A stretch of 64,000 nt of DNA. Origin: Tannerella serpentiformis (GTDB lineage Bacteria > Bacteroidota > Bacteroidia > Bacteroidales > Tannerellaceae). A model generated the notes under the pieces. It saw nothing but the letters and a program-made list of their open reading frames with translations. It was not told where the DNA came from and did not search any database. A program made the position numbers and the translations under genes. Of this stretch, positions 1 through 64,000 are shown in pieces (position 1 is the stretch's first letter; each line of letters opens with the position of its first letter). Where the stretch lies: contig NZ_CP028365.1 of NCBI RefSeq assembly GCF_003033925.1, positions 2,666,001 through 2,730,000 on the forward strand, read 5' to 3'.

Positions 1-305
1 TCATCCCCACGGGGCTCTACATCGCCCTGCCCGAAGGTTATGAAGCGCAGATGCGCCCACGCAGCGGACTGGCCCTCAAGCATGGCATCACCATGCTGAA
101 CTCGCCCGGAACGATCGATGCCGACTATCGTGGCGAGCTCAAAATCGTCCTTGTCAACCTCTCCGACACGCCCTTCACGGTCTGTGATGGCGAGCGCATC
201 GGGCAGATGGTCGTGGCGCGCTGTGAGCACGTGGAATGGCAGCCCGTGGAGGCGCTCGACGAGACCGAGCGCGGCAGCGGCGGATTTGGACACACAGGTA
301 TATGA
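1..305 (+). CDS. dut: dUTP diphosphatase, 3' part
   Basis: Partial gene entering from the left edge, read in the frame whose first full codon is at 3. Dut hydrolyses dUTP to dUMP and pyrophosphate in the cytoplasm, keeping uracil out of DNA and supplying dTMP synthesis. Four of the five trimeric dUTPase motifs are visible: [16 protein letters not shown] with the catalytic Asp, GERIGQM, and the C-terminal [10 protein letters not shown] that closes over the substrate. The N-terminal motif lies outside the window. The next gene starts 20 bp after the stop, suggesting cotranscription. Identity is firm from the motifs. Confidence 0.95.
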
Positions 306-324
306 ACAGGGAGGCAGCACCGCA

Positions 325-2082
325 ATGACGATGAAACCGATATATAGACTGATTACGGCCGTGCTCTGCGCCGCCTTTGTTGTGCCCGGAGGGCGGGCCG
401 ACGATAAGCAGATCCAAGCCCAAAAGCAGCAGCGCAAGGTGGACTACTACTATTTCGAGGGGCTCAAAGACAAGCAGGCCGGAAGACACGACGTCGCTTA
501 CGACCACTTCCGTTACTGCATCAGCCTTGACTCCACGGCCGCGGCGCCGCTCTATGAGCTGGCCGTCTACGCCTTGCAACTACGCAAACCGGAGCTCTCG
601 CTCGACTATCTCAGGCGCGCCGTGAAGTACGATCCGACGAACTACACCTATCGCCTGGCGCTGGCTTCGCTCTCGCTCAACGTGGGTATGTATGGCGAGG
701 CTGCCGAGCTCTATCGTGAGCTGGTGCACGAGCATCCGGCTAAGCCTGAGCTGATCTATTACCTGGCCGAAGCCCTCAATCAGGCCGGCCAGACGGGCGA
801 GGCCATCGACCGCTTCAATGAGTTGGAGAATACGCTGGGCGTCAACGAGGCGCTCTCTATGCAGAAATACAAGCTCTACATGCAGATGGAGCAGCGGGAT
901 AAGGCTTACAACGAGCTGCAACGGCTGGCGGACAACAATCCGGGCGACGTGCGATACCCGATTATGATCGGCGACTTGCTGCTGGAGAATGGCGACACGG
1001 CCGGGGCGCTCTCGTCCTACGAGGCGGCGCATGAGATCGACCCCACGTCGCCCTATTATCCCGTCTCGATGGCCAACTATTACGAGGCCGTGGGCGATCG
1101 GGCGGCGGCCGAGAATCAGATCCGCACCGCACTCGTCGATCGGGAGCTGGACGTGGAGACGAAGATGGGCATCCTGGCGCGCTACCTCCGCCAGCTCCAC
1201 CAGACGCCGGACGCCATGATGACGGCCGATACGCTCTTCCGCACCCTCCTGGCGCAACACCCCGAGGAGCCTTCGCTGAAGAGATACTACGCCGGCCTAC
1301 TGATGATGCAAAACAAGACGGAGGAGGCCCGCTATCAATACCAACTCGTCACCGAGATGGAGCCCGACAACGAAGAAGCCTGGCAGCAGTTGCTCGTCAT
1401 CGCCATTCAGGCCAACGACACGAAGGAGGCCATGCGTATCTGCCAGAAGTGTCGCCAGATGTTCCCCGAGTCGCCCGTCTATTTCTTCTATCTCGGCGTC
1501 CTCTATTACGAGGAGAAGGCTTACCAAAAGGCCCTCGACGCCTATCGCGAGGGGCTGGAGAAGATCCCCGAGGAGAACGTTCACATGCGCTCGGACTTCT
1601 ACGGCCAGATCGGCGACATCTACTTCCAGATCAAGCGGCGGAAGGAGGCGTTTGAGGCCTACGATAAATCGCTCCAGTACAACCCCAACAACACGGCCGT
1701 GCTCAACAACTACGCCTATTACCTGACCATCTTGCGGCCCACGGGCGACCTCGATAAGGCCGAGCAGATGAGCGCCCGATGCATTAAGCTGGAGCCGAAC
1801 AATGCCACCTATCTCGACACCTACGCTTGGGTCTTCTTCAAGAAGCAGAACTACTCTCTGGCGCTGATCTATATCCAAAACGCCGTCGGGAAGGACACCA
1901 CGAACAGCGCCGAATTGCTCGAGCACTTTGGCGACATCCTCTTTATGACCGGCGACAAGGCCAAGGCCGTCGAGCAATGGAAGCAGGCGCGCGCGGCCGG
2001 AAAGAAGTCGAAGACACTGGAGCGGAAGATCGCTGAAGAGGCTTATCTGGAGGGGCCGGAGGATGAATCGGGCGACGACTAA
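325..2082 (+). CDS. TPR-repeat protein, exported
   Basis: 585-residue protein with a signal peptide (basic MKPIYR, hydrophobic core, cleavage near GGRA) followed by TPR repeats along most of its length; recurring signatures such as A..LY..L..HP and ALDAYREGLE are clear. TPR solenoids are protein-protein scaffolds, here probably periplasmic or lipid-anchored at the outer membrane. The start at 325 is chosen because an AGGGAGG ribosome site lies about 10 bp upstream and it gives a proper signal peptide; the frame stays open upstream to 118 but that part overlaps dut. Its 3' end overlaps the DUF4292 lipoprotein gene by 20 bp, and an EnvC-like gene follows, so a cell-envelope role is inferred. 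No enzyme motif is seen. Confidence 0.85.
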   Translation: MTMKPIYRLITAVLCAAFVVPGGRADDKQIQAQKQQRKVDYYYFEGLKDKQAGRHDVAYDHFRYCISLDSTAAAPLYELAVYALQLRKPELSLDYLRRAVKYDPTNYTYRLALASLSLNVGMYGEAAELYRELVHEHPAKPELIYYLAEALNQAGQTGEAIDRFNELENTLGVNEALSMQKYKLYMQMEQRDKAYNELQRLADNNPGDVRYPIMIGDLLLENGDTAGALSSYEAAHEIDPTSPYYPVSMANYYEAVGDRAAAENQIRTALVDRELDVETKMGILARYLRQLHQTPDAMMTADTLFRTLLAQHPEEPSLKRYYAGLLMMQNKTEEARYQYQLVTEMEPDNEEAWQQLLVIAIQANDTKEAMRICQKCRQMFPESPVYFFYLGVLYYEEKAYQKALDAYREGLEKIPEENVHMRSDFYGQIGDIYFQIKRRKEAFEAYDKSLQYNPNNTAVLNNYAYYLTILRPTGDLDKAEQMSARCIKLEPNNATYLDTYAWVFFKKQNYSLALIYIQNAVGKDTTNSAELLEHFGDILFMTGDKAKAVEQWKQARAAGKKSKTLERKIAEEAYLEGPEDESGDD

Positions 2083-2923
2083 TCTGCGCGCCCTGGCCCT
2101 CTCGAGCGTACTTCTGGCGATGACGCTTGCGGGCTGTCGGACGACGCGGTCGGCGGCTACAAAGGCTGACAAGGCCGTCGCCGAAGCCCTCTCGGAGGCC
2201 GAATACATCCAGCAGGTCGGCCGACTCTCTACGCCCGACTATCGCACGCTCACGGCCACGCTTGATGTGACGATCAATCCCAAAACGAAAGACGAGATGA
2301 GTTCGCGCGCCCGCCTGAAGGTCATCCGAGGCCAGCGCCTGCAAATCTCCATCACGCCGCTGGTCGGTATTGAGATGTTTCGCGTCGAGGTCAGCCGCGA
2401 CAGCCTGAAGGTCATCGACCGGCTCGGGAGGCGCTACCTCGCCGAACCCATTGAGAAAATCACGAAGGAGATTCCGACCTATTACAAGCGGACCTGCCCC
2501 TACGACTTCCGCTACGAGCACCTCGAGGCCCTCCTCACTAACCGCCTCTTCATGCCCGACGGCAGCGCCTTCGACCTCGATCGCTTCGACAATCGGAAGC
2601 GCCCCTTCGGCTATCGGCTCTTCACCACCAAGGACGCCGCGGGCGTGTCGTACGACTTCTCTACCGACAACCACGTGCGCCTCATCGACACGGAAATCAT
2701 CTGCCCCTTCGTTGAGCTGCATTGGAGCTACAGCCGCTTCCGCACCATCGGCGGCCGCCCCTTCCCCATGGACATGGAAGCGGAGGTAGACGAACACAAG
2801 AAACTCTCGATCGAATTCAACAACGTAGATATAGACGCACCCGTGGAAATGAGCTTTCCCATCCCCAATAAATACCAACGCATTGTACCCAAACAGCTAT
2901 GGCAATTCTTCGACTTATTCTAA
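2063..2923 (+). CDS. DUF4292 family lipoprotein
   Basis: 286-residue protein with a type II signal and lipobox (LAGC, Cys about residue 25), so it should be lipid-anchored in the envelope. The body is beta-rich, with repeated strand patterns such as SSRARLKVIRGQRLQISITP, and resembles DUF4292, a Bacteroidota family whose fold recalls LolA/LolB-type lipoprotein carriers. A lipoprotein-handling role is plausible but not shown. It overlaps the TPR gene upstream by 20 bp and the EnvC-like gene downstream by 25 bp, so the three form a translationally coupled operon. Confidence 0.8.
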   Translation: MNRATTNLRALALSSVLLAMTLAGCRTTRSAATKADKAVAEALSEAEYIQQVGRLSTPDYRTLTATLDVTINPKTKDEMSSRARLKVIRGQRLQISITPLVGIEMFRVEVSRDSLKVIDRLGRRYLAEPIEKITKEIPTYYKRTCPYDFRYEHLEALLTNRLFMPDGSAFDLDRFDNRKRPFGYRLFTTKDAAGVSYDFSTDNHVRLIDTEIICPFVELHWSYSRFRTIGGRPFPMDMEAEVDEHKKLSIEFNNVDIDAPVEMSFPIPNKYQRIVPKQLWQFFDLF

Positions 2924-4158
2924 AGCAGGCGGCGCGATACCTTGCGATCGTAGCCGTCATGCTATGCTTCATGGGCTCACTCACCGGGCAGAAGCAGTCG
3001 AAAAAACGACTCAAAGACCAACGCCAAAACGTCCGCACGGAGATGAAAAAGACACGTCGCCAGCTGGACGAGACCACCCGCACCGCCCGCCTTTCGGCCG
3101 AGCGCCTCAAGGAGCTCACACGGCAGGTGTCGGAACACAAGCAGATGATCGACGGCCTCAACCGAGACCTCGCCGCCATCGACCGCCGCATCGCCACGGC
3201 CAACGCCGACCTCCGGCGCCTCGAGAAGCGCCTCGGCGAGCGGAAACAGCAGTACGCCCACCTGGTCTGCACCCTCTATGAGCGTTGCACGGCGCATAAC
3301 AAATGGATCTTCCTGCTCTCGTCGGACAATTTCGCCCGCTTCATCCGTCGCCTGCGCTACCTCCACGAATACGCTTCGTGGCAGAAGCAACAGGCGCTCG
3401 CCATCGTGGATCGGCAGAAGGAGATCGACGAGAAACGGGCCGCCCTGGCCGCTGTTCGCGGCGAGAAAGCTGACCTGCTCGAGGTGCGCGCCACGGAGCT
3501 GAGCCGGCTCAAAGACGCCGAGACGGAGCAGCGCACCGGCGTCCGCCGGTTAGAGGCGCGCCAGACGGATCTCACCCGCGACCTGGCCCGCCAGCAGCAA
3601 CAGGCCGAGGCCCTCGACCGTCGCATCGAGCAGCTGGCCACCGAGGAGATGGCTGCCGCTGCGCGCGCCAAAAACGCCGAGCAGACGGCCCGTAAGAACC
3701 GTCGCAAACCGGACGCCCCCTCGCGTCAGGACCGCAAGCTATCGGACGACTTTGCCGCCAACCGTGGCCGCCTGCCCTTCCCGCTCGACGGCCGCTATAA
3801 GGTGGTCGAGAGCTTTGGCCGCCACCGCCACAAACGTTGGACGTACGTCCGCACCACCAACAATGGCATCGACATCCGAACCTCGAAGGGTACCGATGCG
3901 CGAGCCGTCTACACGGGCACCGTTACGCGTGTCTTCGTCCTGCCGGGCTACAACTACAACGTCATCATCCGCCACGGCCGCTACCTCACCGTCTACGGCA
4001 ACCTCGGCCGCGTCTACGTCAAGGTCGGCGATCGCGTCGCCACCCGCCAGTCCATCGGCCGCATCTATTCCGACGTCGAAAACCGTGACGAGACCGTGCT
4101 CCACTTCCAGCTCTGGCGTGAAAAGCGCAAGCTCAACCCCCTCGTCTGGTTGGATTAA
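2899..4158 (+). CDS. EnvC-like murein hydrolase activator (degenerate LytM/M23)
   Basis: 419 residues: an N-terminal signal or anchor, a long coiled coil (about residues 30-280, rich in K/E/Q/R heptads), then a C-terminal LytM/M23 domain (about 290-419). The zinc ligands of active M23 peptidases are largely lost: the H-x3-D site reads NNGID, the usual YAHL reads YGNL, and HLHFE reads VLHFQ. This is the pattern of EnvC/NlpD activators, which switch on amidases that split septal peptidoglycan instead of cutting it themselves. A strong terminator follows 14 bp after the stop, ending the operon. The family is firm; the amidase partner is not in the window. Confidence 0.9.
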   Translation: MAILRLILKQAARYLAIVAVMLCFMGSLTGQKQSKKRLKDQRQNVRTEMKKTRRQLDETTRTARLSAERLKELTRQVSEHKQMIDGLNRDLAAIDRRIATANADLRRLEKRLGERKQQYAHLVCTLYERCTAHNKWIFLLSSDNFARFIRRLRYLHEYASWQKQQALAIVDRQKEIDEKRAALAAVRGEKADLLEVRATELSRLKDAETEQRTGVRRLEARQTDLTRDLARQQQQAEALDRRIEQLATEEMAAAARAKNAEQTARKNRRKPDAPSRQDRKLSDDFAANRGRLPFPLDGRYKVVESFGRHRHKRWTYVRTTNNGIDIRTSKGTDARAVYTGTVTRVFVLPGYNYNVIIRHGRYLTVYGNLGRVYVKVGDRVATRQSIGRIYSDVENRDETVLHFQLWREKRKLNPLVWLD

Positions 4159-4172
4159 CCCAAGAAACGGAA

Positions 4173-4215
4173 GGCGCCGATTGAACTCCACATCAATCGG
4201 CGCCTTTTGTTTTTC
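4173..4215 (+). terminator. Rho-independent terminator after envC-like gene
   Basis: Perfect 10-bp stem (GGCGCCGATT with AATCGGCGCC), 12-nt loop, then a T-rich tail TTTTGTTTTT. It ends the dut-TPR-DUF4292-EnvC transcription unit. Confidence 0.9.
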
Positions 4216-4250
4216 TGAGGGGGGGCTATCGGCTTAGGCATTACGCATCA

Positions 4251-4600
4251 TGCGACACGAAACGGCTCCGACGGTCGGAAATGCCATTTCATGCGACACG
4301 AAACGGCTTCGACGGCCGGAAATGTCATTTCATGCGACATGAAACGGCTTCGACGGTCGGAAATGCCATTTCATGCGACACGAAACGGTTTCGACGGCCG
4401 GAAATGCCATTTCATGCGACACGAAACGGCTCCGACGGCCGTAAATGTCATTTCATGCAACACGAAACGGCTTCGACGGTCGGAAATGTCATTTCATGCG
4501 ACACGAAACGGCTTCGACGGTCGGAAATGTCGTTTCATGCGACACGAAACGGCTTCGACGGCTGGAAATGTCATTTCATGCGACACGACGCGGCCAAAAA
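4251..4600. repeat. 41-bp tandem array with two palindromes per unit
   Basis: About 8.5 units with a strict 41-bp period; the landmark TGCGACACG recurs at 4251, 4292, 4333, 4374, 4415, 4456, 4497, 4538 and 4579 with small changes. Each unit holds GAAATG-N-CATTTC, plus TCCGAC-G-GTCGGA or a TTCGAC variant. The array lies between two convergent genes and just after a terminator. 41 is not a multiple of 3, and the short reading frames across it share no codon pattern, so it is non-coding. Confidence 0.92.
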
Positions 4601-4720
4601 GACCATTTCTGGTCACCCGAAATGACTAAAAAGAGGTTTGCGGCCATTTCGGGCCACCAGAAACGACTAAAAAGAGGTTCGCGGCCATTTCGGGTCACCA
4701 GACGCGGCTTCGACGGTCGT
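4601..4720. repeat. Second 41-bp repeat family, adjoining the first
   Basis: A different sequence takes over: GACTAAAAAGAGG recurs at 4624 and 4665, again 41 bp apart, with CCATTTCGGG and GGTCACC or GGCCACC in each unit. Inverted CCGAAATG and CATTTCGG lie within the unit. The last unit runs back into a piece of the first family (GGCTTCGACGGTCG). The period is kept while the sequence is replaced. Confidence 0.8.
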
Positions 4721-4752
4721 CCGCGTCCTGCCGCACGATGCGCACGATGCGT

Positions 4753-5070
4753 TTAGGCCTCGCCGGGCTTCCCGATCGGGGGGAGCATGCCGCCGAACGA
4801 GTTCGCGTCGTCAGCGCCTCCGCCCTGCCGCGTTTCGTCGTATTGGCGCAGGTTCTCGTCCAGCGTGTGGAGCAGTCGGCGGGCATTGTCGGGCGTCATA
4901 ATGAGGCGGCACTTCACCTTCGCCTTCGGCACCCCGGGCACGAGGCGGATAAAGTCAAAGACGAACTCATCCTCCGAATGGGCAATGACGGCCAGGTTGA
5001 CGTACGTACCCTGTGCCACCTCGTCCGTGAGTTCAATTTGGATCTCGTTAGAAGTCGTGTGTGTATCCAT
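4753..5070 (-). CDS. DUF3467 family protein
   Basis: 105-residue soluble protein matching DUF3467: beta-rich core with YVNLAVIAHSEDEFVFDF, then TPDNARRLLHTLDENL. Proteins of this family are small, widespread in Bacteroidota and have no assigned function. Expressed alone from the minus strand and divergent from the DUF4831 gene. The C-terminal tail (GGADDANSFGG onwards) looks disordered. The 3' end meets the palindromic array at 4.25-4.72 kb. Confidence 0.85.
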   Translation of the reverse strand: MDTHTTSNEIQIELTDEVAQGTYVNLAVIAHSEDEFVFDFIRLVPGVPKAKVKCRLIMTPDNARRLLHTLDENLRQYDETRQGGGADDANSFGGMLPPIGKPGEA

Positions 5071-5102
5071 AAACAGCTAATTGATATTTGAATTACGGGG
5101 CG

Positions 5103-5110
5103 CGAAAGTA
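5103..5110 (-). promoter_or_regulatory. Probable -7 box for the DUF3467 gene
   Basis: On the minus strand TACTTTCG, one mismatch from the Bacteroidota -7 consensus TAnnTTTG, 33 bp before the start codon. The same variant box precedes the ResB-CcsA gene. Confidence 0.4.
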
Positions 5111-5118
5111 GAGAAACG

Positions 5119-5148
5119 TTGTGCCGGTGAAAAATAGAGATAGATTTG
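5119..5148 (+). promoter_or_regulatory. Bacteroidota promoter for the DUF4831 gene
   Basis: -33 element TTGTG at 5119 and -7 box TAGATTTG at 5141-5148, 17 bp apart, matching the TTG / TAnnTTTG pattern. It lies about 50 bp before the start codon at 5198. Confidence 0.6.
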
Positions 5149-5197
5149 CGCACCTTTTTGCATTAATAAACGCAGGCAACATAAACTGAAGACGAAT

Positions 5198-6271
5198 ATG
5201 AAATACAGCATCTGGACGATCTGCCTCCTGCTCGGCATGGCCTCTCCGGCCTTTTCGCAAACGCGGGTGGAGAAGAAAATAGCGATGAAAAGCAACGGCT
5301 ACGGCGTCACCTACTCCCTCCCCAAAACATCGCTGGTCGTAACGGCCGAAATCACCCAAGTGACCTGCAAGGCCGGGCCTTACTACAAGTATGCCGAAAA
5401 GTATCTCGGCGTCAAGGATGCCGTCATGTCCGACCATGTGTATTACGAACTGAGTAAAGTCTACCTGCAAAACAAAGGCGTGCCCGACGAGGCCAATACC
5501 TACATCGTCGAGTTCAAACCCAAAACCACCGCCCCTTTCGTCTACCTGACCGATGACGGCCTGCTCTGCACCATCAATGCCGACTATAGCCCCACGGAAT
5601 CTGTCGTAGCCGTAGCCAAACGCAGCGCGCAAGCCGCCGAGAAGGAACAGGTGCCCGCGCTGATGACCGAGGAGCTGCTGATGGCCGGATCCGTCACCCG
5701 ACAGGCCGAAGTGGCCGCCCGACAGATCTACAAGCTGCGCGAAACACGCATGGACATCCTCTCCGGCGAGGCCGACAACATGCCCCCCGACGGCGAGGCC
5801 ATGAAGATCGTCCTCCAGCAACTCACCGACCAGGAGCAGGCCCTGACCGCCCTCTTCGTCGGCGAAAAGCATCGCAAGACCACCTTCCATGAAACCCGCA
5901 TCGTGCCCGACGACGACCTCGATCGCGAAGTCCTCTTCCGCTTCTCCGAGAAGCTCGGCCTCCTCGATCCCGACGACCTCGGCGGCACCCCCATCTACCT
6001 CAGCCTCCATGCCATCAATCGCGCTCCCGCCCTCGACCCTAAAGAGGCCGAGAAGAAGGAAAAGTCCATGAAGGGCATCATCTATAATGTGCCCGGCAAG
6101 GCCGACGCGCGGATCGAAATGGGCGACAAACAGCTCTATCGCGGCGAGGTGCAAGTGGTGCAGTTCGGCTCGCACGAGGCCCTGGCGCCCGTCATGTTTG
6201 AAGACCGAAAGGCGCCGATCAAGGTCATCTTCTACCCCGAAACGGGCGCCATCAAGCAGATCATTCAATAA
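5198..6271 (+). CDS. DUF4831 family exported protein
   Basis: 357 residues with a signal peptide (MKYSIWTICLLLGMASPAFS, cut before QTR). The sequence fits DUF4831, a Bacteroidota family of exported proteins of unknown role, with the typical motif GPYYKYAEKYLGV early on and MDILSGEADNMPPDGEAM mid-protein. No catalytic motif is seen. It has its own promoter and is followed 39 bp later by a POT transporter gene in the same direction, so the two may share transcripts. Confidence 0.85.
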   Translation: MKYSIWTICLLLGMASPAFSQTRVEKKIAMKSNGYGVTYSLPKTSLVVTAEITQVTCKAGPYYKYAEKYLGVKDAVMSDHVYYELSKVYLQNKGVPDEANTYIVEFKPKTTAPFVYLTDDGLLCTINADYSPTESVVAVAKRSAQAAEKEQVPALMTEELLMAGSVTRQAEVAARQIYKLRETRMDILSGEADNMPPDGEAMKIVLQQLTDQEQALTALFVGEKHRKTTFHETRIVPDDDLDREVLFRFSEKLGLLDPDDLGGTPIYLSLHAINRAPALDPKEAEKKEKSMKGIIYNVPGKADARIEMGDKQLYRGEVQVVQFGSHEALAPVMFEDRKAPIKVIFYPETGAIKQIIQ

Positions 6272-6310
6272 CTACTCATCCATACATTACCGACTAAAAA
6301 ACTGATTCTT

Positions 6311-7885
6311 ATGTTCAAAGACCATCCCAAGGGACTCATCCCTGCCGCCCTCTCCAACATGGGCGAACGCTTCGGGTATTACATCATGAATGCCGTGCTG
6401 GTGCTTTTTCTCTGCTCCAAATTCGGACTGAGCGACGAGGCCAGTGCCATCATCTACTCCGTCTTCTATTGCGGCATCTATGTGCTTAGCCTCGTGGGCG
6501 GCATCATTGCCGATCGCACCCAGAACTATAAAGCCGTCATCCGCTCCGGCCTCATCATCATGGCCACCGGCTACATCATCCTCTCCATCCCCATTCTCTC
6601 CACCCAAGGCAACATCGGTTGGCTGCTGCCCCTGACCTGCTTCGCCCTGCTGCTCATCGCCTTCGGTAACGGCCTCTTCAAGGGCAACCTGCAAGCCATC
6701 GTCGGACAGATGTATGACAACTTCGAGGCCGAAGCCCTGGCCCAAGGCCCCGAGGCTTATCGCCGCGTGCAAGGCAAACGCGACTCAGGCTTCCAGATTT
6801 TCTACGTCTTTATCAATGTCGGCGGACTCATCGCGCCCTTCGTTGCCCCCTTGCTGCGCGAGTGGTGGCTCAACACGCACGGCCTGATCTACAACGCTGC
6901 CCTGCCCGCCGCCTGCCACCAGTACATTTTAGAAGGAGCCTCCATGGTTGGCGATCCGATGAAGAATCTGCTCGGGCTGATCGGTAAGGTCGGCGGCACG
7001 GTAGACGCCAATTCACCCGATTCCATTCGTGCCTTCTGCGAGAGCTACCTCGACATCTTCAACACCGGCATCCACTATTCCTTCATCGCCTCCGTGGCCG
7101 CCATGCTCATTTCGCTCATCATTTTCATGGTCAACCAGAAGATATTCCCCGTGCCCGCCAAGAAAGAGAAGCAGGTCGTGGAGGATTACACCCCGGAGGA
7201 GCGGGCCGAGATGGCGGGCGAGATCAAGCGCCGCATGTACGCCCTCTTTGCCGTCTTAGGCATCGTCATCTTCTTCTGGCTCTCCTTCCACCAGAACGGC
7301 CAATCGCTCTCCCTCTTCGCCCGCGACTTTGTCCAGACCGACAACCTCGCCCCGGAGATTTGGCAGGCCGTCAACCCCTTCTTCGTCATCACGCTCACGC
7401 CCATTGTCATGCTCATCTTCGGTGCCCTCAGCAAGCGCGGCCGCGAGATCTCGACCCCCCGCAAGATTGCCATCGGTATGGGTATCGCCGGCTTGGCCTT
7501 CCTCTTCCTGGCCATCTTCTCCTTCATGCAGGGCTACCCCTCGGGAACCGAATTCAAGAGACTATCCGACAGCGAACAGATGGCCATCAAAGCCGGCCCT
7601 TGGGTGCTGATCGTGCTTTACTTCTTCCTCACCGTGGCCGAGCTATTTATCTCGCCGCTGGGCCTCTCGTTCGTCTCGAAAGTCGCCCCGAAACATCTGC
7701 AAGGCCTCTGTCAAGGCCTCTGGCTCGGCGCCACCGCCATTGGCAACCTCTTCCTCTGGATCGGCCCGCTGATGTATAACAAGATGCCCATCTGGCAGTG
7801 CTGGACCGTCTTCCTGACCATCTGCCTCATCTCCATGTTCGTCATGCTCGGCATGTTGAAATGGCTTGAGAAGATCGCCAAGTAA
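6311..7885 (+). CDS. POT-family proton-coupled peptide transporter
   Basis: 524-residue inner-membrane protein of the major facilitator superfamily with about 12-14 hydrophobic segments. The N-terminus has the family hallmark MGERFGYYIMNAVLVLFL (the ExxERFxYY motif that couples protons and peptide), followed by GGIIADRTQNYK, the MFS loop motif. Family members import di- and tripeptides, which suits a peptide-fermenting organism that degrades protein outside the cell. Substrate is inferred from family only. A strong terminator follows. Confidence 0.93.
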   Translation: MFKDHPKGLIPAALSNMGERFGYYIMNAVLVLFLCSKFGLSDEASAIIYSVFYCGIYVLSLVGGIIADRTQNYKAVIRSGLIIMATGYIILSIPILSTQGNIGWLLPLTCFALLLIAFGNGLFKGNLQAIVGQMYDNFEAEALAQGPEAYRRVQGKRDSGFQIFYVFINVGGLIAPFVAPLLREWWLNTHGLIYNAALPAACHQYILEGASMVGDPMKNLLGLIGKVGGTVDANSPDSIRAFCESYLDIFNTGIHYSFIASVAAMLISLIIFMVNQKIFPVPAKKEKQVVEDYTPEERAEMAGEIKRRMYALFAVLGIVIFFWLSFHQNGQSLSLFARDFVQTDNLAPEIWQAVNPFFVITLTPIVMLIFGALSKRGREISTPRKIAIGMGIAGLAFLFLAIFSFMQGYPSGTEFKRLSDSEQMAIKAGPWVLIVLYFFLTVAELFISPLGLSFVSKVAPKHLQGLCQGLWLGATAIGNLFLWIGPLMYNKMPIWQCWTVFLTICLISMFVMLGMLKWLEKIAK

Positions 7886-7919
7886 CCGGCTCCATCCATC
7901 CATAAAGTAGACGCAGAGC

Positions 7920-7966
7920 AGAGAGCGTGCACGGGAAAACAAGACCCGCCGCACGCTCTCTTTTTG
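7920..7966 (+). terminator. Rho-independent terminator after the POT transporter
   Basis: Stem AGAGAGCGTGC pairing with GCACGCTCTCT and followed by TTTTT, with a long loop. It is the last backbone feature before the array stub and the ICE. Confidence 0.88.
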
Positions 7967-7970
7967 CCTT

Positions 7971-8038
7971 GGTGTTTGCGGGAGTTCCGCAAGTCTCTCG
8001 AGAAACTTTTTGGTGTTTGCAGGAACTCTGCATCGAGA
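7971..8038. repeat. Stub (about 1.6 units) of the 41-bp array that resumes at 37.67 kb
   Basis: GGTGTTTGCGGGAGTTCCGC starts at 7971 and again, altered, at 8012: a 41-bp step. The first unit matches units at 38.06-38.28 kb almost exactly, including CAAGTCTCTCGAGAAAC. The second has a changed stem, TGCAG-GAACT-CTGCA, which is still palindromic. The array is thus split by about 30 kb, which brackets the inserted element. Confidence 0.85.
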
Positions 8039-8062
8039 GCCTATCTATCTGAATGGGAGAAT

Positions 8063-8103
8063 GTTACCTATAATGTAAAAGGGAATAGGTAACGATTAGG
8101 TAA
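8063..8103. other. Candidate left attachment site (attL)
   Basis: Contains GTTACCT, then ATAGGTAACGATT at 8085-8097, then AGGTAA. The same 13 bp occur in the same orientation at 37513-37525, next to the integrase genes, also preceded by GTTACCT and followed by a GGT-A variant. Inverted GTTACCT/AGGTAAC arms are typical of a tyrosine-recombinase core site. The exact crossover bases cannot be fixed from one sequence. Confidence 0.5.
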
Positions 8104-9380
8104 TGAGCTAAGTGCTTCGACCTGCTTTGTTCATGTATAACAGAGAACACTCACTTTCTGCCCGCAAAGATAGTTTTCCCTCGTGAGAACGTTGCCGTTT
8201 TGCTGCGACTTTCATATGCGCAGAACACTACAATCTTCTCTCGATTGCTCTTTGGATGCCCTTTTCATGACCAACAAAAGCAGGTGTAAACGGTCTTTTC
8301 CCCATAGTCATAACGGTCAAATGTCGTGAAACGACAAGGTAGATCATCTCTATTTTACCACGTAATGTATTGACAGCAAGGTTGTTAATTGATCTATGCG
8401 GGATGCTTCTCTTTTCAAATCACGTAATCTCTTTTTCTCTGCAGTCTCATACCCCTCTTCATGTGTCACGGTGCACGTCCCCCTTTAAGGGGGGACGTGC
8501 CCGTGCACCCAGAAGGGGTTTGAATACTGCACCCCCAAGATGAAGACAAAAATCAGGATGGGGTCTGTCATCCCTGTGCTCTGTGCGAATGACGGAATGT
8601 TGTCGCACAGGTTTTGACCTTGGGTGTAAAGCCTGCAAACCTGCTGCCGCCATCTCGGAGGGTCTCTGCCTGTGGTGATGTTTTTACCTTATGGGGATAG
8701 GTTTCTGCCTTTAGGCACAAAACCTGCACATGCTGCCTGCTACCGTATTCTCGGAGGGTATCCACCTGTGGAGGTGTTTTTACCTTACGGGGGAATGGCC
8801 CCTTTGGGGAGACGTCCCTTTCCCCGAATGATGCCTAAAGAGATTGCCTGCCTCTTTAGGCGTGTTATCCGCCGACTTTCTGCTTGCAGACGGGTCTATA
8901 TCCTTATGGGGAAAAGAAAAGCACCTTTTTTGTGTTTAGAATACGGTTTACATTTGCTCTCAGTTAGACGAACAAACGGAGTAAAAGACATGGAAAAAGC
9001 AAGTGTTTATACGGGCTGGAACATTTCTCCTGACCTATCTGATCAACGGGATAGACAAGGCCAATTCATTTGGTCTCGGCAGTTATACCTGTATTCACAT
9101 CTCTTCTTCCAATTGTTAAAAGCCTTACTTCTTGTGTATTTACACCCCCATATGAGTGAGGTGCTCACTCTGTCTGTACGTGGATGCTTTTGCACATATG
9201 CGAAGGTTAGCTCTCTAAGAGACTAAGAGAGTGCCTTTGCACAATCTTGTCCAATGGTCTCCTTCCCTTTTCATGTCTTTATGCGACCGCACTGAGATGT
9301 ATGATGGCATGTGAACCCAGCTTATCTTGCCTCCTTTGTAAAATGCAATGGAAACGAGATGTTTGGCTTCAATTCGATTG
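8104..9380. other. Gene-poor left end of the ICE
   Basis: No credible gene is seen; open frames here have no family resemblance or plausible starts. Visible structure: a hairpin at 8473-8500 (GCACGTCCCCC, short loop, GGGGGACGTGC) and an imperfect duplication at about 8634-8700 and 8725-8790 (CTCGGAGGGT, CTGTGG, GTGTTTTTACCTTA in both). It may be a leader, a replication or transfer region, or decayed genes. Confidence 0.5.
8634..8790. repeat. Imperfect direct duplication in the ICE left end
   Basis: Two roughly 65-bp stretches about 90 bp apart share CCTGC, CTGC, TCTCGGAGGGT, CTGTGG and TGTTTTTACCTTA. The similarity is patchy, so this is an old duplication or a repeated structural element. 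No coding potential is visible. Confidence 0.45.
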
Positions 9381-9441
9381 AAAGAAGTCCACCAGATTAC
9401 AGTTTGTGACGAACTGCGATTCTGGTGGACTTCTTTGTTTT
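9381..9441. terminator. Strong hairpin, probable terminator
   Basis: Perfect 16-bp stem AAAGAAGTCCACCAGA with TCTGGTGGACTTCTTT, with a smaller inner pairing (CAGTT/AACTG) in the loop, then TTTGTTTTCC. Its first arm begins with A's, so it could stop transcription from either side. It separates the gene-poor left end from what follows. Confidence 0.7.
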
Positions 9442-9468
9442 CCCCCTCCTCTACAAAAGCAGGATTAG

Positions 9469-9660
9469 CGGGTCTTTACTCCAAGCACGTGCACTTCAAG
9501 CCTCTCTGCCCCTGTGGCCGACCCGACGAGCCAGCTGTGGATCCATGACCCCGTGATCGATGTCACTAGGGTGGACACAGTCGTCTGGTCGCACAGCAAG
9601 ATGATCTACATTCACGTCATCCTCAAAGATGGTTCTGATGAAGTAACGATCCAAGCATAA
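9469..9660 (+). pseudogene. Possible 3' remnant of a gene
   Basis: Open frame without a start codon, following a stop at 9466 and ending TAA at 9658. Its translation has protein-like strand patterns (SQLWIHDPVIDVTRVDTVVW, then KMIYIHVILKDGSDEVTIQA) and looks like the C-terminus of a beta-rich protein. I do not recognise the family. It could equally be chance; the opposite strand is also open here. Confidence 0.25.
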
Positions 9661-9890
9661 TTGCTCTTGCCTCATACCCCAAATAGATTTTCCGGTACGG
9701 CTAACACCTTCAAGTGGGTTGTATCGGAGATTTTTCTTGTTTATGGGCGGGAGTGGCCCATCAAGGAAAGGATCCCTTGTGCGGGACAACCACATCAAAG
9801 CAGTGAAAAGTTCAAATCGTCGTGGTTTCGATCTTGATACGGTTTGCTCTAGGCCCTCCCTTTTGGTGAAGAAGATAACTCTTGCATTTT

Positions 9891-9968
9891 ACGCAATATT
9901 TCCTGCGAAAAACGCAATAGATTGGTGTCCGATGCAGGAAGGCTGTCGTAAGGTGCACTCTAACTTTA
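9891..9968 (+). promoter_or_regulatory. Upstream region of the XRE regulator, with direct repeats
   Basis: ACGCAATA occurs at 9891 and again at 9912, 21 bp apart (two helical turns). TAACTTTA at 9961-9968 is one base from the -7 consensus. Together they suggest a promoter with an operator, possibly for the product of the downstream XRE gene. Confidence 0.3.
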
Positions 9969-9973
9969 CACAT

Positions 9974-10354
9974 ATGTACAACATCGGAGATAGACTTAGA
10001 AAGGAGCGACTGACTAGAGGTTATTCTATGGAGTATGTCGCTGGAAAATTGCAAGTTAATCCAACCACGATCTATCGGATGGAAAATAAGGCGAAGAGCT
10101 TCCGTACGGCGCTTCTCGTCGGTTATTGCGAGCTATTGGAGATCGATCCGGCAGAGCTTTTTGCGGATTCTGCAATGGAAGGGAAGTACCGAGAGCTGAT
10201 GAAGTATCTGCAGAAGATTCTATTGATATGTTCCAACATCATCATCGGCCTCCTGAAGAACAACGCGCTTTTTCGAGAGATCATAAAGGATCTCATCCGG
10301 GAGATATTAGACGAAAGAGAGGTGCACAAGTCAGAGAAAGGAGAAGAAGCATGA
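9974..10354 (+). CDS. XRE-family HTH transcriptional regulator
   Basis: 126 residues. Residues 1-60 form a helix-turn-helix of Cro/CI (XRE) type: IGDRLRKERLTRGYSMEYVA, then QVNPTTIYRMENKAKS, then LLEIDPAELF. The C-terminal half is helical and hydrophobic and may dimerise. The start at 9974 fits the usual XRE N-terminus; the frame is open further upstream. Its stop overlaps the next start (ATGA), so it is cotranscribed with the primase-helicase and probably controls this ICE module. Confidence 0.8.
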   Translation: MYNIGDRLRKERLTRGYSMEYVAGKLQVNPTTIYRMENKAKSFRTALLVGYCELLEIDPAELFADSAMEGKYRELMKYLQKILLICSNIIIGLLKNNALFREIIKDLIREILDEREVHKSEKGEEA

Positions 10355-12393
10355 AAGAGAAAGCATTGATCTTGCATGCCACAGATGGCGGATTGCAGGT
10401 ATTTCGCCATTACATTCCCTTCGCCATCACACCAGGGAAGAAGTTCCGCAATCCGCTCTACGACGATCGGCGGGCGTCGTGCTTCATCTACAAGGTGCCG
10501 CAAACAGGCATTTACCGCATGAATGACTTCGGAGATCCGACTTGTTCAGGTGACTGCTTCTGGTTTGTAGCGGCGCTGCATGACCTTGATTTGCAAAAGG
10601 ACTTCCCCCGCATCTTGGAGAAGATCATCCGTGACCTATCCCTGTCCATCTCCTTGCCGGAGTGCGCACCCGGATCCATTCGAACACAAGTCGAAAGTGT
10701 TCTAACGCTTCGACCAACACCGACGCTTGCGGAGCCTGCCGGCAGACCTTACCGCATCGAGGAAAAGGCCTTCGACGAAAGCGAATGCGCTTATTGGAGA
10801 CAGTACGGCATCACGCCGAACGTGTTGCAGCGCTATGGCGTCCGATCGCTCCGCAGCTTCCGCAGCGAGACGGCCGAAGGGAAGCGTTACGGCTTTATGA
10901 GCAGCGCCCACGAGCCGCTATTCGGCTACGTGCGCAAGGATTACGTGAAAATCTATCGCCCTTCAAGTGCGACCCGATTTGTCTATGGTGGCCGCCTGCC
11001 GGATATCTACACGTTCGGCATGGAGCAACTCCCGCAACGGGGTGACATGCTGTTCATCACCGGCGGCGAGAAGGATGTGATGTCGCTTGCCGCACACGGC
11101 TTTCACGCCATTTGCTTCAACAGCGAGACGGCTGAGATCGACGCCTCCATCATCGAGATGCTCGTCCGACGCTTCCGTCACGTCTTCTTCCTCTACGACG
11201 CTGACGAGACGGGCGTGAAGGCTTCCACCCTCAGATGCGAACAGTTCGCCCCCTACAACGTCCGACGGATCGAGCTGCCACTGGTCGGAACGAAGGCTGA
11301 GAAGGACATCTCTGATTACTTCCGTTTGGGATACAGCGCGGAGGACTTCCATCACCTAATTACCGACCGCTTGGAGCAGCTTTATACGCAAACGCTCATG
11401 CTGCTCGACTCGTGCGAGATCGATTACCGCCATCCGCCCGACCGCTCTCAAACGGTGATCGCGTCACGCGGTGTCCCGTTGGGCACCTACGACAACCTGT
11501 TTTGCATTACCGGGGGCGAAGGGACGGGGAAAAGCAATTATGTGTCGGCGTTGATCGCCGGGACACTGCTGACCGAGATTCCAACACCTCCACCCGATCT
11601 GCTCGGGCTGGAGGTTACGCCCAACACGTCGCACAAGGCCGTCCTACACTACGACACAGAGCAATCCGAGTACCAGCTTCACCGCAACGTGGGGAAAACC
11701 CTGCGGCGGGTCGGACTCGATGCAATGCCGACGTTTTACCACCCCGTTTTTCTCGCTGCGCTCTCTCGCAAGGATCGCTTGCAGCTCATCAAAGACAGCC
11801 TCGACCTCTACCATCATCGGCACGGCGGCATCCACCTTGTTGTCATCGACGGCATCGCCGACCTGATCCGTTCGGCCAACGACGAAGCCGAGAGCATCGC
11901 TGTGGTGGACGAGCTCTATCGGCTGGCGGGCATCTACCACACGTGTATCCTTTGCGTACTCCACTTCGTCCCCAACGGCATCAAGCTACGCGGACACATC
12001 GGATCGGAACTGCAACGCAAGTCGGCCGCCATCCTGTCGATCGAGAAGGACGACAACCCAGCGCTGTCGGTCGTGAAGGCGCTGAAGGTGCGTGACGGCA
12101 GTCCGCTTGACGTCCCGATTATGCTTTTTGGGTGGGATAAGCAGCGTGACATGCACGTCTCCCGCGGCGAGAAATCGGAAGAAGAGCGTGAGCGACGCAA
12201 GACGGCCGAGCTGTCGCTGATCGCCCGTGAAGTGTTCCGCGCACATGACCGCTTGGCCATCGACGAGCTTCTTCGATTGATCATGCAGACAGTAGAAGTA
12301 AAAGAGCGGACCGCCAAGGACTACATCCGCCACATGCAAGAGAGCGGCCTGATAGAGCTACAGAAAGACAACCATTACACATTGAAGAAATGA
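10351..12393 (+). CDS. Mobile-element primase-helicase (Toprim plus RecA-like ATPase)
   Basis: 680 residues. An N-terminal region has a CHC2-like pattern (YRMNDFGDPTCSGDCFWFVA) at about residues 50-75. A Toprim domain follows at about 230-300, with acidic ITGGEKDVMSLAAHG and the metal-binding DxD in LYDADETG. A RecA/DnaB-like ATPase runs from about 380, with Walker A GGEGTGKSN and Walker B HLVVIDGIADLI near 495-505. Such fusions prime and unwind DNA for replication of plasmids, phages and ICEs. It starts inside the XRE stop codon and overlaps the following HTH gene by 4 bp, forming one operon. Family is firm; biochemical role is inferred. Confidence 0.85.
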   Translation: MKEKALILHATDGGLQVFRHYIPFAITPGKKFRNPLYDDRRASCFIYKVPQTGIYRMNDFGDPTCSGDCFWFVAALHDLDLQKDFPRILEKIIRDLSLSISLPECAPGSIRTQVESVLTLRPTPTLAEPAGRPYRIEEKAFDESECAYWRQYGITPNVLQRYGVRSLRSFRSETAEGKRYGFMSSAHEPLFGYVRKDYVKIYRPSSATRFVYGGRLPDIYTFGMEQLPQRGDMLFITGGEKDVMSLAAHGFHAICFNSETAEIDASIIEMLVRRFRHVFFLYDADETGVKASTLRCEQFAPYNVRRIELPLVGTKAEKDISDYFRLGYSAEDFHHLITDRLEQLYTQTLMLLDSCEIDYRHPPDRSQTVIASRGVPLGTYDNLFCITGGEGTGKSNYVSALIAGTLLTEIPTPPPDLLGLEVTPNTSHKAVLHYDTEQSEYQLHRNVGKTLRRVGLDAMPTFYHPVFLAALSRKDRLQLIKDSLDLYHHRHGGIHLVVIDGIADLIRSANDEAESIAVVDELYRLAGIYHTCILCVLHFVPNGIKLRGHIGSELQRKSAAILSIEKDDNPALSVVKALKVRDGSPLDVPIMLFGWDKQRDMHVSRGEKSEEERERRKTAELSLIAREVFRAHDRLAIDELLRLIMQTVEVKERTAKDYIRHMQESGLIELQKDNHYTLKK

Positions 12394-12584
12394 CGAACGA
12401 GATGAAAACCAAACCAGATGAACCGAAATATTACGACGCCTTTGACGTGGCCCGAATCCTTCGCATCCACCACAAGACGGCCCTAATTTGGGGAAAGAGG
12501 GGTATGCTGCCCTCCGTCAAGATCGGCAACCGCCGCTACTTTCCCGCTGAGGGCATCTTGGCGTTCAAAAAGCAGGAGAAGTGA
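12390..12584 (+). CDS. Excisionase-like small HTH protein
   Basis: 64 residues with a MerR/excisionase-type winged HTH: YYDAFDVARILRIHHKTALI, then WGKRGMLPSVKIGNRRYFP. Such proteins bind ICE or phage ends and set the direction of recombination, or act as regulators. ATGA-type overlap with the primase-helicase gene puts it in that operon. Confidence 0.75.
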   Translation: MTNEMKTKPDEPKYYDAFDVARILRIHHKTALIWGKRGMLPSVKIGNRRYFPAEGILAFKKQEK

Positions 12585-12708
12585 GCTGTCGATGAAAAGA
12601 ATGATCCTTTGGAAGGATGTGATCCATGCCTGTGTCCCCGTCTCTTCTGCGCGAAATTGGTGCAACGGTAATCCGGTCGCGATTACCTTTGCCTCAAAAC
12701 AAACCCAT

Positions 12709-13512
12709 ATGACAGTCAGAGAATGGATCAGAAAGCGGGAGATCGGCGGGATGCCCACGCTCACTTTCGGGGAGGTGCGCCAAGCCTTTCCCAACGCTTC
12801 GGAGCAAGTCGTCAAGAACGAATTGTTCCGGTTGTCTGCGCAGAAAATCATCGTATCCGTATACCGCGGATTTTATGTGATCATGCCGCCGCACTATGCC
12901 GGCCGAGGCGTCATCCCTCCGCATTACTACATCGATCGGCTGATGGCCCATCAAAACAAGCCTTACTACATCAGCCTGCTCAGCGCGGCGGCATTGCTGG
13001 GGGCTGCGCACCAACGGCCGCAGAAGTTTTTCGTCACCACCGTTTTACCGAAGCCTTCGGTGTCCCCTTCCAAAAACAACCTGCTGGTGTGGTCGTATCG
13101 CAAAGAGATTCCGTCGGACTTTTTGCTGACGAAAAACTCGGAGACCGGCACGATCCGCTACTCCAATGCCGAACTGACGGCCGTCGATCTGATACAATAC
13201 GAGCAATATATCGGCGGTTTGTCTGAGGCGGCGACGGTCTTGGCTGAGCTGTCGGAGAGGCTGGACTTCCGTCGTGTCTCGGGGCGGCTGTTCGACTACA
13301 CCTCGCAAGCCACCCTCCAACGATTGGGGTATGTCTTAGAAGAAGTTTTGCTGCAGACGGAAGTGGCCGACGTGCTGTATGAGAAGCTACGTGCGTATGC
13401 CGGAAGGCTGCGGTATGTACCGCTGTCCACGCGCAGCACGGAGGTGATGGCGGCAAAAAACGATCGCTGGAAGATCGACGTCAATATGACTATCGAGCCG
13501 GACGACGTATGA
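12709..13512 (+). CDS. abiEi: AbiEi-type antitoxin of a type IV toxin-antitoxin system
   Basis: 267 residues. The N-terminal part is a winged-helix DNA-binding domain (LTFGEVRQAFPNASEQVVKN, then IVSVYRGFYVIM). The AbiEi core follows with PYYISLLSAAALLGAAHQRP, typical of the family. AbiEi counters the AbiEii nucleotidyltransferase and usually represses its own operon. ATG 12709 is preferred over the open frame back to 12592 because the conserved domain begins just after it. Its stop overlaps the AbiEii start (ATGA). The pair can abort phage infection or stabilise mobile DNA. Confidence 0.88.
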   Translation: MTVREWIRKREIGGMPTLTFGEVRQAFPNASEQVVKNELFRLSAQKIIVSVYRGFYVIMPPHYAGRGVIPPHYYIDRLMAHQNKPYYISLLSAAALLGAAHQRPQKFFVTTVLPKPSVSPSKNNLLVWSYRKEIPSDFLLTKNSETGTIRYSNAELTAVDLIQYEQYIGGLSEAATVLAELSERLDFRRVSGRLFDYTSQATLQRLGYVLEEVLLQTEVADVLYEKLRAYAGRLRYVPLSTRSTEVMAAKNDRWKIDVNMTIEPDDV

Positions 13513-14303
13513 TAGACCGCGCATCCATCACGCAATGGGCCGGCTGGGTGCCCTGGAACGATCCCGCTCAAGTGGAGCAAGATCTGATCATCTCCCGCGC
13601 ACTGGTGGCCATCTTCAGCGACGAGTTCTTGGCCTCGCAGCTTGCCTTTCGCGGAGGCACGGCGCTGCACAAACTGTACCTCTCGCCCCAGCCGAGATAC
13701 AGCGAAGACATTGATTTGGTACAGATTCACCCCGGCCCGATTAAGCCGATTCTCTTCCGCCTCGGGGAGGTGTTGGACTTCCTGCCCGATCGTGTCACCC
13801 AGCAAAAGCGATACAATAACACGATGCTCTTTCGGATGGAGTCGGAGGTGCCTCCGGTCGTCCCCATACGATTGAAAATCGAGATCAATTGTGTCGAGCA
13901 TTTCAACGAACTGGGGCTGGTGAAGATGCCGTTCGCGGTGGAGAGTCATTGGTTTACGGGGCAATGTGCGATCACGACGTATGCGCTGAATGAGTTGTTG
14001 GGCACGAAGCTCCGCGCGCTGTATCAGCGCAAAAAGGGGCGCGACCTCTTCGATCTGTATGTGGCTCTGACGGAAGCTGAAGTGGACACTTCCGAAATCT
14101 TGCAGTGCTACAACCGCTACATGGCTTTCTCTGTGCAGCAGCCCCCGACCTATAAGCAGTTTGTGGCGAACATGGAGGCGAAAATGGCTGATCCAGATTT
14201 TCTCGGCGATACGCGCGTCTTTCTACGCCCCGAGCGGCCGTTCGACCCCCAAGCCGGATATGAAGCGGTGCGGGCACAGTTGATAGATGGGCTGAAGAAA
14301 TAG
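13509..14303 (+). CDS. abiEii: AbiEii-type nucleotidyltransferase toxin
   Basis: 264 residues, AbiEii/AbiGii family. The nucleotidyltransferase signature is clear at about residues 45-75: FRGGTALHKLYL followed by RYSEDIDLV, giving the GG(T/S) and DxD metal-binding residues. A later KLRALYQRKKGRDLFDLYVA motif is also typical. Family members transfer nucleotides to RNA targets such as tRNA and block growth when not held by AbiEi. Translationally coupled to the antitoxin by a 4-bp overlap. It appears intact. Confidence 0.9.
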   Translation: MIDRASITQWAGWVPWNDPAQVEQDLIISRALVAIFSDEFLASQLAFRGGTALHKLYLSPQPRYSEDIDLVQIHPGPIKPILFRLGEVLDFLPDRVTQQKRYNNTMLFRMESEVPPVVPIRLKIEINCVEHFNELGLVKMPFAVESHWFTGQCAITTYALNELLGTKLRALYQRKKGRDLFDLYVALTEAEVDTSEILQCYNRYMAFSVQQPPTYKQFVANMEAKMADPDFLGDTRVFLRPERPFDPQAGYEAVRAQLIDGLKK

Positions 14304-14321
14304 GGCATGAAGAAGAAGTAT

Positions 14322-14345
14322 AAACAGGCGCCTGTTTGGGGGCGG
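14322..14345. terminator. Palindrome between convergent genes
   Basis: AAACAGGC-GCCTGTTT is a perfect 16-bp palindrome just after abiEii, facing the convergent helicase remnant. AAACAGG and CCTGTTT recur at about 14446-14460. Probably a bidirectional terminator. Confidence 0.45.
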
Positions 14346-14457
14346 CTGCGGCCGCCGGCGAAGTTTGGCCGGGTACCGAATAAATCGCCACTATTTCTTG
14401 TATCAGGCAAACTTCTCTGCCTCGGCAGAGGCCTGCGCAAGGGTAAACAGGGCCTGT

Positions 14458-16161
14458 TTATCTCCATCCCACCTTCCCAATCACCACACGACTCGCTACA
14501 TCCTGCTCCACCTTGTCCGCTTGACGAAGACTGGCACCGTTTCCTTTTTCGACCACGTTCTTGTCCGCTGCCTGCCCCTCTTTTTCCGTCGTCGGTGGTG
14601 CAAGTGAGAGTGCAATCTTCCGATCCAGCTCCGCCGCGTTCCTCTTCAGCGTACGTAGCTCGTCCTCTTTCCGCCAGACGCCTGAGGCAGCGGCCTCGAA
14701 GGCTGGGATCTGCTCCTTCACCTTGGCCAACTCCCTCTCGTGCGTCTCGATGACTTTCGGGATCCGCTCTAGTGCGTTCAGGAAGTTTTGGCAGGCGAGC
14801 TTCGGATCAGCAGCCAGACGACCATTATTATAGGTATAGAGGATGCCGCTGCGGCCTTGCACGAAAAAGCGGTTGACGGAGCAATCGAAAAGGTCCTTCG
14901 CCGTGCTTTCCGTCTTCACCATGACCGGGAAACCGTAGATCTCACCGATCTTGTTGTACTCGCCTTCGGTGCGCGCTTTCTCCGCGATCTCCTGCAAGCG
15001 CGCGGCCACGGCCTTGATGTCTGCACCGTCCGGCACACCTTTTACCGACAGCTTATTGATCGGCACACCGTCGGCGTCACGCTGTAGCTGGCTCTCGAAA
15101 TGTGCTCGATCCGCCCGGGCTTCTCGGATCTTGTCTGAATGGAAGGCGATAGAAACTTTGATCTCCTCGAGCTTGGCCGCCGCCGTGTCGCGCTCTTTAA
15201 GGAAGCCCTTTCGCTCCGATTCCAAAGTGACGATCTTCTTATCCAGCTTCGCTTTCTCGAGTAGATCAGTGTTGCCCGACAGCACGGCCACATACTCTGA
15301 GAAGTTCATGCCGCTGTCCTCGTCCATCGAACCTTCGTCGATGGAGCGACTGCCGAGCGTGTTCGTCTTGAGTTGGTTGATGAAGAGCTGTTTGTTGTGT
15401 AGCAGGTTGAACTTGTAACTGTCGAGCGAGCGCTCCACGGCATAGATGATCACGTCCACTTTGTTATCGGCAAACTGTTTGGCTATCTCGTTGCCTTTGC
15501 GAACAGCTCGCCCGTTGCGCTGCTCGAGATCGGAAGGCCTCCAAGCTATATCGAGGTGATGGACTGCCACCGCACGTTGCTGGGCGTTCACGCCCGTGCC
15601 GAGCATGGATGTCGAGCCGAAGACGATACGGATGTCACCACGGTTCACGGCCTCTACCATCGCTTTCTTGGCTTTCTCATTCTTGCATTCTTGGATGAAG
15701 CGAATCTCTGATGAGGGGATGCCGTAATCCTCCACGAGCTTGCGTTTGATTTCCGAGTACACGTTCCATTCGCCCGGCTTGTATGTTCCGAGGTCAGAGA
15801 AGACGAACTGCGTGCCCTTCTGCTCGTCATACTTGCGATAGTACTCGCTGAGCAGCTTGGCGCAATGGCTGGCTTTGTTGTCAATGTGATCCGAGTATTT
15901 CATCGGATCGATCATCCGCATATCGAGGCTCATTTTCCTCGCGAGATCTGTGGCGATAAGCATCTTGGCCTTCTCCTCCTTTTCACTCAGCGGGGCACGA
16001 TCTAAGATTGTAGCATCGCCTGTCTTAGCAAACTCCATCAGCTTACCAATGAACGCCTCTTGCTCGGGCGTGGGTGGGATGTGATGCAGGATCTCGCGCT
16101 TCTCCGGACGGTCGATGCCGATGTCCTTGGCCGTGCGGAAATCGTAAATCTCCCCATACAA
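14458..16161 (-). pseudogene. C-terminal part of a large SNF2-like helicase / DNA methylase ICE protein
   Basis: 567 residues remain. The first half is the second RecA lobe of an SF2/SNF2 helicase: [33 protein letters not shown], then [20 protein letters not shown] with the arginine finger (motif VI). A coiled-coil tail follows. In Bacteroidota ICEs this region ends a very large protein that also carries N6-methylase and helicase lobe 1; those parts and Walker A are missing. The homologous text starts abruptly near 16161 at a junction with AT-rich DNA, so a deletion or insertion removed the 5' part. It may still be translated, but helicase activity is not expected. Confidence 0.75.
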
Positions 16162-16289
16162 TCTTGCCGTAGAAGAAGTGAAGACGGAGTTTCAGGGAAA
16201 GAAATTTGTATTTCAACACTATAAAGATACAACAATTTTCGCTAATCACCAATTTTACAGACTGTTATAATTCATCGAACTCACGTTAG

Positions 16290-16664
16290 TTTAGGGATAA
16301 CTCAAGCCACTCCGTTTTGGGTATTGTATATGATACTCACAGGAGGGATTTTGCTTTTCTCGCTTATATTTCAATCTAAAACAATGCTTACCCCCATATT
16401 CATTCCTATTGCCATAGGGGAGCTCAGAAAAACGGGTATCCGATTATGAGTCTTGCTTTCCCGGTGGCAATGCTTGTGGGACATGTGTATGTACTGCCTT
16501 TTAACAGTAAACCTGCTGCCCTACTGTACACTACCAATCAATACAGCTGGAGCGATACCTTCAAGTTTGGTATTACGATGATGTTTATCAGTTGGTTGAT
16601 GATACTCTTGTGGGGCGAAACGGTATTGCGGTGGTATGGGTTTACCAATGGAGTATTCTTTTAA
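16290..16664 (+). pseudogene. Fragment of a DASS/SLC13-family transporter, frameshifted
   Basis: Two adjacent frames together give the end of a sodium:dicarboxylate-type symporter. The first (to TGA near 16446) reads TPFWVLYMILTGGILLFSLI, then TMLTPIFIPIAIG. The second (16446-16664) reads MSLAFPVAMLVGHVYVLPFN, then KPAALLYTTNQYSW, ending at TAA. One base appears missing around 16435-16445, between KTG and the following MSLAFP. The 5' part of the gene is absent. The DNA is AT-rich compared with the tra operon, suggesting import from another genome. Confidence 0.7.
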
Positions 16665-16886
16665 TACCACAAAGCCAATAATGCCAATTACTGAAGATAA
16701 AAGATAAGATAAAGACAACTCTTAAAAAGAGTGCTGGATATTGGACGTAGGCGCGTCAATTATAAAATCATAATACCTCCAAAGAGTATTAATTCTTTGG
16801 AGGTATTTTCTGCAAAAAAGCACTATAGCTCTGTAATCATAGGTATAACTATAGACTTGTGCCAGTGGTATTTTACTAATTTGCTG

Positions 16887-17519
16887 TTATTTCGTAGCTT
16901 CTTTCACTTCTTTTTCGAGGTCTTCTATGCGGTTCTTTAAATCATCTGATAACTTTTGAGCAGAACCTTTTAACTTTTTCAGATTGAACGAAAGTATTAC
17001 AGATGAAATACCTGTGGAGATAAATGCTAAACCTGTGAATACTACTAATGAGATACCTGTAAAGATAGGATTAGCAATCAAAATGAACGAGAGGATAATA
17101 CTCAATACGCTCACTATGGCTAAGTTCCCCCAATTCAGTACGCCTGCTTCTTTTTCTTCGAAGGCAAAACCAAGTAGCTCAAACGAACGGAATAGCAACG
17201 TAAAACCTACTACCAATGGTAATATAAACATTGATAGGGCAGGATACATAAGTAAAAAGATACCCATTATCAATGAAATAAGTCCGCTTACCAAATACCA
17301 GCCCCAACCATTAAGATTTTTAGTATTCTGTAGGGCAAAGAAGGTTTCAATTATCCCCGATACTAAGAACGAAAGACTAAAGAGTATTGAAAGGGTAAGA
17401 TAAGAATCTTGTGGTGATATAATTACCCCTATACCACAAAGAATGAACAAAATCCCTAATATAAGGGGAATGTACCAGTGTTTTACTGATCTTCTGATGG
17501 ATTTGAAAAAATACAACAT
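16887..17519 (-). CDS. HdeD-like (DUF308) membrane protein
   Basis: 210 residues with about six membrane segments in the paired pattern of HdeD/DUF308 proteins (PLILGILFILCGIGVII, LVSGLISLIMGIFLLMYP, IVSVLSIILSFILIANPIF), and a charged helical C-terminus (LKNRIEDLEKEVKEATK). HdeD proteins are linked to acid resistance in enterobacteria; in Bacteroidota the role is unknown. Codons are strongly AT-biased, unlike the conjugation genes, matching the neighbouring transporter fragment and the potempin gene. Intact and monocistronic. Confidence 0.8.
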   Translation of the reverse strand: MLYFFKSIRRSVKHWYIPLILGILFILCGIGVIISPQDSYLTLSILFSLSFLVSGIIETFFALQNTKNLNGWGWYLVSGLISLIMGIFLLMYPALSMFILPLVVGFTLLFRSFELLGFAFEEKEAGVLNWGNLAIVSVLSIILSFILIANPIFTGISLVVFTGLAFISTGISSVILSFNLKKLKGSAQKLSDDLKNRIEDLEKEVKEATK

Positions 17520-18073
17520 AACTCTATCGTTTAAAAATTAATGGAGCAAAGATAAGGATGTTTTATTGATTAGCCAAATATTTCCCCATAAAACAAGAGA
17601 ATGGGGGGGGTAAGTGTTTGTCAATGAGTGAATACTGATTGCTCTACTCACCCAAAGGGAACGAATAAGAAACGAGCGAGGTGCGCCTGCTTTCGTTACT
17701 TTGCAGTAGTCATAAGACATCTCATTTCTCGCCCGCAAAGGACGCCAAAATCTTCAAGAAACGTCACAGCAAAAGTTTGAAGGCATGCGAAAATCCTGCA
17801 ATGGCTACGAAGGCTCACCCTTCGATGATCAGATAGCAGTTCCTCGTCGAAATGCTGTCGATGGCGGAGGGTATTTCCTCTTGCGTTCATATCAGACTTG
17901 ACGGGCGCCTGACGAATGATCACTTATCAGAAAGTTCTCCCTCTCTGCAAGTTTCATAGGACACGAGAAGCGAGAATCTGGGGAAAGCGAAGTATTTCTT
18001 CGATTAAAAAGTTTGATTTGTAGGAAAAAAGAGAGCTTTTGGGAGTAAAATATCAAGAATTACAGGAAATAGC
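17520..18073. other. Intergenic region before the potempin-karilysin pair
   Basis: About 550 bp between divergent genes. Short open frames here lack starts, family resemblance or codon bias, so I call none. The right part becomes AT-rich towards the promoter at 18074-18104. Confidence 0.5.
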
Positions 18074-34880: not shown

Positions 34881-36128
34881 CTATGCGCCCTGTTCCGGGC
34901 TTTTTCCCATCCGGTTACCCGGCGCGGCACCGCCTTCCCCCGCCTTCCTTCTTCGGGCAATGAGCCGATCCACATCCTCCGAAATCTTCTGATCGGTGAT
35001 GCGGGCGTAGAGTTCCGTGGTGGTGACGGAGGCGTGGCCCATCATGCGGGCGATGCTCTCCATAGAGATCCCTGCTTCGAGGGTGAGCGTGCCGAACGAG
35101 TGACGCCCGACGTGAAATGTTAGCGGTTCGTGGAGGCCGCATGCCTTACCAATAGCCTTGAGGCGATGGGTTAATAGGAAGTAACTCGCGTCAGGGAAGA
35201 TCCTGCGGTCTTCCGTCTTATCATCTTTCAGGTAAAGCGAAAGGAGCTGTTCGGCGATCGGGTGAAGAGGGATGAGGCTCTCCTCGTGGGTCTTCTGCCG
35301 CGCCTTTCGGATGTATCGCCGACCCGTGCCGTCCGTCTCGATCTGTGACCTTCGGAGCGTCCGCAAGTCGGCGTAAGCCAGCCCTGTGAAGACCGAAAAG
35401 AGGAACATGTGGCGACTCAGCTCCGTGGCTTCGTCTCGGACGGAAAAGGCCAGGAGACGCTCCACTTCATGCTTTTGCAGAAAGCGTGGGCGATACTTCT
35501 CCGTCTCGTATCGCACTCCCTCGAAAGGGTTGAAACGGATCACGCCGCGGGCAATCGCGCGGCGCATCAATCGGCCGAGCCAATGGAGGTGCCGGTTTGT
35601 CGTGGACACAGCGTAGCCCCTTCGCTTCAGAAATAAACGATACGTATCGAAGAAGTCCGGCGCGAGTGTCGGGATCGGAATGTCCAATTCGCCACGGCTG
35701 CGAACAAAGTCCCGCAGTCCACTGTCAGAACGGCGGTTATTTTGATAAGTGCCGGGACTCCTTGAGCGGCCCACGCAGGCTTCCACGGTCCGCAGTTCCT
35801 CTGTGCTCGTTTCCAAAAGCATCGTCGGAGTCTCGTTCACCCCCTGCAATCGGAGTTTCAGTCGTTCGACACTAACTACACCCTCCCGCCGAAGGAGCGT
35901 CGTGTAGCTCGCTTCGATTCGTTCGCGAAGGGCCTGCAAGCGAAGATTGATCTTCCGGTCGCCCGTCTCACCTGACTTCGTCTGCCACGCCTCGGGCGCG
36001 CATTCCTCGCCCGTAGCGATAACCGCCGAACGGCCGTCCACGGTGATTCGACAGAGCACGGCCGCCTTTCCGTTCTTTTTCGTCTTGTTTCGATTGATGT
36101 AAAACAGGATTCTAAATGTGCTGCGCAT
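34881..36128 (-). CDS. Tyrosine recombinase (ICE integrase)
   Basis: 415 residues: N-terminal arm-binding domain (to about 100), SAM-like core-binding domain (about 100-210), catalytic domain (215-390). HVGR is at 339-342, the second His in MGH at 365, and nucleophile Tyr374 in TELYARI. The usual first Arg (TGLR) is replaced: the site reads TGLAYADLR. CTnDOT integrase also lacks this Arg. It lies 12 bp downstream of the second recombinase in the same direction. Confidence 0.92.
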   Translation of the reverse strand: MRSTFRILFYINRNKTKKNGKAAVLCRITVDGRSAVIATGEECAPEAWQTKSGETGDRKINLRLQALRERIEASYTTLLRREGVVSVERLKLRLQGVNETPTMLLETSTEELRTVEACVGRSRSPGTYQNNRRSDSGLRDFVRSRGELDIPIPTLAPDFFDTYRLFLKRRGYAVSTTNRHLHWLGRLMRRAIARGVIRFNPFEGVRYETEKYRPRFLQKHEVERLLAFSVRDEATELSRHMFLFSVFTGLAYADLRTLRRSQIETDGTGRRYIRKARQKTHEESLIPLHPIAEQLLSLYLKDDKTEDRRIFPDASYFLLTHRLKAIGKACGLHEPLTFHVGRHSFGTLTLEAGISMESIARMMGHASVTTTELYARITDQKISEDVDRLIARRRKAGEGGAAPGNRMGKSPEQGA

Positions 36129-36140
36129 GAGATTCCGGGG

Positions 36141-37370
36141 TTAAAGAGTCAGACGAAGATCTTGGGTGAAGGCGAGGAAACGATCGAACTCCTCGAAGAG
36201 TTTGCGCGACGTGACTCGGGCGTATCGCTCGGTCATTTTGAGGCTACCGTGGCCCAACATGCGGCTCACGGTTTCAATGGGTGCACCGTTTTCAAGCGTA
36301 ATCAGCGTGGCGAACGTGTGTCGCCCGATGTGTGCCGTCAGCGGGAATGCGAGGCCTGCTTTCAGTCCGACGGCCTTCAGTCGGATGAGGTAAGTGTAGT
36401 AAGGGATCGGCGAGAAAAGCGTCTCTCGCTCGTCGGAGCGGTAACGCTCGATGAGCGCCACGGCCTCGGGCAGGAGCTTCACCCGACAGAGCGCCCCCGT
36501 CTTTTGCCGCTTGAACTTCAGCCACAGGTCGTCGCGATCGTCTCGGAAGAGGTGTGAGCGCGTAAGCCGCACCATGTCGCAATAGGCCGCCCCGGTGTAG
36601 CAGGTAAACGCGAACAGATCGCGGGCAATCGCCAAGTCCTTTTGATGGGGTGGAAAGGTGAGTGCCAGCAGTCGGTCGAAGGCCGTCCGGTCGAGCGACC
36701 GCGGTGCACTTCGTTTCTCACGCGTGATGCGAATTCCTTCGAAGAGCGGTCGGTCGGAGAGACCCTCCCGGTAAGCCAGCCGGCACACCTTCTTCAGCAT
36801 GCAAGACAGCCGAAGAAAGGAGTTGTCAGAGAGCCCCAACTCCCCTTTGATATAGCGCTCGAACTGCGGGAAGAAGTCCTCCGTCATCTCACTGAAAGTC
36901 ATGTCTTCCCGGCCGAAACGGCTCCGTATAAAGCGGGTGAAGTGCTTTCTCGCTTGATGGTATTTCAGCGCCGAATGCCTCGTCAGATCGACGCCGACGC
37001 GTGCATCTACTTCCTCCAACAGCCAGTCGTAGCGTTCGAGGAAGGTCGTCCGACTGTGGGCATTGCCTTGCAATCGTTCCTTGATGTCGGCGGCCGTGAA
37101 GGCCACACCCCGATCGGCCAGTGTCCGGTAAGCCTGACTAATGGCCAGCATCAGATCGTCTAACTTCTCATTGGTGACGACGGCCTCCCGGCTCTTGCCT
37201 CTAAGGCGGCTCTCGCGGGGATTCCAGAGGTCGGGCGGGCAAGAAAATTTGCTACCGAATTGAGCCATTGTCCCGGCATACGTGATGCGCCCCATGATTG
37301 GTGCCCGTCCCGATTTGTCAATACTGCTCTTTTTTAGGTAGAGCAAAACCTTCATCGTTTCTCTCTTCAT
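36141..37370 (-). CDS. Second tyrosine recombinase (ICE integrase)
   Basis: 409 residues with the same domain plan. Catalytic residues: HIGRHTFATL, LGHGSLKMTERYARV with the nucleophile Tyr. The first Arg site reads CYTGAAYCDMVRLT, again without Arg at the usual place. Tandem tyrosine recombinases are common in Bacteroidota ICEs and may act together. It reads away from the candidate attachment site about 130 bp upstream. Confidence 0.92.
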   Translation of the reverse strand: MKRETMKVLLYLKKSSIDKSGRAPIMGRITYAGTMAQFGSKFSCPPDLWNPRESRLRGKSREAVVTNEKLDDLMLAISQAYRTLADRGVAFTAADIKERLQGNAHSRTTFLERYDWLLEEVDARVGVDLTRHSALKYHQARKHFTRFIRSRFGREDMTFSEMTEDFFPQFERYIKGELGLSDNSFLRLSCMLKKVCRLAYREGLSDRPLFEGIRITREKRSAPRSLDRTAFDRLLALTFPPHQKDLAIARDLFAFTCYTGAAYCDMVRLTRSHLFRDDRDDLWLKFKRQKTGALCRVKLLPEAVALIERYRSDERETLFSPIPYYTYLIRLKAVGLKAGLAFPLTAHIGRHTFATLITLENGAPIETVSRMLGHGSLKMTERYARVTSRKLFEEFDRFLAFTQDLRLTL

Positions 37371-37392
37371 TACTTCGGGTTTTTAGGGTGTG

Positions 37393-37400
37393 CAAAGTTA
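37393..37400 (-). promoter_or_regulatory. -7 box of the integrase operon
   Basis: TAACTTTG on the minus strand, matching TAnnTTTG, 23 bp before the start at 37370. The -33 region is not clear. Confidence 0.5.
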
Positions 37401-37497
37401 CCTGTCAGCGAAGTGTTCAGAGTTATACAAAACGCTACAAATAAGCGCAATACGCACGTTTCACCAAAAGATGTTTACCGCCGTATTTTGCGTTTTC

Positions 37498-37531
37498 GTT
37501 ACCTCTCGAATCATAGGTAACGATTTGGTTA
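37498..37531. other. Candidate right attachment site (attR)
   Basis: GTTACCT at 37498, then ATAGGTAACGATT at 37513-37525, the same 13 bp in the same orientation as at 8085-8097, then TGGTTA. It is next to the integrase promoter, where the recombination site normally lies, and outside it the 41-bp array resumes. Confidence 0.5.
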
Positions 37532-37667
37532 CGCTCCGTCTTCATCGATCCCAACGCTTTGCCTTTTCTTTGCCGATGCAAATCCGTTAGAACCGATGCA
37601 CTTATCACCCAAAACCCGATCGTTTTTCCCACTGCCTTCCTTAGGCTTCCTCCATACTAATAGACTT

Positions 37668-38330
37668 GCAGGAATGCTGCAAGAGCCGCGAAAAACTTTT
37701 TGGTGTTTGCAGGAACGCTGCAAGTGTCCCGAAAAACTTTTTGGCGTTTGCGGGAGCCCCGCAAACGTCTCGGCGAATGCCGGGAGCCTCGCGCAGCCTG
37801 CGCAAACGTCTCGGCAAATGCCGGGAACCTCGCGCAGCCTGCGCAAACGTCTCGGCAAATGCCGGGAGCCTCGCGCGGCCTGCGCAAACGTCTCGGTAAA
37901 TGCCGTGGAACTTGCGCAGCCTGCGCAAACGTCTCGGTAAATGCCGGGAGCCTCGCGCAACCTGCGCAAACGTCTCGGCAAATGCCGGGATACTTGCGCG
38001 GCCTGCGCAAACGTCTCGGCGAATGCCGGGAACCCCGCAAGTGCCTCGAAAAACTTTTTGGTGTTTGCGGGAGTCCCGCAAGTCTCTCGAGAAACTTTTT
38101 GGTGTTTGCGGGAGTTCCGCAAGTCTCTCGAGAAACTTTTTGGTGTTTGCGGGAGTCCCGCAAGTCTCTCGAGAAACTTTTTGGCGTTTGCGGGAGTTCC
38201 GCAAGTCTCTCGAGAAACTTTTTGGTGTTTGCGGGAGTCTCGCAAGTCTCTCGAGAAACTTTTTGGCGTTTGCGGAAGTTCCGCAAGCGACAAAAAATGC
38301 TTTTCGGCATTTGCGGAAGTTCCGCAGGGC
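37668..38330. repeat. 41-bp array of two families, sixteen or so units
   Basis: Three blocks, all at 41 bp. Type A (37668-37765 and about 38030-38330): GTGTTTGCGGGAGTCCCGCA, then TCTCGAGA and AAACTTTTTG. Type B (37766-38030): CGTCTCGGCAAATGCCGGGA, then GCGCAG-C-CTGCGC. A stems vary in step: TTGCGGGA/TCCCGCAA, TTGCGGAA/TTCCGCAA, TTGCAG/CTGCAA. In B the dyads are CGGCA-AA-TGCCG and GCGCAG-C-CTGCGC, about 20.5 bp apart. The array lies between convergent POT and TonB genes if the ICE is removed. 41 is not a multiple of 3, so long ORFs across it are artefacts. Confidence 0.92.
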
Positions 38331-38451
38331 ATTTCCAAAAACGTTTTGACCCTCGCGTAGCTTCCGTAGAAACACTCTGCCGGCTTTATGCTTTCGTCGA
38401 ACACACGTTTTCTATATGTGTTTTCGATGTCGTCCCGCCACCGAAGGTCGA

Positions 38452-40842
38452 TTACAACCGATACCGATCCATGTTGTTATCCTGAATGCGCTCTTGGCTC
38501 ACCTTCTTGCGTCCGGCAGAGAAGCGCCACGTTAGGTTGGCGAGGATGGAGAGCGGTGCCGTTTCGCTCCAGTTGCGGTTGTGGAGCATGGCGTTGTGGA
38601 TGATGCTCTCTGTCCGGCGGCGGGCCAAGAGGTTGCGGCCCGTCAGCGAGAGGGTGATACCGCTCTTCGGGAAGGTGTAACGCGCGCTTAAATCCACTTT
38701 GAAGCGATCCGCCACCCACTTGTCGTTCATGATCCACGGCGAACCATAATTCGCGTTCAGGTCTACGCTTACCGTGCGGGCGATCGTCCACGTGTGGCGC
38801 ATGGAGGCGTACAGCTGTGTGATGCGCTGCTTGTATTGGCTTTCGGGCAGGTGGATGTGTTGCAACTCCACTTCGGCCGCGATGTGCCACCACGGGCGGA
38901 GGTGGCTGTTGAAGCTGTACGAGGCGGCGTATTCATACTTGCGCGCGGCATTGAGGTTGGTGCCATAGAGCGTGTCGCCGCTGCTGTAAAACATGTTCGT
39001 GATCGGGTTCGGCGAGTAGCCCCAACGCAGGTAGAGTGTATGTGGTCCGGAGGTCAGTCGGAGGCGGATGTTGTCGTTCACTTCGGCCTTTAGCAGCGGG
39101 TTGCCGACGTAGTACTCACGTTCGGACAGCTTGAAGACATGGTGGTTGAGCAGCTGGAACGGCGGGCGGAAGAGCGTGCGCGAATAGCTGAGGTTGACCG
39201 ACAGTCCGCTGGGGAAGTTGTACGACGCTCGGACAGAGGGGTAGAGGCCAGTGTAGGTCTGGCGGACGTCGCCGCTGTGCGAGCGGAGATCAGTCTGCTC
39301 CATGCGCAGACCAGCGGAGAGGTAGAGCGGGCCGTGCGAGTAGCTGCCCTCGGCGAAGGCGGCGGGGATCTGCTCCACGTAGCGGAAGCGGTTCTCTCTG
39401 GCCAGGCGATCGCCCTCGGCGTATCCGTTATCGTTTTGCATGGCGGTGCGCGCATACTTGCCGCCGGCCATCAGTTCGATCTCTTTGCTGAGGCGATGGA
39501 TGTAGGCGAGCTGCGTGTAAAACATCTCCGAGCGACTGCGGTCAGTGTTGACCTCGCGGCGCTGCAGCGTGTCGGGCAGGGTGTACAGCACATCCCAACG
39601 CACCTCTTCGTCTTTGTGATCGTGGATGTAGTTCGCTAACCAATTCACCTTGTGGCGACCGTCTTTCGAAGCGTAACGATAGTTGGCTAAGAGATTACCG
39701 GCAAAGGTGGTGCGGTCCGTTTCCGTCGTTCGAGTGTACTGCTCGCGCCGACTGCCTCGCTGGATCTGCTGCGCGCCCTCGGCATAATTCGTGGGTGGAA
39801 ACATGTACGCGAGGGAAGCTTCGAGGCCGAAGGTGTGTAGCTCGCTCGGGTGGACGTTCAGACCCACGTTCATGTTCAGGCCGCGGCGACGGTCGCCGTA
39901 AGTCGTGTTCGTACCTGTGCGCTCCTCGCCGCTGGAGAGGAAGGTCGTCTCGCGCCGACTTTTGACACCCGTGCTGCGTCCGGCACCGAAGCTGACGTCG
40001 GCGTAGGCGCTCCACCGCTCTTTGCCGTACGTGATGCCTGCGCCACCCGACCCGGTGAACAGGGCGCGACGGCGGGCGTCGTAGCTCATGCCGTAGTAGG
40101 AGAGGCCGCCGTGAAGGAAGCCGGAGACGCCGTAAAGCGAACGGAGGATGATATCCACGTAGCCGCCGCTATTCGAGGCGTCGAGGTCGGCGCTACGACC
40201 GGCGTGCACCTCGATGCGCTCCACACGATCGATGGGGATGGCGCTGAGGTAGGCGTAGAGTCCGCCGGCGCGTTGCTGACGGATGCCATTGATGCGGATC
40301 TCGGCGCCGAGTCCGGCGATGGTGACACCGTCGGACGAGAAGTTGACGAGCGGCGTGCGCACGAGGGCATCGACAGCCGTATAGTCGGCTTTGAGGGGTA
40401 ACGAGGAGACGTCAAAGATGAGCCGTCCCTCGCGGTTGCTCACGGCGCGCCGCTCGGCCGTCACCATCACCTCGTCCAGCTGCTGTGTGGCCGTGCGGAG
40501 GGTGATGTCGCCCAGATCGACGGCGCCCGCGATGTCCACTTCTTGCTCGTGAAGGACTTTGCCAAACGACAAGACCGACAGTCCGTAGTGCCCCGTCGCC
40601 GCGACGCGCAGGACGGTCACGCCCGTGCTGTCGGTGAAGGCAAACGCGGCGGCATCGGCGGCTCCGGGCGCTTTAAGCGCGCACATCAGGTTGGCCGCCG
40701 GCGTACCGTCTGGCTCCAGCACCCGCAGCCGGACGTCGTGGAGTTGCGCGGCGGCGAGCAGCGGAAGGAGTGAAACAAAAAGGATGAGCGCGGGGATGAT
40801 CCCACGCCGCATGGGGTGTGCATGATGAATTCGTGTTTCCAT
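38452..40842 (-). CDS. TonB-dependent receptor-like outer-membrane beta-barrel protein
   Basis: 796 residues: signal peptide (ALILFVSLLPLLAAAQ), carboxypeptidase-regulatory-like domain (about 30-105), plug-like domain (EVMVTAERRAV, then DVSSLPLKADYTAVDALVRT and VERIEVHAGRSAD), then a long beta-barrel. Of the outer_membrane_b-barrel_3 kind; substrate unknown. A start at 40812 (MRRGI) is as likely as 40842. A -7 box TATTTTTG lies 37 bp upstream. Its 3' end faces the 41-bp array. Confidence 0.88.
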   Translation of the reverse strand: METRIHHAHPMRRGIIPALILFVSLLPLLAAAQLHDVRLRVLEPDGTPAANLMCALKAPGAADAAAFAFTDSTGVTVLRVAATGHYGLSVLSFGKVLHEQEVDIAGAVDLGDITLRTATQQLDEVMVTAERRAVSNREGRLIFDVSSLPLKADYTAVDALVRTPLVNFSSDGVTIAGLGAEIRINGIRQQRAGGLYAYLSAIPIDRVERIEVHAGRSADLDASNSGGYVDIILRSLYGVSGFLHGGLSYYGMSYDARRRALFTGSGGAGITYGKERWSAYADVSFGAGRSTGVKSRRETTFLSSGEERTGTNTTYGDRRRGLNMNVGLNVHPSELHTFGLEASLAYMFPPTNYAEGAQQIQRGSRREQYTRTTETDRTTFAGNLLANYRYASKDGRHKVNWLANYIHDHKDEEVRWDVLYTLPDTLQRREVNTDRSRSEMFYTQLAYIHRLSKEIELMAGGKYARTAMQNDNGYAEGDRLARENRFRYVEQIPAAFAEGSYSHGPLYLSAGLRMEQTDLRSHSGDVRQTYTGLYPSVRASYNFPSGLSVNLSYSRTLFRPPFQLLNHHVFKLSEREYYVGNPLLKAEVNDNIRLRLTSGPHTLYLRWGYSPNPITNMFYSSGDTLYGTNLNAARKYEYAASYSFNSHLRPWWHIAAEVELQHIHLPESQYKQRITQLYASMRHTWTIARTVSVDLNANYGSPWIMNDKWVADRFKVDLSARYTFPKSGITLSLTGRNLLARRRTESIIHNAMLHNRNWSETAPLSILANLTWRFSAGRKKVSQERIQDNNMDRYRL

Positions 40843-40878
40843 TGTGCCTGTTGTTTAATAGAGTGAATAATCGGATGA

Positions 40879-40886
40879 CAAAAATA
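40879..40886 (-). promoter_or_regulatory. -7 box of the TonB-dependent receptor gene
   Basis: TATTTTTG on the minus strand, a fit to TAnnTTTG, 37 bp before the start codon. A TTG lies about 14 bp further upstream, closer than usual. Confidence 0.45.
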
Positions 40887-40924
40887 GGGGGCGCAGTGGG
40901 CAATTGACGGTAAGACGCAGTCGG

Positions 40925-40957
40925 TTGAGCCTCCCCTTGACAATTCATCTACCTTTG
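40925..40957 (+). promoter_or_regulatory. Promoter of the C69 peptidase gene
   Basis: -7 box TACCTTTG at 40950-40957, with a TTGAG at 40925 as possible -33 (spacing 20, a little long). The leader is about 40 nt. Confidence 0.5.
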
Positions 40958-41003
40958 GCCACAAGATTTATTTACACAATAGAGAAACATCAAACAGTAT
41001 CGT

Positions 41004-42644
41004 ATGAAGAAGTATGCTATCGCATTAGCGGCCGCATTGTTCCTGGCTATGGGCGGGACGAAGGCCGAGGCTTGCACCGACTTGATAGTGGGCAAGAAAG
41101 CATCCGTTGACGGATCAGTGATTATCAGTTATGCGGCCGACTCGCACACGCTGTACGGCGTGATGTATCGTTGGCCGGCAGCGACTCACCCAAAGGGCGC
41201 CATGCTCGACGTGGTGGAGTGGGACACGGGCAAACCGCTCGGGCGCATCCCGCAGGTGGAACGGACGTACTCCGTCGTGGGCAACATGAATGAGCACCAG
41301 GTGGCCATCACCGAGAGCACCTTCGGCGGGCGCCACGAGCTGGTGGACTCGACCGGCATCATGGATTACGGCAGCCTGATCTACATCGCCCTCCAGCGCT
41401 CGCGCTCAGCCCGCGAAGCGATCAAGGTGATGACCGACCTTGTGGCTGCGCACGGCTATTACAGCAGCGGCGAATCGTTCACCATCGCCGACAAGAACGA
41501 GGCATGGATCATGGAAATGATCGGCAAGGGACCCGGCCGTAAGGGCGCCGTATGGGTAGCTATCCGCATCCCGGACGACTGCATCGCGGCCCACGCCAAT
41601 CAGGCGCGTATCCACCACATCCCGTTCGGCGACAAGGAGAACTGCATGTACTCGCCGGACATCGTCTCCTTTGCTCGCGAGAAGGGCTATTTCAAGGGCG
41701 CCGACAAGGATTTCAGCTTCGTCAATGCCTATTGCCCCTACGAATTTGATGGCCTGCGTGCCTGCGAGGCTCGCGTGTGGGCCTTCTTCCGCAAGTTCAC
41801 GGACATGAGCAAGTACGAACAGTTCGTCCGTGGTGACGCCTCGAAGGAGCCGATGCCGCTCTACGTGCGCCCCACGCGTAAGATCTCTGTACAAGATGTG
41901 CAGAACGCTATGCGTGACCACTACGAGGGCACAAGCATGGACATGGTCGAGGAGCCCGGATCGGGTGCGTACAAGGTGCCTTATCGCTGGCGCCCGATGA
42001 ACTTCACCGTCGACGGGCAGAAGTACCTCCACGAACGCGCCATCGCTACGCAGCAGACGGGCTTCGTGATCGTGCCGCAGATGCGCAACTGGTTGCCGGA
42101 CGAGATCGGCGGCATCCTCTGGTTCGGTGTCGACGATGCCAACACGGCCGTCTTCACGCCCGTTTACTCCTCCACGCTGGCTGTGCCGGAGTGCTATCGC
42201 GAGGGCAACGGCGACCTGCTGACCTTCTCGTGGACATCGGCCTTCTGGATCTACAACTGGGTGGCCAACATGGCCTACCACAAGTACAGCTTCATGATTA
42301 AGGACATCCGCAAGGTGCAGTCGGAGCTGGAGGATGGCTATCGCGATCGTATCCCGGCCATCGACAAGGCGGCTCAGACGCTCTACGAAAAGAGCCCCGA
42401 GGAGGCGCGTCGCTTTCTGACTTGGTTTAGCACCACCACGGCGGAGTCCGCTACTGCACGCTGGAAGGAGCTGGGCGAGTACCTCCTGGTGAAGTATATC
42501 GACGGCAATGTGAAGAAGGAGGAGAATGGCCACTTCAAGCGTAACCCGTACGGCCTGCCTGCTGCTCCGGAGTGGCCCGGCTATGACGAGGAATACTATC
42601 GCAGCATTGTCAAGGAGGGCGGAGAGAACCTCAAGGCCAAGTAA
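41004..42644 (+). CDS. C69-family dipeptidase (PepD-like)
   Basis: 546 residues with a signal peptide to GTKAEA; the mature protein starts at Cys24 in EACTDLIVGKKAS. In C69 Ntn-hydrolases this N-terminal Cys is the nucleophile. The early DGSVIISYAADSH and YSVVGNMNEHQVAITEST are typical. It splits dipeptides, probably in the periplasm, for an amino-acid-fermenting life, in line with the POT transporter. Own promoter and strong terminator. Confidence 0.9.
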   Translation: MKKYAIALAAALFLAMGGTKAEACTDLIVGKKASVDGSVIISYAADSHTLYGVMYRWPAATHPKGAMLDVVEWDTGKPLGRIPQVERTYSVVGNMNEHQVAITESTFGGRHELVDSTGIMDYGSLIYIALQRSRSAREAIKVMTDLVAAHGYYSSGESFTIADKNEAWIMEMIGKGPGRKGAVWVAIRIPDDCIAAHANQARIHHIPFGDKENCMYSPDIVSFAREKGYFKGADKDFSFVNAYCPYEFDGLRACEARVWAFFRKFTDMSKYEQFVRGDASKEPMPLYVRPTRKISVQDVQNAMRDHYEGTSMDMVEEPGSGAYKVPYRWRPMNFTVDGQKYLHERAIATQQTGFVIVPQMRNWLPDEIGGILWFGVDDANTAVFTPVYSSTLAVPECYREGNGDLLTFSWTSAFWIYNWVANMAYHKYSFMIKDIRKVQSELEDGYRDRIPAIDKAAQTLYEKSPEEARRFLTWFSTTTAESATARWKELGEYLLVKYIDGNVKKEENGHFKRNPYGLPAAPEWPGYDEEYYRSIVKEGGENLKAK

Positions 42645-42695
42645 TTCTGAATCGGCCGTTAGGGGGCGGACACATCGGTCAGCCCCCCCCAGCAC

Positions 42696-42744
42696 GCCGG
42701 GTACATGATTGGGATCGGATCCCATCGTGTACCCGGCTTTTTTT
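42696..42744 (+). terminator. Terminator after the C69 gene
   Basis: GCCGGGTAC pairs with GTACCCGGC, with further pairing inside (GGGATC), followed by TTTTTTT. The stem may also serve the convergent ccs gene. Confidence 0.88.
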
Positions 42745-42784
42745 GCGCGCACCCGACCCAATTCGCTGGGCGGTCGCAGCCCGT

Positions 42785-45025
42785 TTATGCGTAGGAATGC
42801 ATGCCGCCGAGCAGGTAGTTGACGCCGAAGTAGGTCATCAGCAGCGTGAGGAAGGAGAGGAGGAGGTAGACGTGATAGGCCATCGGGCGACGGAAGGCGG
42901 GCCAAGTGTGGGTGTGGATGACGACGGCGTAGACCATGAACGTGATCAAGGCCCACGTCTCCTTCGGGTCCCAGCTCCAATACGTGCCCCACGAGACGTT
43001 GGCCCAGATGGCGCCGACGAAGATGCCGACGCCGAGCGTGACGAGCGCGGGGTAGAGGAAGAGGAGCGAGAGGAGGCGCAGCGCGTCCATGCGCTCGGCC
43101 GTGCGCTCCGGATCGCGGCGGCCGATGGCGGCCAGAAGGAGGGCCGTGAGGGCGCAGACGAACGTGAGGCTGAGCAGTGCATAAGCCATCATAATGACGG
43201 AGACGTGCAGGCTGAGCAGCGGCGAACCGAGGACGGGCATGAGGGGCGTGATGCGCGGATCCATCAGGGCCAGGTGGCTGACCAGAAGGAAGAAGCCGGA
43301 GATGAGCGCGCCGAAGGGGAGGGCGATGGGGAAGCGGCGTCCGGCTACGAAGGCGAAGAGGAGGGTGAACCAGGCGATGAGCAGCATCGTCTCGTAACCG
43401 TTGGCCACGGGCGCACGGCCGGCCACGATCCAGCGGAGCACCTCGCAGAGGGTCAGCGCGGCGAAGGAAAGGAGGAGCAGGCCGAGCGTGGCGCGTCGGA
43501 CGAGGCGATCGGTGCGCGGCGCGTCGTGCCGCCGGACGAGTCGGCGGATGGTGTAAAGCAGCGCCAAGAGGCCGACGGTGAGGTTGACGATGAAGAGCAC
43601 CGTGGCGAAGGGGAAGGCGTTCGTGAGGCGTTCGGCGCGCTCGGCCATGGGCGAGGGGAGGGTGCCGCCGGCGTGCAGGCGTTGGTATTTGTCGAGCTTC
43701 TCGATCAGCGTGTTGGCGGTGGCATAGTCGGCTTTGACGATCTGCTCGCGGAGCAGGCTGAGGTAGCTGCGCAGGAAGAGCGCATCCATGCGGGGCAACT
43801 CGCCGGGGGAGAGGGGCGTGGCCGGGTGACGCCAGCGGACGGCGCCGTAGACGTCGGCATGGGGGAAGAGCGCCAGCGCCGATCCGTCGCGTAGGGACAT
43901 GATGAGGCGGATCTTGGCGTCCATGTCTACGCAGGCCGTGTGGAAGGCGTCGCGCTGCCCCTGCTCGTATTCCATCAGGTAAGTCCCGAGGATATAGCCC
44001 CGGTCGGGCGAGAAGAAATGGTTGACGGACGCGTAGCGCGGCAGGCGCAGCTGACGGCGCAGGGCGGCGTCTTTGACGCGGATCATCGGCTCCTTGTCCC
44101 ATCCGCGCGGGTCGAAGAGGCGCCCCATCAGCACCTGCTCGGCCGTCAGTCCGCGATACGAGGCGCGGCCGTAGAGCTTCTTCGTGAAGTCGATGGCGAA
44201 GGTCTGCACCGGGGCGATGCGGTCGCTATAAAGGAGGTGCAGGCGCCCGAAGCGGTCGGCCGTCTCGCGGGGCACGATCAGGGGGTCGGCCGACGCCTCA
44301 CGCCCGATGGACAGGAGGACGAGCACGAGGAAGGCCCCGCGGCGCAGGCGGGCGTCGGAGAGCAGTCGGCGGAAGGTGCCGCGCGGATCGATGAGCAGTC
44401 CGACGAGGGCGGCGAAGAGCAGCCCGTAGCCGGTGTAAGTGATGGGAATGCCGTAGGGATCGGTGTTGACGGCCAGGTAACTGCCGGCCATGTCGGGGTC
44501 GTAAGCGTTCTGATAGAGCCGGACAGAGCGGAAGGTGAAGATGCGGTTCATCGCCGTTTCGCCGCGGAGGACGGTCTGGCCGTCGCTGACGGTGAAGTGG
44601 GACGTATAGTCGCGCTCGGCCGTCGTGCCGGCGTGGTAGTGGACGCGGAAGCTGTCGAGGGTGATGCGGAAGGGCAACTGCCGCTCCTCGGTGGAGCCGT
44701 CGGGCTGTTCGGCCAGGTAGGTGTCGACAGTTGTGCCCTGTCGGAGGTGGACGATGCCGCGCGAGGCCGTCAGGTGCGTCAGCAGGGCGCCGAGGAGGAT
44801 GACGACGAAGGCGGCGTGCACCAGCAGCGTGCTCCACCGCCTGACACGTCGCTTCACGATCCACGCCACGCCCAGGGCCGCCAGTAGGGCCCAGAGCAGC
44901 GTGAACCACCAGGCGCCATAGAGGTGACGGGCGACAAATTCGGTTCCGCGGAAGTGTTCGATCCACGTGGCCGTGGCCATCGTAGCCACGACGAGGGAGT
45001 AGGTGAGGGCAATAGCTCGCTTCAT
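42785..45025 (-). CDS. ResB-CcsA fusion, cytochrome c biogenesis protein
   Basis: 746 residues from ATG 45025. The N-terminal half is ResB-like (membrane helices, then a long soluble loop); the C-terminal half is CcsA-like with at least seven helices and the haem-handling motif WGTYWSWDPKETW. System II attaches haem to apocytochrome c across the inner membrane; the fused form is usual in Bacteroidota. The open frame continues 252 codons upstream only because the 42-bp repeats stay open in frame, so the start is set at MKRAIAL, after a -7 box at 45069-45076. Confidence 0.92.
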   Translation of the reverse strand: MKRAIALTYSLVVATMATATWIEHFRGTEFVARHLYGAWWFTLLWALLAALGVAWIVKRRVRRWSTLLVHAAFVVILLGALLTHLTASRGIVHLRQGTTVDTYLAEQPDGSTEERQLPFRITLDSFRVHYHAGTTAERDYTSHFTVSDGQTVLRGETAMNRIFTFRSVRLYQNAYDPDMAGSYLAVNTDPYGIPITYTGYGLLFAALVGLLIDPRGTFRRLLSDARLRRGAFLVLVLLSIGREASADPLIVPRETADRFGRLHLLYSDRIAPVQTFAIDFTKKLYGRASYRGLTAEQVLMGRLFDPRGWDKEPMIRVKDAALRRQLRLPRYASVNHFFSPDRGYILGTYLMEYEQGQRDAFHTACVDMDAKIRLIMSLRDGSALALFPHADVYGAVRWRHPATPLSPGELPRMDALFLRSYLSLLREQIVKADYATANTLIEKLDKYQRLHAGGTLPSPMAERAERLTNAFPFATVLFIVNLTVGLLALLYTIRRLVRRHDAPRTDRLVRRATLGLLLLSFAALTLCEVLRWIVAGRAPVANGYETMLLIAWFTLLFAFVAGRRFPIALPFGALISGFFLLVSHLALMDPRITPLMPVLGSPLLSLHVSVIMMAYALLSLTFVCALTALLLAAIGRRDPERTAERMDALRLLSLLFLYPALVTLGVGIFVGAIWANVSWGTYWSWDPKETWALITFMVYAVVIHTHTWPAFRRPMAYHVYLLLSFLTLLMTYFGVNYLLGGMHSYA

Positions 45026-45068
45026 GAATGAATGGTTTGACGTGAGTAAGGGGGTGAAAAAAGCGGCG

Positions 45069-45076
45069 CGAAAGTA
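45069..45076 (-). promoter_or_regulatory. -7 box of the ResB-CcsA gene
   Basis: TACTTTCG on the minus strand, one mismatch from TAnnTTTG and the same variant as upstream of the DUF3467 gene. 44 bp before the start. It lies just outside the first repeat unit. Confidence 0.45.
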
Positions 45077-45093
45077 GGAGAATGCGCAAAGAC

Positions 45094-45675
45094 GGGTGGG
45101 GGAGGCGGCAGACATTCTGCCGGGGCTATCATGGGGTGTGGTGGTGTCGGCAGACATTCTGCCGGGACTATCATGGGGTGTGGTGGTGTCGGCAGACATT
45201 CTGCCGGGGCCATCATGGGGTGTGGTGATGTCGGCAGACATTCTGCCGGGACTATCATGGGGTGTGGTGGTGTCGGCAGACATTCTGCCGGGGCCATCAT
45301 GGGGTGTGGTGACGTCGGCAGACATTCTGCCGGGGCTATCATGGGATGTGGTGACGTCGGCAGACATTCTGCCGGAGCTATCATGGGGTGTGGTGGTGCT
45401 GGCGACAGTGTCGCCGAGGCTATCATGGGGTGTGGTAATGCTGGCGACAGTGTCGCCGGGACTATCATGGGGTGTGGTAACGCTGGCGACAGTGTCGCCG
45501 GGGCTATCATGGGGTGTGGTCGTGCTGGCGACAGTGTCGCCGGGGCTATCATGGGGTGTGGTCGTGCTGGCGACAGTGTCGCCGGGGCTATCATGGGGTG
45601 TGGTAATGCTGGCGACAGTGTCGCCGGGACTATCATGGGGTGTGGTGGTGCTGGCGACAGTGTCGCCGGGACTTC
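45094..45675. repeat. 42-bp array, 7+7 units with a palindrome switch
   Basis: Fourteen units at exact 42-bp steps. Units at 45107, 45149, 45191, 45233, 45275, 45317 and 45359 carry GGCAGA-CAT-TCTGCC; units at 45401, 45443, 45485, 45527, 45569, 45611 and 45653 carry GGCGACA-G-TGTCGCC. The rest of the unit (CTATCATGGGGTGTGGT) hardly changes. The array lies between divergent genes. 42 is a multiple of 3, so all six frames stay open; there is no other sign of coding. Confidence 0.95.
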
Positions 45676-45799
45676 CGGGGCTGATGACGGGCTGCCGCGT
45701 CGCACAAATCGTTCTAAAACGAACACCCCAAGCCCCTCCGCAGCCATCGTTTGTTCCCCGGATACGGGCGGAGGCATGCATTCTATTCCCTTTTTCCTC

Positions 45800-45829
45800 T
45801 TTGAGATACGGCGGATCGTCCTACTTTTG
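45800..45829 (+). promoter_or_regulatory. Promoter of the AraC-type regulator
   Basis: TTTG at 45800-45803 and -7 box TACTTTTG at 45822-45829, 18 bp apart; 30 bp before the start. A good Bacteroidota promoter. Confidence 0.65.
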
Positions 45830-45859
45830 CGCACGCATTAGGCAAAACGTTCTATTTAT

Positions 45860-46741
45860 ATGGAAACAAACAATTTGAACATTCGATACTTCGTCGACGA
45901 TCCCGAGGCCTCGGAGCAGGAAATGCTGCTGAAACTCTTCCACTTTGAAGGAAACGAAAGCAATACGCTAAACATCGAGCAGGTGCCTGCCCTAATGAAA
46001 TCGGGCTGCATCGCCCTATGCCGTAGGGGTAGCTTCCGGCTGAAATTGGACGGCAGAGACATCCCCGTGAAGGCCGACGACCTGTGCATCGTCTTCCCGG
46101 GCATGTTGGTGCAGACCTTCGATCGCAGCGCCGATATGGATTGCCTCGTGCTGGCTGGCGACATCGGTTCGGTGCGCAATCTGCCCGTCAAATCCATGTC
46201 GGAACTTTACCTCCTGATCCGCGAGACGCCCTGCGTGCCGATCCGCCCGCGCGAGCGTGACATCCTCATGACCTGCTTTGAATACATCCGCCTGAGCTAC
46301 TCCCGCAGGCTCTTCCCGTATCGCCTCGAGGTGACCCGCCAACTGATGATGGTGCTCGGCTGCGAAGTGGCCGCCATCTATCAAAAGAGTCAGCGCGTCA
46401 AGAGGCGTGAAGACACGTATAAGGAGCGCATCTTCCACCAGTTCATCCGCCTCGTCTCCGACAATTACATGTCCGAGCGGCGTGTGGATTTCTACTCCAA
46501 AAAGCTCCATATCTCGTCCAAACATTTGGCTCATCTGGTCAAGAGTGTATCGCAAAAGACGGCCGCCGAGTGGATCGACGATTTCATTATCCGACACATC
46601 AAACGCATGCTCCTGACCTCGCCGCAGACCGTGCAACAGATCTCCACCGAACTGAATTTCCCCAATCCCTCCTTCTTCACCCAATACTTCAAACGGGCCA
46701 CGGGCAAGACGCCGAAGCAATTCCGCATGACGGCCAAATAG
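45860..46741 (+). CDS. AraC-family transcriptional regulator
   Basis: 293 residues. N-terminal cupin-like sensory domain (about 30-150), C-terminal AraC DNA-binding domain (about 195-290): FYSKKLHISSKHLAHLVKSV, then SPQTVQQISTELNFPNPSFF, and TQYFKRATGKTPKQFR. Ligand unknown. pheS starts 30 bp after it, so read-through into pheS is possible though functionally odd. Confidence 0.9.
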   Translation: METNNLNIRYFVDDPEASEQEMLLKLFHFEGNESNTLNIEQVPALMKSGCIALCRRGSFRLKLDGRDIPVKADDLCIVFPGMLVQTFDRSADMDCLVLAGDIGSVRNLPVKSMSELYLLIRETPCVPIRPRERDILMTCFEYIRLSYSRRLFPYRLEVTRQLMMVLGCEVAAIYQKSQRVKRREDTYKERIFHQFIRLVSDNYMSERRVDFYSKKLHISSKHLAHLVKSVSQKTAAEWIDDFIIRHIKRMLLTSPQTVQQISTELNFPNPSFFTQYFKRATGKTPKQFRMTAK

Positions 46742-46771
46742 TGCCCCCCGCCCTTTACGCATAACAGAATT

Positions 46772-47791
46772 ATGATCGAACGAATCAAAGCACTGCTTGC
46801 TGAGGTGGAAAACCTCCAAGCCCAAAACGCCGAAGAACTCGAGGCGTTACGCATCAAATACCTCAGTAAGAAAGGCGAAATCAACGCCCTGATGGGCGAC
46901 TTCCGCAACGTGGCCGCGGAGAGCAAACGCGAGGTCGGCAAGTACCTTAATGAGCTCAAGGAGTCGGCCCAAAACAAGATCAACGAGCTGAAGGCCTGCT
47001 TCGACGCCGCCAACGATAGCACCGACCTGGTCGACCTCACCCGCACGGCTTACCCCATCGCCCTCGGCACCCGCCACCCGCTTTCCATCGTCCGCGGCGA
47101 GATCTGCGACATCTTCGCCCGACTCGGTTTCAGCATCGCCGAAGGGCCCGAGGTGGAGGACGACTGGCACGTCTTCTCCGCCCTCAACTTCGCCGAGGAT
47201 CACCCCGCACGCGACATGCAGGACACCTTCTTCATCCAGCACCACCCCGACGTCTTGCTCCGCACCCACACCTCCTCCGTGCAGGTGCGCGTCATGGAGC
47301 GCCAGCAGCCGCCCGTGCGCATCATCTGCCCCGGACGCGTCTATCGCAACGAGGCCGTATCGGCCCGCGCGCACTGCTTCTTCCATCAGGTCGAAGCGCT
47401 CTACGTCGACCGCCAAGTCTCCTTTGCCGACCTCAAGCAGGTGCTCCTCTTCTTCGCCCGCGAACTCTTCGGCGCCGGCACCGAGATCCGCCTCAGGCCC
47501 TCTTACTTCCCCTTCACCGAACCCTCGGCCGAGATGGACATCACCTGCCACATCTGCGGCGGCAAGGGCTGCAACATCTGCAAGCACACGGGCTGGGTCG
47601 AGATCCTCGGCTGCGGCATGGTCGACCCGAACGTGCTCGAGAGCTGCGGCATCGACAGCCACACGCACTCCGGTTTCGCCCTCGGTATGGGCATCGAGCG
47701 CATTGCCATGCTCAAGTATCGCATCAACGACATCCGACTCTTCTTCGAGAACGACCTGCGCTTCCTCCGCCAGTTCGCCGTGGCCGAATGA
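46772..47791 (+). CDS. pheS: Phenylalanine-tRNA ligase alpha subunit
   Basis: 339 residues, usual length. N-terminal coiled coil (YLSKKGEINALMGDFRNV), then the class II core: motif 2 region RIICPGRVYRNEAVSARAHC, and motif 3 SGFALGMGIERIAMLKYRI. It charges tRNA-Phe with PheT, which is not in the window. A Cys cluster CHICGGKGCNIC sits before GWVEILGCGMV. Overlaps nth by 4 bp. Confidence 0.97.
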   Translation: MIERIKALLAEVENLQAQNAEELEALRIKYLSKKGEINALMGDFRNVAAESKREVGKYLNELKESAQNKINELKACFDAANDSTDLVDLTRTAYPIALGTRHPLSIVRGEICDIFARLGFSIAEGPEVEDDWHVFSALNFAEDHPARDMQDTFFIQHHPDVLLRTHTSSVQVRVMERQQPPVRIICPGRVYRNEAVSARAHCFFHQVEALYVDRQVSFADLKQVLLFFARELFGAGTEIRLRPSYFPFTEPSAEMDITCHICGGKGCNICKHTGWVEILGCGMVDPNVLESCGIDSHTHSGFALGMGIERIAMLKYRINDIRLFFENDLRFLRQFAVAE

Positions 47792-48423
47792 CCAAGAAGG
47801 AGCGTTACCGCGGCGTCATCGCTTGGTTTGAGGAGCACATGCCGGTGGCCGAAACGGAGCTGCATTACGAGGATCCCTTCCAGTTGCTTGTCGCCGTAAT
47901 CCTCTCCGCGCAATGCACCGACAAGCGTGTGAACCTCGTCACGCCGGCGCTCTTCGAGGCCTACCCGACGGCCGAAGTGATGGCCGAGGCCACGCCTGAA
48001 GCCGTCTTCGAGTACATCCGCAGCGTCTCCTATCCGAACAACAAAGCGAAGCACCTGGTCGGCGCCGCCCGCATGCTGACGACCGACTTCGGCGGGCGCA
48101 TCCCGGAGAGCGTCGAGGAGCTGATGAAGCTGCCCGGCGTGGGTCGCAAGACGGCCAACGTGGTCACCTCCGTCGTCTTTCATCAAGCACGCATGGCCGT
48201 CGATACGCACGTCTTCCGCGTGGCCAATCGCATTGGCCTGACCACGAACAGTCGCACGCCGCTGGCCACCGAAAAAGAGCTTATCCGCCACATCCCCGAA
48301 CGGCTCATCGCCAAGGCTCACCATTGGCTCATCCTCCACGGGCGTTACGTCTGCACGGCCCGCAAGCCTCATTGCGACACCTGCGGACTCGTCCCCTGGT
48401 GCAAGTCGGCCTTCAAGGTGTAA
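47788..48423 (+). CDS. nth: Endonuclease III
   Basis: 211 residues. DNA glycosylase/AP lyase that removes oxidised pyrimidines in base-excision repair. The helix-hairpin-helix LPGVGRKTANVV carries catalytic Lys121; Asp139 lies in AVDTHVFRVANRIG. The C-terminal [4Fe-4S] site is intact (C-x6-C-x2-C-x5-C). Start overlaps the pheS stop (ATGA). Confidence 0.97.
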   Translation: MTKKERYRGVIAWFEEHMPVAETELHYEDPFQLLVAVILSAQCTDKRVNLVTPALFEAYPTAEVMAEATPEAVFEYIRSVSYPNNKAKHLVGAARMLTTDFGGRIPESVEELMKLPGVGRKTANVVTSVVFHQARMAVDTHVFRVANRIGLTTNSRTPLATEKELIRHIPERLIAKAHHWLILHGRYVCTARKPHCDTCGLVPWCKSAFKV

Positions 48424-48445
48424 GGCCTTAGAGAAGCCCTCAGAA

Positions 48446-48510
48446 AAAAGACTGCGCGTAACGGACATAACCTCTCTCAGTGGAGGAGTGCCCGTTGCGC
48501 GTAGTCTTTT
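48446..48510 (+). terminator. Long hairpin terminator after nth
   Basis: AAAAGACTGCGCGTAACGG and CCGTTGCGCGTAGTCTTTT form a long stem with one or two mismatches; T's follow. It can act for both strands. Confidence 0.75.
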
Positions 48511-48635
48511 GTGTTTGTGCTTGTGGGGGAGAATGCCCGGCCCGTAAGTGCGGGGGCTTCTACGATGAGCTTGACGCGAAGAGATCGCCCCCTTCGCCTC
48601 CATGCTTCTAACCTTAGAACCGGATCCGATACCCC

Positions 48636-48902
48636 GGCAGGCGGCCTGCCACCATCGCCAGAGTGTTTGGTAGCTCTGGCAGGCGGCCTGCCAACGTCAC
48701 CGGAGTCTTTGGTAGCCCTGTCAGGCGGCCTGCCACCATCACCAGAGTCTTTGGTAGCCCTGTCAGGCGGCCTGCCACTGTCACCTGAGTCTTCGATAGT
48801 CCCGGCAGGCGGCCTGCCAACGTCACCTGAGTCTTCGATAGTCCCGGCAGGCGGCCTGCCACCATCACCAGAGTCTCCGATAGGTTTGGCAGGCCGCCTG
48901 CC
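48636..48902. repeat. 42-bp tandem array, seven units
   Basis: Units at 48636, 48678, 48720, 48762, 48804, 48846 and 48888. Each has GGCAGGC-G-GCCTGCC (or GTCAGGC at two units) and an imperfect ACCAGAG-T-CTTTGGT, centres 21 bp apart. The last unit has C instead of G in the middle. Lies between the convergent nth and EEP-phosphatase genes. Confidence 0.93.
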
Positions 48903-48930
48903 AGCCTTTTAAGGGCCTCCGGGGGCGGCG

Positions 48931-50046
48931 TTAGTTCTGTGATTCCAACTTCAGGATGCACCAGACGGGGTAATGATCCGAAAGGCGGATGCGTGTGTCC
49001 ACCGTGGCGCTGTAGGCCTTCATGTCCGCCGAGTGGAGGATGTGGTCGATGCGGAAGCGGAAGATGCTGCGGTTGTAACTGATGCCCGGCCCAATGCCCG
49101 ACTCGGCGTAGGCGTCGCCCAAGGGGCCGCAGACGGTGCGGTAGGTGTAGGAGAGGGGCGTGTCGTTGAAGTCGCCACAGATGATCAGGCTGCCACTGGG
49201 CATTTCGCCCACCTCCTCGGCCACGATGCGTGCCTGCTCAGCGCGGATGCGGAAGGCCTGCCCCACCTTGGTGCGGAAGATGTCCTCCACGCGGCTGAGG
49301 GTCGAGGCGTTGGCGTTGCGGATAAAATCCGTGTAGCGCGAGCGATCCTCTTGGGTCAGCTTGAAAGACTCGAGGTGGTTGTTGACCACCGTCACACGAT
49401 GGCCGTTGACGTCGATCTCGTGGATCGTGGAGCCGTTGAAGGTGCTGTCGTAACGCACCTTGCGCGAGCTGAGGATGGGGTATTTGGAGAAGATGGCCAG
49501 CCCCGTGGAGTAGTGGTGATAATAGACCAGCGGGCGGTAATAATGGTAGGGATACATGCTCAGCGCGCGGGCCACCTTACCGGCCGTGAGGATGTTTTCG
49601 GCGTCGCCCTCGAGGTACTCCTGTAGGCAGACCACGTCAGCGTCTGAGGCGGCGATGTAGCGGATGATCTCGTTCGGATTGTCGGTCGTGTGGTCCTTGT
49701 AGCCAAAGCAGCGGACGTTGTAGGTGAGCACTTTGAGCGTGTGCTCCGTCGGCGGTTCAGGGCGGAAGAAATGGAGCGGCGAATAGTATTCGATGGAGCG
49801 CCGACAGATGAGTAGCATGACGATCACGACGATCGTAAACGCGCGATCACGTCGCACGAGGCGCACCAGCAGGAGGACGATGTTGAGCAGCAAGATGAGC
49901 GGGAAGGCCAGCCCAAGGTAGGTGAAGGCCAGCCCACGCTCCGGGGGGACAAACCCGCCGTAGGCTGAGGCCAGAAAGAGCAGGATGGCGGGGATGTGGA
50001 TGGCGTTGAGCGTGGTGGCGCCTATGCGTGAGGGTTTCCGTTTCAT
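48931..50046 (-). CDS. Endonuclease/exonuclease/phosphatase-family membrane protein
   Basis: 371 residues: three N-terminal hydrophobic helices (to about 90), then an EEP domain with LTYNVRCFGY, VVCLQEYLEG (catalytic Glu), VVNNHLES, LIICGDFNDTP and the final LSDHYPVWCIL (catalytic DH). The substrate could be phospholipid, phosphoester or nucleic acid; the membrane anchor favours a lipid or envelope substrate. Start overlaps the rhomboid stop by 4 bp. Confidence 0.88.
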   Translation of the reverse strand: MKRKPSRIGATTLNAIHIPAILLFLASAYGGFVPPERGLAFTYLGLAFPLILLLNIVLLLVRLVRRDRAFTIVVIVMLLICRRSIEYYSPLHFFRPEPPTEHTLKVLTYNVRCFGYKDHTTDNPNEIIRYIAASDADVVCLQEYLEGDAENILTAGKVARALSMYPYHYYRPLVYYHHYSTGLAIFSKYPILSSRKVRYDSTFNGSTIHEIDVNGHRVTVVNNHLESFKLTQEDRSRYTDFIRNANASTLSRVEDIFRTKVGQAFRIRAEQARIVAEEVGEMPSGSLIICGDFNDTPLSYTYRTVCGPLGDAYAESGIGPGISYNRSIFRFRIDHILHSADMKAYSATVDTRIRLSDHYPVWCILKLESQN

Positions 50047-50954
50047 GGTGTGCGGTCTCCCCCTCCGCCTTGCGCCCGACTGGCGTCGAAGAGCGTCTTT
50101 TTCTCGTCGGCCGAGAGGCTCTCGTAGCCCGACCGACGCAGTTTGTCGAGGATCTCGTCGAGCGTATCGGCCTCACGACGCTTACGCTCGCGATAGGCCT
50201 CGTCGCTCTCTGCGCGTCCGCCGGGGGTCGCTTTCATCTGCGGCTCGCGCTGCTTCTTGAGGTTGGCCAGACGGTCCAGGATACGGTTGATGGGGGCCGT
50301 GAGGTCGCGCCCACGTTGCAGGGCGCTGGCGAAGGTGAAGCCCCAGAGTGCACCGCCGATGTGGGCGATATGTCCACCCGCGTTGCTCGATGTGATCGAA
50401 AAGAAGTCGATGGCAAAGACACCCAGCGCCAAGTAAAGGAGCTTGATCTGCCCGATGAACAGGAGGTTGACCGTGTAATCCTTGCGGTAGAACGAGACGG
50501 CAAAGACGATGGCCATCACCGAGGCCGAGGCACCCATTAGATAGCTCGTCTGGCCCATGCCGCGGAAGTAGGGGAAGAAGGCGTAAGCGGCCACATAGAG
50601 CACAGCCCCAGCGATGCCGCCCGTGAGGTAGACGCCCACCAGCCGACGCCCGTCAAGGAAGAGCAGGAAGATGCGCCCGAAGGTGTACAGCCAGAGCATA
50701 TTGAAAAGCAGATGGAAGACGTCGACGTGTAGGAACATGTACGTCACCACCGTCCACGGTCGGAGAAGGAGCAGCCCGATGTTCGACGGCGTTTGGAACA
50801 TGGCCAGCAGCGGTGTGCCCTCTATGTTGAATAGCCGCAGCGCGATGAGTGCCACACGTACGACGACGAACACCCCTACATTGATATATAGCAGCTTCGT
50901 GAGCAGGCTTCCGGCCTCGTACGAGCGACGGAGCTTAGTAAGAAACTCGTCCAT
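50043..50954 (-). CDS. Rhomboid intramembrane serine protease with cytosolic tail
   Basis: 303 residues. Six-helix rhomboid core: YMFLHVDVFHLLFNM, catalytic Ser143 in MGASASVMA and His198 in HIAHIGGALWG. A charged tail of about 90 residues follows (EADTLDEILDKLRRSGYESL, then SADEKKTLFDAS), typical of a tailed Bacteroidota rhomboid class. Cuts membrane proteins within the bilayer; substrates unknown. Overlaps both neighbours. Confidence 0.93.
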   Translation of the reverse strand: MDEFLTKLRRSYEAGSLLTKLLYINVGVFVVVRVALIALRLFNIEGTPLLAMFQTPSNIGLLLLRPWTVVTYMFLHVDVFHLLFNMLWLYTFGRIFLLFLDGRRLVGVYLTGGIAGAVLYVAAYAFFPYFRGMGQTSYLMGASASVMAIVFAVSFYRKDYTVNLLFIGQIKLLYLALGVFAIDFFSITSSNAGGHIAHIGGALWGFTFASALQRGRDLTAPINRILDRLANLKKQREPQMKATPGGRAESDEAYRERKRREADTLDEILDKLRRSGYESLSADEKKTLFDASRAQGGGGDRTP

Positions 50955-51642
50955 GGTCTTTGTCTTTCTTACGCCAATAAAGGATCAGGATCAGGCCGAA
51001 GAGCATGCCGCCCAAGTGGGCGAAGTGCGCCACATTGTCGTTCGTGAAGTTGGCCACCCCCATGAAGAGTTCGATCAGGCCGTAGATGACCACGAAGTAT
51101 TTGGCTTTGATGGGGATCGGTACGAACATAACGTAGAGCGGTGCGTTTGGGAAGAGCATTCCGAAGGCCAGCAGCACGCCGAATACAGCCCCTGAGGCGC
51201 CGATGGTGACAAGCATGCTCACGCCCGGATCGAGGGCCACCTGCTGCATGATGCTGAGTCCGTTGCCGGCCGCATAGCTGGAGACGGTATAAAGCCACGT
51301 CAGCTCCTGCACCAGCGCTGCGCCGACCCCCGTGGCGAGATAGTAGAAGAGGAAGCGCCGCGGCCCCCAAGTCATCTCCAGCACGCGCCCAAACATGAAG
51401 ACGGCGAACATGTTGAAGAAAAGGTGTCCGATGGAGTGTGTGTCGTGCAGGAACATGTAGGTCAGGGGCTGGAACCAGTGGAAGGTGTGTGTGCCCGGGA
51501 AGTGCAGCCCGCCCAGCTCGATGAGGTCGATGCCGAATCGAGGTAAGACTAAACTCGCCAGCCAGCAGAGGGCGTTGATGAGGATCAAGTTCTGCGTGAC
51601 GGGCGGCATTTGCATCGTATTGGAAAATCTGTTTTGCATCAT
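50935..51642 (-). CDS. Rhomboid intramembrane serine protease
   Basis: 235 residues from ATG 51642. Catalytic Ser150 in TIGASGAVFGV and His209 in NVAHFAHLGGMLFG; WFQPLTYMFLHDTHSIGHLF is the usual early motif. First gene of a three-gene operon (20-bp overlap with the next rhomboid). The open frame back to 51780 is rejected because a -7 box lies at 51674-51681. Confidence 0.93.
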   Translation of the reverse strand: MMQNRFSNTMQMPPVTQNLILINALCWLASLVLPRFGIDLIELGGLHFPGTHTFHWFQPLTYMFLHDTHSIGHLFFNMFAVFMFGRVLEMTWGPRRFLFYYLATGVGAALVQELTWLYTVSSYAAGNGLSIMQQVALDPGVSMLVTIGASGAVFGVLLAFGMLFPNAPLYVMFVPIPIKAKYFVVIYGLIELFMGVANFTNDNVAHFAHLGGMLFGLILILYWRKKDKDHGRVSY

Positions 51643-51673
51643 TGTTTCTATGTACGGGGTTTCTGTTGCGGGG

Positions 51674-51681
51674 CAAAAATA
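51674..51681 (-). promoter_or_regulatory. -7 box of the rhomboid operon
   Basis: TATTTTTG on the minus strand, 32 bp before ATG 51642. The -33 element is weak. Confidence 0.5.
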
Positions 51682-51897
51682 CGGCAAGAAGCTGTTTGCC
51701 TTTTGACCCGTGCGGGGTTGTGCAAAAAGGGTGCCCAAACGACTGTCCGGGTGCCGCAGCCACATGCTGCGAAAAAGCAACCCCGAATGTCCATTCTAAT
51801 TTATGCCTCTATATTTGGCGCCGCAATCCGCGTGAGTATAAACGCATTGATGCTTCTACAGAGTACGATACATTACTATTTTTTTAATTGCAATATT

Positions 51898-52170
51898 ATG
51901 AACAAGACAGAATTCATTGACGCCGTATCGGCGAAGGCTGGACTGAGCAAAGCCGACGGGAAAAAGGCTGTGGACGCGATGGTGGAAACCATCCTGAGCG
52001 AGATGGAAAAAGGCGAAAAGATCTCGATCCTCGGCTTTGGATCCTTTACCGTCGTGGAGAAATCCGCACGCAAAGGGGTCAACCCTCGGACTAAAGAGGT
52101 CATTGAGATCCCCGCTCGCAAGGTCATCAAGTTCAAGCCCGGCGCTGAGTTGGTGAGCTCGGTGAGCTAA
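51898..52170 (+). CDS. HU-family DNA-binding protein
   Basis: 90 residues, standard HU length and sequence: MNKTEFIDAVSAKAGLSKAD, GFGSFTVVEKSARKGVNPRT, then IPARKVIKFKPGAEL. Basic nucleoid protein that bends DNA as a dimer. The long open frame upstream (from 51610) is not coding; the AT-rich leader just before 51898 supports this start. Its neighbour is one of the palindromic arrays. Confidence 0.97.
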   Translation: MNKTEFIDAVSAKAGLSKADGKKAVDAMVETILSEMEKGEKISILGFGSFTVVEKSARKGVNPRTKEVIEIPARKVIKFKPGAELVSSVS

Positions 52171-52213
52171 AGAGCGATTCTTGTTTCTCCGGATTGGGAA
52201 GAAAGGGAAACAC

Positions 52214-52258
52214 AGGCCGTCCGTCCGATCATTCGTGATCCGGCGGCGGCCTTTTTTT
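52214..52258 (+). terminator. Terminator after the HU gene
   Basis: AGGCCG and CGGCCT arms with further partial pairing inside, followed by TTTTTTT. Confidence 0.8.
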
Positions 52259-52349
52259 GATCCTTATCCGATCGAGGTGTGTGATACGCCCGATCGCACC
52301 CTATGGAGGGAGTGTCCGGGGAGCCGTGTTTCTCCTATAAAAGAAGTGA

Positions 52350-52665
52350 GGCTGGCCCCTGAGGGTTTTGCGCTCCTTGAAAAAAAGAGGGGCTAAACCC
52401 TGAGGGTTTTGTGTCACTTGAAATAAAGTAGGGCTAAACCCTGAGGGTTTTGCGCTCCTTGAAAAAAAGTAGGGCTGGCCCCTGAGGGTTTTGCGTCACT
52501 TGAAAAAAAGAGGGGCTGAACCCTGAGGGTTTTGCACTACTTGAAATAAAGTAGGGCTGAACCCTGAGGGTTTTGCGCTACTTGAAATAAAGTAGGGCTG
52601 GCCCCTGAGGGTTTTGTGTCACTTGAAATAAAGTAGGGCTAAACCCTGAGGGTTCCAGCGCTACC
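52350..52665. repeat. 41-bp tandem array, eight units
   Basis: CTGAGGGTTT at 52359, 52400, 52441, 52482, 52523, 52564, 52605 and 52646 (last altered). Units carry AAACCCT-G-AGGGTTT (or a GGCCCCT form that weakens the dyad) and, in several units, CTACTT-GAAATA-AAGTAG, centres about 20-21 bp apart. It lies between the HU terminator and the patatin gene, both on the plus strand. Confidence 0.93.
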
Positions 52666-52807
52666 CAGAAAAAAGTAGGGCTGTATGTTAGCGCATACGG
52701 GTTCCCCCGAAAATAGATTGACGAGTAAAGGGCTATGGTCGATGGCCCGCTCTATCCAAACTGGCCCGCCACGGGGCCACTGCATACCTATTATATATAT
52801 GTGTAGA

Positions 52808-55120
52808 ATGAAGAAACTCATGCAGGCCGCCCTGCTTATGCTGGCGGCGCTGACGCCCGTACACAGCGCGGCGCAAGAGCAGACGGTGGGCCTCGTGCTG
52901 AGCGGCGGCGGGGCGAAGGGCGCCGCACACTTGGGCGTGATCAAGGCCCTGGAGGAAAACGAAATCCCCATTGACTACATCGCCGGCACGTCTATTGGCG
53001 CCATCGTCGGGAGCCTTTACGCCATCGGCTACACGCCCGACGAGATGCTCCGGCTGTTCCTTTCCGACGAGTTTGGATACTGGCAGTCTGGCCGCGTGGA
53101 GGACGAGTATGTCTACTATTTCAAGCAGCCCGACCCCTCGCCAGACTTTATGCGCTTCGCCGTCGACCTCTCCGATTCGCTGCAAATCATCCCCAACCTG
53201 CTGCCGCAAAGCCTCATCAACCCGATACAGATGAATCAGGCGTTTATGGCCCTCTATGCACCCTCCACGGCGAAGTCGGGCTGGGATTTCGACCACCTTT
53301 TCGTGCCCTTCCGCTGCGTCAGCTCCGACATCTATCACAAGAAAGCTGTCGTCTGGCGCAACGGCGATTTGAGCCAGGCGGTGCGCGCCTCGATGACGTT
53401 CCCGTTCTTTTTCAAGCCGATTTGGAAAGATGGCGTCCCGCTCTTCGACGGCGGCATCTACAACAACTTCCCCGTGGATGTTATCAAGGCCGAATTTAAC
53501 CCCGACTTCATCTTCGGCTCCTCCGTGGCCGGTACGCCCAACCCCTCTGCCGACCTTATGAAACAGATCGAGCCGATGGTGATGCGTGGCACGGAATACG
53601 ACATCTCGGAGGATGACGGTATGATGATTCAGTTCCAATTCCCGGACGTCAACCTGCTCGACTTTCCCCGCGCCAAGGAGCTGATGGATGAGGGCTATCG
53701 GCGCACACTGGGGATGATCGACTCCATCCGTCAGCGCGTCACGCGGCGTGTCCCCCTCTCGGAGGTCAACGCCCGGCGCCGCGCCTATCGCGCCAGCTTG
53801 CCCAAACTGATGTTCAAGAATATCTACGTCACGGGTGTCACGGGCGCACAGCGGCGCTATGTCGAGGAGCAGCTGCACCGCGATATCAACGGGGAGTTCT
53901 CGATGGAGGAGTTCAAGCGCGCCTATTTCAAGATGCTCTCTAATTCGAAGATCAAGGAGATCATTCCGCAGGCGGTGTACAACCGCAAGAACCTCAATTT
54001 CGATCTCTATCTCGACGTCCGTATCAATGAGGAGGTGGAGGTGAGCATCGGCGGCAACATCTCCTCGCATCAGGCCAACCAACTCTATCTCGGGCTGAAC
54101 TATCAGATCCTTTCCGGTAGCGCCATCGACCTGCACGCGGACTTCCAGATGGGTAACCTCTTCAGTGGCATCGCCGTTTCCGGCCGCGCCTACCTGCCTA
54201 CGGCCCTGCCCACCTACCTCCAGCTTCAAACCGTCTATTCCTATCGGAAGTACATGCAGGGCCAGTCGCTCTTTTACGAAGATCTGCTGCCGGCCTTCAT
54301 CAAGCAGCGCGAGCGTTACGCCAAGCTCAAGTTCGGGCTGCCCTTTCTCTCCGTAGCGAAGGCCGAGCTGGGCGTCGGCTACGGCCAACTGAGCGACAAC
54401 TACTATCAGCGCAGCGACGTCTCCTTCTCCGATTCGCCCTTCGACAACAGTCGGCACGACCTCTTTGCGAGTTCACTACGCATCGAGCGAAACTCGCTTA
54501 ACGCCAAGCAATACCCCACCGGTGGACGCCGCCAGTACCTCCTTGCGCAGTACGTGGCCGGTCGCGAGACCTACTCCCCCTCCGACGCGCCGCACACCCG
54601 TGAGCCATACCAAAGCTGGCTCCAGGTCAAAGGCCTCTGGACGGATTACATCCCTCTTAGCCGTCGCTTCCGCCTCGGGCTGATGGGCGAGGCCGTGCTC
54701 TCCAGCAAGAATCTGCTGAGCAACTACACCGCCACCGTCCTCCAAGCGCCCGCCTTCACGCCCACGCCTCACAGCAAGATCACCTTCAACGAAGGTTTCC
54801 GCGCCAATCAATACGTAGCCATCGGTGTCATGCCCATCGTCACCCTCGGCAAATCGCTCCACCTCCGCTTCGAAGGTTACGGCTTCCTTCCCCTTCACCC
54901 CATCCAGCGCACCCTCGCATCCGACGCCTTCACTGGCGAACGCGTACGCTACGGCAAGACCGTCGAAACCTTCCGCTATATGGGTGAGGCCGCTCTGGTA
55001 CTGAATCTACCGTTCATCTCCGTCAGCCTCTTCGCCAACGGCTACAGCTACCCGAAGAATGACTTCAACGTCGGCCTGAACATAGGCTTCCTACTTTTTA
55101 ATTCGAGCCTTGTGGAGTGA
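52808..55120 (+). CDS. Patatin-like phospholipase with outer-membrane barrel (PlpD-like)
   Basis: 770 residues from ATG 52808. Signal peptide (to HSAAQ), then a patatin domain: oxyanion loop SGGGAKGAAHLG, nucleophile Ser62 in GTSIG, and the catalytic Asp in FDGGIYNN (about 214). A POTRA-like segment follows at about 330-415, then a C-terminal BamA/TamA-type beta-barrel (about 415-770). This is the type Vd autotransporter plan, in which the lipase is carried across the outer membrane by its own barrel. Probable phospholipase A activity and a possible virulence role are inferred from the family. Start at 52799 is an alternative. Confidence 0.9.
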   Translation: MKKLMQAALLMLAALTPVHSAAQEQTVGLVLSGGGAKGAAHLGVIKALEENEIPIDYIAGTSIGAIVGSLYAIGYTPDEMLRLFLSDEFGYWQSGRVEDEYVYYFKQPDPSPDFMRFAVDLSDSLQIIPNLLPQSLINPIQMNQAFMALYAPSTAKSGWDFDHLFVPFRCVSSDIYHKKAVVWRNGDLSQAVRASMTFPFFFKPIWKDGVPLFDGGIYNNFPVDVIKAEFNPDFIFGSSVAGTPNPSADLMKQIEPMVMRGTEYDISEDDGMMIQFQFPDVNLLDFPRAKELMDEGYRRTLGMIDSIRQRVTRRVPLSEVNARRRAYRASLPKLMFKNIYVTGVTGAQRRYVEEQLHRDINGEFSMEEFKRAYFKMLSNSKIKEIIPQAVYNRKNLNFDLYLDVRINEEVEVSIGGNISSHQANQLYLGLNYQILSGSAIDLHADFQMGNLFSGIAVSGRAYLPTALPTYLQLQTVYSYRKYMQGQSLFYEDLLPAFIKQRERYAKLKFGLPFLSVAKAELGVGYGQLSDNYYQRSDVSFSDSPFDNSRHDLFASSLRIERNSLNAKQYPTGGRRQYLLAQYVAGRETYSPSDAPHTREPYQSWLQVKGLWTDYIPLSRRFRLGLMGEAVLSSKNLLSNYTATVLQAPAFTPTPHSKITFNEGFRANQYVAIGVMPIVTLGKSLHLRFEGYGFLPLHPIQRTLASDAFTGERVRYGKTVETFRYMGEAALVLNLPFISVSLFANGYSYPKNDFNVGLNIGFLLFNSSLVE

Positions 55121-55306
55121 CGCGTTGACGTGGCGACACTTCGCGAAATGAGAAGGTGCTGCTGGTGTTTATCGTTGGGCATCAGCATATTCTTGCCCGC
55201 CTCTTTCGCTGCATTAAGCCCTCGGAATAGGTCTCAGCACCCCCTCGTTTCGCCAGGTAAAGGCTTGTTGGAAGCTCTTCGGAGCGAAAAAAATGCATTG
55301 CATTAT

Positions 55307-55336
55307 TTGGAGGTTTCGGAAACGAGTTTACCTTTG
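55307..55336 (+). promoter_or_regulatory. Promoter of the tRNA-Arg gene
   Basis: TTTG at 55307-55310 and TACCTTTG at 55329-55336, 18 bp apart, 30 bp before the tRNA. Confidence 0.65.
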
Positions 55337-55365
55337 CGCCCGTTAACGATAAAAGAAAACCCAAA

Positions 55366-55439
55366 GGCCCCGTGGCTCAACTGAATAGAGCATCTGACTA
55401 CGGATCAGAAGGTTACAGGTTTGAATCCTGTCGGGGTCA
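55366..55439 (+). tRNA. tRNA-Arg (anticodon ACG)
   Basis: Full cloverleaf: acceptor GGCCCCG/CGGGGTC (one G-T pair), D stem GCTC/GAGC, anticodon stem TCTGA/TCAGA around loop CTACGGA (anticodon ACG), T arm ACAGG-TTTGAAT-CCTGT. The discriminator is A; no CCA is encoded. Confidence 0.95.
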
Positions 55440-55485
55440 CTTTTCATTCCTCCTATAAAATAACTTTCTATTTCAATAGAAATTG

Positions 55486-55536
55486 ATGATGCGTTTATCC
55501 GAGCATAGTGATGCCGAATAGACGCATCATTTTTTG
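55486..55536. terminator. Terminator after tRNA-Arg
   Basis: ATGATGCGT pairs with ACGCATCAT, followed by TTTTTTG. It faces the convergent YqgE gene as well. Confidence 0.75.
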
Positions 55537-55577
55537 CTATCTGATGCTGAAATGTTCGGAGAGAGAGGGTCCGAGAA

Positions 55578-56171
55578 TCAGTTCATCTCCGGATTTTTAG
55601 GGTAGTTAATCCACGTACTATACGGGTGGCCTAATCGCTCCACGACATGATTCCAAAACGAATCGTCGCGCGCTAAGATCAAGCTGCGGCAGGAGGAATG
55701 TCCCACCAGCCATGAATTGCACACAATCTCGCTATCCAGCTGCTCCTTCGTCCAACCGGAGTACCCCAAGAAAAACTTCACCTGCCCATAGGCCGAATTG
55801 TCGCTTTTGAGGTGATGCTTGAGCACTTCAAAGTCGCCATCGAAATACAAATCCTCGCCGATCTCCACACTGCCGGGGATAGCCATGCCCAAAGAGTGGA
55901 TGAAGAATAAGTGGTTTGGACTGACGGGGCCGCCCAAGTATATGGGGATCACGGGGCGCTCCTTGAGCTCAGGGAAGAAGTCATTGACGATTAAATCAGT
56001 TTGCTTGTTCACAACGAAACCCATCGATCCCTCCCCTCCATGCTCGATTAAGAGTACGACAGAGCGCTGAAAGTAGGCGTCCTGCAAGAAGGGTTCGGAG
56101 ATCAAGATCTTTCCCTTTTCAGGTTTTAGATCGTTGTGTTTGACCTGGAAATTGTCTCTATATGAAATCAT
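55578..56171 (-). CDS. YqgE/AlgH family protein
   Basis: 197 residues. Typical YqgE features: KGKILISEPFLQDAYFQRSV, then VLLIEHGGEGSMGFVVNK, and FFLGYSGWTKEQLDSEI. A conserved cytoplasmic family with no settled function. Single gene, facing tRNA-Arg. Confidence 0.93.
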   Translation of the reverse strand: MISYRDNFQVKHNDLKPEKGKILISEPFLQDAYFQRSVVLLIEHGGEGSMGFVVNKQTDLIVNDFFPELKERPVIPIYLGGPVSPNHLFFIHSLGMAIPGSVEIGEDLYFDGDFEVLKHHLKSDNSAYGQVKFFLGYSGWTKEQLDSEIVCNSWLVGHSSCRSLILARDDSFWNHVVERLGHPYSTWINYPKNPEMN

Positions 56172-56261
56172 GAAAGTCAGTTTTTCTATTGTTTAGGCCG
56201 ACAATGTAGTGTGTATATTCTGTAAAATCAAAGAGGGAAACGAGATTTTTTCGAAAGGATC

Positions 56262-56783
56262 TCAACTTTTCTCCAAATCATCGGCGAATAAAGACTGCGA
56301 AAGACGGCCTGAGAAGCGCATTTCGAGGTCCAAGAGCGCCCGCTTGATGTCAATTCCTCCCGCGTAACCGACCAGTGTACCATTGGTACCGATCACACGA
56401 TGGCATGGGGTGACAATCGAGATCGGATTGCAGTGATTGGCCATACCGACGGCTCGGAATCCCCGGGGGCTTCCCACTTCGGCGGCCAGTTGCTTATACG
56501 ACCAGGTGACGCCGTAGGGAATCCGTCGGAGGGCCGCCCAGACGCGGAGTTGGAAGGGCGTGCCGCGCTCGTCGAGGGGGAGGTCGAAGGTGCGGCGGCA
56601 GCCAGCGAAGTATTCGGTGAGCTGCGTGACCGCTCGTTGCAGTAGTGGCGTGACGCGCTCTGTAGCGTCGGGTGGGAGGGGGAGCGGATCGTCGGTGACG
56701 AAGTCGATCTGGGAGATGCCGCGCCCGCTGTCGACGATAAGCAGGGGGCGGAGGGGCATAGGATGGACGAGGTAGTGAATCAT
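56262..56783 (-). CDS. ogt: Methylated-DNA-protein cysteine methyltransferase
   Basis: 173 residues. Repairs O6-methylguanine by transfer to its own Cys127 in TPCHRVIG; YAGGIDIKRALLDLE follows as usual. The DNA-binding part GTPFQLRVWAALRRIPYGVT is conserved. The histidine kinase gene lies 47 bp upstream in the same direction, so they may be cotranscribed. Confidence 0.95.
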   Translation of the reverse strand: MIHYLVHPMPLRPLLIVDSGRGISQIDFVTDDPLPLPPDATERVTPLLQRAVTQLTEYFAGCRRTFDLPLDERGTPFQLRVWAALRRIPYGVTWSYKQLAAEVGSPRGFRAVGMANHCNPISIVTPCHRVIGTNGTLVGYAGGIDIKRALLDLEMRFSGRLSQSLFADDLEKS

Positions 56784-56830
56784 AAGAAGGAGGATTGAGG
56801 AATGAATGAGGTTGCGAGAGGAAATGAGGC

Positions 56831-58162
56831 TCAGGGGAAGCGAAGCAGGAAGGTGGTCAGGCCGTCGGACGAGGGGCGTTTGAGGGAGATGGCGCCGCCG
56901 GAGAGGCGCATGATCTGGCGCGCCACGGAGAGGCCGATGCCCGAGCCTCCGCTTTTGGTCGTGAAGAAGGGCGTAAAGATGTGTTCGGCCACGTCGGGCG
57001 GGATGGGCGCACCGTTGTCCGAGACCTCGATCTCGACGGAATCGTCCGCACGGCAGGCGGCGACGATGCGAATACGGCCGTCTGAGCGGTCGGCCCCGAT
57101 CGCTTGCACGGCATTCCTTAACAAATTGAGCATAACCTGGCTAATCAGATTTTCATCTGCATAGAGGATGAGGTCGTCAGGGCGAATGTCAATGTCGACT
57201 GCGATATGTGGGCTGCCATCCGTGGTGCCGACAACGTCGGGGAGGGCCAACCGCAACGTGCGATCTAAAAATCGGCGCACATAGAAGAGCGTCGGCTGCG
57301 GGGCAGGGATGCGGGTTAGGCGGCGGTACGACTCCACGAAACTCATCAATCCCTTGCCCGTTTCAGAGATCGTCTCGAGGCCCGCGCGCAGTTCGCTGTC
57401 AGTTGGGCCAAAACGCTCTCGGAGTGTGTCGCTGACAGAGGCGATGGGAGTGACGGCATTCATGATCTCATGCGTGAGGATGCGTGTGAGGCGCACCCAA
57501 GTCTCCACCTCGGTATCCTCCATTTCACCGCGAATGTCGTTGATAGCCGCTAGCAGGGCGCTGCGCCCACGCAAGACAGTCTTAGAGACATGGACCGAAA
57601 GACGCACTCCACCGCGCTCGTTACTAAAGGCCATGTCATAATGTTCACCAGCGCGGAGGTTAGCGAAGCCTTCCGCTAGGCTGTGATCGATACGTTCCAG
57701 CTGTCGAACATGTGTAAAGAGCGGTAGCCCCAGCAGCCGGAGAGCCTCCTCATTGCATTGTAAGACAAACCCTTTCTCGTCGACCACTACGATGCCGGTA
57801 CCCGCAGCCCGCAGGATGGTCTCGTAATATCGTTCCCGCTCCATCGTGTCAGCTTTAGCCTGCAGCAGAATACCAAGCATGCGATTCAGCGATTCGTTGA
57901 GCAACGTCTCGTCCAGTGACTGGCGACGGGTGGAAAAGTGGAACGTTAGGTCGTCATTATCGACAGCATCAAACATAAAGGCAATCTTACGGAGATTGCG
58001 CCGGTAGAGAGCCGCCGTATGGACAGCGGCGATGAGACTCACCGTCGCACACAGTGCACCCGCCAGCCACTGTCGGTTGGCCATCAGCACTGCAGTAGTG
58101 GCCGTGACAGCCATCAGCAGACAGAGGCGAAAGGTAAAGCTGTCAGACAGATGTCGATGCAT
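56831..58162 (-). CDS. NtrB-like sensor histidine kinase
   Basis: 443 residues from ATG 58162. Two membrane helices (about 10-55), linker, PAS domain (about 110-200), then H-box LTHEIMNAVTPI (His231), N-box LISQVMLNLLRNAVQAI, G-boxes VSDNGAPIP and GSGIGLSVARQIM. Its response regulator, commonly NtrC-like, is not adjacent. Signal unknown. The ATG at 58162 is preferred over 58228 because a -7 box TACTTTTG lies between them. Confidence 0.92.
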   Translation of the reverse strand: MHRHLSDSFTFRLCLLMAVTATTAVLMANRQWLAGALCATVSLIAAVHTAALYRRNLRKIAFMFDAVDNDDLTFHFSTRRQSLDETLLNESLNRMLGILLQAKADTMERERYYETILRAAGTGIVVVDEKGFVLQCNEEALRLLGLPLFTHVRQLERIDHSLAEGFANLRAGEHYDMAFSNERGGVRLSVHVSKTVLRGRSALLAAINDIRGEMEDTEVETWVRLTRILTHEIMNAVTPIASVSDTLRERFGPTDSELRAGLETISETGKGLMSFVESYRRLTRIPAPQPTLFYVRRFLDRTLRLALPDVVGTTDGSPHIAVDIDIRPDDLILYADENLISQVMLNLLRNAVQAIGADRSDGRIRIVAACRADDSVEIEVSDNGAPIPPDVAEHIFTPFFTTKSGGSGIGLSVARQIMRLSGGAISLKRPSSDGLTTFLLRFP

Positions 58163-58183
58163 ATAAATAGGTATAGAAAGGCG

Positions 58184-58191
58184 CAAAAGTA
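58184..58191 (-). promoter_or_regulatory. -7 box of the histidine kinase gene
   Basis: TACTTTTG on the minus strand, 22 bp before ATG 58162; it sets the start of the kinase. Confidence 0.5.
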
Positions 58192-58310
58192 GCCGCGCCG
58201 GAAGATTCCTTGGGTGGAGCGAAGGCAAATTTCTTCAGAATAAGTCTCACCCCCGCCCTTCATCTCCTATTGACTCATTCATTGAGCGATTCTGGATTGA
58301 ATAACCCGCC

Positions 58311-58640
58311 ATTGCTTCGATCAATATCAACTTGTAAGTATTGTGATTTGCTATTGCTTCAGACAGCATTAACTCTTTAGCTTATTAGCTATTATTGATT
58401 CGGATCACATTAACCCGCAACCTTATGAGCTATGATTGCTTCAGACGATATTAACTCATAACTTTATGATCAACTATTTGTGTGTGAAATATCAGATCGA
58501 AACCTTGAGAGTTGCTGTTGTCTCGGACAATGGTAGCTCATAAAATTTGGACTTACTGTTTTATCGCATAATGTTAGGTCCAAACATTAGGAGTTACCAT
58601 TGTCCGAGACAACGTTAGCTCAGAATCTTAGGGGTTGCTA
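58311..58640. repeat. Degenerate array with period about 41 bp
   Basis: Landmarks ATTGCTTC or relatives at 58311, 58353, 58394 and 58435, then GTTGTCTCGG at 58517 (two periods on), then near 58556 and 58598. Later units carry TTGTC-TCG-GACAA or TTGTC-CGA-GACAA. Sequence has drifted more than in the other arrays and is AT-rich. Lies between divergent kinase and mdh genes. Confidence 0.7.
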
Positions 58641-58758
58641 TTGTTTCGATCATTGAGAGATGGGATATTCACGTTTTTCTGGGTGAAAAGCCCTGTGGCA
58701 GATTCGCCCTCAGGGTGAAATTGATTACGGAAATATTTCCGTATTTCCGAATCTCTTC

Positions 58759-58766
58759 TACTTTTG
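58759..58766 (+). promoter_or_regulatory. -7 box of the malate dehydrogenase gene
   Basis: TACTTTTG, 53 bp before the start. Upstream TTTCCG-rich DNA may hold the -33 element. Confidence 0.5.
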
Positions 58767-58819
58767 CCGCCGTTGCGAACAAGATTTTCCTCTGTTTACT
58801 CACCTAAACGATATATTCT

Positions 58820-59818
58820 ATGGAATTTTTGACGAACGAAAAATTGACAATCGTTGGTGCCGGTGGCATGATCGGCTCCAACATGGCACAAACTGCGGCG
58901 ATGATGCGCCTGACGCCCAACATCTGCCTGCAAGACGTGTATGAACCTGCGCTGCAAGGCGTGTATGAAGAGATGCGCCACTGCGGTTTTGAGGGAATGA
59001 ACTTCACGTACACGACCGATTCCGCTGAAGCGCTGAAGGACGCCAAGTATGTAATCTCCTCTGGCGGCGCTGCCCGCAAGGCCGGCATGACGCGCGAAGA
59101 CCTCCTCAAGGGCAACGCGCAGGTGGCCGAGCAGCTGGGCAAAGACATCAAGGCTTACTGCCCCGATTGTAAGCACGTAGTCATCATCTTCAACCCCGCT
59201 GACATCACGGGCCTCATCACCCTGATCTACTCCGGCCTGAAGCCCTCGCAGGTGACCACCCTAGCCGCCCTCGACTCTACCCGCTTGCAGAGCGAGCTGG
59301 CCAAATATTTCAAACTGCCGCAGAGCGCCGTAACGGGCTGCAGCACATTCGGTGGACACGGTGAGCAGATGGCCGTTTTTGCATCCACAGCTAAGGTGGA
59401 CGGCACCCCGCTGACCGACCTGATCGGTACCCCGAAACTTCCCGCTGAAGAATGGGCGGCACTGCAGCAGCGCGTCATCAAAGGCGGCGCCAACATCATC
59501 AACCTCCGCGGTCGCTCCTCGTTCCAGAGCCCGGCCTACGTGTCGGTAGAGATGATCCGCGCAGCCATGGGCGGCGAGACGTTCCGCTGGCCAGCTGGCA
59601 CGTACGTTTCGACCGACGAGTTCCACCACATTATGATGGCTATGCCGGTGGAGATTACCAAGGACGGCTGCGCCTACCGCAAGGTGGAGGGCACCCCGTC
59701 GGAGATGGCAGATCTAGCCAAGAGCTACGAGCACCTCTGCGCTATGCGTGACGAAGTGATCGGCCTCGGCGTACTGCCTCCGGTGGCTGAGTGGAGCAAG
59801 GTGAATCCGAACCTCTAA
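58820..59818 (+). CDS. mdh: Malate dehydrogenase
   Basis: 332 residues. NAD-binding GAGGMIGSN near residue 12-20, then KYVISSGGAARKAGMTREDL, NPADITGLIT, LDSTRLQSELAKYF and catalytic His in TFGGHGEQM. Interconverts malate and oxaloacetate in the reductive branch leading to succinate, central to Bacteroidota fermentation. Own promoter and terminator. Confidence 0.93.
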   Translation: MEFLTNEKLTIVGAGGMIGSNMAQTAAMMRLTPNICLQDVYEPALQGVYEEMRHCGFEGMNFTYTTDSAEALKDAKYVISSGGAARKAGMTREDLLKGNAQVAEQLGKDIKAYCPDCKHVVIIFNPADITGLITLIYSGLKPSQVTTLAALDSTRLQSELAKYFKLPQSAVTGCSTFGGHGEQMAVFASTAKVDGTPLTDLIGTPKLPAEEWAALQQRVIKGGANIINLRGRSSFQSPAYVSVEMIRAAMGGETFRWPAGTYVSTDEFHHIMMAMPVEITKDGCAYRKVEGTPSEMADLAKSYEHLCAMRDEVIGLGVLPPVAEWSKVNPNL

Positions 59819-59876
59819 GCCCCTCTCGTAACCTATCGCTTGATCTCTTTTAAGTGCATTTGTTCTCAAAGTGACG

Positions 59877-59916
59877 AAAGGGTGGAGCTCCCCGCAAGGG
59901 TTCCACCCTTTCTCTG
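59877..59916 (+). terminator. Hairpin after mdh
   Basis: AAAGGGTGGA pairs perfectly with TCCACCCTTT; a weak T-rich tail follows (TCTCTGTGTTT). Confidence 0.7.
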
Positions 59917-59993
59917 TGTTTAGACGATAGGAGCTACGTCCTACATCCTCTAACCCTTTCCTACTCCCCCCAACAATTCCCCCCTTTCTCCCC

Positions 59994-60815
59994 ATGCTTC
60001 GAAAGATATTTGAACTGATCGACGATTTCGCCCCGCAACCGATCAGGATCCCGCTCGACAAAAGCGAATTGGAGACGATCGCCCGCTCGCTCTTCACGTG
60101 GATGTTCCCCGTGTGCGACGAGTTGAAGATGATCAACGTGCGCAGTGGTCTAATGGACGCAGCCATCAAGCTGCACGCCAACATTGCCCGCCTGATCGGC
60201 AATCCGGAGGCCGAAGAGAAGACCGAGGCCTTTTTCAGCCGCCTCAGCGGTGTGCGCGAACGGCTCTACAAAGACGCTGCCTGCTACCTGCGCAACGACC
60301 CCGCCGCCAAGTCGCTCGAGGAAGTCATCATCTCCTATCCCGGCTTCTTCGCCCTCAGCATTCACCGCATCGCCCATGAGCTCTACACGCTCGGCGTACC
60401 CCTCATCCCGCGCATCTTCTCCGAATACGCCCACTCCAAGGTCGGCATCGACATCCATCCCGGCGCCACGATTGGCAAGAACCTCTTCATGGATCACGGC
60501 ACAGGCATCGTCATCGGCGAGACGACCGAGATCGGCAACAACGTCAAGATCTATCAGGGCGTCACGCTCGGCGCCATCTACTTAGAGAAGAAGCTCTCCG
60601 AGGTCAAGCGTCACCCGACGGTGGAGGACAACGTGGTCATCTATTCCGGGGCCACCATCCTCGGTGGATCGACCGTCATCGGCCACGATTCGACCATCGG
60701 CGGTGGGGCTTGGCTGACGCATAGCGTGATCCCCTATTCGCTCGTGTACAATAAGGTCGACGTGAAGGTCAAGACCGTGAAGGGCTTCGAAGAACCGATC
60801 AATTACTCCATCTAA
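59994..60815 (+). CDS. cysE: Serine O-acetyltransferase
   Basis: 273 residues. Helical N-terminus, then left-handed beta helix of hexapeptide repeats: [40 protein letters not shown], and [19 protein letters not shown]. Makes O-acetylserine from serine and acetyl-CoA. Of the EpsC-like Bacteroidota type. It lies 2 bp before cysteine synthase, so the two-step pathway is one operon. Confidence 0.93.
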
Positions 60816-60817
60816 AG

Positions 60818-61744
60818 ATGAAAGCAGACAACATTTTAGGACTTATCGGAGGCACGCCACACGTTCGGTTGGGACGACTCTTCCCCGACCACGAGGTGTG
60901 GATGAAGCTGGAGCGACAGAACCCCGCGGGCAGCATCAAGGATCGTATCGCGCTGGCCATGATCGAGGATGCCGAGCAGCAGGGAATGATTCGCCCGGGC
61001 GCCACGCTGATCGAGGCTACGTCTGGCAACACCGGCGTGGGACTGGCCTTTGTGGCCGCCGTGAAAGGCTATCGGCTGATCATCGTCATGCCCGAATCGA
61101 TGTCTGTCGAGCGTCGGCGACTGATGCAGAGCTACGGCGCTCGGCTGGAGCTGACGCCGCGCGAGAAGGGCATGAAGGGCGCCATTGAACGGGCCAAGGC
61201 CCTACTCGCCGAGATCGACGGATCGTGGATGCCGCGCCAGTTCGTGAACCCATCGAACCCTGAGGTGCACGCCCGTACGACGGCGCGCGAGATCATGGAC
61301 GACTTTCCCGAGGGCTTCGACTATTTCGTCACCGGTATTGGCACCGGTGGCCACATCTCGGGCGTGGGGCGTGAGCTGAAGCGCGTCTTCCCCAGTGTGC
61401 AGATCGTGGGCGTAGAGCCGGCTGATTCGTCCGTGCTGACCGGAGGATGCGCCGGCGCACACCCCATCCAAGGTATCGGGCCGGGCTTTGTGCCTGAGAC
61501 GCTCGACCGCAACGTGATCGACCGCGTGACGGCCATCACTGGGCCGGACGCTTTCCGGTTTGCCCGCCGACTGGCGCGTGAGGAGGGCATCCTCTGCGGC
61601 ATCTCCACCGGTGCGTCGCTGGCTGCCGTGGAGCGTGTGCTGGCTGGATCGGGTGTGTCGAAACGCGTCCTGACTTTCGGCCTCGACACCGGCGAACGCT
61701 ACCTATCGGTCGAAGGACTGTTCACAAACAAGGTCAGACACTAA
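60818..61744 (+). CDS. cysK: Cysteine synthase (O-acetylserine sulfhydrylase)
   Basis: 308 residues. PLP-binding Lys41 in NPAGSIKDRIA, substrate loop TSGNTGVGLAF, and glycine loop GIGTGGHISGVGREL. Makes cysteine from O-acetylserine and sulfide. Could be named cysM; sequence alone does not decide. Operon with cysE. Confidence 0.93.
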   Translation: MKADNILGLIGGTPHVRLGRLFPDHEVWMKLERQNPAGSIKDRIALAMIEDAEQQGMIRPGATLIEATSGNTGVGLAFVAAVKGYRLIIVMPESMSVERRRLMQSYGARLELTPREKGMKGAIERAKALLAEIDGSWMPRQFVNPSNPEVHARTTAREIMDDFPEGFDYFVTGIGTGGHISGVGRELKRVFPSVQIVGVEPADSSVLTGGCAGAHPIQGIGPGFVPETLDRNVIDRVTAITGPDAFRFARRLAREEGILCGISTGASLAAVERVLAGSGVSKRVLTFGLDTGERYLSVEGLFTNKVRH

Positions 61745-61778
61745 GGCACGCCCATAGAAGTACCCGGCCAAACTCCAC

Positions 61779-61794
61779 GGCCTCGGCTGAGGCC
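61779..61794. terminator. Short hairpin between cysK and the DUF5106 gene
   Basis: GGCCTC-GGCT-GAGGCC, perfect 6-bp stem and 4-nt loop, without a T-run. May be an attenuating or processing hairpin. Confidence 0.35.
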
Positions 61795-61818
61795 TCCATC
61801 ACTCACCTAACGATAAAG

Positions 61819-62775
61819 ATGAAAAGACAACTCCTTGCTGCATGCTGCGCCATCATTGCGCTGACCGTCGGATGCAGCCCGACGAAACGAGCGGACGACG
61901 CTCCGCACACCTTCACGCCCGCCGCTGTCCCCGCTGAATATCGCCAACCTCAGGCCCGCGCCGCCTACCTGGCCATGCACTATTGGGACGGTTTCGACTT
62001 CCGCGACACAGCCTTCGTGGGTTCTGCCGCCAGCGTCACCGAAAACGCCCTGACGGACTATTTCAACGCCGTCTTCCCCAACGTCCCGTACGACGTGGCC
62101 GCCGCCGGCATCCGCAACCTGCTCGACCGTGCCGTCACGAATCGCGCCATGTACGCCTTCTTCACCTCCAAGATGGAGCAGTACCTCTTCAACCCGGCCT
62201 CGCCCATGCGCAACGAGGAGTATTTCATTCCCACGCTGCAACACATGCTGGCCACCGACAGCCTCGACCGCTACCGTAAGGCCCGGGCGCAGGCCATGCT
62301 CGAGGAGGTCGTGAAGAACCGCCCCGGCACACCCGCTGCGGACATTCATTATGCCACCGCAAGCGGCGGAACCGGCTCGCTCTACGCCCTGAAGACGGAC
62401 TTTGTGCTCATCTTCTTCCACAACCTCGACTGCGGCAACTGCCGCCAGCTGGCCGCCGCCATCAGCGCCTCGCCCATCGTCAGCGAGCTGATGAAACGCG
62501 GTCGACTGACCGTCTTGGCCATCTATCCGGACATGGCGGCCGACATGTGGCGCCAGTATCTGCCGCAGATGCCTTCCGCCTGGACGCACGGCTACGACCG
62601 CGATCTGGAGATCGCCAACAACCACACCTACATCCTGCGTGTGTTGCCCGCGCTCTACCTCGTCGACCGCGACCACCGCGTGGTGATGAAAGACGCCGCC
62701 TTCCCCTACGTCGAGCAATACTTGGCCAATATCCTCAACCCGCCCTCCCTCATGCAGCCGCGCGCTGCGCAATGA
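61819..62775 (+). CDS. DUF5106-type lipoprotein with thioredoxin-like domain
   Basis: 318 residues: lipobox ALTVGCSP (Cys19), a helical N-terminal half as in DUF5106, then a thioredoxin-like domain with DCGNC (Cys205 and Cys208, a CxxC) and LPALYLVDRDHRVVMKDAAF. Probably anchored in the periplasm and acting in disulfide exchange. Substrates unknown. Confidence 0.8.
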   Translation: MKRQLLAACCAIIALTVGCSPTKRADDAPHTFTPAAVPAEYRQPQARAAYLAMHYWDGFDFRDTAFVGSAASVTENALTDYFNAVFPNVPYDVAAAGIRNLLDRAVTNRAMYAFFTSKMEQYLFNPASPMRNEEYFIPTLQHMLATDSLDRYRKARAQAMLEEVVKNRPGTPAADIHYATASGGTGSLYALKTDFVLIFFHNLDCGNCRQLAAAISASPIVSELMKRGRLTVLAIYPDMAADMWRQYLPQMPSAWTHGYDRDLEIANNHTYILRVLPALYLVDRDHRVVMKDAAFPYVEQYLANILNPPSLMQPRAAQ

Positions 62776-62780
62776 ATCGG

Positions 62781-62813
62781 TGCGCCCGTACCTATTATTA
62801 TAGGTGGGGCGCA
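62781..62813. terminator. Hairpin after the DUF5106 gene
   Basis: TGCGCCC and GGGCGCA arms with inner ACCTAT/ATAGGT pairing; no T-run. Possible terminator or RNA structure just ahead of the next gene. Confidence 0.4.
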
Positions 62814-62850
62814 TCCCCCATCAACCATCCTCTCAAAAAAACAAAACGAA

Positions 62851-63420
62851 ATGAAGAAAAGCATCATCTACACCGGCGGTGGCGACAAAGGCACCACCGC
62901 ACTCGTGGGCGGCTTTCGCGTGCCCAAAACCCATCCGCGGCTCGAAGCCTATGGCACCATCGACGAGCTCAATTCGCACATCGGCCTGCTCATGGCCGAC
63001 GTTGACGACCCCGAGACGCTCGACACGCTCCGCTTCGTGCAACACAAACTCTTCACCGTCGGCTCCTATCTGGCCACCGACCCCACCAAGACCGACTTCC
63101 GGATCGAGAGTCGCGTCACACCCGAGGCCATCCAACGCATCGAGTCGGCCATCGACCGCATCGACGGCCAGCTGCCCCGCCTGAACGCCTTCGTGCTGCC
63201 CGGTGGCAACCGCGCCTCGGCTCAGGCGCACGTTTGCCGCACCGTCTGCCGCCGCGCCGAGCGTTGCATCTATCGACTGACCGAGACCGGCGCTGAGGTC
63301 GAGGAGCCCGTCCTCATCTTCATGAACCGCCTTTCGGATTTGCTCTTCGTCATCGGTCGCAACGAGTGCGTCCGCCGTGGCGACGACGAAATCATCTGGG
63401 ACAGCAAGGAAGGCGCCTGA
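62851..63420 (+). CDS. Cob(I)alamin adenosyltransferase, PduO type
   Basis: 189 residues. ATP-binding N-terminus YTGGGDKGTTALVGG, then LEAYGTIDELNSHIG, and VCRRAERCIYRL and FMNRLSDLLFVIGR, all PduO/CobA2-type marks. Makes adenosylcobalamin, the cofactor of methylmalonyl-CoA mutase on the propionate route. Followed by the terminal array. Confidence 0.95.
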   Translation: MKKSIIYTGGGDKGTTALVGGFRVPKTHPRLEAYGTIDELNSHIGLLMADVDDPETLDTLRFVQHKLFTVGSYLATDPTKTDFRIESRVTPEAIQRIESAIDRIDGQLPRLNAFVLPGGNRASAQAHVCRTVCRRAERCIYRLTETGAEVEEPVLIFMNRLSDLLFVIGRNECVRRGDDEIIWDSKEGA

Positions 63421-63454
63421 GGCGGCGGGATCAACTGTCGATCGCCTTCCCCCG

Positions 63455-64000
63455 TCCCGCGGCGGGACGGCGTCTCAATGGTCATTTGGGTCTCGTCCCG
63501 TGGCGGGACGGCGTCTCAATGGTCATTTGGGTCTCGTCCCGTGGCGGGACGGCGTCTCAATGGCCATTTTGGTCTCGTCATGCGGCATGATGGCGTCTCA
63601 ATGGCCATTTTGGTCTCATCCCGTGGCGGGATGGCGTCTCAACGGCCATTTTGGTCTCGTCATGCGGCATGATGGCGTCTCAATGGCCATTTTGGTCTCG
63701 TCATGCGACATGACGGCGTCTCAATGGCCATTTTGGCCTCGTCATGCGACATGACGGCGTCTCAATGGCCATTTTGGCCTCGTCATGCGGCATGATGGCG
63801 TCTCAACGGCCATTTTGGTCTCGTCATGCGACATGATGGCGTCTCAATGGCCATTTTGGCCTCGTCATGCGACATGATGGCGTCTCAATGGCCATTTTGG
63901 TCTCGTCATGCGGCATGATGGCGTCTCAATGGCCATTTTGGTCTCGTCATGCGGCATGACAGCGTCTCAATGGCCATTTTGGCCTCGTCATGCGACATGA
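63455..64000. repeat. 41-bp array with covarying palindromes, running off the window
   Basis: About 13 units at 41-bp steps, GTCTCAATGG at 63472, 63513 and on. Palindrome 1 varies in pairs: GTCCCGC-G-GCGGGAC, GTCCCG-TGG-CGGGAC, ATCCCG-TGG-CGGGAT, GTCATGC-G-GCATGAT and GTCATG-CGA-CATGAC. Palindrome 2 is AATGGCCATT (or AATGGTCATT, AACGGCCATT). Centres about 20-21 bp apart. Lies after the adenosyltransferase gene; its far end is outside the window. Confidence 0.95.

Follow-up and report, generated by a model that had tools for sequence, protein, structure and literature searches.

The 64-kb window of Tannerella serpentiformis DNA analyzed here (the whole stretch) contains a series of short tandem arrays, most of which were reported by the tandem-repeat finder TRF and further characterized by a dyad test. 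Near its left edge lies an array of 8.3 copies of a 41-bp unit (4248..4588; TRF), which has a related composite array elsewhere (L096, 3344-3927; 83% over 425 bp) and is adjoined by 2.4 copies of a 41-bp unit of a second family (4603..4702; TRF). A TTGC-family fragment follows at 7971..8042, where two dyads, TTGCGGGAGTTCCGCAA and TTGCAGGAACTCTGCA, could be recognized in the sequence 41 bp apart, although the fragment is absent from the TRF output. In a conjugative-element region, TRF reported 3.4 copies of a 42-bp unit with a 21-bp sub-period (25915..26057). The array at 34269..34512 (TRF, dyad test) comprises six copies of a 40-bp unit, in which an A-tract dyad and ATTGTACGATACAAT are 19.5 bp apart, and has relatives at L110 16608 and L116 15290. 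Three 41-bp arrays then lie side by side, all found by TRF and examined by the dyad test: 37666..37755 (2.2 copies, TTGCAGGA family), 37760..38038 (6.8 copies of a second unit family that keeps register with its neighbours) and 38027..38287 (6.4 copies, TTGCGGGAGTCCCGCAA family). Both methods also covered two 42-bp arrays, one of 13.1 copies at 45119..45670, along which the stem shifts from GGCAGACATTCTGCC to GGCGACAGTGTCGCC, and one of 6.6 copies at 48627..48903 with dyad TGGCAGGCGGCCTGCCA, flanked by endonuclease III-like and nuclease/phosphatase-like genes, as well as a 41-bp array of 8.1 copies at 52350..52683 (dyad AACCCTGAGGGTT; relative L124 4960). A weak array of 2.9 copies of a 40-41-bp unit (58352..58469; TRF) is 70% identical to L114 19738-19924, and no dyad above shuffles could be observed in it (P=0.92). 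Finally, 13 copies of a 41-bp unit (63469..64000; TRF), with stems TCCCGTGGCGGGA and TCATGCGGCATGA both present, extend past the window end; this array shows 94% identity to L092 2777-3089 over 313 bp, and the match stops where the array stops.

The sequence-only reading of the window had listed nine segments and proposed that they share one design, namely a unit of 40-42 bp carrying palindromes, in spite of unrelated sequences. TRF recovered eight of the nine with periods of 40-42 bp, whereas the segment at 7.97 kb is just the pair of dyads described above; the array at 25915-26057 had not been listed. To characterize the repeats at a larger scale, we sampled 864 kb of the 3.01-Mb genome (the window plus 40 evenly spaced 20-kb stretches), using a TRF score of at least 100 and a period of at least 10 as the main cut-off. 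Among the 181 arrays obtained, periods of 40, 41, 42 and 43 bp were represented by 9, 61, 61 and 4 arrays, respectively, and the next commonest period, 84, by six. Thus, periods were concentrated rather than widely spread (135/181 at 40-43 bp), and the shared design is real and not limited to the window. With a looser score of at least 50, periods of 21 (n=15), 22 (n=10) and 7 (n=9) were also found. Extrapolation from the sample gives approximately 470 arrays with 40-43-bp units per genome, and 38.7 of the 864 kb sampled (4.5%) consist of arrays with a period of 38-45 bp. No array with 40-43-bp units was found in 1.29 Mb of outgroup DNA. In relatives, the arrays differ in sequence and two period modes, of about 21 and about 42, account for 53 of 74 arrays. 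The claim that the arrays are unrelated is mostly correct, in that 137 arrays fell into 92 sequence clusters (66 of them single) and, under a looser rule, 135 arrays into 72 groups, but for several arrays of the window, relatives could be found at other places in the genome. Adjacent unit copies are 90% identical across the whole unit. Linkers are repeated together with the dyads and unique spacers are absent, which rejects a CRISPR array.

Analysis of dyad symmetry revealed a clear excess over controls in the genome sample. The best dyad scored at least 6 in 62% of 142 arrays compared with 9% of shuffled units, and dyads exceeded the control in 90 of 105 arrays (36±5 after column shuffling). 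Taken singly, however, the main dyads of the window were significant (P<0.05) in only 4 of 12 arrays. The arms also varied less than the linkers, with a variability ratio of main arm to rest of 0.58 (1.01±0.13 in controls), and this constraint applied to both dyads and to every gap type, whether divergent, convergent or tandem. The suggested spacing of 19-21 bp between two dyads per unit is borne out in 6 of the 12 window arrays (two of them with a weak second dyad, score 3), whereas the other six have spacings of 9-11 or 15-15.5 bp. Genome-wide, a second dyad at 20-21 bp was present in 33% of families (8% of controls), and its strength was barely above control (0.25 vs 0.22 at a score of at least 4.5). 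Array ends tended to lie a short way beyond a complete dyad: 55 of 138 were located 6-13 bp outside the main-dyad centre when 26.6 were expected (p=3e-8), and a Rayleigh test over all phases gave p~0.004.

A subset of the arrays, overlooked in the sequence-only reading, proved to be the interiors of MITE-like elements that carry inverted ends and are flanked by target duplications. The TIR1 family has perfect inverted ends of 28 bp, and a whole-genome search allowing up to three mismatches returned six sites, all exact, which form three elements. Their inner lengths (296, 338 and 422) differ by multiples of 42, that is, by whole units, and their target duplications are about 10 bp long, the flanking 10-mers, compared by eye, matching at 9/10, 10/10 and 9/10 positions in the same order. 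The 12-bp TIR2 end, ACGTGAGTTCGA, occurs at 34 sites compared with none for the reversed control, and a recognizable end pair was present at 14 of 17 loci tried. Eight of these 14 elements are bounded by perfect target duplications of 6-7 bp; two of the remaining six are one base short. Arrays of 40-42 bp occupy 12 of the 14, with stems that differ between elements, and within their units one dyad changes while the other stays similar. When up to two mismatches were allowed, five TIR2 pairs were found in the 864-kb sample, two of them with no array between. In the window, the 12-mer search detected a lone exact TIR2 end on the minus strand (16275..16286), and a TIR2-like end with one mismatch, also on the minus strand (38397..38408), lies to the right of the 37.7-38.3 kb array, with no left partner seen.

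Candidates for the mobilizing enzyme were also considered. TIR2-like ends also bound a 1,024-bp element in which the DDE_Tnp_1 match is broken, and no clear target duplication was found around this element. Among 15 PF01609 and 2 PF13751 matches, no intact transposase copy with TIR2 ends was identified, ends being inspected at two loci. The 567-aa ORF adjoining the lone TIR2 end of the window was not taken as a transposase because Helicase_C was its only match, and an autonomous IS in the relative G035 was rejected since the 1.6-kb loci of its three TIR2 sites contained no recognized transposase (frames judged by eye). In addition, the nth gene pair was kept at 17 sampled loci of relatives, and no empty site was found there. 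Inverted 11-mers occurred in both flanks of 11 of 116 composite arrays, compared with 3.6±1.6 for mismatched pairs, and the count for direct 11-mers was 7 of 116; mobility is therefore apparent for a minority of the arrays.

On the basis of these results, we suggest that the arrays are palindrome-phased minisatellites of mobile, MITE-like origin, a reading to which we assign a probability of somewhat under 60%. In the subset with ends, the short elements are bordered by target-site duplications and their interiors consist of ~17-bp dyads in a run, one per 40-42 bp. A DDE transposase may act in trans to move such elements. Once an element is in place, slippage assisted by hairpins, or else unequal exchange, could add or remove one dyad-to-dyad interval at a time, and such interval-wise copying would keep the pitch while the sequence turns over. 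What is preserved would be the folding capacity of a single DNA strand. Stems that differ among elements of one family also appear to carry compensating changes. In TTGC dyads, a set selected partly by its outer four pairs, 53 cells had changed on both sides compared with 25.7±4.4 in shuffles (0/500); the measures least inflated by relatedness were weak, both for pairs changed on both sides (4 vs 3.8; 416/500) and for further pair types (12 vs 9.8; 27/500). Within arrays, compensation was modest (23 types vs 17.2±2.5) and arm changes mostly break pairs. Because most arrays show no inverted ends, we infer their origin: they may be relatives of such elements that have been worn down or exchanged. 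As for the pitch they share, inheritance by module swapping would be the simplest source, and helical geometry may hold it in place (two turns for 21 bp, four for 42 bp).

The sequence-only reading knew of no named system with this design, which does not stand: the kind itself is already known, because MITEs of Porphyromonas gingivalis with 41- and 23-nt tandem repeats are described in the available text of a published study (PMC4596501). There, MITE464/PgRS has inverted ends, internal 41-nt tandem repeats and about 10-20 copies; it resembles the present elements by description and differs in that here there are some 470 arrays (extrapolated), dozens of families and more than one end sequence. 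BrickBuilt, according to that study, has 23-nt repeats in 19 copies making up 0.44% of the genome (here, a 38-45-bp period and 4.5% of the sample), and is always intergenic, with variable unit number, predicted stem-loops, inverted ends and some target duplications (PMC4596501). Table 2 of the study shows that the left end of MITE239 starts ACGTGAGTTCGA and that the right end of MITE700 is TCGAACTCACGT (PMC4596501); both equal the TIR2 12-mer, a likeness that covers those 12 bp of the printed ends. The two are said in the accessible text to hold no mini- or microsatellites (PMC4596501), whereas TIR2 elements here mostly hold arrays. The present arrays thus look like a very large, diversified form of a known mobile-repeat kind; the precedent does not account for their scale, diversity and fixed pitch. 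In the open PMC literature, no description of such a pitch across unrelated arrays was found. What were two curiosities of P. gingivalis apparently become a recurring class with one geometry, and a single genome offers hundreds of natural replicates for asking what fixes minisatellite repeat length and how palindromic stems co-change.

Pure descent alone does not explain why periods of 21-23 and 41-42 bp recur in relatives with unrelated units. Conceivably, though we hold it doubtful, a process or DNA-binding system of the Bacteroidales reads dyad symmetry and helical phase instead of sequence, and keeps or amplifies tandem DNA only at two or four turns, transposable elements being one vehicle; if helical phase were indeed read, this would be sequence-independent DNA recognition. 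A rival reading, which seems unlikely, has a dimeric protein, either nucleoid-associated or gyrase-like, sitting side by side at the dyads along one face of the helix, with selection for this arrangement keeping the 21/42-bp pitch. Plasmid iterons and F sopC provide precedents for helically phased tandem sites (21-22 or 43 bp), but there each replicon has a single site and a single protein to match, whereas here hundreds of diverse chromosomal arrays are present. The arm constraint at both dyads in every gap type, the second dyad at 20-21 bp and the two period modes of relatives argue for such a protein. However, no strong recognition sequence is shared (family-weighted base preferences are mild, the highest 0.45 for one base), a single protein would need to recognize palindromes of dozens of kinds, and half of the window arrays have other spacings. 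A little less plausible still is an amplifying enzyme that would measure off two or four turns of the helix and copy that stretch regardless of sequence. The ~21 and ~42 modes across arrays and species with non-matching units would fit, as would the 22/23/41-nt repeats described for P. gingivalis in the available text (PMC4596501). On the other hand, the enzyme is hypothetical, units swap one dyad and keep a similar other, and inheritance of pitch by module swapping yields the same pattern, an A-tract dyad being common to 13 of 135 arrays (0.13% of shuffles).

Hairpins acting at the RNA level, as terminators, mRNA stabilizers or small-RNA arrays, are improbable, although such hairpins could form from either strand and the arrays are intergenic (three of the 135, the one at 45.1 kb included, overlap called genes by more than half). 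Termination does not account for the arrays, as had been anticipated, because array contexts mirror the make-up of intergenic gaps: the 125 classified arrays comprise 69 ++/--, 29 -+ and 27 +- cases (221/64/59 for gaps overall), with divergent and convergent settings almost equal. Terminators and promoters were likewise rejected, since the arrays show no gene-context bias and do not favour the 3' ends of genes. Within tandem gaps, arms had a larger G-U-tolerated share than linkers (odds 1.31, p=0.08), but on the coding strand the arms showed no significant asymmetry (152 tolerated against 133 not tolerated; p=0.29), and arm constraint extends to divergent gaps, which tells against the hairpin RNA arrays proposed earlier; in the window, the only Rfam match at gathering thresholds was a tRNA. 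Ordinary neutral minisatellites, with a common period and dyads arising by chance or finder artefact, are very improbable: neutral repeats would survive in intergenic DNA, where most arrays lie, but the concentration of periods, the excess of dyads, the constraint on arms and the phasing of ends each go beyond controls. Least credible are REP/BIME/REPIN elements, with a REP-associated Y1 transposase (RAYT) as their mobilizing enzyme, which share intergenic palindromes, at times in regular tandem, as in BIMEs (available text of PMC2817692), whereas no REP sequence is conserved across the 92 clusters here and RAYT does not correlate with arrays, Y1_Tnp numbering one in G000 and G026 and none in G014, G016, G027 and G033, all six of which are well sampled and bear arrays. 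Coding arrays were also rejected, as open frames cross 26 of the 61 41-bp and 32 of the 61 42-bp arrays of this genome; an open frame is therefore no sign of coding, and the gene call over the 45.1 kb array probably has a wrong start.

TRF (non-redundant calls, score at least 100, period at least 10) was run on the window (G000:C1:2666001-2730000) and 40 evenly spaced 20-kb stretches of the same complete genome (3,013,500 bp), together 864 kb or 28.7% of it. Among the 181 arrays called, periods concentrated at 40-43 bp (40 bp, 9; 41 bp, 61; 42 bp, 61; 43 bp, 4), in line with the 40-42-bp unit proposed by the sequence-only reading. The next commonest period was 84 bp (six arrays), and at a score of at least 50 periods of 21 (15), 22 (10) and 7 bp (9) were also prominent. 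By extrapolation, the 135 arrays of 40-43 bp correspond to ∼470 per genome; arrays of period 38-45 bp took up 38.7 kb of the sample. Among 80 named loci from outgroups (1.29 Mb, predominantly Bacteroidota with some Gemmatimonadota), arrays of all periods numbered 15 at the same score, and none of them was of 40-43 bp. In the window, TRF recovered the 40-42-bp arrays reported at 4.25, 34.3, 37.7-38.3, 45.1, 48.6, 52.35, 58.3 and 63.45 kb, but 7.97 kb held merely two dyads 41 bp apart, and an array at 25915-26057, also within 40-42 bp, had been overlooked. The sampled stretch L124 carries a composite repeat of 378 bp (9 × 42; 16366-17800), perhaps a higher-order repeat on the 42-bp pitch.

When clustered at 80% identity over 30 bp, 137 arrays formed 92 clusters, 66 of them singletons; under a looser rule, 135 arrays formed 72 clusters, the largest containing 19. 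The claim that most loci share no sequence is mostly right. Members of one cluster were often alike inside the array and unlike outside it (for example, L092 2777-3089 and window 63658-63970, 94% identical over 313 bp), and other pairs had common flanks too. At 37.7-38.3 kb, distinct unit families adjoin in register. Window 20000-38300 is a conjugative-element region, with a DUF4141 gene at 26233 and two Xer-type tyrosine recombinases at 34881-37370; it has a paralogous copy near the sampled stretch L116, and unit numbers of the shared arrays differ (6 vs 8 and 2 vs 4).

Palindrome content exceeded that of shuffled units: the best dyad scored at least 6 in 62% of 142 consensus units vs 9% of shuffles, and a dyad of at least 5 was present in 90 of 105 arrays vs 36±5 in 60 column shuffles that kept the copies, although singly only 4 of 12 main dyads in the window reached P<0.05. 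Dyad centres lay mostly on a base (odd 87, even 18; family-weighted 38 vs 11, shuffles 12 vs 12). The proposed pair of dyads 19-21 bp apart was seen in half of the window arrays (6/12) but not in the other six. In this genome, the second dyad was placed at 20-21 bp in 33% of families vs 8% in controls, its strength scarcely exceeding control (0.25 vs 0.22 at a score of at least 4.5); in 17 arrays of relatives the strength was 0.71 vs 0.26. Variability between copies was ∼0.04 at 3-7 bp from the dyad centre, 0.09-0.13 at 9-13 bp and ∼0.05 at 15-18 bp. Both dyads look constrained, because the variability ratio to the rest of the unit was 0.58 for the main arm (control 1.01±0.13) and 0.67 for the second dyad (0.98±0.12). 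In an alignment of all 43 distinct TTGC-N9-GCAA words from loci of this genome, both-side changes numbered 53 vs 25.7±4.4 and the score was 0.287 vs 0.116±0.015 (0/500 shuffles as high in either case; slid structures, 0.03-0.15). Results were weaker for those measures that relatedness inflates least (pairs 4 vs 3.8, 416/500; types 12 vs 9.8, 27/500), and compensation inside single arrays was modest.

We consider the arrays to be palindrome-phased minisatellites of mobile, MITE-like origin, with a probability of roughly 0.57. A subset of them forms the interior of MITE-like elements, and we infer a similar origin for the remainder. Inverted 11-mers were present in both flanks of 11 of 116 composite arrays vs 3.6±1.6 for mismatched flanks, and direct 11-mers in seven; 17 of 113 flank pairs scored at least 12 by local alignment vs 1.9% of mismatched pairs. 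Two element families, TIR1 and TIR2, clearly stood out among arrays with inverted ends. The 28-bp TIR1 end has six sites genome-wide, which make three inverted pairs around arrays; between the paired ends lie 296, 338 and 422 bp, lengths that are multiples of 42 apart, and flanking 10-mers, compared by eye, agree at 9/10, 10/10 and 9/10 positions, respectively. The TIR2 12-mer ACGTGAGTTCGA occurred 34 times (reversed control, 0). Seventeen loci, picked by the TIR2 end or the inner-arm motif and hence skewed towards this family, were inspected, and 14 had a recognisable end pair. Perfect 6-7-bp flanking duplications bounded 8 of these 14 elements, with two others short by one base, and 12 held 40-, 41- or 42-bp arrays of 2.2-13.1 units; loci L246 and L247 had one or two dyad steps and nothing longer. 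By eye, a leader and tail were common to TIR2 elements except at L252 and L253 (ends alone) and L255 (one side). Stems varied (TTGC followed by AAC..GTT, ACC..GGT, GGG..CCC, AGA..TCT and others), and in the last three loci a different main dyad adjoins a similar A-tract dyad. A DDE_Tnp_1 match interrupted by a stop lies in an element of 1,024 bp whose ends are nearly the same as those of TIR2. Free array ends lay 6-13 bp outside the main-dyad centre in 55 of 138 cases (26.6 expected, p=3e-8; Rayleigh test across all phases, p∼0.004); therefore many arrays have the layout dyad-(linker-dyad)n.

PMC4596501 describes P. gingivalis tandem repeats of 41, 23 and 22 nt, those of 41 nt within MITE464/PgRS and those of 23 nt within BrickBuilt, with no homology between the 23- and 41-nt units; the MITE239 and MITE700 ends in its Table 2 are identical to the TIR2 12-mer. 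This kind of element was already known; what is new, as far as our literature searches reach, is how numerous and diverse the arrays are, how their ends are phased, and their pitch. The simplest reading of the pitch is inheritance through module swapping, for which the A-tract dyad common to 13 of 135 arrays can be cited. A geometric reading keeps some probability because, in several species, the two modes of the pitch correspond to two and four turns of the helix.

Relatives were represented by 35 further genomes of the genus (1.24 Mb, sampled non-randomly from drafts of at least 110 contigs, which may lose arrays). At a score of at least 80 they yielded 74 arrays: 33 of period 20-23 (23 of exactly 21), 20 of period 40-43 and 21 of other periods. 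Five of the deeper-sampled genomes (G014, G016, G026, G027 and G033) hold 45 of the 53 arrays in the two modes, seven genomes have one or two each, and 23 had none in the 4.7-20 kb sampled from each. Each of the two modes showed an excess of dyads (52% vs 14% and 85% vs 37%). None of the 53 units matched across genomes at 30 bp and 80% identity, and four did at 17 bp and 80%.

Using a simple dicodon-based gene caller made for this analysis, 3 of 135 arrays overlapped a called gene by more than half and seven lacked a flanking gene. The other 125 occupied tandem (++/--, 69), divergent (-+, 29) and convergent (+-, 27) gaps, the three settings previously noted; all called gaps above 100 bp numbered 221, 64 and 59, respectively. 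The 45.1-kb array is one of the three that overlap a called gene, probably through a wrong gene start, since the ResB and cytochrome-c-assembly matches fall within 42788-45022. Variability was lower in arms than in linkers whether the gap was tandem (0.064 vs 0.108), convergent (0.041 vs 0.094) or divergent (0.043 vs 0.086). When tandem gaps were read on their coding strand, RNA-tolerated changes showed no significant excess in arms (152 vs 133, p=0.29); comparison of arms with linkers there gave odds of 1.31 (p=0.08). Because arms were quieter in all three contexts and this excess was not significant, constraint on them looks to act at the DNA level, and it is very improbable that the arrays work as RNA hairpins.

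Several other repeats were observed. Window 20563-20868 contains 16-bp (×13.8) and 24-bp (×4.4) tandem repeats (GTAACTGCATAAGTGA) outside the 41-bp class. Among the sampled stretches, facing pairs of 7-bp arrays, TAGAGGG and CTCTACC, occur at L090 18790-18980, L110 669-763 and L121 5923-6137, and 22-bp arrays of another family, with GTTCGGAAC-type words, at L112 13464-13777 and L090 17650-17969. An interspersed palindrome, GTAGGGGCGTATTGCATACGCCCC, lies in the flanks of several arrays (for example, L106 and L122), and the word GTAGGGGCGTA is present in 11 array flanks. Window 12592-13509 holds a gene for an AbiEi-like antitoxin (Pfam).
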